From the NCBI GenBank assembly GCA_022432975.1, contig CM039508.1:16418609-16482608 (forward strand): 64,000 nucleotides of DNA, read 5' to 3'. Below the pieces are notes generated by a model, which worked only from the letters and a program-made list of their open reading frames with translations, had not been told where the DNA came from and made no database searches. Numbering within the stretch: the first letter of the stretch is position 1; the number at the start of each line of letters is the position of its first letter. Shown here in pieces: positions 1 through 64,000 of the stretch. The position numbers and the translations under genes are program-made. The DNA comes from Begonia masoniana. Its lineage: Eukaryota; Streptophyta; Magnoliopsida; Cucurbitales; Begoniaceae.

Positions 1-341
1 TCGAGAGAGATTGATAAATACTTTTGTAAAATTGGCATCAACACATAGAAATAGAAATTAATGAATTGGATTAGGAATACTAAATATGATTAATTTAGGT
101 GAAATCGGAAACCCTAGAGCTTTCTCATTACATTCTAAAACTCATTTAATTTTTGCTATTTAATTAAATTATTTTGCTGTGTTATTTTAAATCCAAAATT
201 ATTAACATTTCGTATTCATTATAAATTGAAATTAATTTCGTTTGATAATTAGTGAAACTAGTCCTCGTGGGATCGACTCGTATTTATGAACTTTATTATT
301 TTTGCGACACATACACTTGCGCAAGTATTTTTTTCGCAACA
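1..341 (+). mobile_element. Athila-type element, 3' part of the 5' LTR
   Basis: The stretch is homologous to 50917-51247 near the right end of the nested block, including the motif CCTCGTGGGATCGAC and the LTR end CGCAACA. It is followed by a tRNA-Asp-type primer-binding site, the primer used by Athila-lineage Ty3/gypsy elements. The LTR start lies outside the window. This is the outermost host element into which everything up to 51247 was inserted. Confidence 0.8.
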
Positions 342-574
342 AGTTTTTGGCTCCGATTTCGGGGATCGAATTAAATTACTTTGCTGTGTTATTTTAAATC
401 CAAAATTATCAACGTTTCGTATTCATTATAAATTGGAATTAATTTCGTTTGATAATTAGTGAAACTAGTCCTCGTGGGATCGACTCATACTTATAGACTT
501 TATTACTTTTGCGATACGTACACTTGCGTAAGCATTTTTTTCGCAACAAGTTTTTGGCGCCGTTTTCGGGGACT
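162..574 (+). repeat. 207-bp tandem duplication of LTR end plus primer-binding site
   Basis: Positions 162-368 and 369-574 are near-identical direct copies. Each runs from AATTAAATTA through the LTR terminus CGCAACA into a primer-site-like sequence. The first copy of that site (348-365) is degenerate (TGGCTCCGATTTCGGGGA); the second (555-572) is closer to the tRNA-Asp complement. Confidence 0.85.
555..572 (+). other. Primer-binding site (tRNA-Asp type)
   Basis: TGGCGCCGTTTTCGGGGA matches the 18-base complement of plant tRNA-Asp 3' ends (TGGCGCCGTTGCCGGGGA) except at two positions. It lies seven bases after the LTR end, as expected for minus-strand priming of an Athila element. Confidence 0.8.
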
Positions 575-667
575 ATTTATTTTGCTATTATTAGAATAAA
601 TAATTCTAGTTTATATTTGAATTTAATTATTTATTTAATTCAATTTATTTTTTTTATTTTTTTTTTC

Positions 668-1316
668 AGGTGTATACGAAAACACGGTATTGCCGATCTA
701 GTTCCGATAGATCTAGAAATTGAACGGGCCTATCGCAAGAATCGAAATGAAACGAGGAAAATAGCCATGGACCTCGAACAAATTGAAGAAGCTGAGATAC
801 AGATGTTACTCGATTATGTGATGCCATCTGTGGTCGGTATCCAATCGGTAATTCATAAACCGATAATTATGGGGAACAACTTTGAAATTAAGTCGGGAAC
901 CATTCATATGATTCAGCAGTCACAATTTAGCGGCTTGCCATCTGAGGACCTGAAGGATCACATTGCCAACTTCGTGGAGGTGTGCGATACCTTCAAATTT
1001 CATAATGTCTTTGATGACGCTGTAAGACTATGATTGTTTTCATTCTAATTAAGAGACCGAGCAAAAAGTTGGTTAAATTCGTTGCCGACTGATTCCATCA
1101 CAACATGGACAGAACTGTACCAAAAGTTTTTATCAAAATTCTTTCCTTTTGAGAAGACAATGAGTACTGTAATGAGATTGTCAATTTCAGCCAATTCGAC
1201 GGAGAGACGTTATATGAATCCTGGGCTCGTTTCAAAGAACTATTAAGGAAATGCCCACAACATGGTTTGCCACGTTGGATGCAAGTCCAAACATTCTTCA
1301 TTGGACTATCAACTTC
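668..1316 (+). pseudogene. gag: Athila gag, N-terminal and central part (broken)
   Basis: Translated frames give features typical of Athila gag: DLVPIDLEIERAYRKNR, NNFEIKSGTIHMIQQSQF, GLPSEDLKDHIANFVEVCDT and, in a shifted frame, NSANFDGETLYESWARFKEL-like sequence ending at the LQVQTFF..GL block. The first frame stops at about 1031 and homology goes on in another frame, so the gene is frameshifted. It is then split at 1316 by solo LTR S1 and resumes at 4804. A pyrimidine-rich tract ending in CAG at about 668 may be an old splice acceptor. Gag would form the particle shell; this copy cannot. Confidence 0.8.
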
Positions 1317-1479
1317 TGTAACACCCGACATTTCGGCCAGGTGATTTTCTGACCATTTTCATTGTCACCCCCTTTTATTTAACCTTTATGATTTAAATTT
1401 AATGTTAAGACAAAATTTATTACAAGTTGAGTAAAACTAGGTTGGGTGGCAGATTTGTAATTAAAATTGATGGATTGAG

Positions 1480-1489
1480 TATAAATAGG
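1480..1489 (+). promoter_or_regulatory. LTR TATA box
   Basis: TATAAATAGG stands 163 bp from the LTR start and is followed by a conserved ACTGTAGCCGAC stretch that probably begins the R region. The same spacing is seen in S7 (43971-43980). Related LTRs have TATTTAAA at similar offsets: S3 (9087-9094) and E4 (59517-59524, minus). Confidence 0.6.
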
Positions 1490-3007
1490 AAATGGAAACC
1501 TTAAACCTCATTTATTACCACTGTAGCCGACATTCCCTCTCGGCGATTTCTTCTCTCCCAAGTTCTTGCTCTCGGCTACCAGAACTTTCCTTTACCGACG
1601 GCTGGTTTCAGCTTGCCTTTCCTCTACGAATCCGTATCCGAGGTATACATTGACATTGTGGCTATCTATTAGTTTGTTACCCTGTTCTCAGCTCGGCGTT
1701 TGAGTTTCGGTCTTTATCAATGGTCGTGTGATATTAGAACATTGTGTAAACTGAGTGTGGTAACGTCCTTCCCGAATCGATTCTGATCATTTAGAGTAAT
1801 CAACTCAGTTTCAATCGATGGTAGAACCTGCCTGCCTATTTTTGGATTTCTGGCAACACGGTGTATCAAACAGAGTATTTAGGAATGACTTTAGCTATTA
1901 GAGTCCTAGGACGATTTATGAATAGAACTATTAGGACCTTTGTTTTAACTACTGTGATGTACATGTTTTAGGTGAAGAAGTTTAAAGGGAAGGAGCTCGG
2001 ATTGCTAAGGAATCCAGGTAAGTGAATGTATTAAGGTTTCCGGCCACTAGGGCCCTACACCGCAAGGGTATTAGGAAATCATTGAGATGTTAGTCTGTTG
2101 ATTATGATTAGTTATTACTATGATATGAAGAATTGGTGTAAGAAGATGTTAAGTTACGGGATGTTTTTGCTTGTCCTTATGATATGACTTCTCTCTATGA
2201 ACTTTATGTCTATGCACTGTGTCCACGTTATGACTAAGTTGAGAACATGAAAAGCAAATGTAACCATGATTAAGTGCAGAACGGGGGAAAAGACTATGAC
2301 ATGTATGACTCGCGAAATCTCCCACTGGGGGAGGCCGAGTTAATGGTATGTATGGCTCGCGGATTCTCCCACTGGCGGAGGCCGAGTTGATGATATGTAC
2401 GGCTCGCGAATTCTCCCACTGGGGGAGGCCGAGTGATGTATTTTGATTGCCGCGATAGGCAAATGACTATGTACCGCTGCCTTCCTCCCTCGTTTCCTGC
2501 CTTAATACATGCCATGTAAATAATGAAAATGAACATGAATGAAGAAAGGTTTATGAACTTGTGTTCTTTAATTTGTGCACTCATGTATATCTGTCAGCAT
2601 GCATTCCTTACTAAGCATTAGGCTTATAGTTGAACCTTATGGTGTAGGTGAAGAAGGCTCAGGTGAGGATACTATGTTCAAAGAGGATGCTTAGGGCTGG
2701 TTGCTGGGGGATGCTCAAAATGACAGTGCAGGGCCGGAAAGGCGATTTATGACCCCTGGTTAATGCTCTTTTGTTTCAGTATAATAAAGGATATGGTAGT
2801 TTAAGTAGGATGAGATTATTTATAATGTGAGCCTTGAGACTGTCTAGTTGATCACTGAGTCAGGGAATGATTATATAGATTTATAAATGATCTGTAGCTT
2901 AAGTCTTCCGCTATATGCATTCTGAATGAGTTGTGGTTTCTTTCTGTGGAAGGAGTCATTTGATGATTTAGTGTTTTCTACCGTAAGATGGAAGCTGGAT
3001 GAGGCAA

Positions 3008-4294
3008 TCGTCGGCTGACGTCATCGGCAGATGCCGAATGATAGTAGTTTGATGGTTAGTCTTCCGGCTGACGTCATCGGCAGATGCCTTTGATGGTTTA
3101 GTCTTCCGGCTGACGTCATCGGCAGATGCCGAATGATAGTAGTTTGATGGTTTAGTCTTCCGGCTGACGTCATCGGCAGATGCCGAATGATAGTAGTTTG
3201 ATGGTTTAGTCTTCCGGCTGACGTCATCGGCAGATGCCGAATGATAGTAGTTTGATGGTTTAGTCTTCCGGCTGACGTCATCGGCAGATGCCGAATGATA
3301 GTAGTTTGATGGTTTAGTCTTCCGGCTGACGTCATCGGCAGATGCCGAATGATAGTAGTTTGATGGTTTAGTCTTCCGGCTGACGTCATCGGCAGATGCC
3401 GAATGATAGTAGTTTGATGGTTTAGTCTTCCGGCTGACGTCATCGGCAGATGCCGAATGATAGTAGTTTGATGGTTTAGTCTTCCGGCTGACGTCATCGG
3501 CAGATGCCGAATGATAGTAGTTTGATGGTTTAGTCTTCCGGCTGACGTCATCGGCAGATGCCGAATGATAGTAGTTTGATGGTTTAGTCTTCCGGCTGAC
3601 GTCATCGGCAGATGCCGAATGATAGTAGTTTGATGGTTTAGTCTTCCGGCTGACGTCATCGGCAGATGCCGAATGATAGTAGTTTGATGGTTTAGTCTTC
3701 CGGCTGACGTCATCGGCAGATGCCGAATGATAGTAGTTTGATGGTTTAGTCTTCCGGCTGACGTCATCGGCAGATGCCGAATGATAGTAGTTTGATGGTT
3801 TAGTCTTCCGGCTGACGTCATCGGCAGATGCCGAATGATAGTAGTTTGATGGTTTAGTCTTCCGGCTGACGTCATCGGCAGATGCCGAATGATAGTAGTT
3901 TGATGGTTTAGTCTTCCGGCTGACGTCATCGGCAGATGCCGAATGATAGTAGTTTGATGGTTTAGTCTTCCGGCTGACGTCATCGGCAGATGCCGAATGA
4001 TAGTAGTTTGATGGTTTAGTCTTCCGGCTGACGTCATCGGCAGATGCCGAATGATAGTAGTTTGATGGTTTAGTCTTCCGGCTGACGTATGATAGAAGTT
4101 TGATGGTTTAGTCTTCCGGCTGACGTCATCGGCAGATGCCGAATGATAGTAGTTTGATGGTTTAGTCTTCCGGCTGACGTCATCGGCAGATGCCGAATGA
4201 TAGTAGTTTGATGGTTTAGTCTTCCGGATGACGTCACCGGTAGATGTAGAATGTGTTTTGTCGTTTAGCGACCGGTGGATGTTGGCTGACGTCA
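3008..4294 (+). repeat. 54-bp satellite array with TGACGTCA sites (S1)
   Basis: A 54-bp unit is repeated with almost no variation from 3111 to 4082, with degenerate units at both edges. Each unit holds the palindrome TGACGTCA. I count 24 exact TGACGTCA occurrences, the first at 3016 and the last at 4287, and one broken copy at 4083. Because 54 is divisible by three, long open frames appear on both strands; these are not genes. Confidence 0.95.
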
Positions 4295-4803
4295 CCGGAA
4301 GTTGTAAATGTTATCTTGTCGTCTAGTGACCGGTGGATGTCACCGGATGATGTTTTAATTGAGCATGCGAGGCCCACGTGCCCACCGGAAGATGTCTCCT
4401 TTTAGACGGTGTTAAGCGAGTCACGCGCAATGCACGTGATGACCGGACGATGAAATTTCTGTGGATTGTCAACACATGCAACCCATGCAAACCCGAGTAG
4501 AATCATGTTAAGAGAGTTGAGGGCATTCCTTCCTTGCCCGAATTTGTCAAGAAACCGATGACCGAGCCTAGTCGCTCGACTCTGTGAGAGTTTGAGCCGA
4601 CGAGGTGTAGGAAATCGAGCACGAGAGGATTCGTCTTCCTTGATGGTTCTACGTCTCTGTTTCCAGTTTAAATAAAAAAAAAATATATTATGCAAATGTG
4701 AATGTCTGTCAAGAAATAGAAAAGATGTAATAATAGTAAAAGTCAAGCGAACGATTAATGAAAGATTATGAACACGTGACGGCTCCTGGCCGGGGTCGTT
4801 ACA

Positions 4804-5564
4804 ACTTCTACAAGGACTCTCGTTAATGTAGCTGCAGGCGGTTTACTGCTCCTAAAAGACCAAATTAGAAGCATTTACTCTACTGGAAGAGTTAGCTTTA
4901 AACAACTATCAATCTTCGGTCAAGCGAAAAATTCTAAAGAAGCGATCGAGCACTCCTGAGATGGATGCAATAAAGGACATGACCGTTCAAATTACACCAC
5001 TAACCAAACAACTGCAGAATAACAAACATCTGGTTAATTTGATTACTCTCTGATGGGGGGATGCCAATAGTGTCAAGGACCACATGCAAGTGAAGAATGC
5101 CAAGAATGAAATCAAATGGCAAGTAAGTCGTCCGAGCAGGCTCACTTTGTGGGGAACTACAACATGCCGAATTTTCAAAACGCAAATAATTACTACACGA
5201 GAGCACGCAACAATCACCTGAATTTTTCATGGATGAATCCGAATAATACCGTGCAAATGCCACACTCCTCCAAACAAGCCCAGTCATTCTAAGAGAGAAA
5301 GCCTAGTCTTGAGGAGATAGTCGCTATGATGGGCGAACACACCAATAAGTTCGTGGCAGAAACTCGCACTACCGTACAAAATCAATCAGCTCAAATCCGA
5401 AGCTTAGAGACTCAAGTGGGTCAAATCGCCAATCTACTAAATGGGCAACCTCAAGATGCATTGCCGAGTTCCACGGAAGTGAATCCAAAAGAGCAATGCA
5501 ATGAAATCACCCTTAGGAGTGATGCGGTGAATGATAATTCGGGACAATAAATTAAGAAGATAGC
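4804..5564 (+). pseudogene. gag: Athila gag, C-terminal part (broken)
   Basis: This continues the gag interrupted by S1. It reads STRTLV.AAAGG.LLLK, an LLEELALNNYQ block, then QAHFVGNYNMPNFQNANNYY, HLNFSWMNPNN, SLEEIVAMM, a coiled-coil-like QSAQIRSLETQVGQIANLL and PKEQCNEITLRS. These are the usual C-terminal gag blocks of Athila/Tat-like elements. Several stops and frame changes are present (for example at about 5290). The coding sequence is cut at 5564 by A1 and resumes in the protease region at 13281. Confidence 0.8.
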
Positions 5565-6599
5565 TGTAACACCCGGTTTTACAGGATTTTTGTAATTCCA
5601 TTATATAATGGTATTTTTGTAAATATGTCAAATTATGTCCGTTTTGGGAACAAAAAGTTTTAATGGAGACCTAACAATAAATTGGAATTATTGGTAAAAT
5701 AAGAAGATTTGGAGAAAATCGAGTCGTTAGTTAAATAAAGATGTAAGCAACGAAATAAATAGGAAATCAAAGGAAGGGCAAAACGGTAATCCATCAAGTT
5801 AAAATTTTTAACTTAAGCAAAATCTGTAATGCCCCCGAACCCACCCTGGTTCGGTGCGCTACTTAGCTAAACAATCCCACGTTAAAACATAATTTAAATA
5901 AAATTGACACAACAGAATTTAAAGCTAATTCTTCCTAAGTTCTCTCTAATTTAAAACCTAGCTACCTAGACTCACTAATTTCCCTAAATCCTAACCTTTA
6001 AGCACCACGACATCCTTCCGAAAATTTCAGCAAAGTAACGCCTGAAAATGGCGCCTCCAAAATGCTAGGTACCTGCAATAAAATCCAATCCCAAACAAAC
6101 CAGAATATTCTAACCATCTAACCAACCTACGAAATCTCCAAATAATAGTAAAGAGGGAACTAAAATACGAACATCCCTAAGTGAAGAAAGTCCACAATAT
6201 AGGGCGATACATCACCCTTAACTATATACCACCAAACACATAGCTATCCCATAACTGTAAAAAACATCAACCAAAATAATACTTACGCATTCCCATCAAT
6301 TCCACAAACAGACATTTACAATATTACTAAAATACAAAACCCCACATTCTCCCGAAGACCATGGTCTAGGCGCGCCGACAACTGCCCGCACCGGCATGCT
6401 CCGTGAATCTCTGACTGCCCCAAATCCTTGGTTCCTTTATCAAGCTCATCTGTATCTGCGCCGTTACCTACACCATAGAACACACACACACACACGTAAG
6501 CTTACGTTAGCAAGTAGGGGAAAACAAATATAAAAATATGCACACACGACTCTCACACAACCCAAACACGCATAAAAGTCTAGCTCCCAAGATTACCCT

Positions 6600-7270
6600 A
6601 ACCCAAACACCTATTACACATCTGAGTCTCGCTCCCAAGATACGTATCCATCCGAGCCTAGCTCCCAAGATGGCCCTAACCCTCCGAGTCTCGCTCCCAA
6701 GAGGCACTACTCAATCACATCTGAGTCTCGCTCCCAAGATGCGTATCCATCCGAGTCTCGCTCCCAAGATGGCCCTAACCCTCCGAGTCTCGCTCCCAAG
6801 AGGCACTACTCAATCACATCTGAGTCTCACTCCCAAGATGCGTATCCATCCGAGTCTTGCTCCCAAGAGGCTCTAACCCTCCGAGTCTCGCTCCCAAGAG
6901 GCACTACCCAATCACATCTGAGTCTCGCTCCCAAGATGCGTTTCCATCCGAGTCTCGCTCCTAAGATGGCCATAACCCTCCGAGTCTCGCTCCCAAGAGG
7001 CACTACCCAATCACATCTGAGTCTCGCTCCCAAGATGCGTTTCCATCTGAGTCTCGCTCCCAACATGGCCCTAACCCTCCGAGTCTCGCTCCCAAGAGGC
7101 ACTACCCAATCACATCTGAGTCTCGCTCCCAAGATGCATTTCCATTCCGAGTCTCGCTCCCAAGATGGCCCTAACCCTCCGAGTCTCGCTCCCAAGAGGC
7201 ACTACCCAATCACATCTGAGTCTCGCTCCCAAGATGCGTTTCCATCCGAGCCTAGCTCCCAAGATGGACC
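6600..7270. repeat. About 100-bp compound tandem array in S2
   Basis: The submotif GAGTCTCGCTCCCAAGAT recurs many times with spacers of about 12, 14 and 19 bases, giving a higher-order unit near 100 bp repeated about six times. It lies within the candidate intron of S2. Confidence 0.85.
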
Positions 7271-7369
7271 TACCCAGTTCCCTTACCTCTCAAGCTTACA
7301 CTACCCCTTTTTACATTTTAAACTCAACGTCACACAAACCAATACAGGACAAAGAAATTACCCCAACAA

Positions 7370-7570
7370 ATACAAGTCAAAGCAACCACACCACCAAAAC
7401 AATACAAAGCAACCACTCAACCAAGACAATACAAATCAACCACACTACCAAAACAATACAAAGCAACCACTCAACCAAAACAATACAAAGCAACCACACT
7501 ACCAAAACAATACAAGGCAACCACACAACCAAAACAATACAAAGCAATAACACAATCCCAAAACAAGACA
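7370..7570. repeat. 27-bp tandem array in S2
   Basis: About seven units of 27 bp built around ACAATACAAAGCAACCAC, slightly variable. It lies next to the 100-bp array and inside the same candidate intron. Confidence 0.85.
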
Positions 7571-8493
7571 AAGCAATAACACAACAAGTTTCCTACCGTT
7601 CCATGGTGTAGGCCCGAAGGCAAAACAATTACAACCCACTACTTACCTGGCGTCCTAGCTCGCTGAGGATACTCGATTACCTGTCCATCTATAGCTCAAC
7701 CTACGACAAATATTCAAACCTCATTAAAAATTAAGCCTACATTTACCAATTACTCTCAAACTACTATTTCTAGCCTAATACAACTTAAACTTAACTAAAC
7801 GGGCCACTAATTTGGGTTCGGTAAAAACCGACCCAAAACTTCGAACGCGCGTAACTTTTGCGTCGGATATCGGAATCAAACGATTCCAGCAACCACGTAC
7901 TCCTCTAATAACCTATATTAACCTGCCAAAAGGAATTTTGAAACAAACGACCGTAGCTAGGTCAAAATGGCAAAAACCCGAACTGCCCCTTAACCCGGAA
8001 TTTCCCCTTTTCTAGTTTTTCATCAATTCTCATTCAATTCCTCACCAATTAACTACCCTAACATCCAATTAACAAAATCGAACAAAAAACCAAGGTTTCA
8101 CACAAGAAACCCGAAGCTCAGAGAAAGGGGTTCTCAGATTTTGGTTCAATCCGAGCTCCCTGTTGCTCGGCAATCTTTGCCGATGTTGAGCTCGGCAATC
8201 AGATGCTAAGGGCAGCCAAAAACGGCCGGCGATCGGAGCTCTAGCAGCTCGGCGATCCCCAGCACAGACAGAACACAAAAACAGAGCAAAAACCAACGTA
8301 CCGGATCGGTTAGTGCGCGGAGTCGGCCGGAAATGCTAGCCCATGGTTCGCCGCCGTCGTCTGGCCGGAGACCGTTGGAAATCGCAGGTGAACGGCGCCG
8401 CGTCGCCTCCCTTTCTCCCCTGTTCTCCTCTCGGCCGTCGGGCTCGAGCTCGAACACAAACAACAGAATTGTTTTAACCATTCTGTTGTTTTA

Positions 8494-8562
<69 letters not shown>

Positions 8563-8948
8563 AATATTAATTTCTATTAAAACATTACTATACCGTTTTG
8601 TTCTCTCGTTTTCGACCATTCGAATTTCGTTAAATCTCGTAAATTATACATTTCCTAAATTGATCCTCACCCCGTACCCGACTTAATTTCTCCAATTAGA
8701 ATACCTGAACATAAATCTAATTTAGATAATTCTAAGATCCATAATTTAATGACATTTAAATTCGTGGGTGTTACAAAATCCTCTTTCCCTTTCTCACGTT
8801 CTCACGATTTCTCCTCCCAGCATAAGCTCTTTGGCGATTTCTTCCCTCTCACGCGATTCTCCTCTCCGGCGACCAACGCTTCACTTCTGGCGGTTCGTTC
8901 CTCACATTCCTTCTCCATCTTTGCTCCCTAGGTAAGACTCTGTGCTTA

Positions 8949-11242
8949 TGTAACACCTAGTTCTATCAAACCAATTCTATATTTTTTTTTAATTAATGGC
9001 ACACTTTTTGGCAATAATGAAAGTAGGGTTAATGGATGACTAGGCAAGGGCATTAGGGTAATTGGAAATTTTAAAAGTGGATAACGTATTTAAAGAAAGG
9101 GATTTTGGGTTTAATGTACTGTAGCCGCCACTCTTTCCCTACTCTCCCCTCTCGATATTCAGCTCAAGCAGCAGAGCTCTCTAGGCGATTCTTCCATCCG
9201 ATTTTGTCCAAACTAGGTGAGTTCTATTTCGATTTCTTGCTGCATTGGTAACTATCTATGATTTGGGGAGTGGATAAATGTGAGTTTCGAGAATGCTGTG
9301 AGCGAACTAGTTCGGGTTTTGTGGTAATTGGAGATGTATAACGAACTAAGCTCATAAACTAGTTTCCTTAGGCTTCTGGATAGTGTAGAATGAGGTTTAG
9401 TAAAATCTAATCGATAATCTGTCCATGGTTTTAGGTTGAGTAAGCTCCCAAAGTTGTTTGCAACACCGAGCATTTCCAGGAGAGCCAGGTAAGTGAAGTG
9501 TGCTTGAGCCCTCGGGCCTACATCACAAAACAGTAGGTTTTCTGCATGTTGAATGTTTTCAGTTTGGTCATGCATCATGTTTTGAAAGAATACGAAAATA
9601 AATTTACATGGAATGTATGGTGAGGCATGAACAGAACGTATCATTATAGCTGTTAAGGGAATTAATCCGCCCCTTAATTGATGAAGTGGATTTATAACAT
9701 TGGGAGAGTTGATCCCACTCCCAAGGGAACCTGGGGATCATTATAGCCGTTAAGGGAATTAATCCGCCCCTTAATTGATGAAGTGGATTTATAACATTGG
9801 GAGAGTTGATCCCACTCGCTGTTAAGGAAATTAATCCGCCCCTTAATTGATGAAGATGATTTATGACTTTGGGAGAGTTGATCTCACTCCCAATAGAATA
9901 TTGAGATCAGATTACGATGAATGTGAATGCAACTGAGCTGAGAAAGTAGAAACTGCATGATTAAGATTTACATTTCAGCATTTCATTTCATGATTGCTTC
10001 ACTTATTTAGCATTAGGCTAATAGATGAGTTTTGTGATGTAGGTGAAGAAAAGACAGCAGATGTGTTCTCTGAGTTTGTTGAGAGCTAGGCAGGTTGGAG
10101 GGGTGCATTCATGCATCGAACTGGCAGCTGACGGGGCGGTTTAACTGATGTCAGTAGTTGTGAAGGTTTAGTTGACAATGTTTCAATTTAAGTACGTTGA
10201 GTTTTTATAACAGTAGCAGTTTTAATGTTTTTGGAATACATCTTGAGGCTTTTCTGTTAATGATACTCTGTCAGTTTAATAGTGGTTTTACCATATTTCG
10301 GAGCAAAGCACTGATTTAAATAATTTTGAATGGTTTTTAGTAAAATGTTCATGTTCTACTGGTAGTAGGAGTTTTCTTATTAGAGTGGAATTGTTGCTAT
10401 GCTGTTTTCGTTGAGTATTTTTGATCTATCGGTAGATGATGTCTATCGGCAGACGTAGAGTTGTTATTCTGTAGCCATCGGATGATGTCTTCAAATAAAG
10501 CCGTTGAATGATGTCTTCAGTAAAAGTCATCGGAAGATGTCTTCAGTAGAAGTTTTGTCGTTTAGTGATCAGCGGATGTCGTGTATTAAACCTATCAGAT
10601 GATGTAGTAGAAGTTTATCGTTTAGTGATCGATGGATGTCGGGTATTAAACCTATCGGATGATGTAGTAGAAGTTTGTCATTTAGTGATCGGTGGATGTC
10701 AGGTATTAAACCTATCAGATGATGTAGTAGAAATTTGTCGTTTAGTGATCGGTGGATGTCGGATGTTAAACCTATCGGATGATGTAGTAGAAGTTTTGTC
10801 GTTTAGTGATCGGTGTACACAGTTTGTTCTTTCGGAAGACGTGAGTAAAAGATTTGTCGTCTTGTGATCGGCAGAGGTTGGATGAACGATTCATCCGACT
10901 GACGTCATCGGTGGAAACCTTCGGTTTATTTCTGCCCTTTTGTTGACTTCGTTCAGCGGATGATGTGTTTGACTTTTATGAACTTTAGATATTGCACGCG
11001 TAAGCCTTCGTCTCTTCCGGCCGAATTCTTTTCTACATATTTTTAACTGAATATTCGAACACTGTTTTATAGGTTTGCTTAACTTCGCTTTGCTCAAAGA
11101 TTTTCCGCTGCAAGTTTTTTTGTGTTTTTAGCAAACGTTCAAATTTGACTTTCGAGCGAAGTTTTAAATTTGGTCCGAAATTTTCTAGTTATGTTCGGGT
11201 TTATGAGTAACGAACTGGGTTTATAAAACTCGGAGCGTTACA
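8949..11242 (+). mobile_element. Solo LTR S3 (chromovirus-type)
   Basis: Begins TGTAACACCTAG and ends CGGAGCGTTACA. The exact target duplication GCTTA is at 8944-8948 and 11243-11247, inside LTR A1. TATTTAAA at 9087-9094 is a probable TATA box. Candidate intron 2 is 9489-10042 with perfect 15-base complementary ends CCTACATCACAAAAC (9517-9531) and GTTTTGTGATGTAGG (10029-10043). A 95-bp unit is repeated two to three times at 9643-9890 (inside the intron) and a 60-bp unit about five times at 10555-10880. No gene. Confidence 0.9.
10555..10880 (+). repeat. 60-bp tandem array in S3
   Basis: About five variable units of 60 bp built on GTTTAGTGATCGGTGGATGT and TATCGGATGATGTAGTAGAA. It is related in wording (ACGTCATCGG, GGTGGATGTC) to the 54-bp arrays of S1/S7 and to the LTR of E4, so these LTRs share ancestry. 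Confidence 0.8.
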
Positions 11243-12591
11243 GCTTATGGGATGTTAGATTTCAGTTTTCGCGAAGTTAAACGGTTAGGGTTTCGTTTAG
11301 GATTTTTGGGAAATAGCCGGGTTATGTTAGAAACAGCTAGGCTTACCCTAATTATGACTTTGGTGGACGTATTAATGAACATTGGAAGTAGTTGGGCGAG
11401 TTAATGGCCATTAATGCGAATTTCGGGTGGTTGGAAGTTTTGAAAACTCCATTAATGGAGGTTAAGGATTCACGAGCACGAATTGCTCGATGAAATGCCT
11501 CAATGAGTCAAAATAGAGTTTTAGGAAATTTCCTTTAGTTAGGAGTTCCATTAGCTTTCAAAGTTCGATGATTTAGGCTTGGTTTAATGCCGTGTGTTGT
11601 GAAATGTTATGGGTGAACAACGCTCGTGGACGGAGCTTGGTGTGCTAAGGACGCGAGGTAAGTCTTTGTGCTTTGTATGGCCGATTTGGCCTACACCAAG
11701 AGTTATAATGTTATCGAGGCTTTTGGTGAACTCCGTAGTTGTAGAGTAAGTGGTTGGGTAGTTTAGTAGTTTAGGTTGTGGTGCGTCTTTTTAAGATTAA
11801 TTGTTTGTTCCCTATGTTAATTATGAACTGTACATGCATTACACTTTTTCAAATTGGCATGAAAAGGAGTTTATTCACGGTTTTATGAAAAGAAATGAAT
11901 TAATGTAAAGAAACGAATGGACGTAATCCCGGTCTCGACGGGGTGGGGTTCAGACATGGCTGTCTAGTTGGTGAAGCATGTTTTTCCCCCGGTAGATGGA
12001 AAGGGCTGTCTAACCGCCAGACGCCCTCTCCATCTGGTGAGAGTAGACCTTGGTGACATCCTGTTATGTAACTAAATGATCCCGATGATTGCATGATTTT
12101 ATGAATGACATATGCACAACATGCATTCGCATTTACGTAGATTTATTGAGCCTTTAGCTCATAGTTTATCTCTATGGTGTAGGTAATTTCGAAACAGGTG
12201 AGGATGACATTCCTCCACCCGACGCATGAGCAGGTTGAAGGAGGATGACCCGTGGGAGTGTGCTGGGCAGTCGATGCGTATTTTGACCCGTGGGGATGTA
12301 TGTAAGTATTTTGGGTTACATTGGGTAGAAAATGTGTAAATAGTATATTTAGGTTGTTGTAAGAATTAGTTGGAATATGATGTTGTTAATGGAAATGTTT
12401 TGATGATTTCGGAATTTACTGGAATTGCTTGGTGATTTTAAACTTCATAGGGATTTTATTTAGTTTTCAAACGGATCCACGCAATTCGTTTTCGTGAAAA
12501 CTTACTTCATTTTTACGTCTCGAGTCGGTTTTTGAGTGAGATTATAAAGGATGTACGAGTGTCAAGTGATTTTATGTTGAAATGTATTGTA

Positions 12592-12717
12592 TGATGAATG
12601 AAGTGTAGGTATAGTTTTTTTATGAAGTATAGTAGTTAGGTGTAGGTTGAAGTATGATGAATGAAGTGTAGGTATAGTTTTTTTATGAAGTATAGTAGTT
12701 AGGTGTAGGTTGAAGAG
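12592..12717 (+). repeat. 63-bp direct duplication in A1
   Basis: Two adjacent near-identical 63-bp copies starting GATGAATGAAGTGTAGGTAT near the 3' end of LTR A1. Confidence 0.8.
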
Positions 12718-12796
12718 AAGAAAAATGGTAAGTGGAACGTGAGGTGAAGGGAAAGAAAAAAAGGGGCAGCTTAATGGATAAAAATCCAGAGAGTTA

Positions 12797-13071
12797 GCCG
12801 ATAGATCGCCTGTGGAGGTGATCGATCGGCTTGCTTGCTGTGGCAACGCTTTGGTTTTTCCAGAGCATGTCGATCGTCAAGGGGGGGGGGGGGGGGGGGG
12901 GAGCGGGGGATCTATCGGCAATAAGTAGGCGCCTCTTTGGTTAATTCCAGAGAGGTAGTCGATTGATCGGTTATGGGGAGAAAGAAAGAGGCGATCGATC
13001 AGGCGATCGATCGCCTGGCACGAAATCGTCACAACCAATCGATCGGCTGCAATGGCCAATTGATCGGCCAT
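12797..13071. repeat. Cluster of GCCGATCGATCGGC-like palindromes (A1)
   Basis: At least seven matches to a GATCGATC core flanked by GC/GG, for example at 12797-12810, 12820-12830, near 12992-13015 and 13038-13050. A run of 21 G at 12881-12901 lies within the cluster. The same palindromes recur in the E2 LTR and the Athila 3' LTR. Confidence 0.8.
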
Positions 13072-13280
13072 GCATTTTGGGCACAGTTTGCCCTTTTTGC
13101 CCTAGATTTCTTTGGCCGATTGTTCTTCTGTTTTAAATTATTTTCTTAAATGATTTTCAAGAAAATTCCAATAAATTAGATATTAGATTCGATTTAAAGC
13201 CTTTGAAGTTGAAATTACTTAATGTCATAAAATGAAAAATTTTCACGGGAATTTTAGGGATAGCATTTGGGGATGTTACA

Positions 13281-14064
13281 ACAGCTGAACATAAAAATAC
13301 AAATTTATCATCATCTTCTATTGAAAGTGAAGTGCAGAAGTCGGAAAAAGCTCATCACAAAATCTGTTTAAGATAACACCATGGATTCCTTTTCCTCAAT
13401 GTCTAATTAATGTAAAAATGGACAAACAATTCGGAAAATTTTTAGAAATATTCAAGAAGCTACACATTAACATTTCATTCATTGAGGCTCTCGAGCAAAT
13501 GCCCAGCTATGCAAAGTTCTTAAAGGATATCTTGTCTCATAAACAAAAGATTGACAAATATGGCACGATCACTTTGACTGAGGAATGTAGTGTCATTATT
13601 CAATGAAAGCTTCCACAAAAACTGAAAGATTCGGGAAGTTTCACCCTATCATGTGAAATTTGGATGTCAATTTTTGAATGAGCATTGTGTGATTTGGGGG
13701 CTAGTGTAAATTTAATGCCACTATCTATTTTTCAAAAACTTGGTCTTGGCGAAGCAAAGCCCAGAGAGTGATTTTACAAATGGCTGATCGGTTTATCTAG
13801 CATCCGCGTGATTTGATTGAGGATGTCCTAGTCAAAGTCGATAAGTTTATTTTTCCAAGTGGTTTTGTGATCCTTGATATGGAAGAAGATGAGGACATCC
13901 CTATTATTTTAGGCAGATTGTTTTTAGCAACAAGAGGCACGTTGATTAATGTACAAAAAGGTGAGCTTAAATTGCGAGTGCAAGGTGAAAAAGTGAAATT
14001 TAAGGCGTTCAAATCAAGAAAGTACCCAAACGTTAACGATGAAGTATTTCGAGTGAAACCCCTT
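13281..14064 (+). pseudogene. Athila gag-pol: gag-protease linker and protease (broken)
   Basis: Continues the Athila coding region after A1. Frames read MDKQFGKFLEIFKKLHINI, FIEALEQMPSYAKFLKDIL and LTEECSVIIQ, then KLPQKLKDSGSFTL, the protease block ALCDLGASVNLMPLSIFQKL, and EDVLVKVDKFIFPSGFVIL, DEDIPIILGRLFLATRGTL, KGELKLRVQGEK. This order is typical of Athila protease and its flank; the catalytic D of DLGAS is present. Stop codons occur at about 13604, 13680 and 13770. At 14064 the gene is cut by E2. Reverse transcriptase, RNase H and integrase are absent from the window, apparently deleted together with the end of E2. Confidence 0.8.
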
Positions 14065-15774
14065 TGTAACACCCGGTTCTTCAGTTTTTCAGATTTTGCT
14101 GAATAATGGCATTTTCATAAATATTGTGGATTAAGTCCGTTTTGTAAACGGAATGTCGTATTAGAACCCTAATGATTTATATGGATTTTAGAAGAAATAA
14201 AGAAATTTCAGAAATCCAAATTGATAGTGTGACACTCGGGTTTCTGTTTTAAACTTTATAGTGTTTAATTTGCAAAAATAGTAAATTAAGTCCCTTTTAC
14301 GAACGAGAAGTTTCATTAGAACCCTAGGAGTAAAATGGAATTTATGGTGAAATAAAAAATGTTTGGAGAAACCGGATTGTTAGCCAATTAACTGAGACAA
14401 GAAGGAAATTAATAGATAATTAAACAGAAGGGCAAAAAGGTAAATGCCTGCCAAAATTTATTGCAAACAACAACTTCTTCTTCTTCCCTCAACACTCACG
14501 CAATTTCTCTTTTTTTCTCTCAACCCTCATTGGCGATTTCTCTCCTCTCAACGGCGACTTCCTCCTTCCGGCGACCAACGCCCCTCCGATTGACTTTGGT
14601 TCTTCACGTTTTCTTCTCCAAACCCGACCCTAAGTAAGGTTCTAAGCTTTTGGAACGTTAGATCTCGATTTCTAGAGTTTAAACGGTTAGGGTTCGTTTA
14701 GGATTTTCGTTAAAAATGCGGATTAAGGTTTGAAATTGATAGGTTTAGCGTAGTTATGCCTCTAATTGAAGTATTAGTGGTTATTGGACGTAGTTAGACA
14801 ATTTATTGGCGAATATTATGGTTTTGAAGGTTTTGAGCTTTGGAAAAACTCCATTAATGGAGGTTTACAAATTGAAGAGCATGAATTGCTCGATAAAATG
14901 CCTCAACAAGTTAAATTAGAGTTTTAGGAAATTTCTTTTAGCTAGGAGTTTGTTGTTTTCGAAACTCAATGGTTTATACTCGATTTAATGACGAATGTTG
15001 TGAATTGTCTTAGGTGAACAACGCTCGTGGACGGAGTTTAAATTGCAACGAACGTGAGGTAAGTCTACGTGTTTGTTTGGCCGATAAGCCTACACCGTAA
15101 GTCAAGTTTGTTGTTGAGGATTTTGGTGTTATGTGCTTTTACATGCTTTGGTTGGGTAGTTAGGGTTAGTTGTCTTTTATAGGTTATGCTTGCGACGTTT
15201 GATGGTATCCACGATATATGTTTACATTATGTTAATTATGATCTGTACATGTATTACGTTCTTTCAAAATAGCATGAAAACTGATTTCTGTACGTGTTTA
15301 AGAAAAGAAATGAATTAAAGAAACAAATGTACGTAATCTGGTCACGACAGGGTGGGGTTCAGACATGACTGTTTACGGATGGAAGCATGTTTTCCCCCCG
15401 GTAGATGGAAAGGGCTGTCTAACCGCCAGACGTGCCCTCTCCATCTGGTGAGAGTTTAGACCTCGGTGACATTTTGTTCTGTAATGAAACAATAAAAATG
15501 TCTGCATGATTTATGAACCGCATACGCACAGCATGCATTTGCATTTACGTAGATTTGCTGAGCTCCTTAACTCATAGTTTATTTTCTATGGTGTAGGTGA
15601 ATTCGATACAGGTGAGGACGACGTTCCTTCACCCGACGCATGAGCATGTTGACGGAGGATGGCCTGTGGGAGTGCGTTGGGTAGTCGACGCTATTTTGAC
15701 CCATGGGGACGTAAGTAAATGTTTTTGGGATTTTGATAGATAGAAACGTAGGAAAATTGTATAGTGGAACCATA

Positions 15775-18246
15775 TGTAACACCTCGAATTAATAAACTCG
15801 GTTCGCTACACACTCTCACTGAACTGAACTAAAAATTTAAAACTTTGTCTATGGATACATCGTTTAATCCAAAAAAAACTTGCAGCGGAAAACATTCATG
15901 TAAAACAGAGGCATTTCGTAAACAGGCTAGAAAAATCTTTCAGTTTAAATAAAATAATAAAGAGAAAACGTTCGAAACTTCTCTGCGACATCTACAGCCA
16001 GTTTGACGCTACTGGGTGATCTGGCATCCACAGAGTCTGTCGTTCCCAACCTTGGACAATATACTTGTCTACGGCTCTGGACGACGGACTCTGGACAAGC
16101 GACTTTGGACGACGCAACTCTGAACGATGTACACTGAACGACATCGCTTTGGACGACTTTGGATGACTGTATTCGCTCGCAGAGTGGACGACAACCTTAT
16201 CTTAGGATTACTTAATGACTTTGGACGACTGTTCCTCATCGTCCACAGCTACATAGATTTTTCGCCTATGGATTATCGTCCACAGACTTACATAGTTTTA
16301 TCGTCCACGGAACACGTGACTTTATCGTCCACGGTTCACGTGACTTTCTCGTCCACGGAACACGTGACTTTGTCGTCCACGGTCCACGTGACTTTCTCGT
16401 CCACGGGGTTACACAAACTCATCGTCCACGGACCAACATCCATGGACTTACTTAAATTTTTTGTCCACGGACCACGTGACTCTATTGCCCACGGATCACG
16501 TGACTTTATAAACTTGGACGACTACTGTGAACGGTATCACTTCAGACAACTTGTCCACATAGTAGACAACTGTTTACAACTTCGACCCTGGACAATATGC
16601 TCGTCCACGACTTTGGATGACTATTTTCGCCTCCAGTTTGGATGATTATCTCTATGACAGAAACATGACTTAACCGATTAAACACTAAACGATGGACAAT
16701 TCTGACTACAGGAGAACATATTTTTATTTGACAGCAACCATTCAAAACAACGTAAATCCTTAACTTACTAAAAATTCAGAAGGAAAACTCCAGTTAAAAC
16801 CAACCATGTTTTATCGTCAGAATAATTTCAAAAATGTATCAAAATATTAAAACTCATACTGGTTTAAAATTCTCAGCACACATTAGCTAAACATTTGTCC
16901 ACTAAGTTCCACACATACTACCATTGGTTAAACCGCCTCATCAGTGCACCAGATCGAGGCAGTGGATGCACTCCTCCAACTGCGCCTATTCCTCAGTATA
17001 CTCAGGGAATTCACCTGTAGTCGCCTCAGCACCTACATCACAAAACTCATCTATTAGCAAAATGCTAAATAAGTAGAGCAATAATGAAATGAAATTGCTG
17101 AAACATAAATTCTATTCATGCTGTTTCTACTCTCATAGTTCATGTTGCATTTATAATCGTTCTCTGTTGATCCCCCTGTTCGATGGGAAGTGGATCAATT
17201 TTCCCAAAGTATACATCCTCTAACTCGATTAAGGGTTGGATTAGTTCCCTTAATAGCTGATCTTGATGCCCTTGTTCGATGGGAAGTGGATCATTTTTCC
17301 CAACGTATCTATCCTCTAACTCGATTAAGGGGCGGATTAATTCCTTTAATAGCTGATTTGGTTCAATCTGCTCATACCTTACCATGCCATTACATGTAAA
17401 TTCGTTTTCGTATTCTTTCAAAAACATGATGCATAACATACTGTAAACATACAAACACGCATAAACCCTACTGTTTTGTGATGTAGGCCCGAAGGCACAT
17501 ACATACTCTACTTACTTGGCTTCCTGGAAAATGTTTGGTGGAAGGTTACCTCGGGAGTTTGCTCAAACCTAAAACCATAAATACAGTATTAACTTAACTT
17601 CTACTAAGCTTCATTCATCAAATTTGCGAAAGGAAACTACTGGTTCATTCCAAACTAAAGTTGGCTCGGTCGTGGCTCACCAAAACTCAAAACTGCCCCA
17701 AAACAGCACACTCAAGACTCTCTATTTTATTCCACCATAAACTGTTTATCAAATCTATATATTCTATTCATCCTAAATCATCCAGAAATCTAAGGAAGCA
17801 AGTCGGGAATTCAGTCCCACGAGCATTCCCCGATTCACCACAAAACCCGAGCTCAACTCTCACTCGCAGCATTCCTAAAACACACATCAACAATCCCCTC
17901 TATCATCTATAATCACTAAAACAGCAAGAAACCAAAGTAAAATTCACCTAGGTTGAAGAAAAATCGGAGAGGAAGTCGCCGAGAGGAATCTGCCAAGCTG
18001 AGCACCGAAAAGGGAGAGAAGAAGAGGAGTAGGTGGCGGCTACAAAGCATTAATCACAGAACCCTTTCCCTTAAATACATTATCCACTAATAATCTCAAT
18101 TACAATTATACCCTTGTCTAGTCACACTTTAACCTCATCACTATTTCTCCCAATTTATTACTCAAGCAATTAGTCACAAGCACTTAATTTCATAAAAACA
18201 TACGCCATTAAAAGTCAATTCGAGTTGATAATTGTTGGGTGCTACA
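15775..18246 (-). mobile_element. Solo LTR S4 (S3-related, reversed)
   Basis: Plus strand reads TGTAACACCTCG...GGGTGCTACA with the exact target duplication CCATA (15770-15774, 18247-18251). On the minus strand candidate intron 2 runs from 17515 (GTAAGT) to 17033, with perfect 15-base complementary ends at 17473-17487 and 17032-17046, identical to those of S3. A TATA-like TATTTAA is at 18071-18077 (minus). A tandem array with G-box cores lies at about 16270-16510. No gene. Confidence 0.88.
16270..16510. repeat. About 24-bp array with CACGTG (G-box) cores in S4
   Basis: Units of about 24 bp built on TCGTCCACGG and ACGTGACTTT. Six exact CACGTG palindromes fall at 16313, 16337, 16361, 16385, 16473 and 16497; the first four are spaced exactly 24 bp. 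CACGTG is the core bound by plant bZIP and bHLH factors; function here is inference. Confidence 0.85.
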
Positions 18247-18599
18247 CCATATTAGGATGTTTGGTGTCTGGATAGATAATGTATAGTACTTTGTTGTGTT
18301 TTAATATTTTTAAACAGAGGAAAATGTTAAACTTTTAAATGGAACCACGCGGTTCGTTTTTACGAAATTTGGTTACGTTTTAAATATGTTCTGAGTATGT
18401 TTTTGGGTGATTGGTGGAGTGAAGATTGTATGTAGGTAGTAGTGTTGTTATGTTGAAGTAGTGTTATGAAATGTATTTACAAAAGTGTTGAAGGTGTGGA
18501 GTAGAATGGGTGAAGTGTGTGTGCAGGGTGAATGAAGGAAAGAAGGGAGGAGGAATGAAGAGGGGCAACTTGCTGGAGTTCAAACTCCAGGAGCCGTTC

Positions 18600-18810
18600 G
18601 ATCGCAGAGAGTGGGGCGATCGAACGCAGAACTCTCTGGAATTCCAGAGAGCTTCCTGATCGTTCGCCAGAAGAGGGGCAAACGATCGGCTCTTGAGGCT
18701 GCATTCTGGAAGAAATTTCAGAGCAGCAGCCGATCAATCGCCAAAAAGGGGGCGATCGATTGGCTGGACAAGGGCCGATCGATCGGCTGTCAAGTGGCCG
18801 ATCGATCGCC
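18600..18810. repeat. Cluster of GCCGATCGATCGGC-like palindromes (E2 LTR)
   Basis: Includes the perfect 14-bp palindrome GCCGATCGATCGGC at 18774-18787, GGCCGATCGATCGCC at 18796-18810, and looser versions at about 18600, 18624, 18658, 18685, 18728 and 18750. It lies just before the LTR end. Confidence 0.8.
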
Positions 18811-18969
18811 CCTTTGTTTCTTCGCCTCAGACGTTTTTGCCCTCGGTTCAATTGGCTGACTGTTCTTCTTTTGTTTTAATAGTTTTCTTTAGACTTCAAC
18901 TAATGTTAGAAAAAAATAATAATAATTTATACGGAAAATTAGGGGTAAAGAATTAGGGTTGTTACAGTA

Positions 18970-18981
18970 TGGTATCAGAGC
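18970..18981 (+). other. Primer-binding site (tRNA-Met type) of E2
   Basis: TGGTATCAGAGC, the standard initiator tRNA-Met complement, four bases after the LTR terminus GTTACA. It identifies the preceding 4.9 kb as a 5' LTR on the plus strand. A candidate donor GTAAGT (19051) and acceptor TTATAG (about 19117) suggest a short leader intron before the gag ATG. Confidence 0.92.
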
Positions 18982-19131
18982 CCCTGGGTTTTAAAATCGG
19001 TTCTGTAGACTGCTCGACTGCGCAGCCACTACGTGGACATCCTTCCTCAACTGTAAGTACGTTTTATTTTATTTCCTTGCTTTTGTTTCTTAGAATTGTT
19101 TGTTTCAACTTTTATAGGAATTATAGCAAAA

Positions 19132-20270
19132 ATGGTTCGAGGTAGAGATGCTAGGGACGATGCCCTAGATAGGCTGACGGATTTACTCGATCGTCAAGCC
19201 CAGCATATGGACCGACAAGCGCAGCAGATCGAGAATTTAGTAAACCGTGAAAATCAGAGAGCTCAGGATATAGTCATTCCGAACAATCACGGCATGGAGA
19301 GGTTTCAAAAGCTACGGCCTCTAGTATTCAACGGTCAATCGTCGGATCCTACTGTTGAGGAGGAATGGATTCGGACGATGGAAGATATGTTGGCCTACTG
19401 CGAAGATTGAGACTGGGGAGAAAGTCACATGCGTCTCTTTCCACCTGGCATTAGATGCCTGATTCTGGTGGGATTCTATTAAAGCAACTATAGACGTGAC
19501 ACTGATGAGGTGGGAACGGTTTAAGACTGTGTTTTTTGATAAATACTTCATCCTTACTAGTGAGGGCGGCAAAAAGAGAAGAGTTCATGCAGCTGAAGCA
19601 GACTAGTTCAGTTGCGGAATGCATTCAAAAATTTTAGGCCTTATCCCGGTTTGCACCGCGCTTAGTCAGCAATAATGAAGACAAGGTGCAACAGTTTATG
19701 GATGGATTAGACCCAGAGATTTGAAAGAGCAATATAGTGTCGGGCGTTTTAGATGTGCCCTACGAGGACATCGCGGCAAGAGCCTTGGAGTTTGAGGCTG
19801 CTGAACTGACTTGCGTCAAGCCAAGAGAGCCTACTAAGGGCTTCTTTCAGGAGATTCAGCCTAAACCCCGGGATAGAGACTGAAAACAAAAGGGACAATC
19901 GCAAGTGTAACAACAAAGGGGCATCAAGAGGCCTTATGAAAGAGGTAACGATAGGAGGAAGGGAAAGCAAGTGCAAGGGGCTCCTCAGATGCCTTGGTGC
20001 TCTAAATGTCAGAAAGAGCATAGTGGCGAATGCCGAGTGGGCACTAATAAGTGCTCTTGGTGCGGAGAATTTGGCCATTTCGTTAAAGATTGCCCGAAGC
20101 TAGGCCGAGATCAGCCGAGCAGAGATCAGAGGAGAGTCATGCCGATGATCTTTGCCTTTATCGAGCCTGGTGACGTTGACGACGAGGCTCAGCCTTCAGT
20201 TATTGTAGGTAGTATTTTAGTTATTGGCGTAACTGTATTTTCTTTGACAGACACGTCAGACATTTAGTGT
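19132..20270 (+). pseudogene. gag: E2 gag with zinc knuckle and start of protease (broken)
   Basis: The ATG at 19132 opens a frame reading MVRGRDARDDALDRLTDLLD, NHGMERFQKLRPLVFNGQSS and EEEWIRTMEDMLAYCED, matching the N-terminal half of chromovirus Gag. It stops at 19408-19410; Gag homology goes on in shifting frames. From about 19989 a clear block reads WCSKCQKEHSGECR followed by the CCHC knuckle CSWCGEFGHFVKDC. The frame ends with VIVGSILVIGVTVFSLTDTSD, where the protease should read DTGATHSF, so the catalytic motif is ruined and nothing of the rest of pol follows. Compare the intact arrangement in E4 (minus strand, around 63067-63250). Confidence 0.85.
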
Positions 20271-23200
20271 TGCTTGATTAGAGATTGCAAAGCTAAAACA
20301 TAAGAGTTAGAAAGAACTTAAAAACCTAAATGCATTAACTAATGAGAAAATGTTTAGCACTTTAAATTAGAAGACGTGCTTAGGGGTTTAAAGCAACTAG
20401 TATGACCATAGAAGGGATGACAATTCAACCAAAGTGAGTCTATAGTTGGTATAGTTTAAGTTAAGAACCACAAACGTGAGGCTTACCTCTGGAATGGAAG
20501 TAGGAATATCAGTGTTCGGGAGACTCGGAGGGTAAACCTTAATAAAGAGATGATTCTAAATTAGTGGAGAATAAAAGGGCAAGATCCGAGAATTTAAGAG
20601 GTTTGGATCGAGGGTGTAAACTTATTTACAACAAGTTTGGAAACAAGAAGACCATTGGATGAATCGTCGCACTGGAACCAAGTAGAATACTTAGAACCCG
20701 ACTAGGAGGAACAAAAGAGGGTAGACCATTTACAGACTTCGAAGAAATCCTTGTGCAACGTTAAGGATGAGTGAAGGGGATTGTTGGATTAAATGAAGGG
20801 TTAAAATTGGAAGTCTAGTATAGGGTTTAACGTCATACGATTTGTGAAATTAGCGATTTATCGAATAAGGAGAACGAGAAATTTCACAGAAGCTATTAAG
20901 TAAACTTAAAGGCGAGGTTAAGTTAGAAAAATTTCAGCGGTTCGACTCGTATTGGACAAGTCGATACCAATAAATACGCAAATGACCTAAGGCTAGAATT
21001 AATAGTTTAGAGCAAACCAATGGTGAAATTAGAGACTTGATAGTACTCGGAGTTCATGAAAATTGGAGTATAACTATGATCTAAGAAAATAGCTGAGGAA
21101 AAGCGTCAATTCAAGGCCCTGTGCTAAGTTTTGATCAAGGAAATCTAAAATAGGACCAAATTAGATGAGTTAGAAGGTTTAACCTGTGGCGTCCCTAACA
21201 CTGTACCCTTAACTTCCCCGTATGTTTTTTTTTTATCCCTATAAACTTTAAGTTTATTGTTAAAGTGAAAAACCATTTGAAAATCCTTTAATAAAACGTA
21301 TTTAAAGTAAAGAAAACTAAAGAAAACATTTAAATAAAACAATTAAAACAATAAAAGAAGAATCGGCCAAGCAGAATAGAGGGCAAAAAGGGCCCAAGCC
21401 CAAAATTTTCCTGTTCACATCTACCGCTCACATCCACCGCTCACTTCTGCCAAGCCACATCCACCGCTCACTTTTGCCAAGCCACATCCACCGCTCATTT
21501 CTGCCAAGCCACATCCACCGCTCATTTCTGCCAAGCCACATCCACCGCTCATTTTCACTGTACACTTTTACCGCTCACATTCACTGTACACTTCTACCGC
21601 TCACATCCACCGCTCAACAGTAACCGAACACATCTGTCTGTTGACTTTAACCAATAACTTATATAAACTTCTACCGATCACAAAACGACAGAATCTACTG
21701 CTTACATCTACCGCTCAACAGTAACCGAACACATCTGTTGGTTGACTTTGACCAAACACTTATATAAACTTCTGCCGATCACAAAACGATAGAATATACT
21801 ATTTACTTCTACCGCTCAATAGTAACCGAACACATCTGCCGGTTGACTTTGACCAAACACTTACATAAACTTCTGCTGATCACAAAACGACAGAATCTAC
21901 TGCTTACATCTACCGCTCAACAGTAGCCGAACACATCTGCCGGTTGACTTTGACCAAACACTTAACTGAAACCCATACAATTTCCCCTTGTACTTACACA
22001 TTATTCACTCAGAACTTCCAAAAATATTTAAAATAACATTCTCCATTTTCAGAAACATCAAAATGAACATTATATACATATATGTTCACGAACTATCCAA
22101 AATATACATCTAAACATCAAATATGAACTATCCAGAAACCAAACATCCAAAAATGTTTCTAACTATACAATTTTCTATATTCCTATCTATCAATTTCCCA
22201 AAACATTTACCTACGTCCCCACGAGTCAAAATAAGCTCCAACTACGCCAGCACACTCCCACGAGCATTCTTCTTCAAACTGCTTAAACTTCGGGCAGAGG
22301 AACGTCGTCCTCACCTATATCGAAGTCACCTACACCATAGAAATAAAATGTGAGCTAGAGGCTCAGTAAGTCTATGTGAATACACGTGAATGCTATGCAT
22401 GTACAGTTTATAAATCATGCATCCTACCTTTTCGCTATTCATTTCATTTATGTCACCGGGGCTTCACTCTCGCTAGATAGGAGCGGCACATCCATCGATT
22501 GGATAGCCCCTTGTATCTAACCGGGGGAAAAACATGCTTCATCTGACAGCCATGTCTGAACCACAGCCACCGACGTGACCATCATTACATTCATTTACCT
22601 TTTCGTTTTGAAAAAACATACATACAAATTCCTTTTTTCGTGCTTTTTATTAAAACCATGATGCGTGCATGTGTACAACGACATAACAAAAATGAAGCAT
22701 GCAAATAATAAAATTATACATTCAATAATCTAACTAAACTAACTACCCAACCTAATTACCCAACACAGCGAGCATCTCCAATTCCTCGATTGACATAGTC
22801 TTATGGTGTAGGCCAATCGGCCAAACGAGTCACGGAGACTTACCTCGTGTTCGTTGCAACTCAAGCTCTGTCCATGAGCGTTGTTCACCTCAGGCAATTC
22901 ACAACAACCTTCATTAATTCAACTCATTTGCACCAACGACCATAAATACGTAAATTTGAGCCATAATGACGGAAACTCTATCGATCTCAAACCCTATTTC
23001 ACGTTTCTAACAAAGCCCTTATCCGTGTAACCCTAGAAATTGAAATCTAAAGCTCCAAAACTATTGATTCATACCTAGAGTTGGTTTTGGAGGAGAAAAC
23101 GTGAAGAAACTTTGAAGATCGGAGAACGAATCGTCGGTGTTGAAGAGGAGAAGCGCCGTGAGGAGGAAGAAGAATCGCCGAGAGGAAGGAGAGAAAATGA

Positions 23201-23826
23201 AAGTTTCATTGAAGTACTGAGGAAGGAAGGATTTTGTGATTTTTTAATAAAATTTGGCTTGTCAATTTACCAATTCGCCCCTCCACTTAATTTTCTATTA
23301 TTTTCTTCTTTGTCCCGTTAATTGACTAACAATCCGGCTTCCTCCAAATTTTCTTATTTCGCCACAAATTCCAATTTATTGTTATGGCTTCATTAAAACT
23401 TCCCGTAAAACTGGGCGTTACATAACCTATGAGTGATTGAGTGGAGATCAATGCATGCGTGAATTATATGGGTGCATGGATGTGCAGTGGGGTTATTCGA
23501 ATTGGAGACTCAGGAATCTGATTGCACGCAATGCATAATCTAAAGCGTAGTTAGCTAAATCAAAAATAGCGAATGCGGTTAGGGGCTAATGATGCATCAT
23601 TGAGTTTAGAAGTTTTGGTTTAGAACCATAGAGGTTGACCCTAAGTATAGATAGAACCAAAGTTCTAAAAGGGAAATTCAAAATCTTTGTGAGATGGAGG
23701 GGACGCTCGAAAAGAATCGAGTGGTTGTAAGCTGAAGTATAAGACTGCAAGACGTAAGACGACAATAACAAGGACTATAAGTTAAGTCAAATTTTGTAGA
23801 CAAAATTTTAATTAAGGTGGATGGAA
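20271..23826 (+). other. E2 non-coding interior (excluding S5)
   Basis: No frame of useful length and no RT, RNase H or integrase motif at 20271-21184 or 23423-23826. The segment near 20860-20960 (GAATAAGGAGAACGAGAAAT, then GGTTCGACTCGTAT) is recognisably similar to 35270-35355 in the non-coding interior of E3. The end (GACAAAATTTTAATTAAGG, then GTGGATGG) is a chromovirus-like polypurine region before the 3' LTR. Confidence 0.7.
21185..23422 (-). mobile_element. Solo LTR S5 (A1/E2-related, reversed)
   Basis: Plus strand reads TGTGGCGTCCCTAA...CTGGGCGTTACA with the exact target duplication TAACC (21180-21184, 23423-23427). A 27-bp unit (CCACATCCACCGCTCA) is repeated about five times at 21420-21560 and a roughly 104-bp unit about 3.5 times at 21600-21960. 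On the minus strand candidate intron 2 runs 22843 to 22330, with 11 paired bases at its ends (22802-22812, 22329-22339). No gene. Confidence 0.88.
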
Positions 23827-25207
23827 TGTAACACCCGGTTCTTCGGGTTTTCGAATTTTGCTGAATAATGGCATTTTCATAAATATTGTGGATTAAGTCC
23901 GTTTTGTAAACGGAATGTCGTATTAGAACCCTAATGATTTATATGGATTTTAGAAGAAATAGAGAAATTTCAGAAATCCAAATTGATAGTGTGACACTCA
24001 GGGTTTTCGTTTTCAACTTTATAGTGTTTAATTCGCAAAAATAGTAAATTAAGTCCGTTTTACGAACGAGAAGTTTCGTTAGAATCCTAGGAGTAAATTG
24101 GAATTTATGGTGAAATAAGAAATGTTTGGAGAAACCAGATTGTTAGCCAATTAACGAGACAAGAAGGAAATTAATAGATAATTAAACAAAAGGACAAAAA
24201 GGTAAATTGCCTGCCAAAATTTATTACAAACAACAAATTTTTCTTCTTCTTCCCTCAACACTCACACAATTTCTCTTTTTTCTCTCAACCCTCATCGACG
24301 ATTTCTCTCATCTCAACGACAACTTCCTCCTTCCGGCGACCAACGCCCCTCCGATCGACTTTGGTTCTTCACGTTTTCTTCTCCAAACCCGACCCTAGGT
24401 AAGATTCTAAGCTATTGAAACATTAGATCTCGATTTCTAGAGTTTGAACGGTTAGGGTTCGTCTAGGATTTTTGTTAAAAACGTGAATTAAGGTTTGAAA
24501 TTGATAGGTTTAGCATAGTTATGCCTCTAATTGACGTATTGGTGGTTATTGGACGTAGTTAGAAAATTTATTGGTGAATATTAGGGTTTTGAAGGTTTTG
24601 AGCTTTGGAAAAACTCCATTAATGGAGGTTTAGAAATTCACGAGCATGAATTGCTCGATAAAATGCCTCAACGAGTTAAATTAGAGTTTTAGGAAATTTC
24701 TTTTAGCTAGGAGTTTATAGTTTTTGAAACTCAATGGTTTAGACTCGATTTAATGACGAATGTTGTGAATTGTATTAGGTGAATAACGCTCGTGGACGGA
24801 GCTTAAATTGCAACGGACGTGAGGTAAGTCTACGTGTTTGTTTGGCTGATAGGCCTACACCGTAAGTCAAGTTTGTTGTTGAGGATTTTGGTGTTATGTG
24901 CTTTTATATGCTTTGGTGGGGTAGTTAGGGTTAGTTGTCTTTTATAGGTTATGCTTGCGACGTTTGATGGTATCCATGATATATGTTTACATTATGTTAA
25001 TTATGATCTATACATGCATCACGTTCTTTCAAAATAGCATGAAAACGGATTTCTGCACGTGTTTAACAAAAGAAATGAATTAAAGAAACAAATGTACGTA
25101 ATCTGGTCACGACGGGGTGGGGTTCAGACATGGCTGTTTACGGATGGAAGCATGTTTTCTCCCCGGTAGATGGAAAGAGCTGTCTAATCGCCTGACGTGC
25201 CCTCTCC
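23827..25207 (+). mobile_element. E2 3' LTR, truncated
   Basis: Closely matches the 5' LTR from 14065 through the hairpin sequence GCCCTCTCC (compare 15434-15442), then changes abruptly to Athila sequence at 25208. The second half of the LTR, including intron acceptor and terminus, is missing. Intron donor and CCTACACCGTAAG (about 24864) remain. Confidence 0.88.
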
Positions 25208-26172
25208 TTCGCTCGATTGTAGCTTAGACGACCAGCACCTCCGCGATCTCTCATGCCCAATGTGACTTACATCAGCCCGACACATCATAAGGTATGCTAA
25301 TTCTCCCTTCTATTTATCTCATTGAGGATAATGCATATGTCAAGTTGGGGGGGAGGGTTTATTTTAGCTTGCTTTATATCTTTGCTACACTTTGTTTGGT
25401 TTTGGAATCTTAAATCTTGGTTGAGGTGTCGATTACTGAAATTTTGAACAAATTTATGCTTTAGATCATAGAAAAACTATAAGTAAATGTGACTTGTAGT
25501 AGTTAACATTGACTTGAGCTTACGAAGTTGAACTCAAAATTTTAGCGCACGTGTTTATTCTAGCTTGACTTGAGCTTTTTGTGTTACACTAGTGTAGTCT
25601 ATATAATGAGCATCCAAACATAGTAAGGGAGTGAAACTTCAGATAAATTTAACAAGTGCTAGTAAGGAAAAATCTTTCTTGGTTTTGCAGAGCATCTACG
25701 AATGCGAATTGATGTTTGTTAGAAATAAGAGAATGACTTAGGTCATCATTGGATCGTTTGAGCTTTCTTGGCCTACCTTATTGTGTTATTAAATGACACC
25801 CTTAGTCTCTCTTTTGAGCTTTTTAATTACTGTTCATTTGTTACCTATAATTCAGCTTAGCTTAAATTTTATATTTCTACCCTAACGAATGAGTACGAGA
25901 ATTATTAGAGTATTTAGGGGAAAGTCACAAAAGATGGTGGTGAGAATAGGAACAAACTCCTTTGTCATTTGACAAATTTTTATTGATTTGTATTTGTATT
26001 CAAGTTACAGCTATCAAAAATGACGTCAAAGACATGAAAAAAAAGAGAAAAGAAAATATCTGTGAAAAAGAAAATGGCTCAAGTTAAGCCATAGTTACTG
26101 TTTTATTTAGATTTTTAGTTCACAATTTATTATGGGTTGTATTGATTGTAGTTTTGATAGGATGACAAAGGA
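25208..26172 (+). other. Athila region downstream of pol, non-coding
   Basis: Contains CATTGAGGATAATGCATATG and CAAGTTGGGGGGGAGGG near 25325-25357, the polypurine-like sign seen just after pol in Athila-type elements. The rest is AT-rich with no credible frame; any env-like ORF is absent or beyond recognition. It is interrupted by S6 at 26172. Confidence 0.65.
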
Positions 26173-29100
26173 TGTAACGCCCCAAACCCGCCCCGGGCCC
26201 GGTGCGTCACTTTGCAAACAAATCCTGTGTTTAAACGACGTTTAAAAGTAATTTAAATAAAATTCCCGACTCGGTTTTCGGGTTTTCCGAACCCGGTGGC
26301 GATTACTCGCCTCCCGGTGGCGATTACTCGCCTCCCGGTGGCGATTACTCGCCTCCCGGTGGCGATTACTCGCCTCCCGGTGGCGATTACTCGCCTCCCG
26401 GTGGCGATTACTCGCCTCCCGGTGGCGATTACTCGCCTCCCGGTGGCGATTACTCGCCTCCCGGTGGCGATTACTCGCCTCCCGGTGGCGATTACTCGCC
26501 TCCCGGTGGCGATTACTCGCCTCCCGGTGGCGATTACTCGCCTCCCGGTGGCGATTACTCGCCTCCCGGTGGCGATTACTCGCCTCCCGGTGGCGATTAC
26601 TCGCCTCCCGGTGGCGATTACTCGCCTCCCGGTGGCGATTACTCGCCTCCCGGTGGCGATTACTCGCCTCCCGGTGGCGATTACTCGCCTCCCGGTGGCG
26701 ATTACTCGCCTCCCGGTGGCGATTACTCGCCTCCCGGTGGCGATTACTCGCCTCCCGGTGGCGATTACTCGCCTCCCGGTGGCGATTACTCGCCTCCCGG
26801 TGGCGATTACTCGCCTCCCGGTGGCGATTACTCGCCTCCCGGTGGCGATTACTCGCCTCCCGGTGGCGATTACTCGCCTCCCGGTGGCGATTACTCGCCT
26901 CCCGGTGGCGATTACTCGCCTCCCGGTGGCGATTACTCGCCTCCCGGTGGCGATTACTCGCCTCCCGGTGGCGATTACTCGCCTCCCGGTGGCGATTACT
27001 CGCCTCCCGGTGGCGATTACTCGCCTCCCGGTGGCGATTACTCGCCTCCCGGTGGCGATTACTCGCCTCCCGGTGGCGATTACTCGCCTCCCGGTGGCGA
27101 TTACTCGCCTCCCGGTGGCGATTACTCGCCTCCCGGTGGCGATTACTCGCCTCCCGGTGGCGATTACTCGCCTCCCGGTGGCGATTACTCGCCTCCCGGT
27201 GGCGATTACTCGCCTCCCGGTGGCGATTACTCGCCTCCCGGTGGCGATTACTCGCCTCCCGGTGGCGATTACTCGCCTCCCGGTGGCGATTACTCGCCTC
27301 CCGGTGCGATTATCGCCTCCCCGGTGGCGATTACTCGTCACCTTCTCTGCCGTTTTTGCAAAAATCGCCCCAGAGGCGAGTGCTCCCTCCCCACGGCGTC
27401 CACTCGCCACCTCCTCGGGTTTTGACCCCAAAACCGCCCAAAAACTTGACTATTTCCCAACTCTTCGACTTTCCTTCACTTCCTTCATTTTTCTACGACT
27501 AAAACACCTCCAAAAATTCCGAAAATTTAAACATACCTTCCCGACACCTAAACCTTCAAAGCCCATAAAAATTTTGGAAAACCGACTTCAAACGGCGAAA
27601 TACAAAAATAGAAAACTTAACCCGACGTTAGTTATTTTAAAACCAAAACGGGCGGCGTAACGCCTAAATTTCTTTAAACCAAAACCTGAAAATTTACAGC
27701 AAAATATACTATTTCAAACCCCAAACACTAACAACCATTACAAAAATAGTTTCAACCAAAACGACACACAAAATAAAATCATTTACCACGAAACTATACA
27801 ACCGGTACTAAAACCTCTATAACTAACCGTTCACCACTTGTTCTATCTTACTTCCAACATACAAAAACATTACGAACGCGAAAACAACCATCTATCAAAA
27901 TGTTCACCTCCCACACTACTCGGGGAACAGTGGTCCAGACACCCCGACAACAGCCTGCACCGGCGGACTCCGTACTCCTCCGACTGCGGCCTAGTCCTGA
28001 GCTGTCTCATCGACCTCACCTGTATAACACTCGTCACCTACACCACAGAACACAAAAAGATAAGCCTAACGCTTAGCAAGTAGGGAAATAATGCACAACA
28101 ACACACTAAATGCTCGACTCAACCCTAACATGCAGTTTCTACACACTCTGTTGCTTTCTTTTCATTTCGGTTGCAATTATCTTTCACTTTCAGGTGAATT
28201 AAGTAGGCACACGCCCCCACACAGTCCAGGACGGCCACGCCTTGATCCACGGAGCTAGACCGGAGGCACACGTCCCAACACAGTCTAGGACGGCCAACAC
28301 GAATCTCCCCCAATCGATCGTAGAATCCTCATTGTGCACTTCAAGCACGAACAGGTAGAGGAATTCATACTCACGACACATTACGTACATTAACAGGGCA
28401 TCTCGAATAAAATCCCTCGCGGGGTGCTCATCGAGCCACTTGCCCGACGAAGCTATTCTACTTGAGACCAAGTTGCATATCACTTCTTATCTTTCTTCCA
28501 CATCATCCTCACCACTCAAACATGCAAAAACACGTGATTTCGTCAGTTAGAAAACAATGATGCATGACACACAATGCATGACACAAAGCAAAACACAACC
28601 AACAAACAAACAATCCCTACCGTTCTATGGTGTAGGCCCGAAGGCAACAAACACTCATCCACTACTTACCTGGTTGCTGCTCGATACTTTCTCGTTCACT
28701 CCGTCCAACAAAATCAAACGTTCGATCACCTAACAAATAACAAAAATTCACTTAGTAACAACCTAAATAAATCATAAGGATTTTTCTAACTAAACTAATC
28801 ACACATTTCAACCTAAACTCACAACTTAACTCCAAACCCGATTTTACACCAAAATTGACCGTCCAACTTCAAACGGTCGTAACTCTCTCGTTTTTCAACG
28901 GATTTCAACGTGCCACCCCATTTCGGAAACCTCTACACGTCTACTATCCATTGAAACACCCAAATTAACCAAACAAACACATTAGCCAACTCAAAAATCC
29001 AGCCAACAGAATCGGGTATATAGGTGTCCTTCAACCATTTTTGTGGAACACTTCACCAATCTTCAATCTAACCCTCAAATCTACCTAAACTAGTCATCCA

Positions 29101-29714
29101 ACAACCAAAACATCAAAATAGGGAAGAAATCTAACATCTACACTCAATTTTCGGACTTCACCAACTAGGGTTTCCAAACCCTATGCAAACTCTCACCAAA
29201 CACCCTAAAAACTTCAACAAACCAACTCTTAATGTATACAATTGAAAACCCACATGATTTTACCTTGAAAGCACCTTGGAAAATTGAAGAAAAGAAAGAG
29301 CAAGAAGCAGCTATGGAGGATTCCAAGCTTGGAAGAAAATCGTGGGGAAGAAGATGGAAGAAAAGAAAGAAACCAAACCCTTAAATCCTCCATTTTTCTT
29401 TCTTTTAAAAGTTCTCCTCCAAACTTTTTATAATTGCAAATCCACCCTCCCTTTTCTCCTTTGTCTTCCAACGTGTTATGCCATACATCTCTCCACTTTT
29501 CATTCATTTTATTAATTCTTTTTCATACCATTAATGCATGAAAAATATCCTATTGGTTGTTTGACTTTTCAAACCCTTTGGTTTGAATTGTCAAACCACT
29601 TTATTTTCTCTTCTCATCCTATCCCTTCTAAACCCTTCTAAACCCCTCACAAAGCACTCTCATACCTCACTAACTTAGGTCTAAACACGTAGTCAAAATT
29701 TTCCAGGTGTTACA
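26173..29714 (-). mobile_element. Solo LTR S6 (E3-related, reversed)
   Basis: Plus strand reads TGTAACGCCCCAAACCCG...CCAGGTGTTACA with the exact target duplication AAGGA (26168-26172, 29715-29719). On the minus strand candidate intron 2 runs from 28669 (CAG|GTAAGT) to 28038, with 15-base complementary ends at 28622-28636 and 28037-28051 (one G-U pair). Sequence inside the intron (about 28200-28480) is homologous to 32560-32830 in E3. The 21-bp array is near the LTR 3' end. No gene. Confidence 0.9.
26292..27338. repeat. 21-bp minisatellite array, about 48 copies
   Basis: Perfect repetition of a 21-bp unit (GGTGGCGATTACTCGCCT plus CCC) from 26292 to about 27300, then two degenerate units. GGCGATTACTCGCC is an imperfect palindrome, so each unit can form a small hairpin. 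Frames are open on both strands only because 21 is a multiple of three. Confidence 0.95.
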
Positions 29715-29935
29715 AAGGAGCTAGTTTGGGTAATGGTGAGTGAGCTAAGTTTGAGGGAGGTGAGGTGAGTCAAAGAAAAATAAAGAAAGTTTGAGTGGTT
29801 AGAAGAAAATTTGGTTGAGTTAAAGAGAGGAGGAGAGAGTAGTACTCTATATAATCGCTTGTTTCTAAATAACTCCTACCATTTAGCCTAGCCTTACGTT
29901 ACAAGCTTTTAAAAGACCTATCGACTTTTATTTTA

Positions 29936-31115
<1,180 letters not shown>

Positions 31116-31156
31116 TGTAACACCCGGGTTTTTTTTTAAAGGAAAATTTGAGAGAA

Positions 31157-31523
<367 letters not shown>

Positions 31524-32376
31524 TGTTTTTAAATTAAAACAACTGAATGGCGATCGACGCCATTCAGTGTTCTTCGTGGCCGAGCGCGAACAGGGGAGAG
31601 ATGAGGGAGAGGCGAGCGAAGATCGACGACCGTTCACCGCCGTGGTTTCCGACGTTCTCCTGCCAGACGACGGCGGCGAACCATGGGCTCGCGTCTCCGG
31701 CTGACTCCACGCACTAACCGACCCGGTAAGTTGGTTTTTGCCCTATTTTGTGCTCGTTCTGTGCTGGGAATTGCCGAACTGTTAGAGCTCTGATCGCCGG
31801 TCATTTTTGGCTGCCCTTAGCATCTGATTGCCGATCAACGCTGGCAAAGATTGTCGAGCAACAGGGAGCTCGGATTGAGCCAAAATCTGAGAACCCATTT
31901 CTTTGAGCTTCGGGTTTCTTGTGTGAAACCTTGATTTTTCGTTAGATTATGTTAATTGGATGTTAGGGTAGTTGATTGGTGAGGAATTGGATGAGAATTG
32001 ATGAAAAACTAGAAAAGGGGAAATTCTGGGTAAAGGGCAGAATCGGGTTTTGCCAATTTTGACCTAGCTACGGTCGTTTGTTTTAAAATTCATTTTGGCA
32101 GGTTAAAATAGGTTATTAGAGGAGTACGTGGCCGCTGGAATCGTTCGATTCCGATAACCGACGCGAAAGTTATGCACGTTTGAAGTTTTAGGTTGGTTTT
32201 TACCGAACCCAATTTAGTGGCCTGTTTAGTTAGGTTTTAGTTGGATTAAGCTAGAAATAGTAATTTGAGAGTAATTAGTGAATGTAGGCTTGATTTTAAT
32301 GAAGTTTGAATAATTGTCGTAGGTCGAGCTGTAGATGGACAGGTAACTAAGTATCCTCAGCGAGCTAGGACGCCAG

Positions 32377-33001
32377 GTAAGTAGTGGATTCGTGTTTGTT
32401 GCCTTCGGGCCTACACCATAGAACGGTAGGGATTGTTTGTTTGATTGCTATGTTTTAAATTCGTGTCATGCATCGTGTGTCATGCATCATTGTTTTCTAA
32501 ACTACGAAACCACGTGTTTTGCATGTTTGAGGGGTGAGGATGAAATGAAAGATAAGAATTGATATGCAACTTGGTCTCGAGTAGAATAGCTTCGTCGGGC
32601 AAGTGGCTCATTGAGCACCCCGCGAGGGATTTTATTCAAGATGCTATGCTAATGTACGTAATGTGTCGCGAGTATGAATGCCTCGACCTGTTCGTGCTTG
32701 AAGGCACAATGAGGATTCTACGATCGATTGGGGGAGATTCGTGTTGGCCGTCCCGGACTGTGTTAGGACGTGTGCCTCCGGTCTTGCTTCGTGGGTCAAG
32801 GTGTGGCCGTCCTGGACTGTGTTGGGGCGTGTGCCTACTTGATTCACATGAAAGTGAAAGATAAATGCAACCTGAATGAAAAGAAAACAACAGAGTGTGT
32901 AGAAACTGCATGTTAGGGTTGAGTCGAGCATGGGTTGATGTGCTGTGCATTATTTCCCTACTTGCTAAGCATTAGCTTATGTTTTGTGTTCTATGGTGTA
33001 G
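32377..33001 (+). other. Candidate LTR intron 2 with complementary ends (E3 5' LTR)
   Basis: Donor CCAG|GTAAGTAG at 32377 and acceptor GGTGTAG|GTGA ending at 33001. A branch-point-like TTGCTAAGC and a T-rich tract precede the acceptor. Thirty-three bases after the donor stands CCTACACCATAGAAC (32410-32424); its exact 15-base complement GTTCTATGGTGTAGG (32988-33002) covers the acceptor. A GCC-TTCG-GGC hairpin (32401-32410) abuts the first arm. The same layout, with compensating base changes, is found in the other chromovirus-type LTRs here. Splicing is inferred. Confidence 0.6.
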
Positions 33002-33616
33002 GTGACGAGATTTACTCAAGTGAGGTGGATGAGACAGCCCAGGACTAGGCAGCAGTTGGTGATGCATGCAGTATGCCGGTGCAGGCTATTGTTAGGGCGC
33101 CTCGACCATGGTCTTCGGGGGATGTAGGGGCTTTATATTTTGGTAGTTTATTTTAGATGTCTGTTTGTAGAAATGATGAGAATGCGTAACTAATTGTATT
33201 TGTTGTATATAGTCATAGTTAGGGGTGATGTGTCGCCCTATACTATGGACTTTCTTCATTTAGGGATGTTAGTATTTTAGTTTCCTCTTTACTGCTATTT
33301 GGTGATTTCGTTTGCTGAATAAGTTAAGTAGAAGTATTCTGGATTGGTTGGGATTGGATTTTATGCAGGTATTTAGCATTTTGGAGGCGCCATTTTCAGG
33401 CGTTACTTTGTCAAAATTTTTGGAGAAGACGCCGTGATATTTAAGGGTTAGAATTAAAGGAAAATTAATGAGTCTAGGCAGCTAGGTATGATGTAAGAGA
33501 GTTTTGAGAGACTTAGCTTTAATTCTACTGTGTCAATTTTATTTTAAATTATGTTTTAACGTGGGATTAGTTAGCAAAGTAGCGCACCGAGCCAGGGTGG
33601 GTTCGGGGGCGTTACA

Positions 33617-36600
33617 AGATGGTATTAGAGTATAAATGGTCGAGTCGTTCAAAGGATTACCCGACAGTGTCGGCTGCCGTGCAACGTGCTTCACCGACTG
33701 TAAGTATTTCTTTACCTTTAGTTAGTTAGCTGAAATTAGATTGTTTAGCTTTGTTCAGGAGTAGAACGAATATATCGGGAGTACCGGGACAACCTCGGTG
33801 GAGTCCATGAACCAACAAACTTATAGACATTGTTGTGGACATAGTGAATTGATAGTTCGAATAGCTATGAATTTATTGGAAATGTGGAACTAACAAAGTA
33901 ACATCCGTAGAATAAATGGAAGTAGAATTAAGCAGGATTGAACATAGATAGATTAGAGAATCTTAGGACGAGACTTAACCTTAGAATGTGAGAAAAGAGG
34001 TATGATCGACCCGAGTTAAGTGTTAATGTTAGCCTGGGTATAAGTGATAGTCGTTAGGAAAAGTGTGAGTTGAGTCCTAGTATGAAATGGGTGGGTGAGG
34101 ACATGGTGGGTTGATTGCAGGATGAGATAAACCTTAGAATGAGAAATTGTAATGATGATACACATAGATAGACTTGGGGCATAGTTGGCAAATCTTGGGA
34201 GTACTAGGACGTACTAGGATACGATGAACCGGGTAGAAGTTTTAAAATTAATTGGGAGACACTTTAGACCTTCGTCATGCCATTAATATGTTTATGAGAA
34301 TGTGTGTAGATGTAAAAGTGGTATATTTAGAATTTTGTAGAATTAGAAGTAATTATATTCAAGTGTCTAGCTTAAGTAAATTGTTAAGGGGATTCTGAGA
34401 ATTGGAGATACTAATTGGTATTCGGTGGAGGAAGATTCTAATAAACTTTATGCAAGAAAAACCAAGAGGGGAGCCTAGCCTAAGTTAAGTGGGGTTAACA
34501 ATGATAGGGACTATTGAGTGTTAAGAGGTATAGTTAGTTAGTATGACCCAAACTAGAGTCATAGAGAGGTGACAATTCTCGATGAATGCTCGAGAGTAGA
34601 ATTATGGAGAGTATGAGTCGAGTCGTGTATGTGGCAATGAGGAGTAGTTGTGGAGTGAATGATGAGCCATAGAAAAGTACTCAATTTCGGGGATTAAAAG
34701 TTAGAGATTTCCTTAGAGCTAGAAAACCAATAAATATTGAGGTATTAAAGGATCAAAGAAGATGCTAGGTGATATTTGTTAGGAAAAATGGTTGGAGCTT
34801 AAAGTATAGGTACTATCTTAAGGGATTACTCATTCGAGGGTGAATGAGAATGCGTAAAAGTTTGCAACCGGCATTGTATAGGAGAATTTAGGCGTGACAA
34901 GAAGGAGTGGACGTGCTGTGTTTTGGTGTTATTCGACCTAGGATTTGGGAGCCGAAAGTATATAGGTTTGGAATAACTTGGAATAACTTGAGTAAGTAGA
35001 GAAAAGTCTAACCTCTTGAATTAAGATAATGTTCTAAGGTTTAGTTTAATGCGCACGATGTTAGGGGAATATTTAAACCAAATTGGAAGACTATAAAAGT
35101 AGATTAGTTAGTAAATTTTGAAGAGAATCATGAGGGAAATTAGATAATTGTATTAGAGTTAAGAAACTTGGGAAGAAGTTAGAAGTCGTATACTATAGAA
35201 AGAGGAAGGTTAGAGTTCGAGGTCTGAACCTTAAGTAATTAGTAGTGTAAGATCTGAGGAATTAGAGAATTTCGAATAAGAGGAATGGGAAATTGCACGA
35301 AAGTGTTTGAGTGATTTAGGGATATGTTAAGTTAGAAAGGTTATAGGTTCGACTCGTATGTAACGAAGTCGAAACTGCTGATGTCGTAAATAGATTAGAA
35401 GAGTGGATAAGCTTAAGAATTGGCGAGCTTAAGAATGAGATGTGAATGAGAACTCGAGTATTAGTAGAGGTTGGGAGATGTAAGCTAGAAGAATGATTAG
35501 ATTATATTCTGGATTTTGGACAGACATAGGAAAGAAAGAGGTGATGAGATTAGATAACTATGAGAGAGAGAGCCAGTAGAAATTGAATATTTCGTATGAA
35601 GTTGAAGAACTTAGAGGATTGAGTAAATTAAAGGTAATAAATGTGCAAGAGTATATAGTTATGAAAGTTAGACTAAGTTATACGTTTGAACTATGTTAGT
35701 GGGTGAAGAGTAGGAAGTGAGGTAAGCCATTGATTCTTTAGAGTTTCGTGTGAAACTGTGGTATTTAGAGAATATCAGATAGAAGGAAAGAAAGTTTACC
35801 CATTAAGGGTAATTCTGGAAGGCGGTGAATCTTGGAAAGTTTCAATTTTGAAATTAATAAGGTTGAGGTTAAAGTGAGTGTAGATCATTTAAGATATTTG
35901 GGTGATGAGTATTGAGTGTAAAGTTGGGAACAAGTTTGTTTAGACTTAAGAATTTGAGTGTTTGGAAATGACTGAAATTAGGAGTTAAACAAATTGAGCA
36001 TAGTGAATGTAAGTACGAAGATTCAGAATATACTTTGAGAAAGGGTTGATAGGTTTAAGAGATGAGAGCTTTGAGTATGAGGGTTGTGTTGGAATAACTA
36101 CTGAAATGTCATGCTTGTTCGAGGTATAAATTGTCTTGATTGGCTGATATAAGTAAGTGTAAGAGATAGAAGTGATCAGTTAGGTAGTGAGAATTCAGAA
36201 TATGCGAAGGATGTTAGAATGAGGAATAGGGGTAAGATGCGATAGTAAGATCGAAGGGAGTTTAAAATCTAAAACTAAGGATAAGAAGTTTACTCCGTAG
36301 GTTCTAGTGTTACGCTATTGAGATGACTTTGGAGGTTTGAGATTGTTTGATGGATACGTGTCTGAATTAGAAAAGGAAGTGACTAAGTGAACTTAGTTAG
36401 GAAGATTTAGGGCTGTGGATTACACGATAGGTATTTCAGCCAAATGATGTTCACTAATAGGATTTAAGTTGAGAGTCTTCAAGGGGTTGAAGACAATGGG
36501 CATTAAGGATATGTTGTACACCATTTAGAGTATTGTGTGAAGAGTTAGGAACGAATTAGTCCTGATCTAAAAATTTATAGAGGTTAGTAAAACTTGAGGT

Positions 36601-36883
36601 AAGAATTGTACTCATTAGCATAGAGAGTCGTAGTGGTTTGTGCGTGTTTAGTAGACACAGAAGTAGAAAAAGGTGAACTTAGCTAGAGAAAAAGATCGAG
36701 TTGAAAATTTAGTTAGAAGGGTTTGACGGTATGAATGAGATTATAGTTAGTGAATGTGTGAGTATTCGGGTTAGAGCGTAACCGATAGATGAGTAAGGGT
36801 ATTAGGTAGGTGAGATGAGATGAGTACATGAGAAATAACAAGGCCACAAATTTGCAGACAAAATTTTTAATAAGAGGGTGTAT
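33617..36883 (+). other. E3 interior: primer site plus 3.3 kb non-coding, C-poor
   Basis: TGGTATTAGAG at 33620-33630 is a primer site close to TGGTATCAGAGC. A GTAAGT donor-like site follows at about 33701, as in E2. No frame of 60 codons exists on either strand, and no gag, PR, RT or integrase motif is visible. The plus strand is strikingly C-poor and G-rich: in two 60-base lines I counted 6 C to 16 G and 2 C to 20 G. It ends with GACAAAATTTTTAATAAGAG, a polypurine-like tract before the LTR. Confidence 0.75.
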
Positions 36884-36919
36884 TGTCACACCCGGTTTTT
36901 TTAAAGAAAAATTTGAGAG

Positions 36920-37927
<1,008 letters not shown>

Positions 37928-39271
37928 TAATTAATTTAAAAGAGAAGGGAATAAATTGGGTAAACTAATTGATTAATTAATTGGTGTTCGAATATTCTAA
38001 TTGAGAACTTAAACCGTGTATAGTGTGAGGGTCAGTTTACGGAAATTTATAATTTCAAACGATTTATCGAGAGTTCGAAATGGTCGAAAGTACGGGCGGG
38101 CTAATTAGTAATGTTGGTTTATTAAGATTATTATTATTAATTAATTATTTAAAAAAAAATAATAAAATAAAATTTAAATTAAACAACAGAATGGCCGAAG
38201 CCATTCTGCTGTTTGCTACCCGAGCCCCGCGAGCGAAGAACGACGAACAGGGGAGGGAGAGCTCAGGCGACGATCGACAAACCGACCACCGGCGAGCTTC
38301 GAGGTTTTTCGACCAGACAACTACGGCGAGCCATTTCCGGCAGTCTTCGTGCACAGGACCAACGGGTAAGCCCTATTTTTCGCCCTGTTTTGACTCTGTT
38401 AGAGGCCGAGGGTGAGGAGCTCGTTTGAGCTCCGATTGCTGGCGGCTTTTGGCCGTTCTTGGCGTCGAATGGCTGGGTTTATGGTCAGCTTTCATCGCCT
38501 GGCCGTGAGGAGCCCGAATTGGGCGAAATTCAGAAAGCCCTCTTTAGGGCATTTCGGGTTTTGCTTGATATCTCGGGATTTTTGGTTAGTTTATGTTAAT
38601 TGAGGCTAGATATGGTTGATTGGTGAGGAATCGGTTGATAATTGATGAAAAATTAGAAAAGGAGAAATTCCGGGTTAAGGGGCAGTTCAGTTTTTTGGAT
38701 ATTTGACCTAGCTACGGTTATTCGTTTTAAAATTCCTTTTGGCAGATTAAAATAGGTTATTAGAGGAGTACGTGGCCGCTGGAATCGTTCGATTCTGACA
38801 ACCGACGCAAAAGTTACGCGCGTTTGAAGTTTTGGGTCGATTTTTATCGAACCCAAATTAGTGGCCCATTTAGTTAGATTTTAATTGGAGTAAGCTAGAA
38901 ATAGTAGTTTGAGAGTAATTGGTGAATGTAGGCTTGGTTTTAATGGAGTTTGAAGTTGGACGGTAAAATTGGCATAAAAACCGGGTTTTTGAGTGTTTAG
39001 GTTGAATTGTGTTATAGTTTTAGTTAATTGAGGTTTAAGAAGTTCTTTAGAGTTTACTAAATTAGTTTTGTTACTTTAGGTGATCGAGTGATGGAATTAT
39101 TGGACGAAGTGTACAATGGAGAAACCAGGTAAGTAGTGTAATGTTTGCCTTCGGGCCTACACCACGGAACGGTAAGAGATTCTTTGCTGGTTTGGTTGCT
39201 TGTAGTAGATTGTTGCGTTGCTTGTTTTGTTTGGTTGTTTGTGTGTATTGGATGTTGTGGCATTGGTTGAT

Positions 39272-41682
39272 GTGGTGTTGTGGTGTTGTGGTGTTGTGGT
39301 GTTGTGGTGTTGTGGTGTTGTGGTGTTGTGGTGTTGTGGTGTTGTGGTGTTGTGGTGTTGTGGTGTTGTGGTGTTGTGGTGTTGTGGTGTTGTGGTGTTG
39401 TGGTGTTGTGGTGTTGTGGTGTTGTGGTGTTGTGGTGTTGTGGTGTTGTGGTGTTGTGGTGTTGTGGTGTTGTGGTGTTGTGGTGTTGTGGTGTTGTGGT
39501 GTTGTGGTGTTGTGGTGTTGTGGTGTTGTGGTGTTGTGGTGTTGTGGTGTTGTGGTGTTGTGGTGTTGTGGTGTTGTGGTGTTGTGGTGTTGTGGTGTTG
39601 TGGTGTTGTGGTGTTGTGGTGTTGTGGTGTTGTGGTGTTGTGGTGTTGTGGTGTTGTGGTGTTGTGGTGTTGTGGTGTTGTGGTGTTGTGGTGTTGTGGT
39701 GTTGTGGTGTTGTGGTGTTGTGGTGTTGTGGTGTTGTGGTGTTGTGGTGTTGTGGTGTTGTGGTGTTGTGGTGTTGTGGTGTTGTGGTGTTGTGGTGTTG
39801 TGGTGTTGTGGTGTTGTGGTGTTGTGGTGTTGTGGTGTTGTGGTGTTGTGGTGTTGTGGTGTTGTGGTGTTGTGGTGTTGTGGTGTTGTGGTGTTGTGGT
39901 GTTGTGGTGTTGTGGTGTTGTGGTGTTGTGGTGTTGTGGTGTTGTGGTGTTGTGGTGTTGTGGTGTTGTGGTGTTGTGGTGTTGTGGTGTTGTGGTGTTG
40001 TGGTGTTGTGGTGTTGTGGTGTTGTGGTGTTGTGGTGTTGTGGTGTTGTGGTGTTGTGGTGTTGTGGTGTTGTGGTGTTGTGGTGTTGTGGTGTTGTGGT
40101 GTTGTGGTGTTGTGGTGTTGTGGTGTTGTGGTGTTGTGGTGTTGTGGTGTTGTGGTGTTGTGGTGTTGTGGTGTTGTGGTGTTGTGGTGTTGTGGTGTTG
40201 TGGTGTTGTGGTGTTGTGGTGTTGTGGTGTTGTGGTGTTGTGGTGTTGTGGTGTTGTGGTGTTGTGGTGTTGTGGTGTTGTGGTGTTGTGGTGTTGTGGT
40301 GTTGTGGTGTTGTGGTGTTGTGGTGTTGTGGTGTTGTGGTGTTGTGGTGTTGTGGTGTTGTGGTGTTGTGGTGTTGTGGTGTTGTGGTGTTGTGGTGTTG
40401 TGGTGTTGTGGTGTTGTGGTGTTGTGGTGTTGTGGTGTTGTGGTGTTGTGGTGTTGTGGTGTTGTGGTGTTGTGGTGTTGTGGTGTTGTGGTGTTGTGGT
40501 GTTGTGGTGTTGTGGTGTTGTGGTGTTGTGGTGTTGTGGTGTTGTGGTGTTGTGGTGTTGTGGTGTTGTGGTGTTGTGGTGTTGTGGTGTTGTGGTGTTG
40601 TGGTGTTGTGGTGTTGTGGTGTTGTGGTGTTGTGGTGTTGTGGTGTTGTGGTGTTGTGGTGTTGTGGTGTTGTGGTGTTGTGGTGTTGTGGTGTTGTGGT
40701 GTTGTGGTGTTGTGGTGTTGTGGTGTTGTGGTGTTGTGGTGTTGTGGTGTTGTGGTGTTGTGGTGTTGTGGTGTTGTGGTGTTGTGGTGTTGTGGTGTTG
40801 TGGTGTTGTGGTGTTGTGGTGTTGTGGTGTTGTGGTGTTGTGGTGTTGTGGTGTTGTGGTGTTGTGGTGTTGTGGTGTTGTGGTGTTGTGGTGTTGTGGT
40901 GTTGTGGTGTTGTGGTGTTGTGGTGTTGTGGTGTTGTGGTGTTGTGGTGTTGTGGTGTTGTGGTGTTGTGGTGTTGTGGTGTTGTGGTGTTGTGGTGTTG
41001 TGGTGTTGTGGTGTTGTGGTGTTGTGGTGTTGTGGTGTTGTGGTGTTGTGGTGTTGTGGTGTTGTGGTGTTGTGGTGTTGTGGTGTTGTGGTGTTGTGGT
41101 GTTGTGGTGTTGTGGTGTTGTGGTGTTGTGGTGTTGTGGTGTTGTGGTGTTGTGGTGTTGTGGTGTTGTGGTGTTGTGGTGTTGTGGTGTTGTGGTGTTG
41201 TGGTGTTGTGGTGTTGTGGTGTTGTGGTGTTGTGGTGTTGTGGTGTTGTGGTGTTGTGGTGTTGTGGTGTTGTGGTGTTGTGGTGTTGTGGTGTTGTGGT
41301 GTTGTGGTGTTGTGGTGTTGTGGTGTTGTGGTGTTGTGGTGTTGTGGTGTTGTGGTGTTGTGGTGTTGTGGTGTTGTGGTGTTGTGGTGTTGTGGTGTTG
41401 TGGTGTTGTGGTGTTGTGGTGTTGTGGTGTTGTGGTGTTGTGGTGTTGTGGTGTTGTGGTGTTGTGGTGTTGTGGTGTTGTGGTGTTGTGGTGTTGTGGT
41501 GTTGTGGTGTTGTGGTGTTGTGGTGTTGTGGTGTTGTGGTGTTGTGGTGTTGTGGTGTTGTGGTGTTGTGGTGTTGTGGTGTTGTGGTGTTGTGGTGTTG
41601 TGGTGTTGTGGTGTTGTGGTGTTGTGGTGTTGTGGTGTTGTGGTGTTGTGGTGTTGTGGTGTTGTGGTGTTGTGGTGTTGTG
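39272..41682. repeat. (GTGGTGTT) octamer array, about 301 copies
   Basis: Perfect 8-bp repetition over about 2.4 kb with no visible interruption, preceded by degenerate GT-rich sequence (39220-39271). It lies between the paired intron ends of its LTR. All reading frames over it are repeat artefacts. Confidence 0.97.
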
Positions 41683-43807
41683 TTGCGTTGTCGTACTGCA
41701 TTAAGGAATAAGGCATCGTTGATGCGGGCAAATTTGTGTTTTGTTTCGTGTCGTTGTGTTGTTTGGTTGTTTGGTTCAGCGTTGTGTGTAGCTTGCATTT
41801 TATCTAGTCGTATTTGTTAATCCCTACTTGCTAAGCCTAAGCTTACGTGTGTGTGTGTGTTCTGTGGTGTAGGTAACGACAGGTGTACAGGTGAGCTATG
41901 TGAGTCAGCCTAGACTTGGGAGCAGTCGGAGATGCACGGGGCGTGCCGGTGCGGGCAGTTTTCGGGGCGACTCTACCATGGTCTTCGGGAGATGTGGGGC
42001 TTTATATTTGATAGTTTATTTTAGATGTCTGTTTGTAGAAATGATGGGAAAGCGTAACTAATTGTATTTGTTGTATATAGTTAGGTTAAGGGTGATGTGT
42101 CGCCGTGTATTTGGAGGTTTTATATGTGGGATTGTTGAGTGGATAGCTGGTTAGTGAAGTAAGATTATTCTGGATTGTTTGGGATTGGATTGTATGCAGG
42201 TATCTAGCATTTTGGAGGCGCCATTTTCAGGCGTTACTTTGCCGAAATTTTCGGGAAGGATGCCGTGGTGCTTAAAGGTTAGGATTAAAGAGTCTAGGCA
42301 ACTAGGTATGACCTAAAAGAGTTTTAGGAGATTTAGTTTAAATCCTGCGGTGTTAATTTTATTTTTTTTAATGAGGTTTTAGCGTGGGATTAGTTAGCAA
42401 AGTAGCGCTCCGAGCCAGGGTGGGTTCGGGGGCGTTACACTTCGCGGCCGAGCGCGAAAAGGGGAGAGACGAGGGAGAGGCGAGCGACGATCGACGACCG
42501 TTCACCGCCGTGGTTTCCGACGTTCTCTGGCCAGACGACGGCGGCGAACCATGGGCTCGCGTCTCCGGCTGACTCCGCGCACTAACCGACCCGGTAAGTT
42601 GGTTTTTGCCCTGTTTTGTGTTTGGTCTGTGCTGGGGATCGCTGAGCTGTTAGAGCTCCGATCGCCAGTCATTTTTGGCTGCCCTTAGCGTCTGATTGTC
42701 GAGCTCAAAGCCGGCAAAGATTGCCGAGCAACAGGGAGCTCGGATTGAGCCAAAATCTGAGAACCCATTACTTTGAGCTTCGGGTTTCTTGTGTGAAACC
42801 TTGATTTTTTGTTAGATTATGTTAATTGGATGTTAGGGTAGTTGATTGGTGAGGAATTGGATGAGAATTGATGAAAAACTAGAAAAGGGGAAATTCCGGG
42901 TAAAGGGCAGAATCGGGTTTTTCCATTTTTGACCTAGCTACAGTCGTTTGTTTTAAAATTCCTTTTGACAGGTTAAAATAGGTTATTAGAGGAGTACGTG
43001 GCCGCTGGAATCGTTCGATTCTGATAACCGACACGAAAGTTATGCACGTTTGAAGTTTCGGGTCGATTTTTACCGAACCAATTTAGTGGCCCGTTTAGTT
43101 AGGTTTTAGTTGGATTAGGCTAGAAATAGTAATTTGAGAGTAAGTAGTGAATGTAGGCTTGATTTTAATGAAGTTTGAATAATTGTCGTAGGTCGAGCTG
43201 TAGATGGACAGGTAACCAAGTATCCTCAGTGAGCTAGGACGCTAGGTAAGTAATGGATGCGTGTTTGTTGCCTTTGGGCCTACACCATAGAACGGAAGGT
43301 ATTGTTTGTTTGATTGCTATATTTTAAATTCGTGTCATGCATCATGTGTGATGCATCATTGTTTTCTAAACTACGAAACCACGTGTTTTGCATGTTTGAG
43401 GGGTGAGGATGAAATGAAAGATAAGAATTGATATGCAACTTGGTCTCGAGTAGAATAGCTTCGTCAGGCAAGTGGCTCGTTGAGCACCCCGTGAGGGATT
43501 TTATTCTAGATGCTATGCTAATGTACGTAATGTGTCGTGAGTATGAATGCCTCGACCTGTTCGTGCTTGAAGGCACAATGAGGATTCTACGATCGATTGG
43601 AGGAGATTCGTGTTGGCTGTCCCGGACTGTGTTAGGACGTGTGCCTTCGGTCTTGCTCCGTGGGTCAAGGTGTGGCCGTCTTGGACTGTGTTGGGGCGTG
43701 TGCCTACTTGATTCACATGAAAGTGAAAGATAAATGCAACCTGAATGAAAAGAAAATCACAGAGTGTGTAGAAACTGCATGTTAGGGTTGAGTCGAGCAT
43801 GTGTTGA

Positions 43808-46800
43808 TGTAACACCCGACATTTCGGCCAGGTGATTTTCTGACCCTTTTCATTGTCACCCCCTTTTATTTAACCTTTATGATTTAAATTTAATGTTAAG
43901 ACAAAATTTATTACAAGTTGAGTAAAACTAGGTTGGGTGGCAGATTTGTAATTAAAATTGATGGATTGAGTATAAATAGGAAATGGAAACCTTAAACCTC
44001 ATTTATTACCACTGTAGCCGACATTCCCTCTCGGCGATTTCTTCTCTCCCAAGTTCTTGCTCTCAGCTACCAGAACTTTCCTTTACCGACGGCTGGTTTC
44101 AGCTTGCCTTTCCTCTACGAATCCGTATCCGAGGTATACATTGACATTGTGGCTATCTATTAGTTTGTTACCCTGTTCTCAGCTCGGCGTTTGAGTTTCG
44201 GTCTTTATCAATGGTCGTGTGATATTAGAACATTGTGTAAACTGAGTGTGGTAACGTCCTTCCCGAATCGATTCTGATCATTTAGAGTAATCAACTCAGT
44301 TTCAATCGATGGTAGAACCTGCCTGCCTATTTTTGGATTTCTGGAAACACGGTGTATCAAACAGAGTATTTAGGAATGACTTTAGCTATTAGAGTCCTAG
44401 GACGATTTATGAATAGAACTATTAGGACCTTTGTTTTAACTACTGTGATGTACATGTTTTAGGTGAAGAAGTTTAAAAGGGAAGGAGCTCGGATTGCTAA
44501 GGAATCCAGGTAAGTGAATGTATTAAGGTTTCCGGCCACTAGGGCCCTACACCGCAAGGGTATTAGAAATCATTGAGATGTTAGTCTGTTGATTATGATT
44601 AGTTATTACTATGATATGAAGAATTGGTGTAAGAAGATGTTAAGTTACGGGATGTTTTTGCTTGTCCTTATGATATGACTTCTCTCTATGAACTTTATGT
44701 CTATGCACTGTGTCCACGTTATGACTAAGTTGAGAACATGAAAAGCAAATGTAACCATGATTAAGTGCAGAACGGGGGAAAAGACTATGACATGTATGAC
44801 TCGCGAAATCTCCCACTGGGGGAGGCCGAGTTAATGGTATTTATGGCTCGCGATTCTCCCACTGCGGAGGCCGAGTTGATGATATGTACGGCTCGCGAAT
44901 TCTCCCACTGGGGAGCCGAGTGATGTATTTTGATTGCCGCGATAGGCAAATGACTATGTACCCCTGCCTTCCTCCCTCGTTTCCTGCCTTAATACATGCC
45001 ATGTAAATAATGAAATGAACATGAATGAGAAAGGTTTATGAACTTGTGTTCTTATTTGTGCACTCATGTATCTGTCAGCATGCTTCCTTACTAAGCATAG
45101 GCTTATATTTGAACCTTATGTGTAGTGAAGAGGCTCAGGTGAGGAAATAAGGATGCAGTGCTGGGATCTGACAGTGTAGGCCGAAGGCGAGGTTATGCTC
45201 TTTTTGTTCAGTAATAGGTAGTGTAGTCTTCCGGCTGACGTCATCGGCAGATGCCGAATGATAGTAGTTTGATGGTTTAGTCTTCCGGCTGACGTCATCG
45301 GCAGATGCCGAATGATAGTAGTTTGATGGTTTAGTCTTCCGGCTGACGTCATCGGCAGATGCCGAATGATAGTAGTTTGATGGTTTAGTCTTCCGGCTGA
45401 CGTCATCGGCAGATGCCGAATGATAGTAGTTTGATGGTTTAGTCTTCCGGCTGACGTCATCGGCAGATGCCGAATGATAGTAGTTTGATGGTTTAGTCTT
45501 CCGGCTGACGTCATCGGCAGATGCCGAATGATAGTAGTTTGATGGTTTAGTCTTCCGGCTGACGTCATCGGCAGATGCCGAATGATAGTAGTTTGATGGT
45601 TTAGTCTTCCGGCTGACGTCATCGGCAGATGCCGAATGATAGTAGTTTGATGGTTTAGTCTTCCGGCTGACGTCATCGGCAGATGCCGAATGATAGTAGT
45701 TTGATGGTTTAGTCTTCCGGCTGACGTCATCGGCAGATGCCGAATGATAGTAGTTTGATGGTTTAGTCTTCCGGCTGACGTCATCGGCAGATGCCGAATG
45801 ATAGTAGTTTGATGGTTTAGTCTTCCGGCTGACGTCATCGGCAGATGCCGAATGATAGTAGTTTGATGGTTTAGTCTTCCGGCTGACGTCATCGGCAGAT
45901 GCCGAATGATAGTAGTTTGATGGTTTAGTCTTCCGGCTGACGTCATCGGCAGATGCCGAATGATAGTAGTTGATGGTTTAGTCTTCCGGCTGACGTCATC
46001 GGCAGATGCCGAATGATAGTAGTTTGATGGTTTAGTCTTCCGGCTGACGTCATCGGCAGATGCCGAATGATAGTAGTTTGATGGTTTAGTCTTCCGGCTG
46101 ACGTCATCGGCAGATGCCGAATGATAGTAGTTTGATGGTTTAGTCTTCCGGCTGACGTCATCGGCAGATGCCGAATGATAGTAGTTTGATGGTTTAGTCT
46201 TCCGGCTGACGTCATCGGCAGATGCCGAATGATAGTAGTTTGATGGTTTAGTCTTCCGGCTGACGTCATCGGCAGATGCCGAATGATAGTAGTTTGATGG
46301 TTTAGTCTTCCGGCTGACGTCATCGGCAGATGCCGAATGATAGTAGTTTGATGGTTTAGTCTTCCGGCTGACGTCATCGGCAGATGCCGAATGATAGTAG
46401 TTTGATGGTTTAGTCTTCCGGCTGACGTCATCGGCAGATGCCGAATGATAGTAGTTTGATGGTTTAGTCTTCCGGCTGACGTCATCGGCAGATGCCGAAT
46501 GATAGTAGTTTGATGGTTTAGTCTTCCGGCTGACGTCATCGGCAGATGCCGAATGATAGTAGTTGATGGTTTAGTCTTCCGGCTGACGTCATCGGCAGAT
46601 GCCGAATGATAGTAGTTTGATGGTTTAGTCTTCCGGCTGACGTCATCGGCAGATGCCGAATGATAGTAGTTTGATGGTTTAGTCTTCCGGCTGACGTCAT
46701 CGGCAGATGCCGAATGATAGTAGTTTGATGGTTTAGTCTTCCGGCTGACGTCATCGGCAGATGCCGAATGATAGTAGTTTGATGGTTTAGTCTTCCGGCT

Positions 46801-48977
46801 GACGTCATCGGCAGATGCCGAATGATAGTAGTTTGATGGTTTAGTCTTCCGGCTGACGTCATCGGCAGATGCCGAATGATAGTAGTTTGATGGTTTAGTC
46901 TTCCGGCTGACGTCATCGGCAGATGCCGAATGATAGTAGTTTGATGGTTTAGTCTTCCGGCTGACGTCATCGGCAGATGCCGAATGATAGTAGTTTGATG
47001 GTTTAGTCTTCCGGCTGACGTCATCGGCAGATGCCGAATGATAGTAGTTTGATGGTTTAGTCTTCCGGCTGACGTCATCGGCAGATGCCGAATGATAGTA
47101 GTTTGATGGTTTAGTCTTCCGGCTGACGTCATCGGCAGATGCCGAATGATAGTAGTTTGATGGTTTAGTCTTCCGGCTGACGTCATCGGCAGATGCCGAA
47201 TGATAGTAGTTTGATGGTTTAGTCTTCCGGCTGACGTCATCGGCAGATGCCGAATGATAGTAGTTTGATGGTTTAGTCTTCCGGCTGACGTCATCGGCAG
47301 ATGCCGAATGATAGTAGTTTGATGGTTTAGTCTTCCGGCTGACGTCATCGGCAGATGCCAAATGATAGTAGTTTGATGGTTTAGTCTTCCGGCTGACGTC
47401 ATCGGCAGATGCCGAATGATAGAAGTTTGATGGTTTAGTCTTCCGGCTGACGTCATCGGCAGATGCCGAATGATAGTAGTTTGATGGTTTAGTCTTCCGG
47501 CTGACGTCATCGGCAGATGCCGAATGATAGTAGTTTGATGGTTTAGTCTTCCGGCTGACGTCATCGGCAGATGCCGAATGATAGTAGTTTGATGGTTTAG
47601 TCTTCCGGCTGACGTCATCGGCAGATGCCGAATGATAGTAGTTGATGGTTTAGTCTTCCGGCTGACGTCATCGGCAGATGCCGAATGATAGTAGTTGATG
47701 GTTTAGTCTTCCGGCTGACGTCATCGGCAGATGCCGAATGATAGTAGTTGATGGTTTAGTCTTCCGGCTGACGTCATCGGCAGATGCCGAATGATAGTAG
47801 TTGATGGTTTAGTCTTCCGGCTGACGTCATCGGCAGATGCCGAATGATAGTAGTTTGATGGTTTAGTCTTCCGGCTGACGTCATCGGCAGATGCCGAATG
47901 ATAGTAGTTGATGGTTTAGTCTTCCGGCTGACGTCATCGGCAGATGCCGAATGATAGTAGTTTGATGGTTTAGTCTTCCGGCTGACGTCATCGGCAGATG
48001 CCGAATGATAGTAGTTTGATGGTTTAGTCTTCCGGCTGACGTCATCGGCAGATGCCGAATGATAGTAGTTGATGGTTTAGTCTTCCGGCTGACGTCATCG
48101 GCAGATGCCGAATGATAGTAGTTTGATGGTTTAGTCTTCCGGCTGACGTCATCGGCAGATGCCGAATGATAGTAGTTGATGGTTTAGTCTTCCGGCTGAC
48201 GTCATCGGCAGATGCCGAATGATAGGAGTTTAGGGGTCTTCCGGCTGACGTCATCGGCAGATGCCGAATGATAGAAGTTTGATGGTTTAGGTCTCCGGCT
48301 GACGTCTCGGCAAGATGCGCATGATATAGTTTTGATGGTTTATCTTCCGGCTGACGTCATCGGCAGATGCCGAATGATAGTAGTTTGATGGTTTGTCTTT
48401 CCGGATACGGTCACCGGTAGATGTAGAATGTGTTTTGTCGTTTAGCGCCGGTGGATGTTGGCTTGATGTCACGGAAGTTGTAAATGTTACTGTCGTCTAG
48501 GTGTACCGGTGGATGTCACCGGATGATGTGTTAATTGAGGCATGCGAGGCCCACGTGCCCACCGGAAAGAGGCTCCTTTTAGACTGTGTTAAGCGAGTCA
48601 CGCGCAATGCACGTGATGACCGACGATGAAATTTCTGTGATTTTCAACACAGGCACCCATGCAAACCCGAGTAGAATCATGTTAAGAGAGTTGAGGGCAT
48701 TCCTTCCTTGCCCGAATTTGTCAAGAAACCGATGACCGAGCCTAGTCGCTCGACTCTGTGAGAGTTTGAGCCGACGAGGTGTAGGAAATCGAGCACGAGA
48801 GGATTCGTCTTCCTTGATGGTTCTACGTCTCTGTTTCCAGTTTAAATAAAAAAAAAATATATTATGCAAATGTGAATGTCTGTCGAGAAATAGAAAAGAT
48901 GTAATAATAGTAAAAGTCAAGCGAACGATTAATGAAAGATTATGAACACGTGACGGCTCCTGGCCGGGGTCGTTACA
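43808..48977 (+). mobile_element. Solo LTR S7 (S1 family) in the E3 3' LTR
   Basis: Begins TGTAACACCCGACATTTCGG and ends GGGGTCGTTACA, with the exact target duplication GTTGA (43803-43807, 48978-48982). It is almost identical to S1 from 43808 to about 45050 and from about 48650 to 48977, but its 54-bp array is more than twice as long. TATA box 43971-43980; intron donor GTAAGT at 44520. Many single-base deletions relative to S1 crowd the array flanks (45040-45230 and 48220-48560). Confidence 0.9.
45231..48420 (+). repeat. 54-bp satellite array with TGACGTCA sites (S7)
   Basis: Roughly 58 units of the same 54-bp sequence as in S1, almost all with an intact TGACGTCA. Units missing one T (53 bp) occur singly at first (about 45970, 46563) and often after 47640, changing the open frame. 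Not coding. Confidence 0.93.
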
Positions 48978-49659
48978 GTTGATGTGCTGTGAATTATTTC
49001 CCGACTTGCTAAGCATTAGGCTTATGTTTTGTGTTCTATGGTGTAGGTGACGAGATTTACTCAGGTGAGGTGGATGAGACAGCCCAAGACTAGGCAGCAG
49101 TTGGTGATGCATGCAGTATGCCGGTGCGGGCTATTGTTGGGGCGCCTCCACCATGGTCTTCGGGGGATGTAGGGCTTTATATTTTGATAATTTATTTTAG
49201 ATGTCTGTTTGTAGAAATGATGGGAATGCGTAACTAATTGTATTTGTTGTATATAGTCATAGTTAGGGGTGATGTGTCGCCCTATACTGTGGACTTTCTT
49301 CATTTAGGGATGTTAGTATTTTAGTTTCCTCTTTACTGCTATTTGGTGATTTCGTATGCTGAATAAGTTGAGTAGAAGTATTCTGGATTGGTTGGGATTG
49401 AATTTTATGCAGGTATTTAGCATTTTGGAGGCACCATTTTCAGGCGTTACTTTGTCAAAATTTTTGGAGAAGACGCCGTGATATTTAAGGGTTAGAATTA
49501 AGAGAAATTAATGAGTCTAGGTAGCTAGGTATGACATAAGAGAGTTTTGAGAGACTTAGCTTTAATTCTACTGTGTCAATTTTATTTTAAATTATGTTTT
49601 AACGTGGGATTGGATAGCAAAGTAGCGCACCGAGCCAGGGTGGGTTCGGGGGCGTTACA

Positions 49660-49741
49660 AAATGAGATTGAGATTATAACTTTGTGTTATCTGTGTTTAA
49701 TTTTATTCGCTTGAGGATAAGCTTTTGTTCAAGTTTGGGGT
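49660..49741 (+). other. Athila interior end with polypurine tract
   Basis: Resumes Athila after E3 (target duplication AAATG at 49660-49664). TTGAGGATAAGCTTTTGTTC is followed by AAGTTTGGGGT, the usual Athila polypurine tract, directly before the 3' LTR. Confidence 0.75.
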
Positions 49742-51247
49742 TGTAATAAGTATGTATTTTACACACTTCATTTTACACTTTCATACTTAATTTGATAGGT
49801 TTTTCTCAAGTGATTAAGAGAATTTGACATATTTGGTGTGAATGCGCAAATATTGCATGTTAGTGCTTCACCAAAGAAAATTGAATGATTTTGTTGCTTC
49901 ACAAGGCAAAAAATGAGACAAGTGGAGGCAATTGCTGAGAGAGGCAAAACAGAAGTGTTGCCGATCGATCGGCCAAATCTAGGCGATCGATCGGCTAATG
50001 AAGAAAGTCATGAAAAATTGAACAGAAACATTGTCGATCGATCAGTTACACCGAATGATCGATCAGTTGAAATGTTGAAGAAACGAGCAGACTAGAGAAG
50101 CTGCCGATCGATAGGCCAAATCTAGGCGATCGATCGGCCGAAGCATATCAATTTCTAGGAAGAACGACTGCCGATCAATCGTCCACATTGAGGCAATCGA
50201 TCGGTAGATGTAAAACTCCACACTGGTGAATCAGAAAAGCAGTCGATCGATTGGCTATTAGGCGGCAATTGATCGGCTGTCGCGAATTAAATGAAGATTT
50301 GATTTTTAGCTGTTTAATTAAAAACTATGTCAGCCGTTGAGCAGTGTGATGTGGATTTTAATTCAGAATTAGGTTACACAGGCCAGGTGGCAAGAGGGGT
50401 TATTGGGGGGACTATCATTTAGAACATGGTGAGAGAGACCAGAACGGACCGAGAACATCGAGAAAGGAGAATTTAGATTGACAACTCTAGTTTTTTTTCT
50501 TTTTTCCTTCTCTTCTCAATTATGAACATCTTTATTTATTTTATTTGTTCCCGTTACTTTAGCATGAACTAAACTTATTTTTTTGAGCCTACAATGTAGC
50601 CGAATTAAGGCTTTTTAGTTTTTCTTTTAATTCAAGTTATTAATTTTCTGTTTCGTAATTGTGTTGAGGAATTTATTCTGTTCTTAATACTTGCGATTGT
50701 CTGATCACCAAAAGCATGTTTATAGGATAATTTTGAGAGACGAGAGTTGAAAAATAATCTTGCACTGAATAATTTATCATGAAAAGGATGTTAGATTTGA
50801 GATAGCTAATGCGTTTATGTGATATTTTAATTTCTCGTTCTTAATGTATTCAATTAATTCTCAGGATTAGAGAGCGAGAGGTAATAATTCATTAGTTGAA
50901 TAAGTTTTTCATTACTCGAGAGAGATTGATAAATATTTTTGTGAAATTGTCATCAATACATAGAAATAGAAATTAATGAATTGGATTAGGAATACTAAAT
51001 ATGATTAATTTAGGTGAAATAGAGCTTTCTCGTTACATACTAAAACTCATTTAATTTCTGCTATTTAATTAAATTACTTTGTTGTGTTATTTTAAATTCA
51101 AAATTATCAACCTTTCGTATTCATTATAATTTGGAATTAATTTCGTTTGATAATTAATGAAACTAGTCCTCGTGGGATCGACTCGTACTTACGAACTTTA
51201 TTACTTTTGCGACACGTATACTTGCGTAGCTTTTTTTTCTCGCAACA
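49742..51247 (+). mobile_element. Athila 3' LTR
   Basis: Begins TGTAATAAGTATGT after the polypurine tract and ends CTCGCAACA, 1506 bp. Its last 330 bp match 1-341 at the left edge. It carries GATCGATC palindromes at 49960-50280 and the conserved CCTCGTGGGATCGAC near 51168. No ORF of note. Confidence 0.85.
49960..50280. repeat. Cluster of GCCGATCGATCGGC-like palindromes (Athila LTR)
   Basis: Perfect GCCGATCGATCGGC at 49960-49973, GGCGATCGATCGGC at 49982-49995, and related sites at about 50034, 50058, 50103-50116, 50125-50139, 50170, 50193, 50243 and 50266. It lies about 220 bp into the LTR. Confidence 0.85.
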
Positions 51248-51600
51248 ACCTGTTTGAGGAATGCTTCTAGCTAAAATTTTCAGATTCTTTACTCTAGAGG
51301 AGCCGATCTGAACTGAGTACACATATCCTTTTCGTCATTCCACGTGAAAGTGAAGTTAATATTGAGAGATAATGACACAAGGAAAGTTAACAATTTTTTA
51401 ATCGATGTTTAAATTGCTAATAGTTATAGAACAGGCTAGCATTGTTGAAAAAATAAAATGTAGGGTATCAGTTGTTGGCACCTCTAAAGTATGTTAGTGT
51501 CAATCTAGGGTTTATTTTATGTTATCGGAATGTGGGATCGAATAATAGGTTTGATTTCTCTGAAAAATGGTCTAGAAACATAACGTCCGTCCAACGCCAT
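51248..51600. other. Unassigned sequence right of the Athila LTR
   Basis: About 350 bp with no ORF of note, no repeat structure and no element I recognise. It may be the original flank of the Athila insertion or part of another old element. Confidence 0.4.
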
Positions 51601-51866
51601 TGTAACGACCTATTTTTTCCAGTAAGATATTATCCGCTCTGGGGATTGGGCCGTAACCCAATATCCTCCCCTCACGGCTTTGTTTGGCGAGGACTTCCTA
51701 GTCGGTCACCCAACCTAGTACTACTCTTGCCGAATCACTTTTAACTTCAGAGTTCTTATGGGATCCGTTGCCAATTGTCCTCCAAAACACGTCTTACTAT
51801 CTTAGGAGGGTTTCCTTATATATGTTTCATTTCCATATACTTCCCCAAGCGATGTGGGATTGTGAC
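51601..51866 (-). mobile_element. Cassandra-type TRIM LTR carrying 5S rRNA-like sequence
   Basis: Plus strand starts TGTAACGACC and ends near GGGATTGTGACG. It contains the reverse complement of most of a plant 5S rRNA: GGTCACCCAACCTAGTACTA, CTCTTGCCGAATCACTTTTA and GAGTTCTTATGGGATCCG, that is, the 5S internal control regions. LTRs with an embedded 5S segment define the Cassandra TRIM family. Differences from real 5S and the LTR-type ends argue against a 5S gene. Confidence 0.8.
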
Positions 51867-52040
51867 GACCCCCTCTTTACGACCCGGGATTCGCTTATAC
51901 TCGAGTCCGGGATCCACCCATAACCTAAAGTTTGCCCTGCAGTCGTACTCATCCGTACACATACGGGTCATCAAAATCACCCTCCCTTGGGGGCCCAACG
52001 TCCTCGTTGGCCACATTTCCGGTTGGGTACAGGCTCTGAT
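51867..52040 (-). mobile_element. Cassandra-type interior (polypurine tract to primer site)
   Basis: Read on the minus strand it begins ATCAGAGCCTG (the remaining part of TGGTATCAGAGC) and ends AAAGAGGGGG before the LTR at 51866. Size and layout fit the tiny non-coding interior of a TRIM. The 5' LTR expected to its right is absent; a fold-back element begins there instead. Confidence 0.55.
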
Positions 52041-52338
52041 TGTAACAACCCACCGGGCTCCCCCGACAGGCCGTGCAGTCCGGCCCACTAGCCAACCGAC
52101 ACTGCCACGTGGTTTCCCTCAGGCCATCCCACGTGTACTCACGAGTAGCTCAAGTGGTACTAGGGATGATGGACCCATGGTTTTGAAGACCTGGGAGCCT
52201 GGATTCGAATCTCTGGGAAGGCAAAAACTCCCATTTACCAGTGGTGGGAGAAGATCGTGCGTACACGTGGGACGGCCTGAGAGAAACCACGTGGCAATGT
52301 CGGTTGGCTTGTGGGTCGGACTGCACGGCCTGTTGTTA
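52041..52338 (+). mobile_element. Fold-back element FB1 with a tRNA-like pol III promoter
   Basis: The two ends are inverted repeats of about 85-90 bp (AGGCCGTGCAGTCC near 52070; GGACTGCACGGCCT ending near 52331). The middle carries an A-box-like TAGCTCAAGTGG (52146-52157) and a B-box-like GGATTCGAATC (52201-52211), as in a tRNA-derived SINE head. It has no coding frame and is related to the units at 52648-53367 and 54056-54335. Confidence 0.65.
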
Positions 52339-52647
52339 GTGGATTTTTACAATTTCACGCAAGTGCACGTATCGCAATCAAATAGTATATAAAATATCGA
52401 TCCCACGAGGATATTGTTAACTATGTTTAAATTTGCTATAAAAATTTTATAAAATTAATATTAAAATAATAACGAGAATAATTAGAACTAAAATATGAAT
52501 AACGATGCAATAAAAGAAACGAAATAAATGAGGTAAAATCGATGAATAGAAGCCTTGGCTAGGATCGATTTCTTCGTTATTAAAATTTTACTACTGATGC
52601 TCTGGTAATGCTCTGCAACATTGTCTATGAACAGCAATAATTAAATA

Positions 52648-52978
52648 TGTAACGGCCTGGACCCCGTTCCCACAGCCCAAGTCGTGCAGGTCCCATCGAT
52701 GGGCTGCTGCCACGTGGGTCCCCTAAGGGCGGTACACGTGTACTCATGATCTTCCCTCCCCCTGAAGAGGGTTTTTGCCTTCCCCCTACTCGAACCCAGG
52801 ACCTCAGGGACTACTACCTGGGGTCCTTGGTTCGAGTGGGGGGGAAGGCAAAAACCCTCTTCAGGGGGAGGGAAGATCGTGAGTACACGTGTACCGCCCT
52901 TCGGGGACCCACGTGGCAGCAGTCCATCGATGGGACCTGCACAACTTGGGCCTTCGGGAACTGGGTCAAGGCCGTTAT
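52648..52978. repeat. Palindrome P1 of SINE-like unit
   Basis: Two head-to-head copies: 52648 to about 52808 in reverse and about 52822-52978 forward, centre near 52813. Shared words are CCTGAAGAGGGTTTTTGCC and its complement, and GGGCGGTACACGTGTACTCA and its complement. A B-box-like GGTTCGAGTG remains at about 52829; the A box has been lost at the centre. Confidence 0.85.
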
Positions 52979-52993
52979 AAAAAAGTTTTTTTA

Positions 52994-53367
52994 TAACGGC
53001 CTGGATAGCTCAGTGGTACTCCTCACTTGTACCCCAGGTACTAGTCCCTGAGGTCCTGGGTTCGAGTGAGGGGGAAGGCAAAAACCCTCTTCAGGGGGAG
53101 GGAAGATCGTGAGTACACATGGACGGCCCTGTGGGGATACATGTGTCAGTAGCCCATCGGTTGGAACTGCACGACTTGGGCTTGCGGGAACGGGGTCCAG
53201 GCTGTTACAAAAAAAGGTGTCCTTTTTTGTAACGACCTGGACCCCGTTCCCGCAGGCCCAAGTCGTGCAGTTCCAACCGATGGGCTACTGACACATGTAT
53301 CCCCACAGGGCCGTCCATGTGTACTCACGATCTTCCCTCCCCCTGAAGAGGGTTTTTGCCTTCCCCC
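52994..53367. repeat. SINE-like unit and its inverted copy (palindrome P2)
   Basis: The forward unit 52994-53209 runs TAACGGCCTGGA to TCCAGGCTGTTACA and is followed by seven more A. A near-perfect inverted copy begins at 53228 and is cut at 53367 by a Cassandra LTR. The centre is at 53218/53219, with AAAAAAAGG facing CCTTTTTT. The symmetry makes nearly identical frames on opposite strands. Confidence 0.88.
53006..53068 (+). promoter_or_regulatory. tRNA-type A and B boxes of the SINE-like unit
   Basis: TAGCTCAGTGGT (53006-53017) fits the pol III A box and GGGTTCGAGTG (53058-53068) the B box, about 12 and 64 bases into the unit. This is the layout of a tRNA-derived SINE head. No cloverleaf or anticodon arm good enough for a real tRNA gene is apparent. 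Confidence 0.65.
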
Positions 53368-53634
53368 TGTAACGACCCCTTATCCCAGCAAGATATTGTC
53401 CGCTCTGGGGATTGGGCCGTAGCCCAATATCCTCCCCTCACGGCTTTGTTTGGCGAGAACTTCCCAGAAGGTCACCCAACCTGGAATTGCTCTCGCCGAA
53501 GCACTTTTAACTTCGGAGTTCTTATGGGATCCGTTGTCAATTGTTCTCCAAAACGCGTCTTGCTATGTTGGAAGGGTCTATTTACATATGTTTCATTTCC
53601 ACATACTTCCCCAAGCGATGTGGGATTGTGACGA
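53368..53634 (-). mobile_element. Cassandra-type LTR, second copy
   Basis: Plus strand TGTAACGACCCC...GGGATTGTGACGA. It contains reversed 5S segments GGTCACCCAACCTGGAATTG, CTCTCGCCGAAGCACTTTTA and GAGTTCTTATGGGATCCG. CCCCC on both sides may be a target duplication, but the SINE-like sequence does not continue to the right, so that is unsure. Confidence 0.8.
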
Positions 53635-53729
53635 CCCCCTTTTTACAACCTGTCACCTTCCGGTTCGCCCGCGCGGACGTACCGCCATCCGGGTTCCGAT
53701 TCGTGCAGCCATCGTACCCATACGTGCAT
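53635..53729. other. Short GC-rich segment, possibly Cassandra interior
   Basis: Follows the Cassandra LTR at the position where 51867-52040 follows the first copy, and shares words such as CGTACCCATACG. Too short and diverged to be sure. No gene. Confidence 0.35.
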
Positions 53730-54055
53730 TGTAACACCCGACAACTTCAACCAGGTGACTTCTTAACTGTATTAACGGTCATGAATATTCAATCTTCACG
53801 GTTTAGAGTTTTATGCCAAGCTTAATTAATTACATGTGGATTTAAACTAGGTTGAGTGGCAAAATTGTAATAATGGAGGATTGAGACCAGTATTTAAAGA
53901 AAAAAGAAAGGATTCCAACCTCATTTAAACCACTGTAGCTGTCATCTCTTACTCTTGGCGACTTGCCCTCCCGAGCTCTCGCTCTCTGTCAGCTGGAAAT
54001 CCCCCCTTCGACGATCGGTTTCCTTGCTGCTTCTCGGCTACTTTGTGCTCGAGGT
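53730..54055 (+). mobile_element. Truncated LTR start (E4 family)
   Basis: TGTAACACCCGACAACTTCA and what follows are nearly identical to the start of the E4 LTR (reverse of 59686-59360), including a TATTTAAAG TATA-like site and CTGTAGCTGTCAT. It breaks off after CTCGAGGTACGA at the edge of FB2; the rest of the LTR is missing. Confidence 0.85.
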
Positions 54056-54335
54056 ACGACCCGGACCCCGTTCCCGCAGGCCCAAGCCGTGCAGGTCCCA
54101 CCAAAGGGCTGCTGCCACGTGGGTCCCCGAAGGGCGGTACACGTGTACTCACGATCTTCCTTCCCCCTGAAGAGGGTTTTTGCCTTCCCCCCCCACTCGA
54201 ACCCAGGACCTCAAGGACTAGTACCTGGGGTACAAGTGAGGAGTACCACTGAGTTTCGGGGACCCACGTGGTAGAAGCCCATCGATGGGACCTGCACGGC
54301 TTGGGCCTGCGGGAACTGGGGTCCGGGTCGTTACA
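54056..54335 (-). mobile_element. Fold-back element FB2 with a tRNA-like pol III promoter
   Basis: Inverted arms of about 85 bp (CCCGGACCCCGTTCCCGCAG at 54058, mirrored by CTGCGGGAACTGGGGTCCGGG) enclose a reversed tRNA-like head: B box around 54194-54204 and A box around 54243-54253. The arm-head-arm layout is the same as FB1. Ends in GTTACA next to AAATA. Confidence 0.7.
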
Positions 54336-55375
54336 AAATAATTCTAGGATTCTTTCGAATTGCCTATGTAAATTCAATTTAGAATTTCTTTCAACCTTGA
54401 AGGAATGTAACTAATATTGAATTTCTTAATTGCCTTATTCTTATTGCCAATCGAATTAATGCTAACCACGTTGTAATAATTTAATTCAATTAATTATTCG
54501 TACATCAGAGAATTTATATCTATATGTCGATACAATATAAACATGGATTGTCAACCTATCTATCGATATGATCTGACTTAGCAAGGAATATCACAAATAA
54601 TTGTTCAATAACAATTGCATAAACAAAACAGAGATCGTAGCAAAAATCGTAACGAGTACTATCGTCCAATCCAAGATAATAGAATTTAGCCTAAAATAAT
54701 GATAGCAATACTAAATAATAATAAAGAAGAAGATGATAAAAATTTGATCTAGTCGTCGGTCTCCTCTTCTGTTCCAGAACTCCTTTTTCAGCAAGAAGTC
54801 ACGCCTCTTTTCTTCTTCAGAATGAGGATATTTTTATCTGCATGTAATCTCCCATTTTCTCTCTCTAATCTTCTTTATTTTATTGTTCCCCTGTTTGAGC
54901 CTTCTTCCAAGATGACCTTCTCTCTCTTTGGTTCACATTCCACGTGTTCCAATAATTTCACATTTATTTCTTCAATTTGACTCTTTTTTCCATTTTTGTC
55001 CTCTTCTGCATTGCCATGTGTCTACGGCTTTTCAAAATATCCGCTTGATTTCTTGATTTCCTCCTTTATTTATGGTAACCAATATTTCTCTGATTTGTTT
55101 TTTCTTTCTCCATAATCTTCAGCTTTTGAAATTTGATTTTCCCTCTAATAAAATTGCATTCAAATACGAAAATATAAAATTCAAATTAAAGAGAATAAAT
55201 ATATTTTTAATAGATAATCTACATAAAATATATTAAATTAAGTCAAGGCACTGATGCTGCAGCATTATATAGCAATTGTAGTACATGCCTACCAATTTCT
55301 TCTTGCAATCACTCAATTCATATAAGTTCTTTCAACTAATTACCGTGTAAAATAACTTTAATTTAATAGTTATCA

Positions 55376-55729
55376 AATACCCCCAAACTTGAACTATTAC
55401 TCGTCCTCGAGTGATGCAAAACAGAAAATAAATTTCCAAAGTAACATTAAAATTGATGTAATTTCCGAAATATCTAATAACTTGTAAATTATTGAAAAAT
55501 TTCACTATCACAATTAAAAGCAATCAACATAGATTTAATTCCCATTAACCTCAATTTCAAAGTGTGTGTGTGCTCAAACTCTATTTGAATTGCTAAGTTC
55601 AACAATCAAAACTAAACATCACAATTCATATCATAAGATGTCAACTTTTTAATGTCCTTCTTAAATCCATTAGCCTTCAAAGATTCTTGTTCTTTCTTTT
55701 ATTATTATTATTTTTAAATAAGTGAGGGG

Positions 55730-55801
<72 letters not shown>

Positions 55802-56531
55802 TTGGCGTTATCTATAAGTCACACTACCTTTTTACGCAATTGACAACATTGGTGATGAAGTCCTCTGGTTACTCAGTAGTGTCACCTCAAGATATATACT
55901 CATATTAAATAGAGGAGTATAGCCAATAATTATGCAACGAAGTTCCTCCCAAAGTTCCTCTAATTTATTTATACCCATCGAGTATCCAAAAGGCTCACTC
56001 GAAATTGAAAGAAGATTAGGAAATTGCAATTTTTTTTTATATATATAACCGTCAAACTTATTATTTATTATATATTTTTTTAGAAGAAGTCTTTCATTGC
56101 TAATTTCTTTCATCAAACACTAAATTATTGGCACCTAGATACAATTGTAATATCTAGAAAGGATGATATTCCTAAGCAACCAAAAGGAGTTTGTGTGTTA
56201 GGAACAACTAAACTTATGGGAATAAATCTTAATTAATTTCTAATAATGTGTGACAATGACATTATCCAACAACTCACTAAATTAAAGGATATTAGGAAAT
56301 TTCATTGTTCTTCATTTTCAAAGTATATATATATATATTTTATTATTATTATTATTTTTTCATATTTTAGAAACCAATTAGAACAAATAAAACAAACCAA
56401 CATAAGAGAGAAAATAGGACAACGAACTAAACAACCTTGAGCACAAAACTAAACAGAACAAATAATATTCTAAACAATTTTCAAACACTCAAATTAAACA
56501 GAAACTAAACATCCACATTAAACAATCAACA
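55376..56531 (-). other. Non-coding interior of the Athila-like element, with an AT repeat
   Basis: Begins with a reversed polypurine tract (CCCCCAAACTTGAACTATTA). AT-rich, with an (AT) microsatellite at about 55733-55798 and short TTA runs near 56340. No convincing frame. Ends at LTR fragment 56532 with flank CAACA. Confidence 0.55.
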
Positions 56532-57172
56532 TGTAACGCCCCGAGTTCTATGAACCCGGTTTGTTACTCATAAACTCGAACATGACTCAGAAACTTTGAA
56601 CCAAATTTAAAATTTCGCTCGAAAGTTTAAATTTGACATTTTTTAAAACCTCAAAACATTTAGAGACTTGCAGCGAAAATCATTTGAGCAAAAATAGAGT
56701 TAAACAAAACTATAGAACAATGTTTGAATAATCAGTTGAGATGTTAGGGAACATTCGGCCAAAAGAAATAAAGGTTTAAATCGCGAAATACTTTAAAAAT
56801 TGCAAAAGTCAAACTCATCTGCCGTTGTACAAAGTCAACAAGAGGGCAGAAATAAAACTGAAGGTCTCCACCGATGACGTCAGCCGGATGAGTCGTTCTT
56901 CTAGCTTCAGCTGATCGCAAAACGACATGTTTTGCTACTGCATCTACCGATGACGTCAGCCGGATGATTCGTTCATCCCGCCTCAGCCGATCACTAGACG
57001 ACAAGTCTTTTACTCACGCCTTCCGGTAGATAAAATACTCAACATCATCCGGTTACAAAACGACAAATTACATCCTACATCTTCCGATGGATTTAACACA
57101 CGACATCCACCGGTGACAAAACGACAAAACTTCTACTACATCATCCGATGGATTTAACACTCGACATCCACC
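56532..57172 (-). mobile_element. LTR fragment (S3 family 3' end, reversed)
   Basis: TGTAACGCCCCGAGTTCT and the following 640 bp are the reverse complement of the last part of S3 (compare 10600-11242). It stops at CATCCACC where E4 is inserted; the remainder should lie right of the window. Confidence 0.8.
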
Positions 57173-59686
57173 TGTAACGACCCCAATTGGAGTCACAACC
57201 TAATTCATAATTTAACCTCTGAATCATCTTGGTCTTACTTTCTACACTTTGTTCATTATTTATGTTATTATTATTTTTTTTTAAAAAAAGATACCTCTTG
57301 AACTGCATCTACCGATGGAAAGAAAACTCACATCAACCGACGGTCACGTGCCCACCACGCGACACATCTCACCCCATCTAGTGAAAGGCATCTAACGGCG
57401 ATCACGGACCTTACACGTGTCCAAAAGACGTCACTCGGTCTCGGACATCTATCGCCAGATGTCCACAACTTTAAGCTACATCGACCGGTGGTCATGCGCG
57501 CCTCGCGTGACCAGCTAAAACTTTACTCGAGCACTAAACGACAAGGAATTATTTACATCATCCGGTAACTAGGCGACAAAACTATACTTAAATCTTCCGA
57601 TAGCTTAAACACACTACATCTACCGGTCACTGGACGACGAAATAACATTTACATCATCCGGTAACCTAAATATATTTCATCTGCCGGTCATTGGATAACA
57701 AAATAGCACTCTCATCATCCGATAGCTTAAACAACCTACATCTACCGGTCACTGGACGACGAAATAACATTTACATCATCCGGTAACCTAAATATACTTC
57801 ATCCGCCGGTCACTGGATGACAAAATAGCACTCTCTTCATCCGATAGCTTAAACACACTACATCTACCGGTCACTGGACGATGAAATAACATTTACATCA
57901 TCCGGTAACCTAAATATACTTCATCTGCCGGTGGATGCAACACTTCACATATTCCGATAGCTTGACATCTATCGGGGAATGCAAATATACACAGACTCCA
58001 AACTTCGATGACTCATCACTCTTATAGATAAAAGACAGAAACTCATCCAGAATTCTTATGGTGGAAGACTTAGTTAGATAACATGTTCTATATCCTTATA
58101 GACATTCACAAACTCAGTAATTAAACCAGACAATCATAAAATCCAGTATTCAAAGGAAAAATCTCATTTTACTTGAACATCAGTTTATCTTAAATCTTAC
58201 TGACACTTTATGAGCTTAACTACGGGTCATATTCGCCTGCCAGCCACAGACTTCCACCCTGAGCACCATCCTGCAACCGGCCTTAGACATCATCACAGAA
58301 TTTTGAATCCTCACCTGCTAAATCTTCACCTACATCATAAGGTTTAAACTATAAGCCTAATACTTAGTAAGGAATGCAATACTAACAAGTATGCATGAAT
58401 GCTCATTTTGAGAAACAAATGCTCATGAATCTTTTCTTGTTCGTATTCATACACAAAATCTCCATTCTTATTCATCATTCGTATTCATCGTTCATAATCA
58501 TCATTCATATTCATCATTGATATTCATCATTCATATTCACCAATCATATTCATCGTTCATGTTGTGTGGATTAAGAGAGGATTTGTTCCGGTAAAGGGGG
58601 TTGACAGTGAGAGTGTACATAGTCCCTTGCGGGTCGTAATCATGGTCCTTCCTTTTGGACAGTGACATACGTCAAATCGCCCCCAACCCTCACTTAATTC
58701 ACGTTGCATAAGTTTTACATCATTATCTTGGTCATGAGGAAAATGTGCTCTTAAAAAGATTTTCATATGCATAAAAACATTCATGATGCATGGACATGGG
58801 AACTCTTAATTCATCAAGCTACAGAATAGTGCATTCATCCGTCGTGAAATCATATCATTAGTCAAACATCAACATAAGTAACAGGCAGTAGCTTAAATAA
58901 CTTCTAATTATCGTATCAGCTTCTACCTAGCATCCTTGTGATGTAGGGCCCTAATGGCCCGGAATCCTACACATTCACTTACCTGGTTTCCTTAGCAACT
59001 GAGCTCCTTTTCTTCAGACTTCTTCACCTAAAACATTTACATTGCAGTAGTTAAAACAAAATCCTAATAGTCCTAATCACTAGCCACCCTAGAGTCTAAT
59101 AGCTTAAATCATTCCCAAATCCCTTAGTCTAATTTCTCTGTACACAGTCTGAAATAAAAAAAAAACCATAACAGCTAGATTCAACTTCGATTAATCAGGA
59201 TTGGTTATTTTAAGTGTCCAGAATCGATTCGGAATGACATTACTAATCTCGGGTTTTAAAATGTCCCAATTATTACTCGGCCATTGAAGAATCCAAAACT
59301 TCAACACTTAGTTGAAAACAGAGCTTAACAACTAACAGATAGCTACATTGCCAAACTCGTACCTCGAGCACAAAGTAGCCGAGAGGTAAGCAAAGAAACC
59401 GATCGTCGAAGGAGGTATTTCTAGTTGACAGAGAGCGAGAGCTCGGAAGAGAAAATCGCCGAGAGTAATGACGGCTACAGTGAGGTTTAATTGGGGTTTG
59501 AATCCTTTCCATTTTCTTTAAATACTGGTCTCAATCCTCCATTATTACAACTTTGCCACTCAACCTAGTTTAAATCCACATGTAATTAATTAAGCTTGGC
59601 ATAAAATTCTAAATCGTGAAGATTGAATAATCATGACCGTTAATACAGTTAGGAAGTCACCTGGTTGAAGTTGTCGGGTGTTACAT
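57173..59686 (-). mobile_element. E4 3' LTR
   Basis: Minus strand TGTAACACCCGACAACTTCA...GGGGTCGTTACA, 2514 bp. TATA-like TATTTAAA at 59517-59524. Candidate intron 2 from 58982 (CAG|GTAAGT) to 58330, with ends CCTACATCACAAGG (58934-58947) and CCTTATGATGTAGG (58329-58342) pairing at 13 of 14 positions. An array of about 120-bp units (CATCATCCGG, ACGACGAAATAACA) repeats roughly three times at 57610-57950. Confidence 0.9.
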
Positions 59687-59703
59687 CCACCCCTTCTTAA
59701 ACA
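59687..59703 (-). other. E4 polypurine tract
   Basis: Minus strand reads GGGGACGAAAATTTTGTTTA then AGAAGGGGTGGA directly before the LTR start. This is the usual chromovirus sequence priming plus-strand synthesis. Confidence 0.85.
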
Positions 59704-59726
59704 AAATTTTCGTCCCCGAAAATTGA

Positions 59727-61112
59727 TCAAGCGAAGAGTTCTGGATATTTGTCCATTATGTCCTGCTGTCTTTCCCATGTGGCTTCCTCAATACCATGAT
59801 TCATCCATAAAACTTTCACAAGGGGGATTTCCTTATTCCTCAGAGTTTTCACTGCAGATTCCAAAATTCGCACTGGCTTCTCTTCGTACATTAGTGTCGG
59901 CTCAATCTCAATATCCACTGGCTTAACAACTTGCGTAGGGTCCCGTATGTATTTTCTTAACATTGACACATGGAAAACATTATGTACCTTTTCCAATGAT
60001 GGAGGCAATTGCAATCTATAAGCCGTACTGCCAATCCTTTCTAAGACGGGGAATGGTCCAATAAATCGTGGGTTTAGCTTTCCTTTCTTACCAAATCTTA
60101 AAACTCCTTTAAATGGTGAAATCCCTAGGAAGACTTCATCACCAATAGAAAACTCAAGGTCTCTTCTCCTTTGGTCTGCATAACTCTTCTGTCGGCTCTG
60201 TGCTGTTATCATTCTTTTCCTAATAGTGGCAATCTTGTCTGACATCTGTTGCAAGATCTCGAGACCTAGGAGTTTTGCTTCACCGACCTCATCCCAGTAC
60301 AAAGGTGACCTGCACTTTCTGCCATAGAGTGCTTCATAAGGTGCAATACCTATGGTGGACTGGTAACTATTGTTGTAGGAGAATTCAACCAAGGGCAGGT
60401 ATCGACTCCAAGATGTCTGGAATTCAAGCACACATGCCCTCAACATATCCTCAAGTATCTGAATCGTCCTCTCAGATTGACCATCGGTTTGAGGGTGGAA
60501 AGCAGTGCTAAAAGACAATTTTGTTCCTAATGTGCCTTGCAAACTTTTCCAGAATCTTGAGGTGAATCTAGGATCACGATCAGATACAATAGATAAAGGA
60601 ATTCCATGCAATCTGATGATTTCTTGGACATATAGATCAGCAAGTTGGTCCATTGTGAAAGTCATTCTTACAGGTATAAACTGTGCCGATTTTGTCATTC
60701 TATCAACCACGACCCAAATACTATCATGTCCTTTAGTTGTCTTTGGCAAACCTACAACAAAATCCATGGCAATGTTTTCCAACTTCCATTCAGGGATTGG
60801 TAGGGGTTGAAGAGTACCTCCTGGTCGTTGATGCTCTGCCTTAATCTGTTGGCATACCAAACATGACTCCACATATTTGGCAACATCCCTCTTCATATTT
60901 GGCCACCAATAATGCAACCTTAAATCCCGATACATCTTGGTGCTACCAGGATGCACAGAAAAGGAAGAAGAATGAGCTTCAGCCAAGATCAACCTACGCA
61001 ACTCCTTAACATTCGGAATGTACCATCGGTTCCTAAATTTCAAAATACCATCATTAGACAGACTGAACTCCGAGGAGGCGTCCTTTAACTTACTCATCAT
61101 GCTACTATTCTG
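59727..61112 (-). CDS. pol: E4 integrase with C-terminal chromodomain
   Basis: Integrase half of the Pol polyprotein. Counting from the methionine at 61100 (457 residues): an HHCC zinc-binding domain (H43, H50, C80, C83), then the catalytic core with D113 (AMDFVVGLPK), D174 (IVSDRDPRF) and E210 (HPQTDGQSE), exactly a D,D-35-E spacing. A GPF-type module (NPRFIGPFPVLERIGSTAYR) spans about 343-362, and residues 405-457 form a chromodomain (PVRILESAVKTLRNKEIPLV, then KVLWMNHGIEEATWE). Chromodomains of this lineage are thought to guide integration to heterochromatin. The frame is shared with the upstream RT-RNase H sequence (offset a multiple of three) and parted from it only by the TAG at 61113-61115, so the methionine is not a real start. 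Confidence 0.93.
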   Translation of the reverse strand, partial: QNSSMMSKLKDASSEFSLSNDGILKFRNRWYIPNVKELRRLILAEAHSSSFSVHPGSTKMYRDLRLHYWWPNMKRDVAKYVESCLVCQQIKAEHQRPGGTLQPLPIPEWKLENIAMDFVVGLPKTTKGHDSIWVVVDRMTKSAQFIPVRMTFTMDQLADLYVQEIIRLHGIPLSIVSDRDPRFTSRFWKSLQGTLGTKLSFSTAFHPQTDGQSERTIQILEDMLRACVLEFQTSWSRYLPLVEFSYNNSYQSTIGIAPYEALYGRKCRSPLYWDEVGEAKLLGLEILQQMSDKIATIRKRMITAQSRQKSYADQRRRDLEFSIGDEVFLGISPFKGVLRFGKKGKLNPRFIGPFPVLERIGSTAYRLQLPPSLEKVHNVFHVSMLRKYIRDPTQVVKPVDIEIEPTLMYEEKPVRILESAVKTLRNKEIPLVKVLWMNHGIEEATWERQQDIMDKYPELFA

Positions 61113-63311
61113 CTAGGTAGAATCCTTTTGTTGCGCCTCTTTGATCCTGTTCAAAATAGTTGGTCGGATAGATAAATCAGCCAGTAAAGCTGACAGTTTG
61201 GGAACTATTTCCAATTCGAACCTCTGAACTTCCTTTATCAAAGGTATAGACATGGTTGATATCGTGGGTTGCATTGTCGTTGACATTCTGCTTAAAGCAT
61301 CGGCCACAGCATTAGCCTTGCCTGGGTGATACTTAATCTCGAAGTCATAGTCTTTAACAAATTCTAACCAACGTCTCTGTCTCATGTTTAATTCCTTTTG
61401 AGTAAAGAGGTACTTCAGGCTTTTATGGTCGGAAAATACTTCACACTGTTGTCCATACAGATAATGTCTCCAAATCTTTAATGCAAAAAGAACTGCGGCT
61501 AATTCCAAATCGTGAGTGGGGTAGTTCTGTTCATAATTCTTTAACTGCCTGGAAGCATAAGCTACAACCTTGCCGTCTTGCATCAAGACACACCCCAATC
61601 CAACTTTGGATGCATCACAATAAACACTAAACTTTCCTCCTTCAGTTGGGAGAGTTAAAAGCGGGGCTGTCGTCAACTTCAGCTTAAGCGTCTGGAAGCC
61701 ATCTTCACAAGCTTCGGTCCAAGAGTACTTGGCGTCCTTTTTTGTCAAACTAGTTAAGGGCTTAGCTATCATAGAAAATCCTTTAATAAACTTCCTATAA
61801 TAGCCTGCCAAACCAAGAAAACTACAGACTTCACTAACATTCCTCGGCTGTGGCCAGTCCTTAACAGCCTGAATCTTGGTTGTATCTACTGATATACCTT
61901 CAGCAGAAATGACATGGCCTAAAAAGTTAACCTTATCCAACCATAACTCACATTTGGATAACTTGACATAAAGTTGTTGCTGCCTCCGGGTTGCCAAAGC
62001 TATTCTTAAGTGTTCAGCATGGTCAGCTTCTGTCCGTGAGTATATAAGAATATCATCTATGAATATAATCACAAACTTATCCAAATATTCACGAAACACT
62101 CTGTTCATCAAATCCATAAAAGCTGCAGGTGCATTGGTTAACCCAAACGACATCACAAGGAATTCATAATGTCCATAACGGGTCCTAAAAGCTGTCTTAG
62201 GTACATCTTCCTTCTTAACCTTCAGTTGGTAGTACTCCGAACGCAAGTCAATCTTTGAAAGCACCTTAGCTCCTTGCAATTGGTCAAACAAGTCGTCAAT
62301 TCGGGGCAAGAGATATTTATTCTTAATTGTCAACTTGTTCAGTTCTCGGTAATCTATGCACATCCTTAGGGAACCATCTTTCTTCTTAACGAATAACACA
62401 GGTTCACCCCAGGGAGAACTACTAGAGCGTATGAATCCCTTGTCTACTAGTTCCTGTAGTTGGACTTTTAACTCCTTTAGTTCAACAGGTGCCATGCGAT
62501 AAGGATTCCTAGATACGGGTAATGCCTTGGGATATGTATCAATTACAAATTCTATTTCTCTATCAGGTGGTAATCCTGGCAAATCATCCAAAAATGCTTC
62601 AGGGAAATCTCGAACTATAGGAATATCTTGTAATTCTATCTTGTTCCTCACCCGAGTATCCATTACACTAGCTAGGTAACTTTCACAGCCATCATTCAAT
62701 ATCCGTTGAGTCTCTAGCGAGGAAATAATCGGTATCTTACTTATTTTTGGTATAGTTTGGAAGGTATACCGATCTCCATTAGGGGGTCGAAACTCGACTA
62801 ATCCAGACCTACAACTTATCGTGGCATAATGTCTGGATAACCAATCTATTTCTAATATAACTTCATATCCCTTCATGTCAACTACAATCAGTTCTACATA
62901 TAACTTATTATCTCCTAAGAACACAATATCGCCTTTCAAAATCTGCTCAGAATACAAGGACTTTCCTGATGGTAACATCACACTATATGGCCTATCAGCT
63001 GGTAAGTATTTTAACTTATGCTTACACGCAAATAAGGTTGCAATAAATGAGTGTGTGGCTCCCGTGTCTATAAGTGTATAAGCAGAAATACCATAGATCA
63101 TAATTGTACCTGTTATGACCGTATGCTGCATGGTATCTTCATCTTCCATCATAGCAAAGACTCGGGGCATTACTCTTGCTCGGTTTGGATCAGGTGGCAT
63201 GGGGCAGTCTCTGACTATATGTCCAACTTTATCACACCTGAAGCATCGGCCAGAATGCAACTTGCATTCGCCATGGTGGTTCTTCTGGCAGTTGGAGCAT
63301 AGAGGGGCCAA
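61113..63311 (-). CDS. pol: E4 zinc knuckle, protease, reverse transcriptase and RNase H
   Basis: A 732-residue open stretch. Residues 5-16 and 23-36 hold cysteine pairs with the CCHC knuckle [14 protein letters not shown] that ends Gag. Protease has D82-T-G-A ([12 protein letters not shown]). Reverse transcriptase spans about 245-430 with D355 ([11 protein letters not shown]) and the FIDD pair D419/D420; the usual G-Y/H after IDLRS is E-Y-Y here. RNase H carries D566 (YCDAS), E603, D628 (VFSDHKSL) and D671. All main catalytic residues are present. The stretch ends at a TAG after EAQQKDST, beyond which the integrase goes on in frame. No start codon is expected, since this is inside Gag-Pol. 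Confidence 0.94.
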
Positions 63312-64000
63312 TGGTCATTTTCCCTTCCCTTGGTCTTCATTTGGATTGAAGGGTCTCTTTATACCTTGCTGTTGTTGTTGTGGTCCCCTGTTCTGTTGCG
63401 GCTGCCATCCTTTGTTCTGACGTGGTGGCGGCTGATTTCCTTCGTGAATTTCCTTGGCTGCTCATGCTGTGCATATGCTGTCATTTCAGCCTCTTCCAGC
63501 TCCAAGGCCTTAGCCGTCACTTCACCATAAGGTACATTGTGTATTCCAGCAGTCTTTACTTTCATGTAAAAACTCGGCTTCAGTCCTTGAACAAATTGGT
63601 AAGTCCTTTCCTCATCATCCTCAACCAATCGGGGAGCAAACCGTGATAAAGCATCAAATTTGCATATGTAATCCGTCACAGAGCCAGTTTGTCGCAGATT
63701 CATGAACTCCTTCTTCTTGTTGGCCCGGACAGTCCTATTGAAGTACTTGTCAAAGAAAGTAGTCTTAAACATTTCCCAGGTCATAGCTCCTGCATTAGCG
63801 GTGTTCTGGATTGAATCCCACCAATGCCTTGTACTCAATTCCAAATGAAAGACAGCATATGTGACCTTATCTCCTTCGTCAACCTTTGCATACTTAAACA
63901 TGTCCTCCATCTTTCGAACCCATTCCTCAGCATAAATAAGATCTGAAACATGTCCATTAAATACCGGGGGTCGAAGCCAGTGGAAACGCTCACCCCCATG
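63312..64000 (-). pseudogene. gag: E4 gag, central and C-terminal part (frameshifted; continues past window)
   Basis: Open from the window edge (GGERFHWLRPPVFNGH) through a retrotransposon gag domain: EEWVRKMEDMFKYAKV, YAVFHLELSTRHWWDSIQ, MTWEMFKTTFFDKYF, KKKEFMNLRQTGSVTDYICK, FDALSRFAPRLV and KALELEEAEMTAYAQHE. Near 63430 the Gln/Pro-rich tail expected before the zinc knuckle (PPPRQNKGWQPQQNRGPQQQ) is in another frame, so one indel is present. A TGA at 63315-63317 then separates this tail from the knuckle. Gag would assemble particles and bind RNA; this copy would give a truncated product. Confidence 0.88.

Follow-up and report, generated by a model that had tools for sequence, protein, structure and literature searches.

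Covarying long-range pairings over the splice signals of a candidate intron in chromovirus-type LTRs of Begonia masoniana

The window, a 64,000-nucleotide stretch of the Begonia masoniana genome analysed here as a whole, contains LTR retrotransposons that we take to be plant chromoviruses of the Tekay/Del-like Ty3 clade. The name of that clade is also given in PMC6317226. The LTRs run from TG to CA, and 5-bp target duplications are found at both ends of S1 (ACTTC), S1b (GTTGA) and S2 (AAATC). The pol order PR-RT-RH-INT, read in element E4 only, follows from the ORFs at 61113-63314 and 59727-61112 on the minus strand, and a possible C-terminal chromodomain is suggested by PF00385 at residues 415-459 with an E-value of 0.0026 and 18.1 bits, below the cut-off of 25.1. 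An exact copy of TGGTATCAGAGC, presumably the tRNA-Met primer site, lies at 18970 after the A2 LTR, and a copy with two mismatches lies at 33620 after E3.

Twelve LTRs (E3 5', E3 3', N368, S1, S2, S3, S4, S6, E4 3', A1, A2 and A4m) each carry two complementary arms, forming a long-range stem (P1) that pairs a site about 30 nt inside a candidate intron with its 3' splice site (arm 2). The stem reported by the first-pass annotation is real: both arms lie where it had placed them in the 12 LTRs, and its letters and coordinates agree with the sequence wherever checked, S5, E2 and A1 included. The LTRs were collected through the P1 arms and the donors through GTAAGT, making the 12 of 12 for arms and donor partly built in, so that the presence of the stem in "every LTR" is no independent test of it. 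The motif CCTACAYCR occurs 26 times on the two strands of the window against 1.4 expected; 24 of these matches are the two arms of the 12 LTRs, and the other two are 5' arms of A3 (24854), for which a 3' intron end was sought and not found, and of S1b (44546), whose 3' arm lacks two bases. Measured over both arms, the stem and its loop span 455-618 nt in nine LTRs. The remaining three (1145, 2717 and 5768 nt) have an enlarged loop, N368 through 304 copies of an 8-mer, S2 through a 99-bp array and the E3 3' LTR through a whole inserted LTR. All three retain 15 of 15 P1 pairs, G-U counted. The parts are listed here, P2, H1 and H2 being further helices described below.

32377..32424, plus strand: E3 5' LTR, 5' block (P2 5' strand 32377-32388, H1 32401-32410, P1 arm 1 32410-32424)
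32954..33002, plus strand: E3 5' LTR, 3' block (P2 partner 32954-32965, H2 from 32966, P1 arm 2 and 3' splice site 32988-33002)
43246..43293, plus strand: E3 3' LTR, 5' block (P2 unpaired at +7 to +9)
48998..49047, plus strand: E3 3' LTR, 3' block (solo LTR S1b, 43808-48977, separates the two blocks)
39129..39170, plus strand: nested LTR 36884 (N368), 5' block
41820..41873, plus strand: nested LTR 36884 (N368), 3' block
7598..7646, minus strand: S2, 5' block (arm 1 7612-7598)
6467..6521, minus strand: S2, 3' block (P2 partner 6521-6510, arm 2 6481-6467, H2 shifted by 2 nt)
28622..28669, minus strand: S6, 5' block (arm 1 28636-28622)
28037..28087, minus strand: S6, 3' block (P2 partner 28087-28076, arm 2 28051-28037)
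9489..9531, plus strand: S3, 5' block (arm 1 9517-9531)
9995..10043, plus strand: S3, 3' block (P2 partner 9995-10006, arm 2 10029-10043)
17473..17515, minus strand: S4, 5' block (arm 1 17487-17473)
17032..17080, minus strand: S4, 3' block (P2 partner 17080-17069, arm 2 17046-17032)
2018..2068, plus strand: S1, 5' block (arm 1 2054-2068)
2600..2648, plus strand: S1, 3' block (P2 partner end 2611, bulged U at intron +6, arm 2 2634-2648)
58933..58982, minus strand: E4 3' LTR, 5' block (arm 1 58947-58933)
58329..58378, minus strand: E4 3' LTR, 3' block (P2 partner end 58367, one bulged U, arm 2 58343-58329)
11658..11704, plus strand: A1, 5' block (arm 1 11690-11704)
12135..12183, plus strand: A1, 3' block (P2 partner 12135-12146, arm 2 12169-12183)
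15059..15103, plus strand: A2, 5' block (LTR followed by the exact primer site at 18970)
15547..15597, plus strand: A2, 3' block (P2 partner 15547-15558, arm 2 15583-15597)
22798..22843, minus strand: A4m, 5' block (arm 1 22812-22798)
22329..22377, minus strand: A4m, 3' block (P2 partner 22377-22366, arm 2 22343-22329)
24824..24868, plus strand: A3, 5' block only
44510..44560, plus strand: S1b, 5' block only (3' arm minus two bases)

The first proposal, that the stem sits at the ends of an intron, is supported: all 12 LTRs have a GTAAGT upstream of arm 1 and a CTNAY upstream of the AG, two motifs that were looked for. GTAAGT occurs exactly once in the 60 nt upstream of arm 1 and TGTAG/G stands at the acceptor in all 12, both being search keys, and the A of the degenerate CTNAY lies 21-29 nt upstream of the AG, with a second CTNAY 37-39 nt before it in six. 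The longer donor MAGGTAAGT occurs eight times in the window against 1.06 expected, always in the 12 LTRs or S1b. A further donor, CAGGTGAG, also occurs eight times (1.2 expected), seven of them 15 or 18 nt past the acceptor of seven of these LTRs and the eighth in S1b. Spliced junctions of the 12 LTRs were absent from the window. Exons 1 and 2 of S1, S3, S4 and E4 hold no ATG in 667 nt, where 8.2 would be expected from composition and 2.5 with dinucleotides kept, and intron 2 of the same LTRs holds 121 in 2,320 nt (expected 49 and 79, respectively). Exon 3 carries ATGs in nine of the 12 LTRs and exon 2 of N368 carries two, so the spliced leader would not be free of ATGs. These signals point to a GT-AG, U2-type spliceosomal intron in the transcribed leader of each LTR. 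Joining donor to acceptor leaves one frame with a stop 15 codons on (junction codon counted) in 10 of the 12, all three stop codons being used. A protein-coding exon 3 was considered and dropped: exon 2 lengths of 45, 46, 49, 53, 54 and 60 nt (those of E3 and the A-type read by eye) are out of phase, stops interrupt that frame in several copies of exon 2, and the exons 1 and 2 just described lack an ATG.

Over its first 15 pairs in the 12 LTRs, P1 comprises 158 Watson-Crick, nine G-U, five A-C and eight other cells. The changes on both sides that had been reported at pairs 7, 10, 12, 13 and 14 are present, and seven of the 15 pairs are invariant. When long-range stems with at least 11 Watson-Crick pairs in one run were scanned for in 10 of the LTRs, P1 ranked best in five and second in A4m, and was not among the listed stems of S1, E4, A1 and A2. 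The nested minimum-free-energy fold of the whole intron includes P1 in eight of 10 LTRs folded, the exceptions being S1 and E4, where P1 has a C-A mismatch and a pair probability of at most 0.09. In these two, 444 and 190 of 1,000 shuffles, respectively, gave an end-to-end duplex as good as the real one; in the other ten LTRs at most 48 did. End-pairing energies are -35.6 kcal/mol for an LTR's own ends, -36.2 within the same family and -30.2 between families. An LTR's own ends pair better than randomly assigned ones (2 of 10,000 permutations), though no better than with those of other family members. The comparison of arms within an LTR and between families, proposed with the stem as its test, separates the two in the expected direction, though weakly (13.9 of 15 pairs against 12.8), and two of 24 family permutations of the arms, identity included, do as well.

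The 5' splice site, taken as intron +1 to +12, is complementary to a U1-like segment that lies 37-43 nt upstream of exon 3, and the two make up another long-range helix, P2. Over +1 to +6 the donor strand does not vary, being the search key, and its partner drifts to G-U, whereas from +7 to +12, past GTAAGT, both strands vary. There, 60 of 72 cells are paired within LTRs against 2.0 of 6 between clades; only the true one among 24 clade assignments does as well, and six of 5,040 assignments of the seven lineages, the true one included. Changes on both sides are seen at +7, +8, +10, +11 and +12, with three Watson-Crick pair types each at +7 and +8, which lie outside every splice consensus. Tested against its own 40-nt target, the donor is matched by at most five of 500 shuffles in nine LTRs, and three donors are weak singly (35, 35 and 70 of 500). 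Pairing at +7 to +12 falls to three of six in both the E3 3' LTR and N368, and P2 in S1 and E4 requires one bulged U, positioned by eye. Upstream introns of six LTRs were taken up as controls, of which four count, and none of the four has P2- or P1-like pairing of its ends; A4m was dropped because it yielded no acceptor, and A2 because its donor was placed 5 nt off (with that donor, 47/500 for the donor and 4/200 for the ends).

1643..1971, plus strand: S1, candidate upstream intron 1 (GAG/GTATAC to TTTTAG/GT), control, ends unpaired
9217..9434, plus strand: S3, candidate upstream intron 1, control
17569..17947, minus strand: S4, candidate upstream intron 1, control
59028..59362, minus strand: E4, candidate upstream intron 1, control

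Two hairpins accompany these helices. H1 (GCC-UUCG-GGC in E3) caps the 5' strand of P1, and H2, which follows the P2 partner and precedes the 3' arm, contains the branch-like motif CTNAY; in 11 of 12 LTRs this hairpin ends on the branch adenosine. The two-sided pair of H2 is the free base N of CTNAY, and one H2 position shows three pair types. As hairpins the two are modest, beating 95% of shuffles in one (H1) and three (H2) of 12 LTRs. H2 directly adjoins the P2 partner in 11 of 12, S2 being shifted by 2 nt, so that G+1 and the branch adenosine would be neighbours. Donor, branch motif and acceptor all lie inside helices (P2, H2 and P1, respectively). P1 and P2 cross and together would form a long-range pseudoknot; they may also be alternative helices.

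For the fold as a whole, none of 500 column shuffles and none of six slid registers reach the observed paired cells, two-sided cells or covariation score, while on two of the five measures in this comparison the observed value is not above the shuffles. Two tree-aware nulls reject independent change for P1, P2 and H2 together, each with 0 of 500, and also for P2 alone (0 or 1 of 500); under the stricter null neither P1 nor H2 reaches significance by itself. A general covariation G-test against a tree null, which has little power with 12 sequences, places no structure pair below E = 0.05 when run over all pairs (best 0.50 and 0.73), and the two top-scoring pairs overall lie outside the proposed structure. 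Limited to the 34 proposed pairs, it passes only H2 pair 2 (0.003) and P1 pair 7 (0.004), with P2 +7 (0.15) and +8 (0.21) failing. Across P1 and P2, G-U cells outnumber A-C cells by 30 to 7 (9:5 in P1, 21:2 in P2), the cells of related LTRs not being independent, and this excess argues for RNA pairing and not paired DNA sites. Selection on an RNA stem, as the first-pass annotation had read it, is thus supported beyond the evidence then given, because the second helix also covaries. The pairing is conserved; that the fold forms in the cell we infer.

We consider it somewhat probable that the LTR carries a spliceosomal intron that restrains its own splicing through its fold and thereby preserves full-length RNA for use as genome, both the splicing and the direction of the effect being read from sequence. 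Under such a model the two long-range helices and two hairpins would form in the LTR RNA. The bases they occupy are also those needed by U1, U2 and U2AF, and through this competition splicing would reach only a fraction of the transcripts. Spliced RNA would go to translation. With its many upstream AUGs, RNA that keeps the intron would be a poor substrate for translation and would serve as the reverse transcription template; it could regenerate the full LTR because the intron lies within the LTR itself. Of the two functions first suggested for P1, hiding the acceptor would carry over in a wider form that takes in donor, branch motif and acceptor, and bringing the ends together would remain as its rival. 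More tentatively, at least four LTR clades may possess a dedicated splice-or-keep pseudoknot switch with a cis-encoded U1 mimic, partitioning mRNA from genome without a Rev-like protein.

Splicing signals within helices are usually blocked, and cases of masking are described in PMC11802352. Here the signals form part of 12- and 15-pair helices, which makes it rather unlikely that the fold instead joins the intron ends for splicing, bringing G+1 beside the branch adenosine and rendering long loops irrelevant. The start of H2 right after the P2 partner and the intact P1 of the three enlarged introns would fit such a joining, for which the zipper stems of yeast are a precedent (PMC12350175), but more efficient splicing would presumably bring little gain to an element whose LTR is regenerated from unspliced RNA. 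Less likely again is that the fold acts for the unspliced RNA directly, as a packaging, dimerisation or nuclear export element laid over splice signals and thereby present in full-length RNA only. The same covariation data would suit this, and retroviral packaging signals lie beside the major donor. The musD MTE, from an animal LTR element, is a pseudoknotted export element (PMC12786077). Nevertheless, the helix strands fall on donor, branch motif and acceptor, which suggests access to the splice sites as the point, and such a role is compatible with a splicing lock as a second role.

Common descent combined with splice-site constraint, the complementarity being incidental, would account for how few proposed pairs the low-power general test singles out, for P1 arms that differ little between families, and for the failure of P1 and H2 on their own under the stricter tree null. 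We regard it as improbable, however, given the shortfall of the slid registers, the result for P2 under both tree-aware nulls and the four upstream introns that have no such pairing. Hardly credible, finally, is a reading at the DNA level, in which a single protein-binding site would be present in two inverted copies, the arms, and P2 would simply follow from splice consensus sequences. Invariance at seven of 15 P1 pairs is what a binding site would show, but the G-U excess, the covariation of P2 beyond the splice consensus with three Watson-Crick types at +7 and +8, and the three pair types within H2 all speak against it.

In HIV-1, foamy viruses and HTLV, structure at the major donor or at R-region donors tunes splicing against packaging. 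Those structures are local hairpins, whereas the fold described here is long-range and also covers branch site and acceptor. The zipper and downstream stems of Saccharomyces likewise pair within a spliceosomal intron and link the sides of 5' splice site and branch point, but they are placed between the signals, where they shorten distances, and zipper regions diverge substantially between species (PMC12350175). In the LTRs the signals are themselves strands of crossing helices, and four LTR clades have kept the fold; a zipper of the yeast type leaves the signals outside the stem, and by that definition the fold is not one. In nonconventional introns of euglenids the borders vary, and the bases at +4 to +6 are paired with those at -8 to -6 (PMC4770533). 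The candidate LTR introns have canonical borders, and the partner of their +4 to +6 lies some 40 nt or further upstream of the acceptor.

Spliced LTR elements of plants include BARE1 (PMC3735527) and Ogre and EVADE (PMC6317226, PMC12786077), which share with the present proposal a division of transcripts into spliced mRNA and full-length RNA. BARE keeps separate RNA pools, and its splicing yields a Gag-only RNA (PMC3735527); the introns of Ogre and EVADE lie within the coding region (PMC6317226, PMC12786077), whereas donor and acceptor here are both inside the LTR. The passages on these elements in the same papers mention no structural lock. The musD transport element is pseudoknotted, belongs to an LTR retrotransposon and serves the full-length transcript, as is proposed here, but it works in export, and splice sites are not described as its parts in the account of PMC12786077. 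The division of transcripts between translation and copying in LTR retrotransposons is posed as an open question in PMC3735527, and a 2025 review treats introns as generally absent from plant LTR elements (PMC12786077). Covariation backing for a fold built of all three splice signals would be an unusual case, and if the fold works as proposed, the introns, LTR-encoded leaders and RNA pools of a large group of plant transposons merit a second look. The lock model is testable through compensating mutations in a simple splicing reporter.

At the gathering score, Rfam gave no match for the fold, only two 5S rRNA matches elsewhere in the window. Viral contigs yielded no relative with the E4 pol ORF, two donor-side patterns and one branch-side pattern. 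Five bacterial MAG loci matched in genome contigs; in each, the sole TGRTGTAGG falls within the matched site, on the opposite strand, and, having no second arm, these loci were counted as chance. Among the best 120 matches listed, the pol is similar to angiosperm Ty3 pol.

Twelve LTRs in the window present the same elements in the same order: a donor GTAAGT, arm 1 of the stem noticed in the first-pass annotation (P1), a loop, a branch-like motif and arm 2, ending TGTAG/G, where the stroke marks the acceptor. Arm 1 starts 27 to 36 nt past the first intron base. The LTRs were picked by the arm core CCTACAYCR, so that the earlier claim of a stem in every complete LTR is not independently tested by this set, and the sample is one 64-kb window holding four LTR clades. 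Counting both strands, this core has 26 matches where 1.4 would be expected; 24 of them are arms of the 12 LTRs, and the remaining two are the 5' arms of the copies A3, whose 3' end was not found, and S1b, whose 3' end lacks two bases. MAGGTAAGT occurs eight times (1.06 expected), always within the 12 LTRs or S1b.

By their ends, duplications, primer sites and pol the 12 resemble Ty3 LTRs. S1, S1b and S2 have TG...CA ends flanked by 5-bp duplications, the primer site is exact behind A2 and carries two mismatches behind E3, and the pol region behind E4 includes protease, reverse transcriptase, RNase H and integrase. A weak match to a chromodomain lies under its cut-off, so the chromovirus label, which is likely correct, is based on the resemblance of the pol to Ty3 elements of angiosperms (best 120 of 7,981 matches listed). 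An end-block tree, together with which LTRs align mutually, gives four clades.

Clades of the 12 LTRs
Clade I: both LTRs of E3, S2, S6 and N368 (a nested LTR)
Clade II: S3 and S4
Clade III: S1 and E4
Clade IV: A1, A2 and A4m

S1b is a solo LTR that shares 98% identity with S1 along 1.35 kb; at window 45030-45180 several deletions of one base, each in a short run, set it apart from S1, like those of uncorrected long reads. At window 8776-11242, S3 seems to lie within intron 1 of the A1 LTR, with a 5-bp duplication GCTTA, and S4, judging by LTR ends, within the A2 LTR (14065-18966).

The arm positions first reported for P1 were borne out on checking against the sequence. Over 15 positions in 12 LTRs, P1 comprises 158 Watson-Crick, nine G-U, five A-C and eight other cells. 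A scan of 10 LTRs for long-range stems puts it first in five and second in one, and nested folding of the entire intron predicts it in eight of 10 LTRs folded; in clade III it is missing from the predicted fold, and the intron ends taken as duplexes are not better than shuffles. Whether arms are more complementary within an LTR than between families was a check set in the first-pass annotation; P1 alone passes it only narrowly (13.9 vs 12.8 of 15), since arms from different families are almost as complementary as an LTR's own.

A second long-range helix (P2), overlooked at first, involves the 5' splice site. In S4 the second-best stem of the long-range scan pairs the donor itself with the segment immediately 5' of the branch motif, and in all 12 LTRs examined intron positions +1 to +12 have a pairing partner whose end lies 37 to 43 nt upstream of exon 3 (the exon following the acceptor), counted to that exon's first base. 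The partner of +1 to +6 is the complement of the donor consensus, to which U1 is likewise complementary; the informative part of P2 is +7 to +12, where 60 of 72 cells are paired within an LTR, as against 2.0 of 6 between clades. Among the 24 assignments of four clades the true one alone scores this well, and with seven lineages six of 5,040 assignments, the true one included, are as good. One broken copy excepted, position +7 is A:U, G:C or C:G and +8 is G:C, A:U or U:A; S3 and S4, of one clade, differ at both, and the partner side compensates both. P2 in S1 and E4 requires one bulged U, its position set by eye. Taken singly, nine of the 12 LTRs have a donor that pairs with its own target such that at most five of 500 shuffles are as good; the E3 3' LTR (35), N368 (35) and A1 (70 of 500) fall short of this. 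P2-like pairing is absent from the upstream introns of S1, S3, S4 and E4, the four with a well-placed donor.

Two hairpins accompany these helices. H2 adjoins the P2 partner on its 3' side, with five pairs in most LTRs, and its last base is the A of the branch motif CTNAY in 11 of 12, the S2 hairpin being shifted by 2 nt; between clades the second pair alternates among A:U, U:A and G:C, the base that changes being the motif's free N. H1, directly 5' of arm 1, consists of GCC with a UUCG-like loop in clades I and II and of GGCC with other loops in clades III and IV; its stem is nearly invariant and it is only suggestive. Singly, H2 is better than 95% of shuffles in three of 12 LTRs and H1 in one. 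The strand order, 5' to 3', is P2, H1, P1, loop, P2', H2, P1', so that P2 and P1 cross and would constitute a long-range pseudoknot if both form at once; coexistence and alternation both fit the sequence.

On an unedited MAFFT alignment 91.5% of the cells in the whole structure are paired, 36 cells are two-sided and the covariation score is 0.306. Not one of 500 shuffles or of six slid registers matches these three values; two coarser measures of structure do not exceed shuffles (139 and 376 of 500). With three rows of the alignment corrected by hand, P1, P2 and H2 jointly reach 0 of 500 under each of two tree-based nulls for both cells paired and two-sided cells. P2 alone gives 0 or 1 of 500; P1 alone gives 0 under one null, with 61 (cells paired) and 40 (two-sided) under the stricter, and H2 alone gives 3 and 12, with 131 and 131 under the stricter. 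An R-scape-like G-test, which has little power on these LTRs, finds no structure pair significant over all pairs, and the two pairs with the best scores do not belong to the structure. Of 1,953 variable-column pairs, H2 pair 2 and P1 pair 7 come third and fourth, with values of 0.003 and 0.004 when restricted to the 34 proposed pairs; P2 +7 and +8 rank 29th and 46th (0.15 and 0.21). Over P1 and P2 the mismatch types favour RNA pairing, with 30 G-U vs seven A-C cells, although related LTRs have cells in common and do not count independently.

We infer splicing at these sites from several sequence features; among the predicted junctions are 32376/33002, 9488/10043, 2017/2648 and 58983/58329. GTAAGT occurs exactly once in the 60 nt 5' of arm 1 and arm 2 terminates in TGTAG/G in all 12 LTRs, both being search keys. 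The degenerate CTNAY motif is present in all 12, the A lying 21 to 29 nt upstream of the AG, and six have an extra CTNAY 37-39 nt upstream. CAGGTGAG, a candidate further donor that was not a search key, occurs eight times in the window (1.2 expected), each time just 3' of these acceptors.

Window 2660, 12195, 15609, 41888, 45136 and 49062, forward strand: CAGGTGAG
Window 28022 and 58317, reverse strand: CAGGTGAG

In seven of the 12 LTRs the exon that it would end is 15 or 18 nt long, the eighth copy being in S1b, and exon 3 could thus be a microexon, with a third intron after it. An upstream intron is readable in S1, S3, S4 and E4; with exon 1 set to start 30 nt past a TATA-like box, their exons 1 and 2 hold no ATG in 667 nt (six on the reverse strand; base composition predicts 8.2, and 2.5 are expected if dinucleotides are preserved), and intron 2, which carries the fold, holds 121 in 2,320 nt (58 on the reverse strand; 49 and 79 expected, respectively). 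In four of six further introns the ATG count is over the dinucleotide expectation. Against an ATG-free leader count an ATG within the opening 45 nt of exon 3 in nine of 12 LTRs and two in exon 2 of N368. In 10 of 12 LTRs the donor-acceptor junction leaves one frame with a stop exactly 15 codons past it (for example exon 3, window 33002-33048), and TAG, TAA and TGA are all used.

As donor and acceptor both lie within the LTR, an intron-less RNA cannot, by the logic of LTR reverse transcription, rebuild the LTR from its 5' end; the spliced junction of none of the 12 LTRs occurs in the window. Regeneration requires intron-bearing RNA, and therefore an element with strong splice signals must keep some of its RNA unspliced. 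A fold tying up donor, branch motif and acceptor would spare part of the transcripts from splicing, and such retention would go together with a leader rich in upstream AUGs. The main rival to this retention of full-length RNA is that the fold aids splicing by joining the intron ends, with which its geometry agrees.

Among the matches listed in a literature search, no paper described a conserved RNA fold that spans an LTR's splice sites. The closest published cases among those listed are yeast zipper stems (PMC12350175), euglenid intron folds (PMC4770533), the general masking of splice signals by structure (PMC11802352) and the spliced plant elements BARE1 (PMC3735527), Ogre and EVADE (PMC6317226, PMC12786077).

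The window also holds extreme arrays, part of which may be assembly artefacts.

Window 26292-27337: 50 copies of a 21-mer
Window 30307-31510: 393 TAA
Window 36925-37925: 1,001 A
Window 39253-41682: 304 copies of TGTTGTGG, in the intron loop of N368
Window 45224-48430: 60 copies of a 54-mer

Two further repeats, at window 51601-51884 and 53368-53650, are 88% identical and spaced about 1.8 kb; each bears a 5S rRNA-like stretch (Rfam RF00001).

Window 51677-51787, reverse strand: 5S rRNA-like stretch in the first repeat
Window 53442-53554, reverse strand: 5S rRNA-like stretch in the second repeat

Together the two repeats look like a Cassandra-type element.
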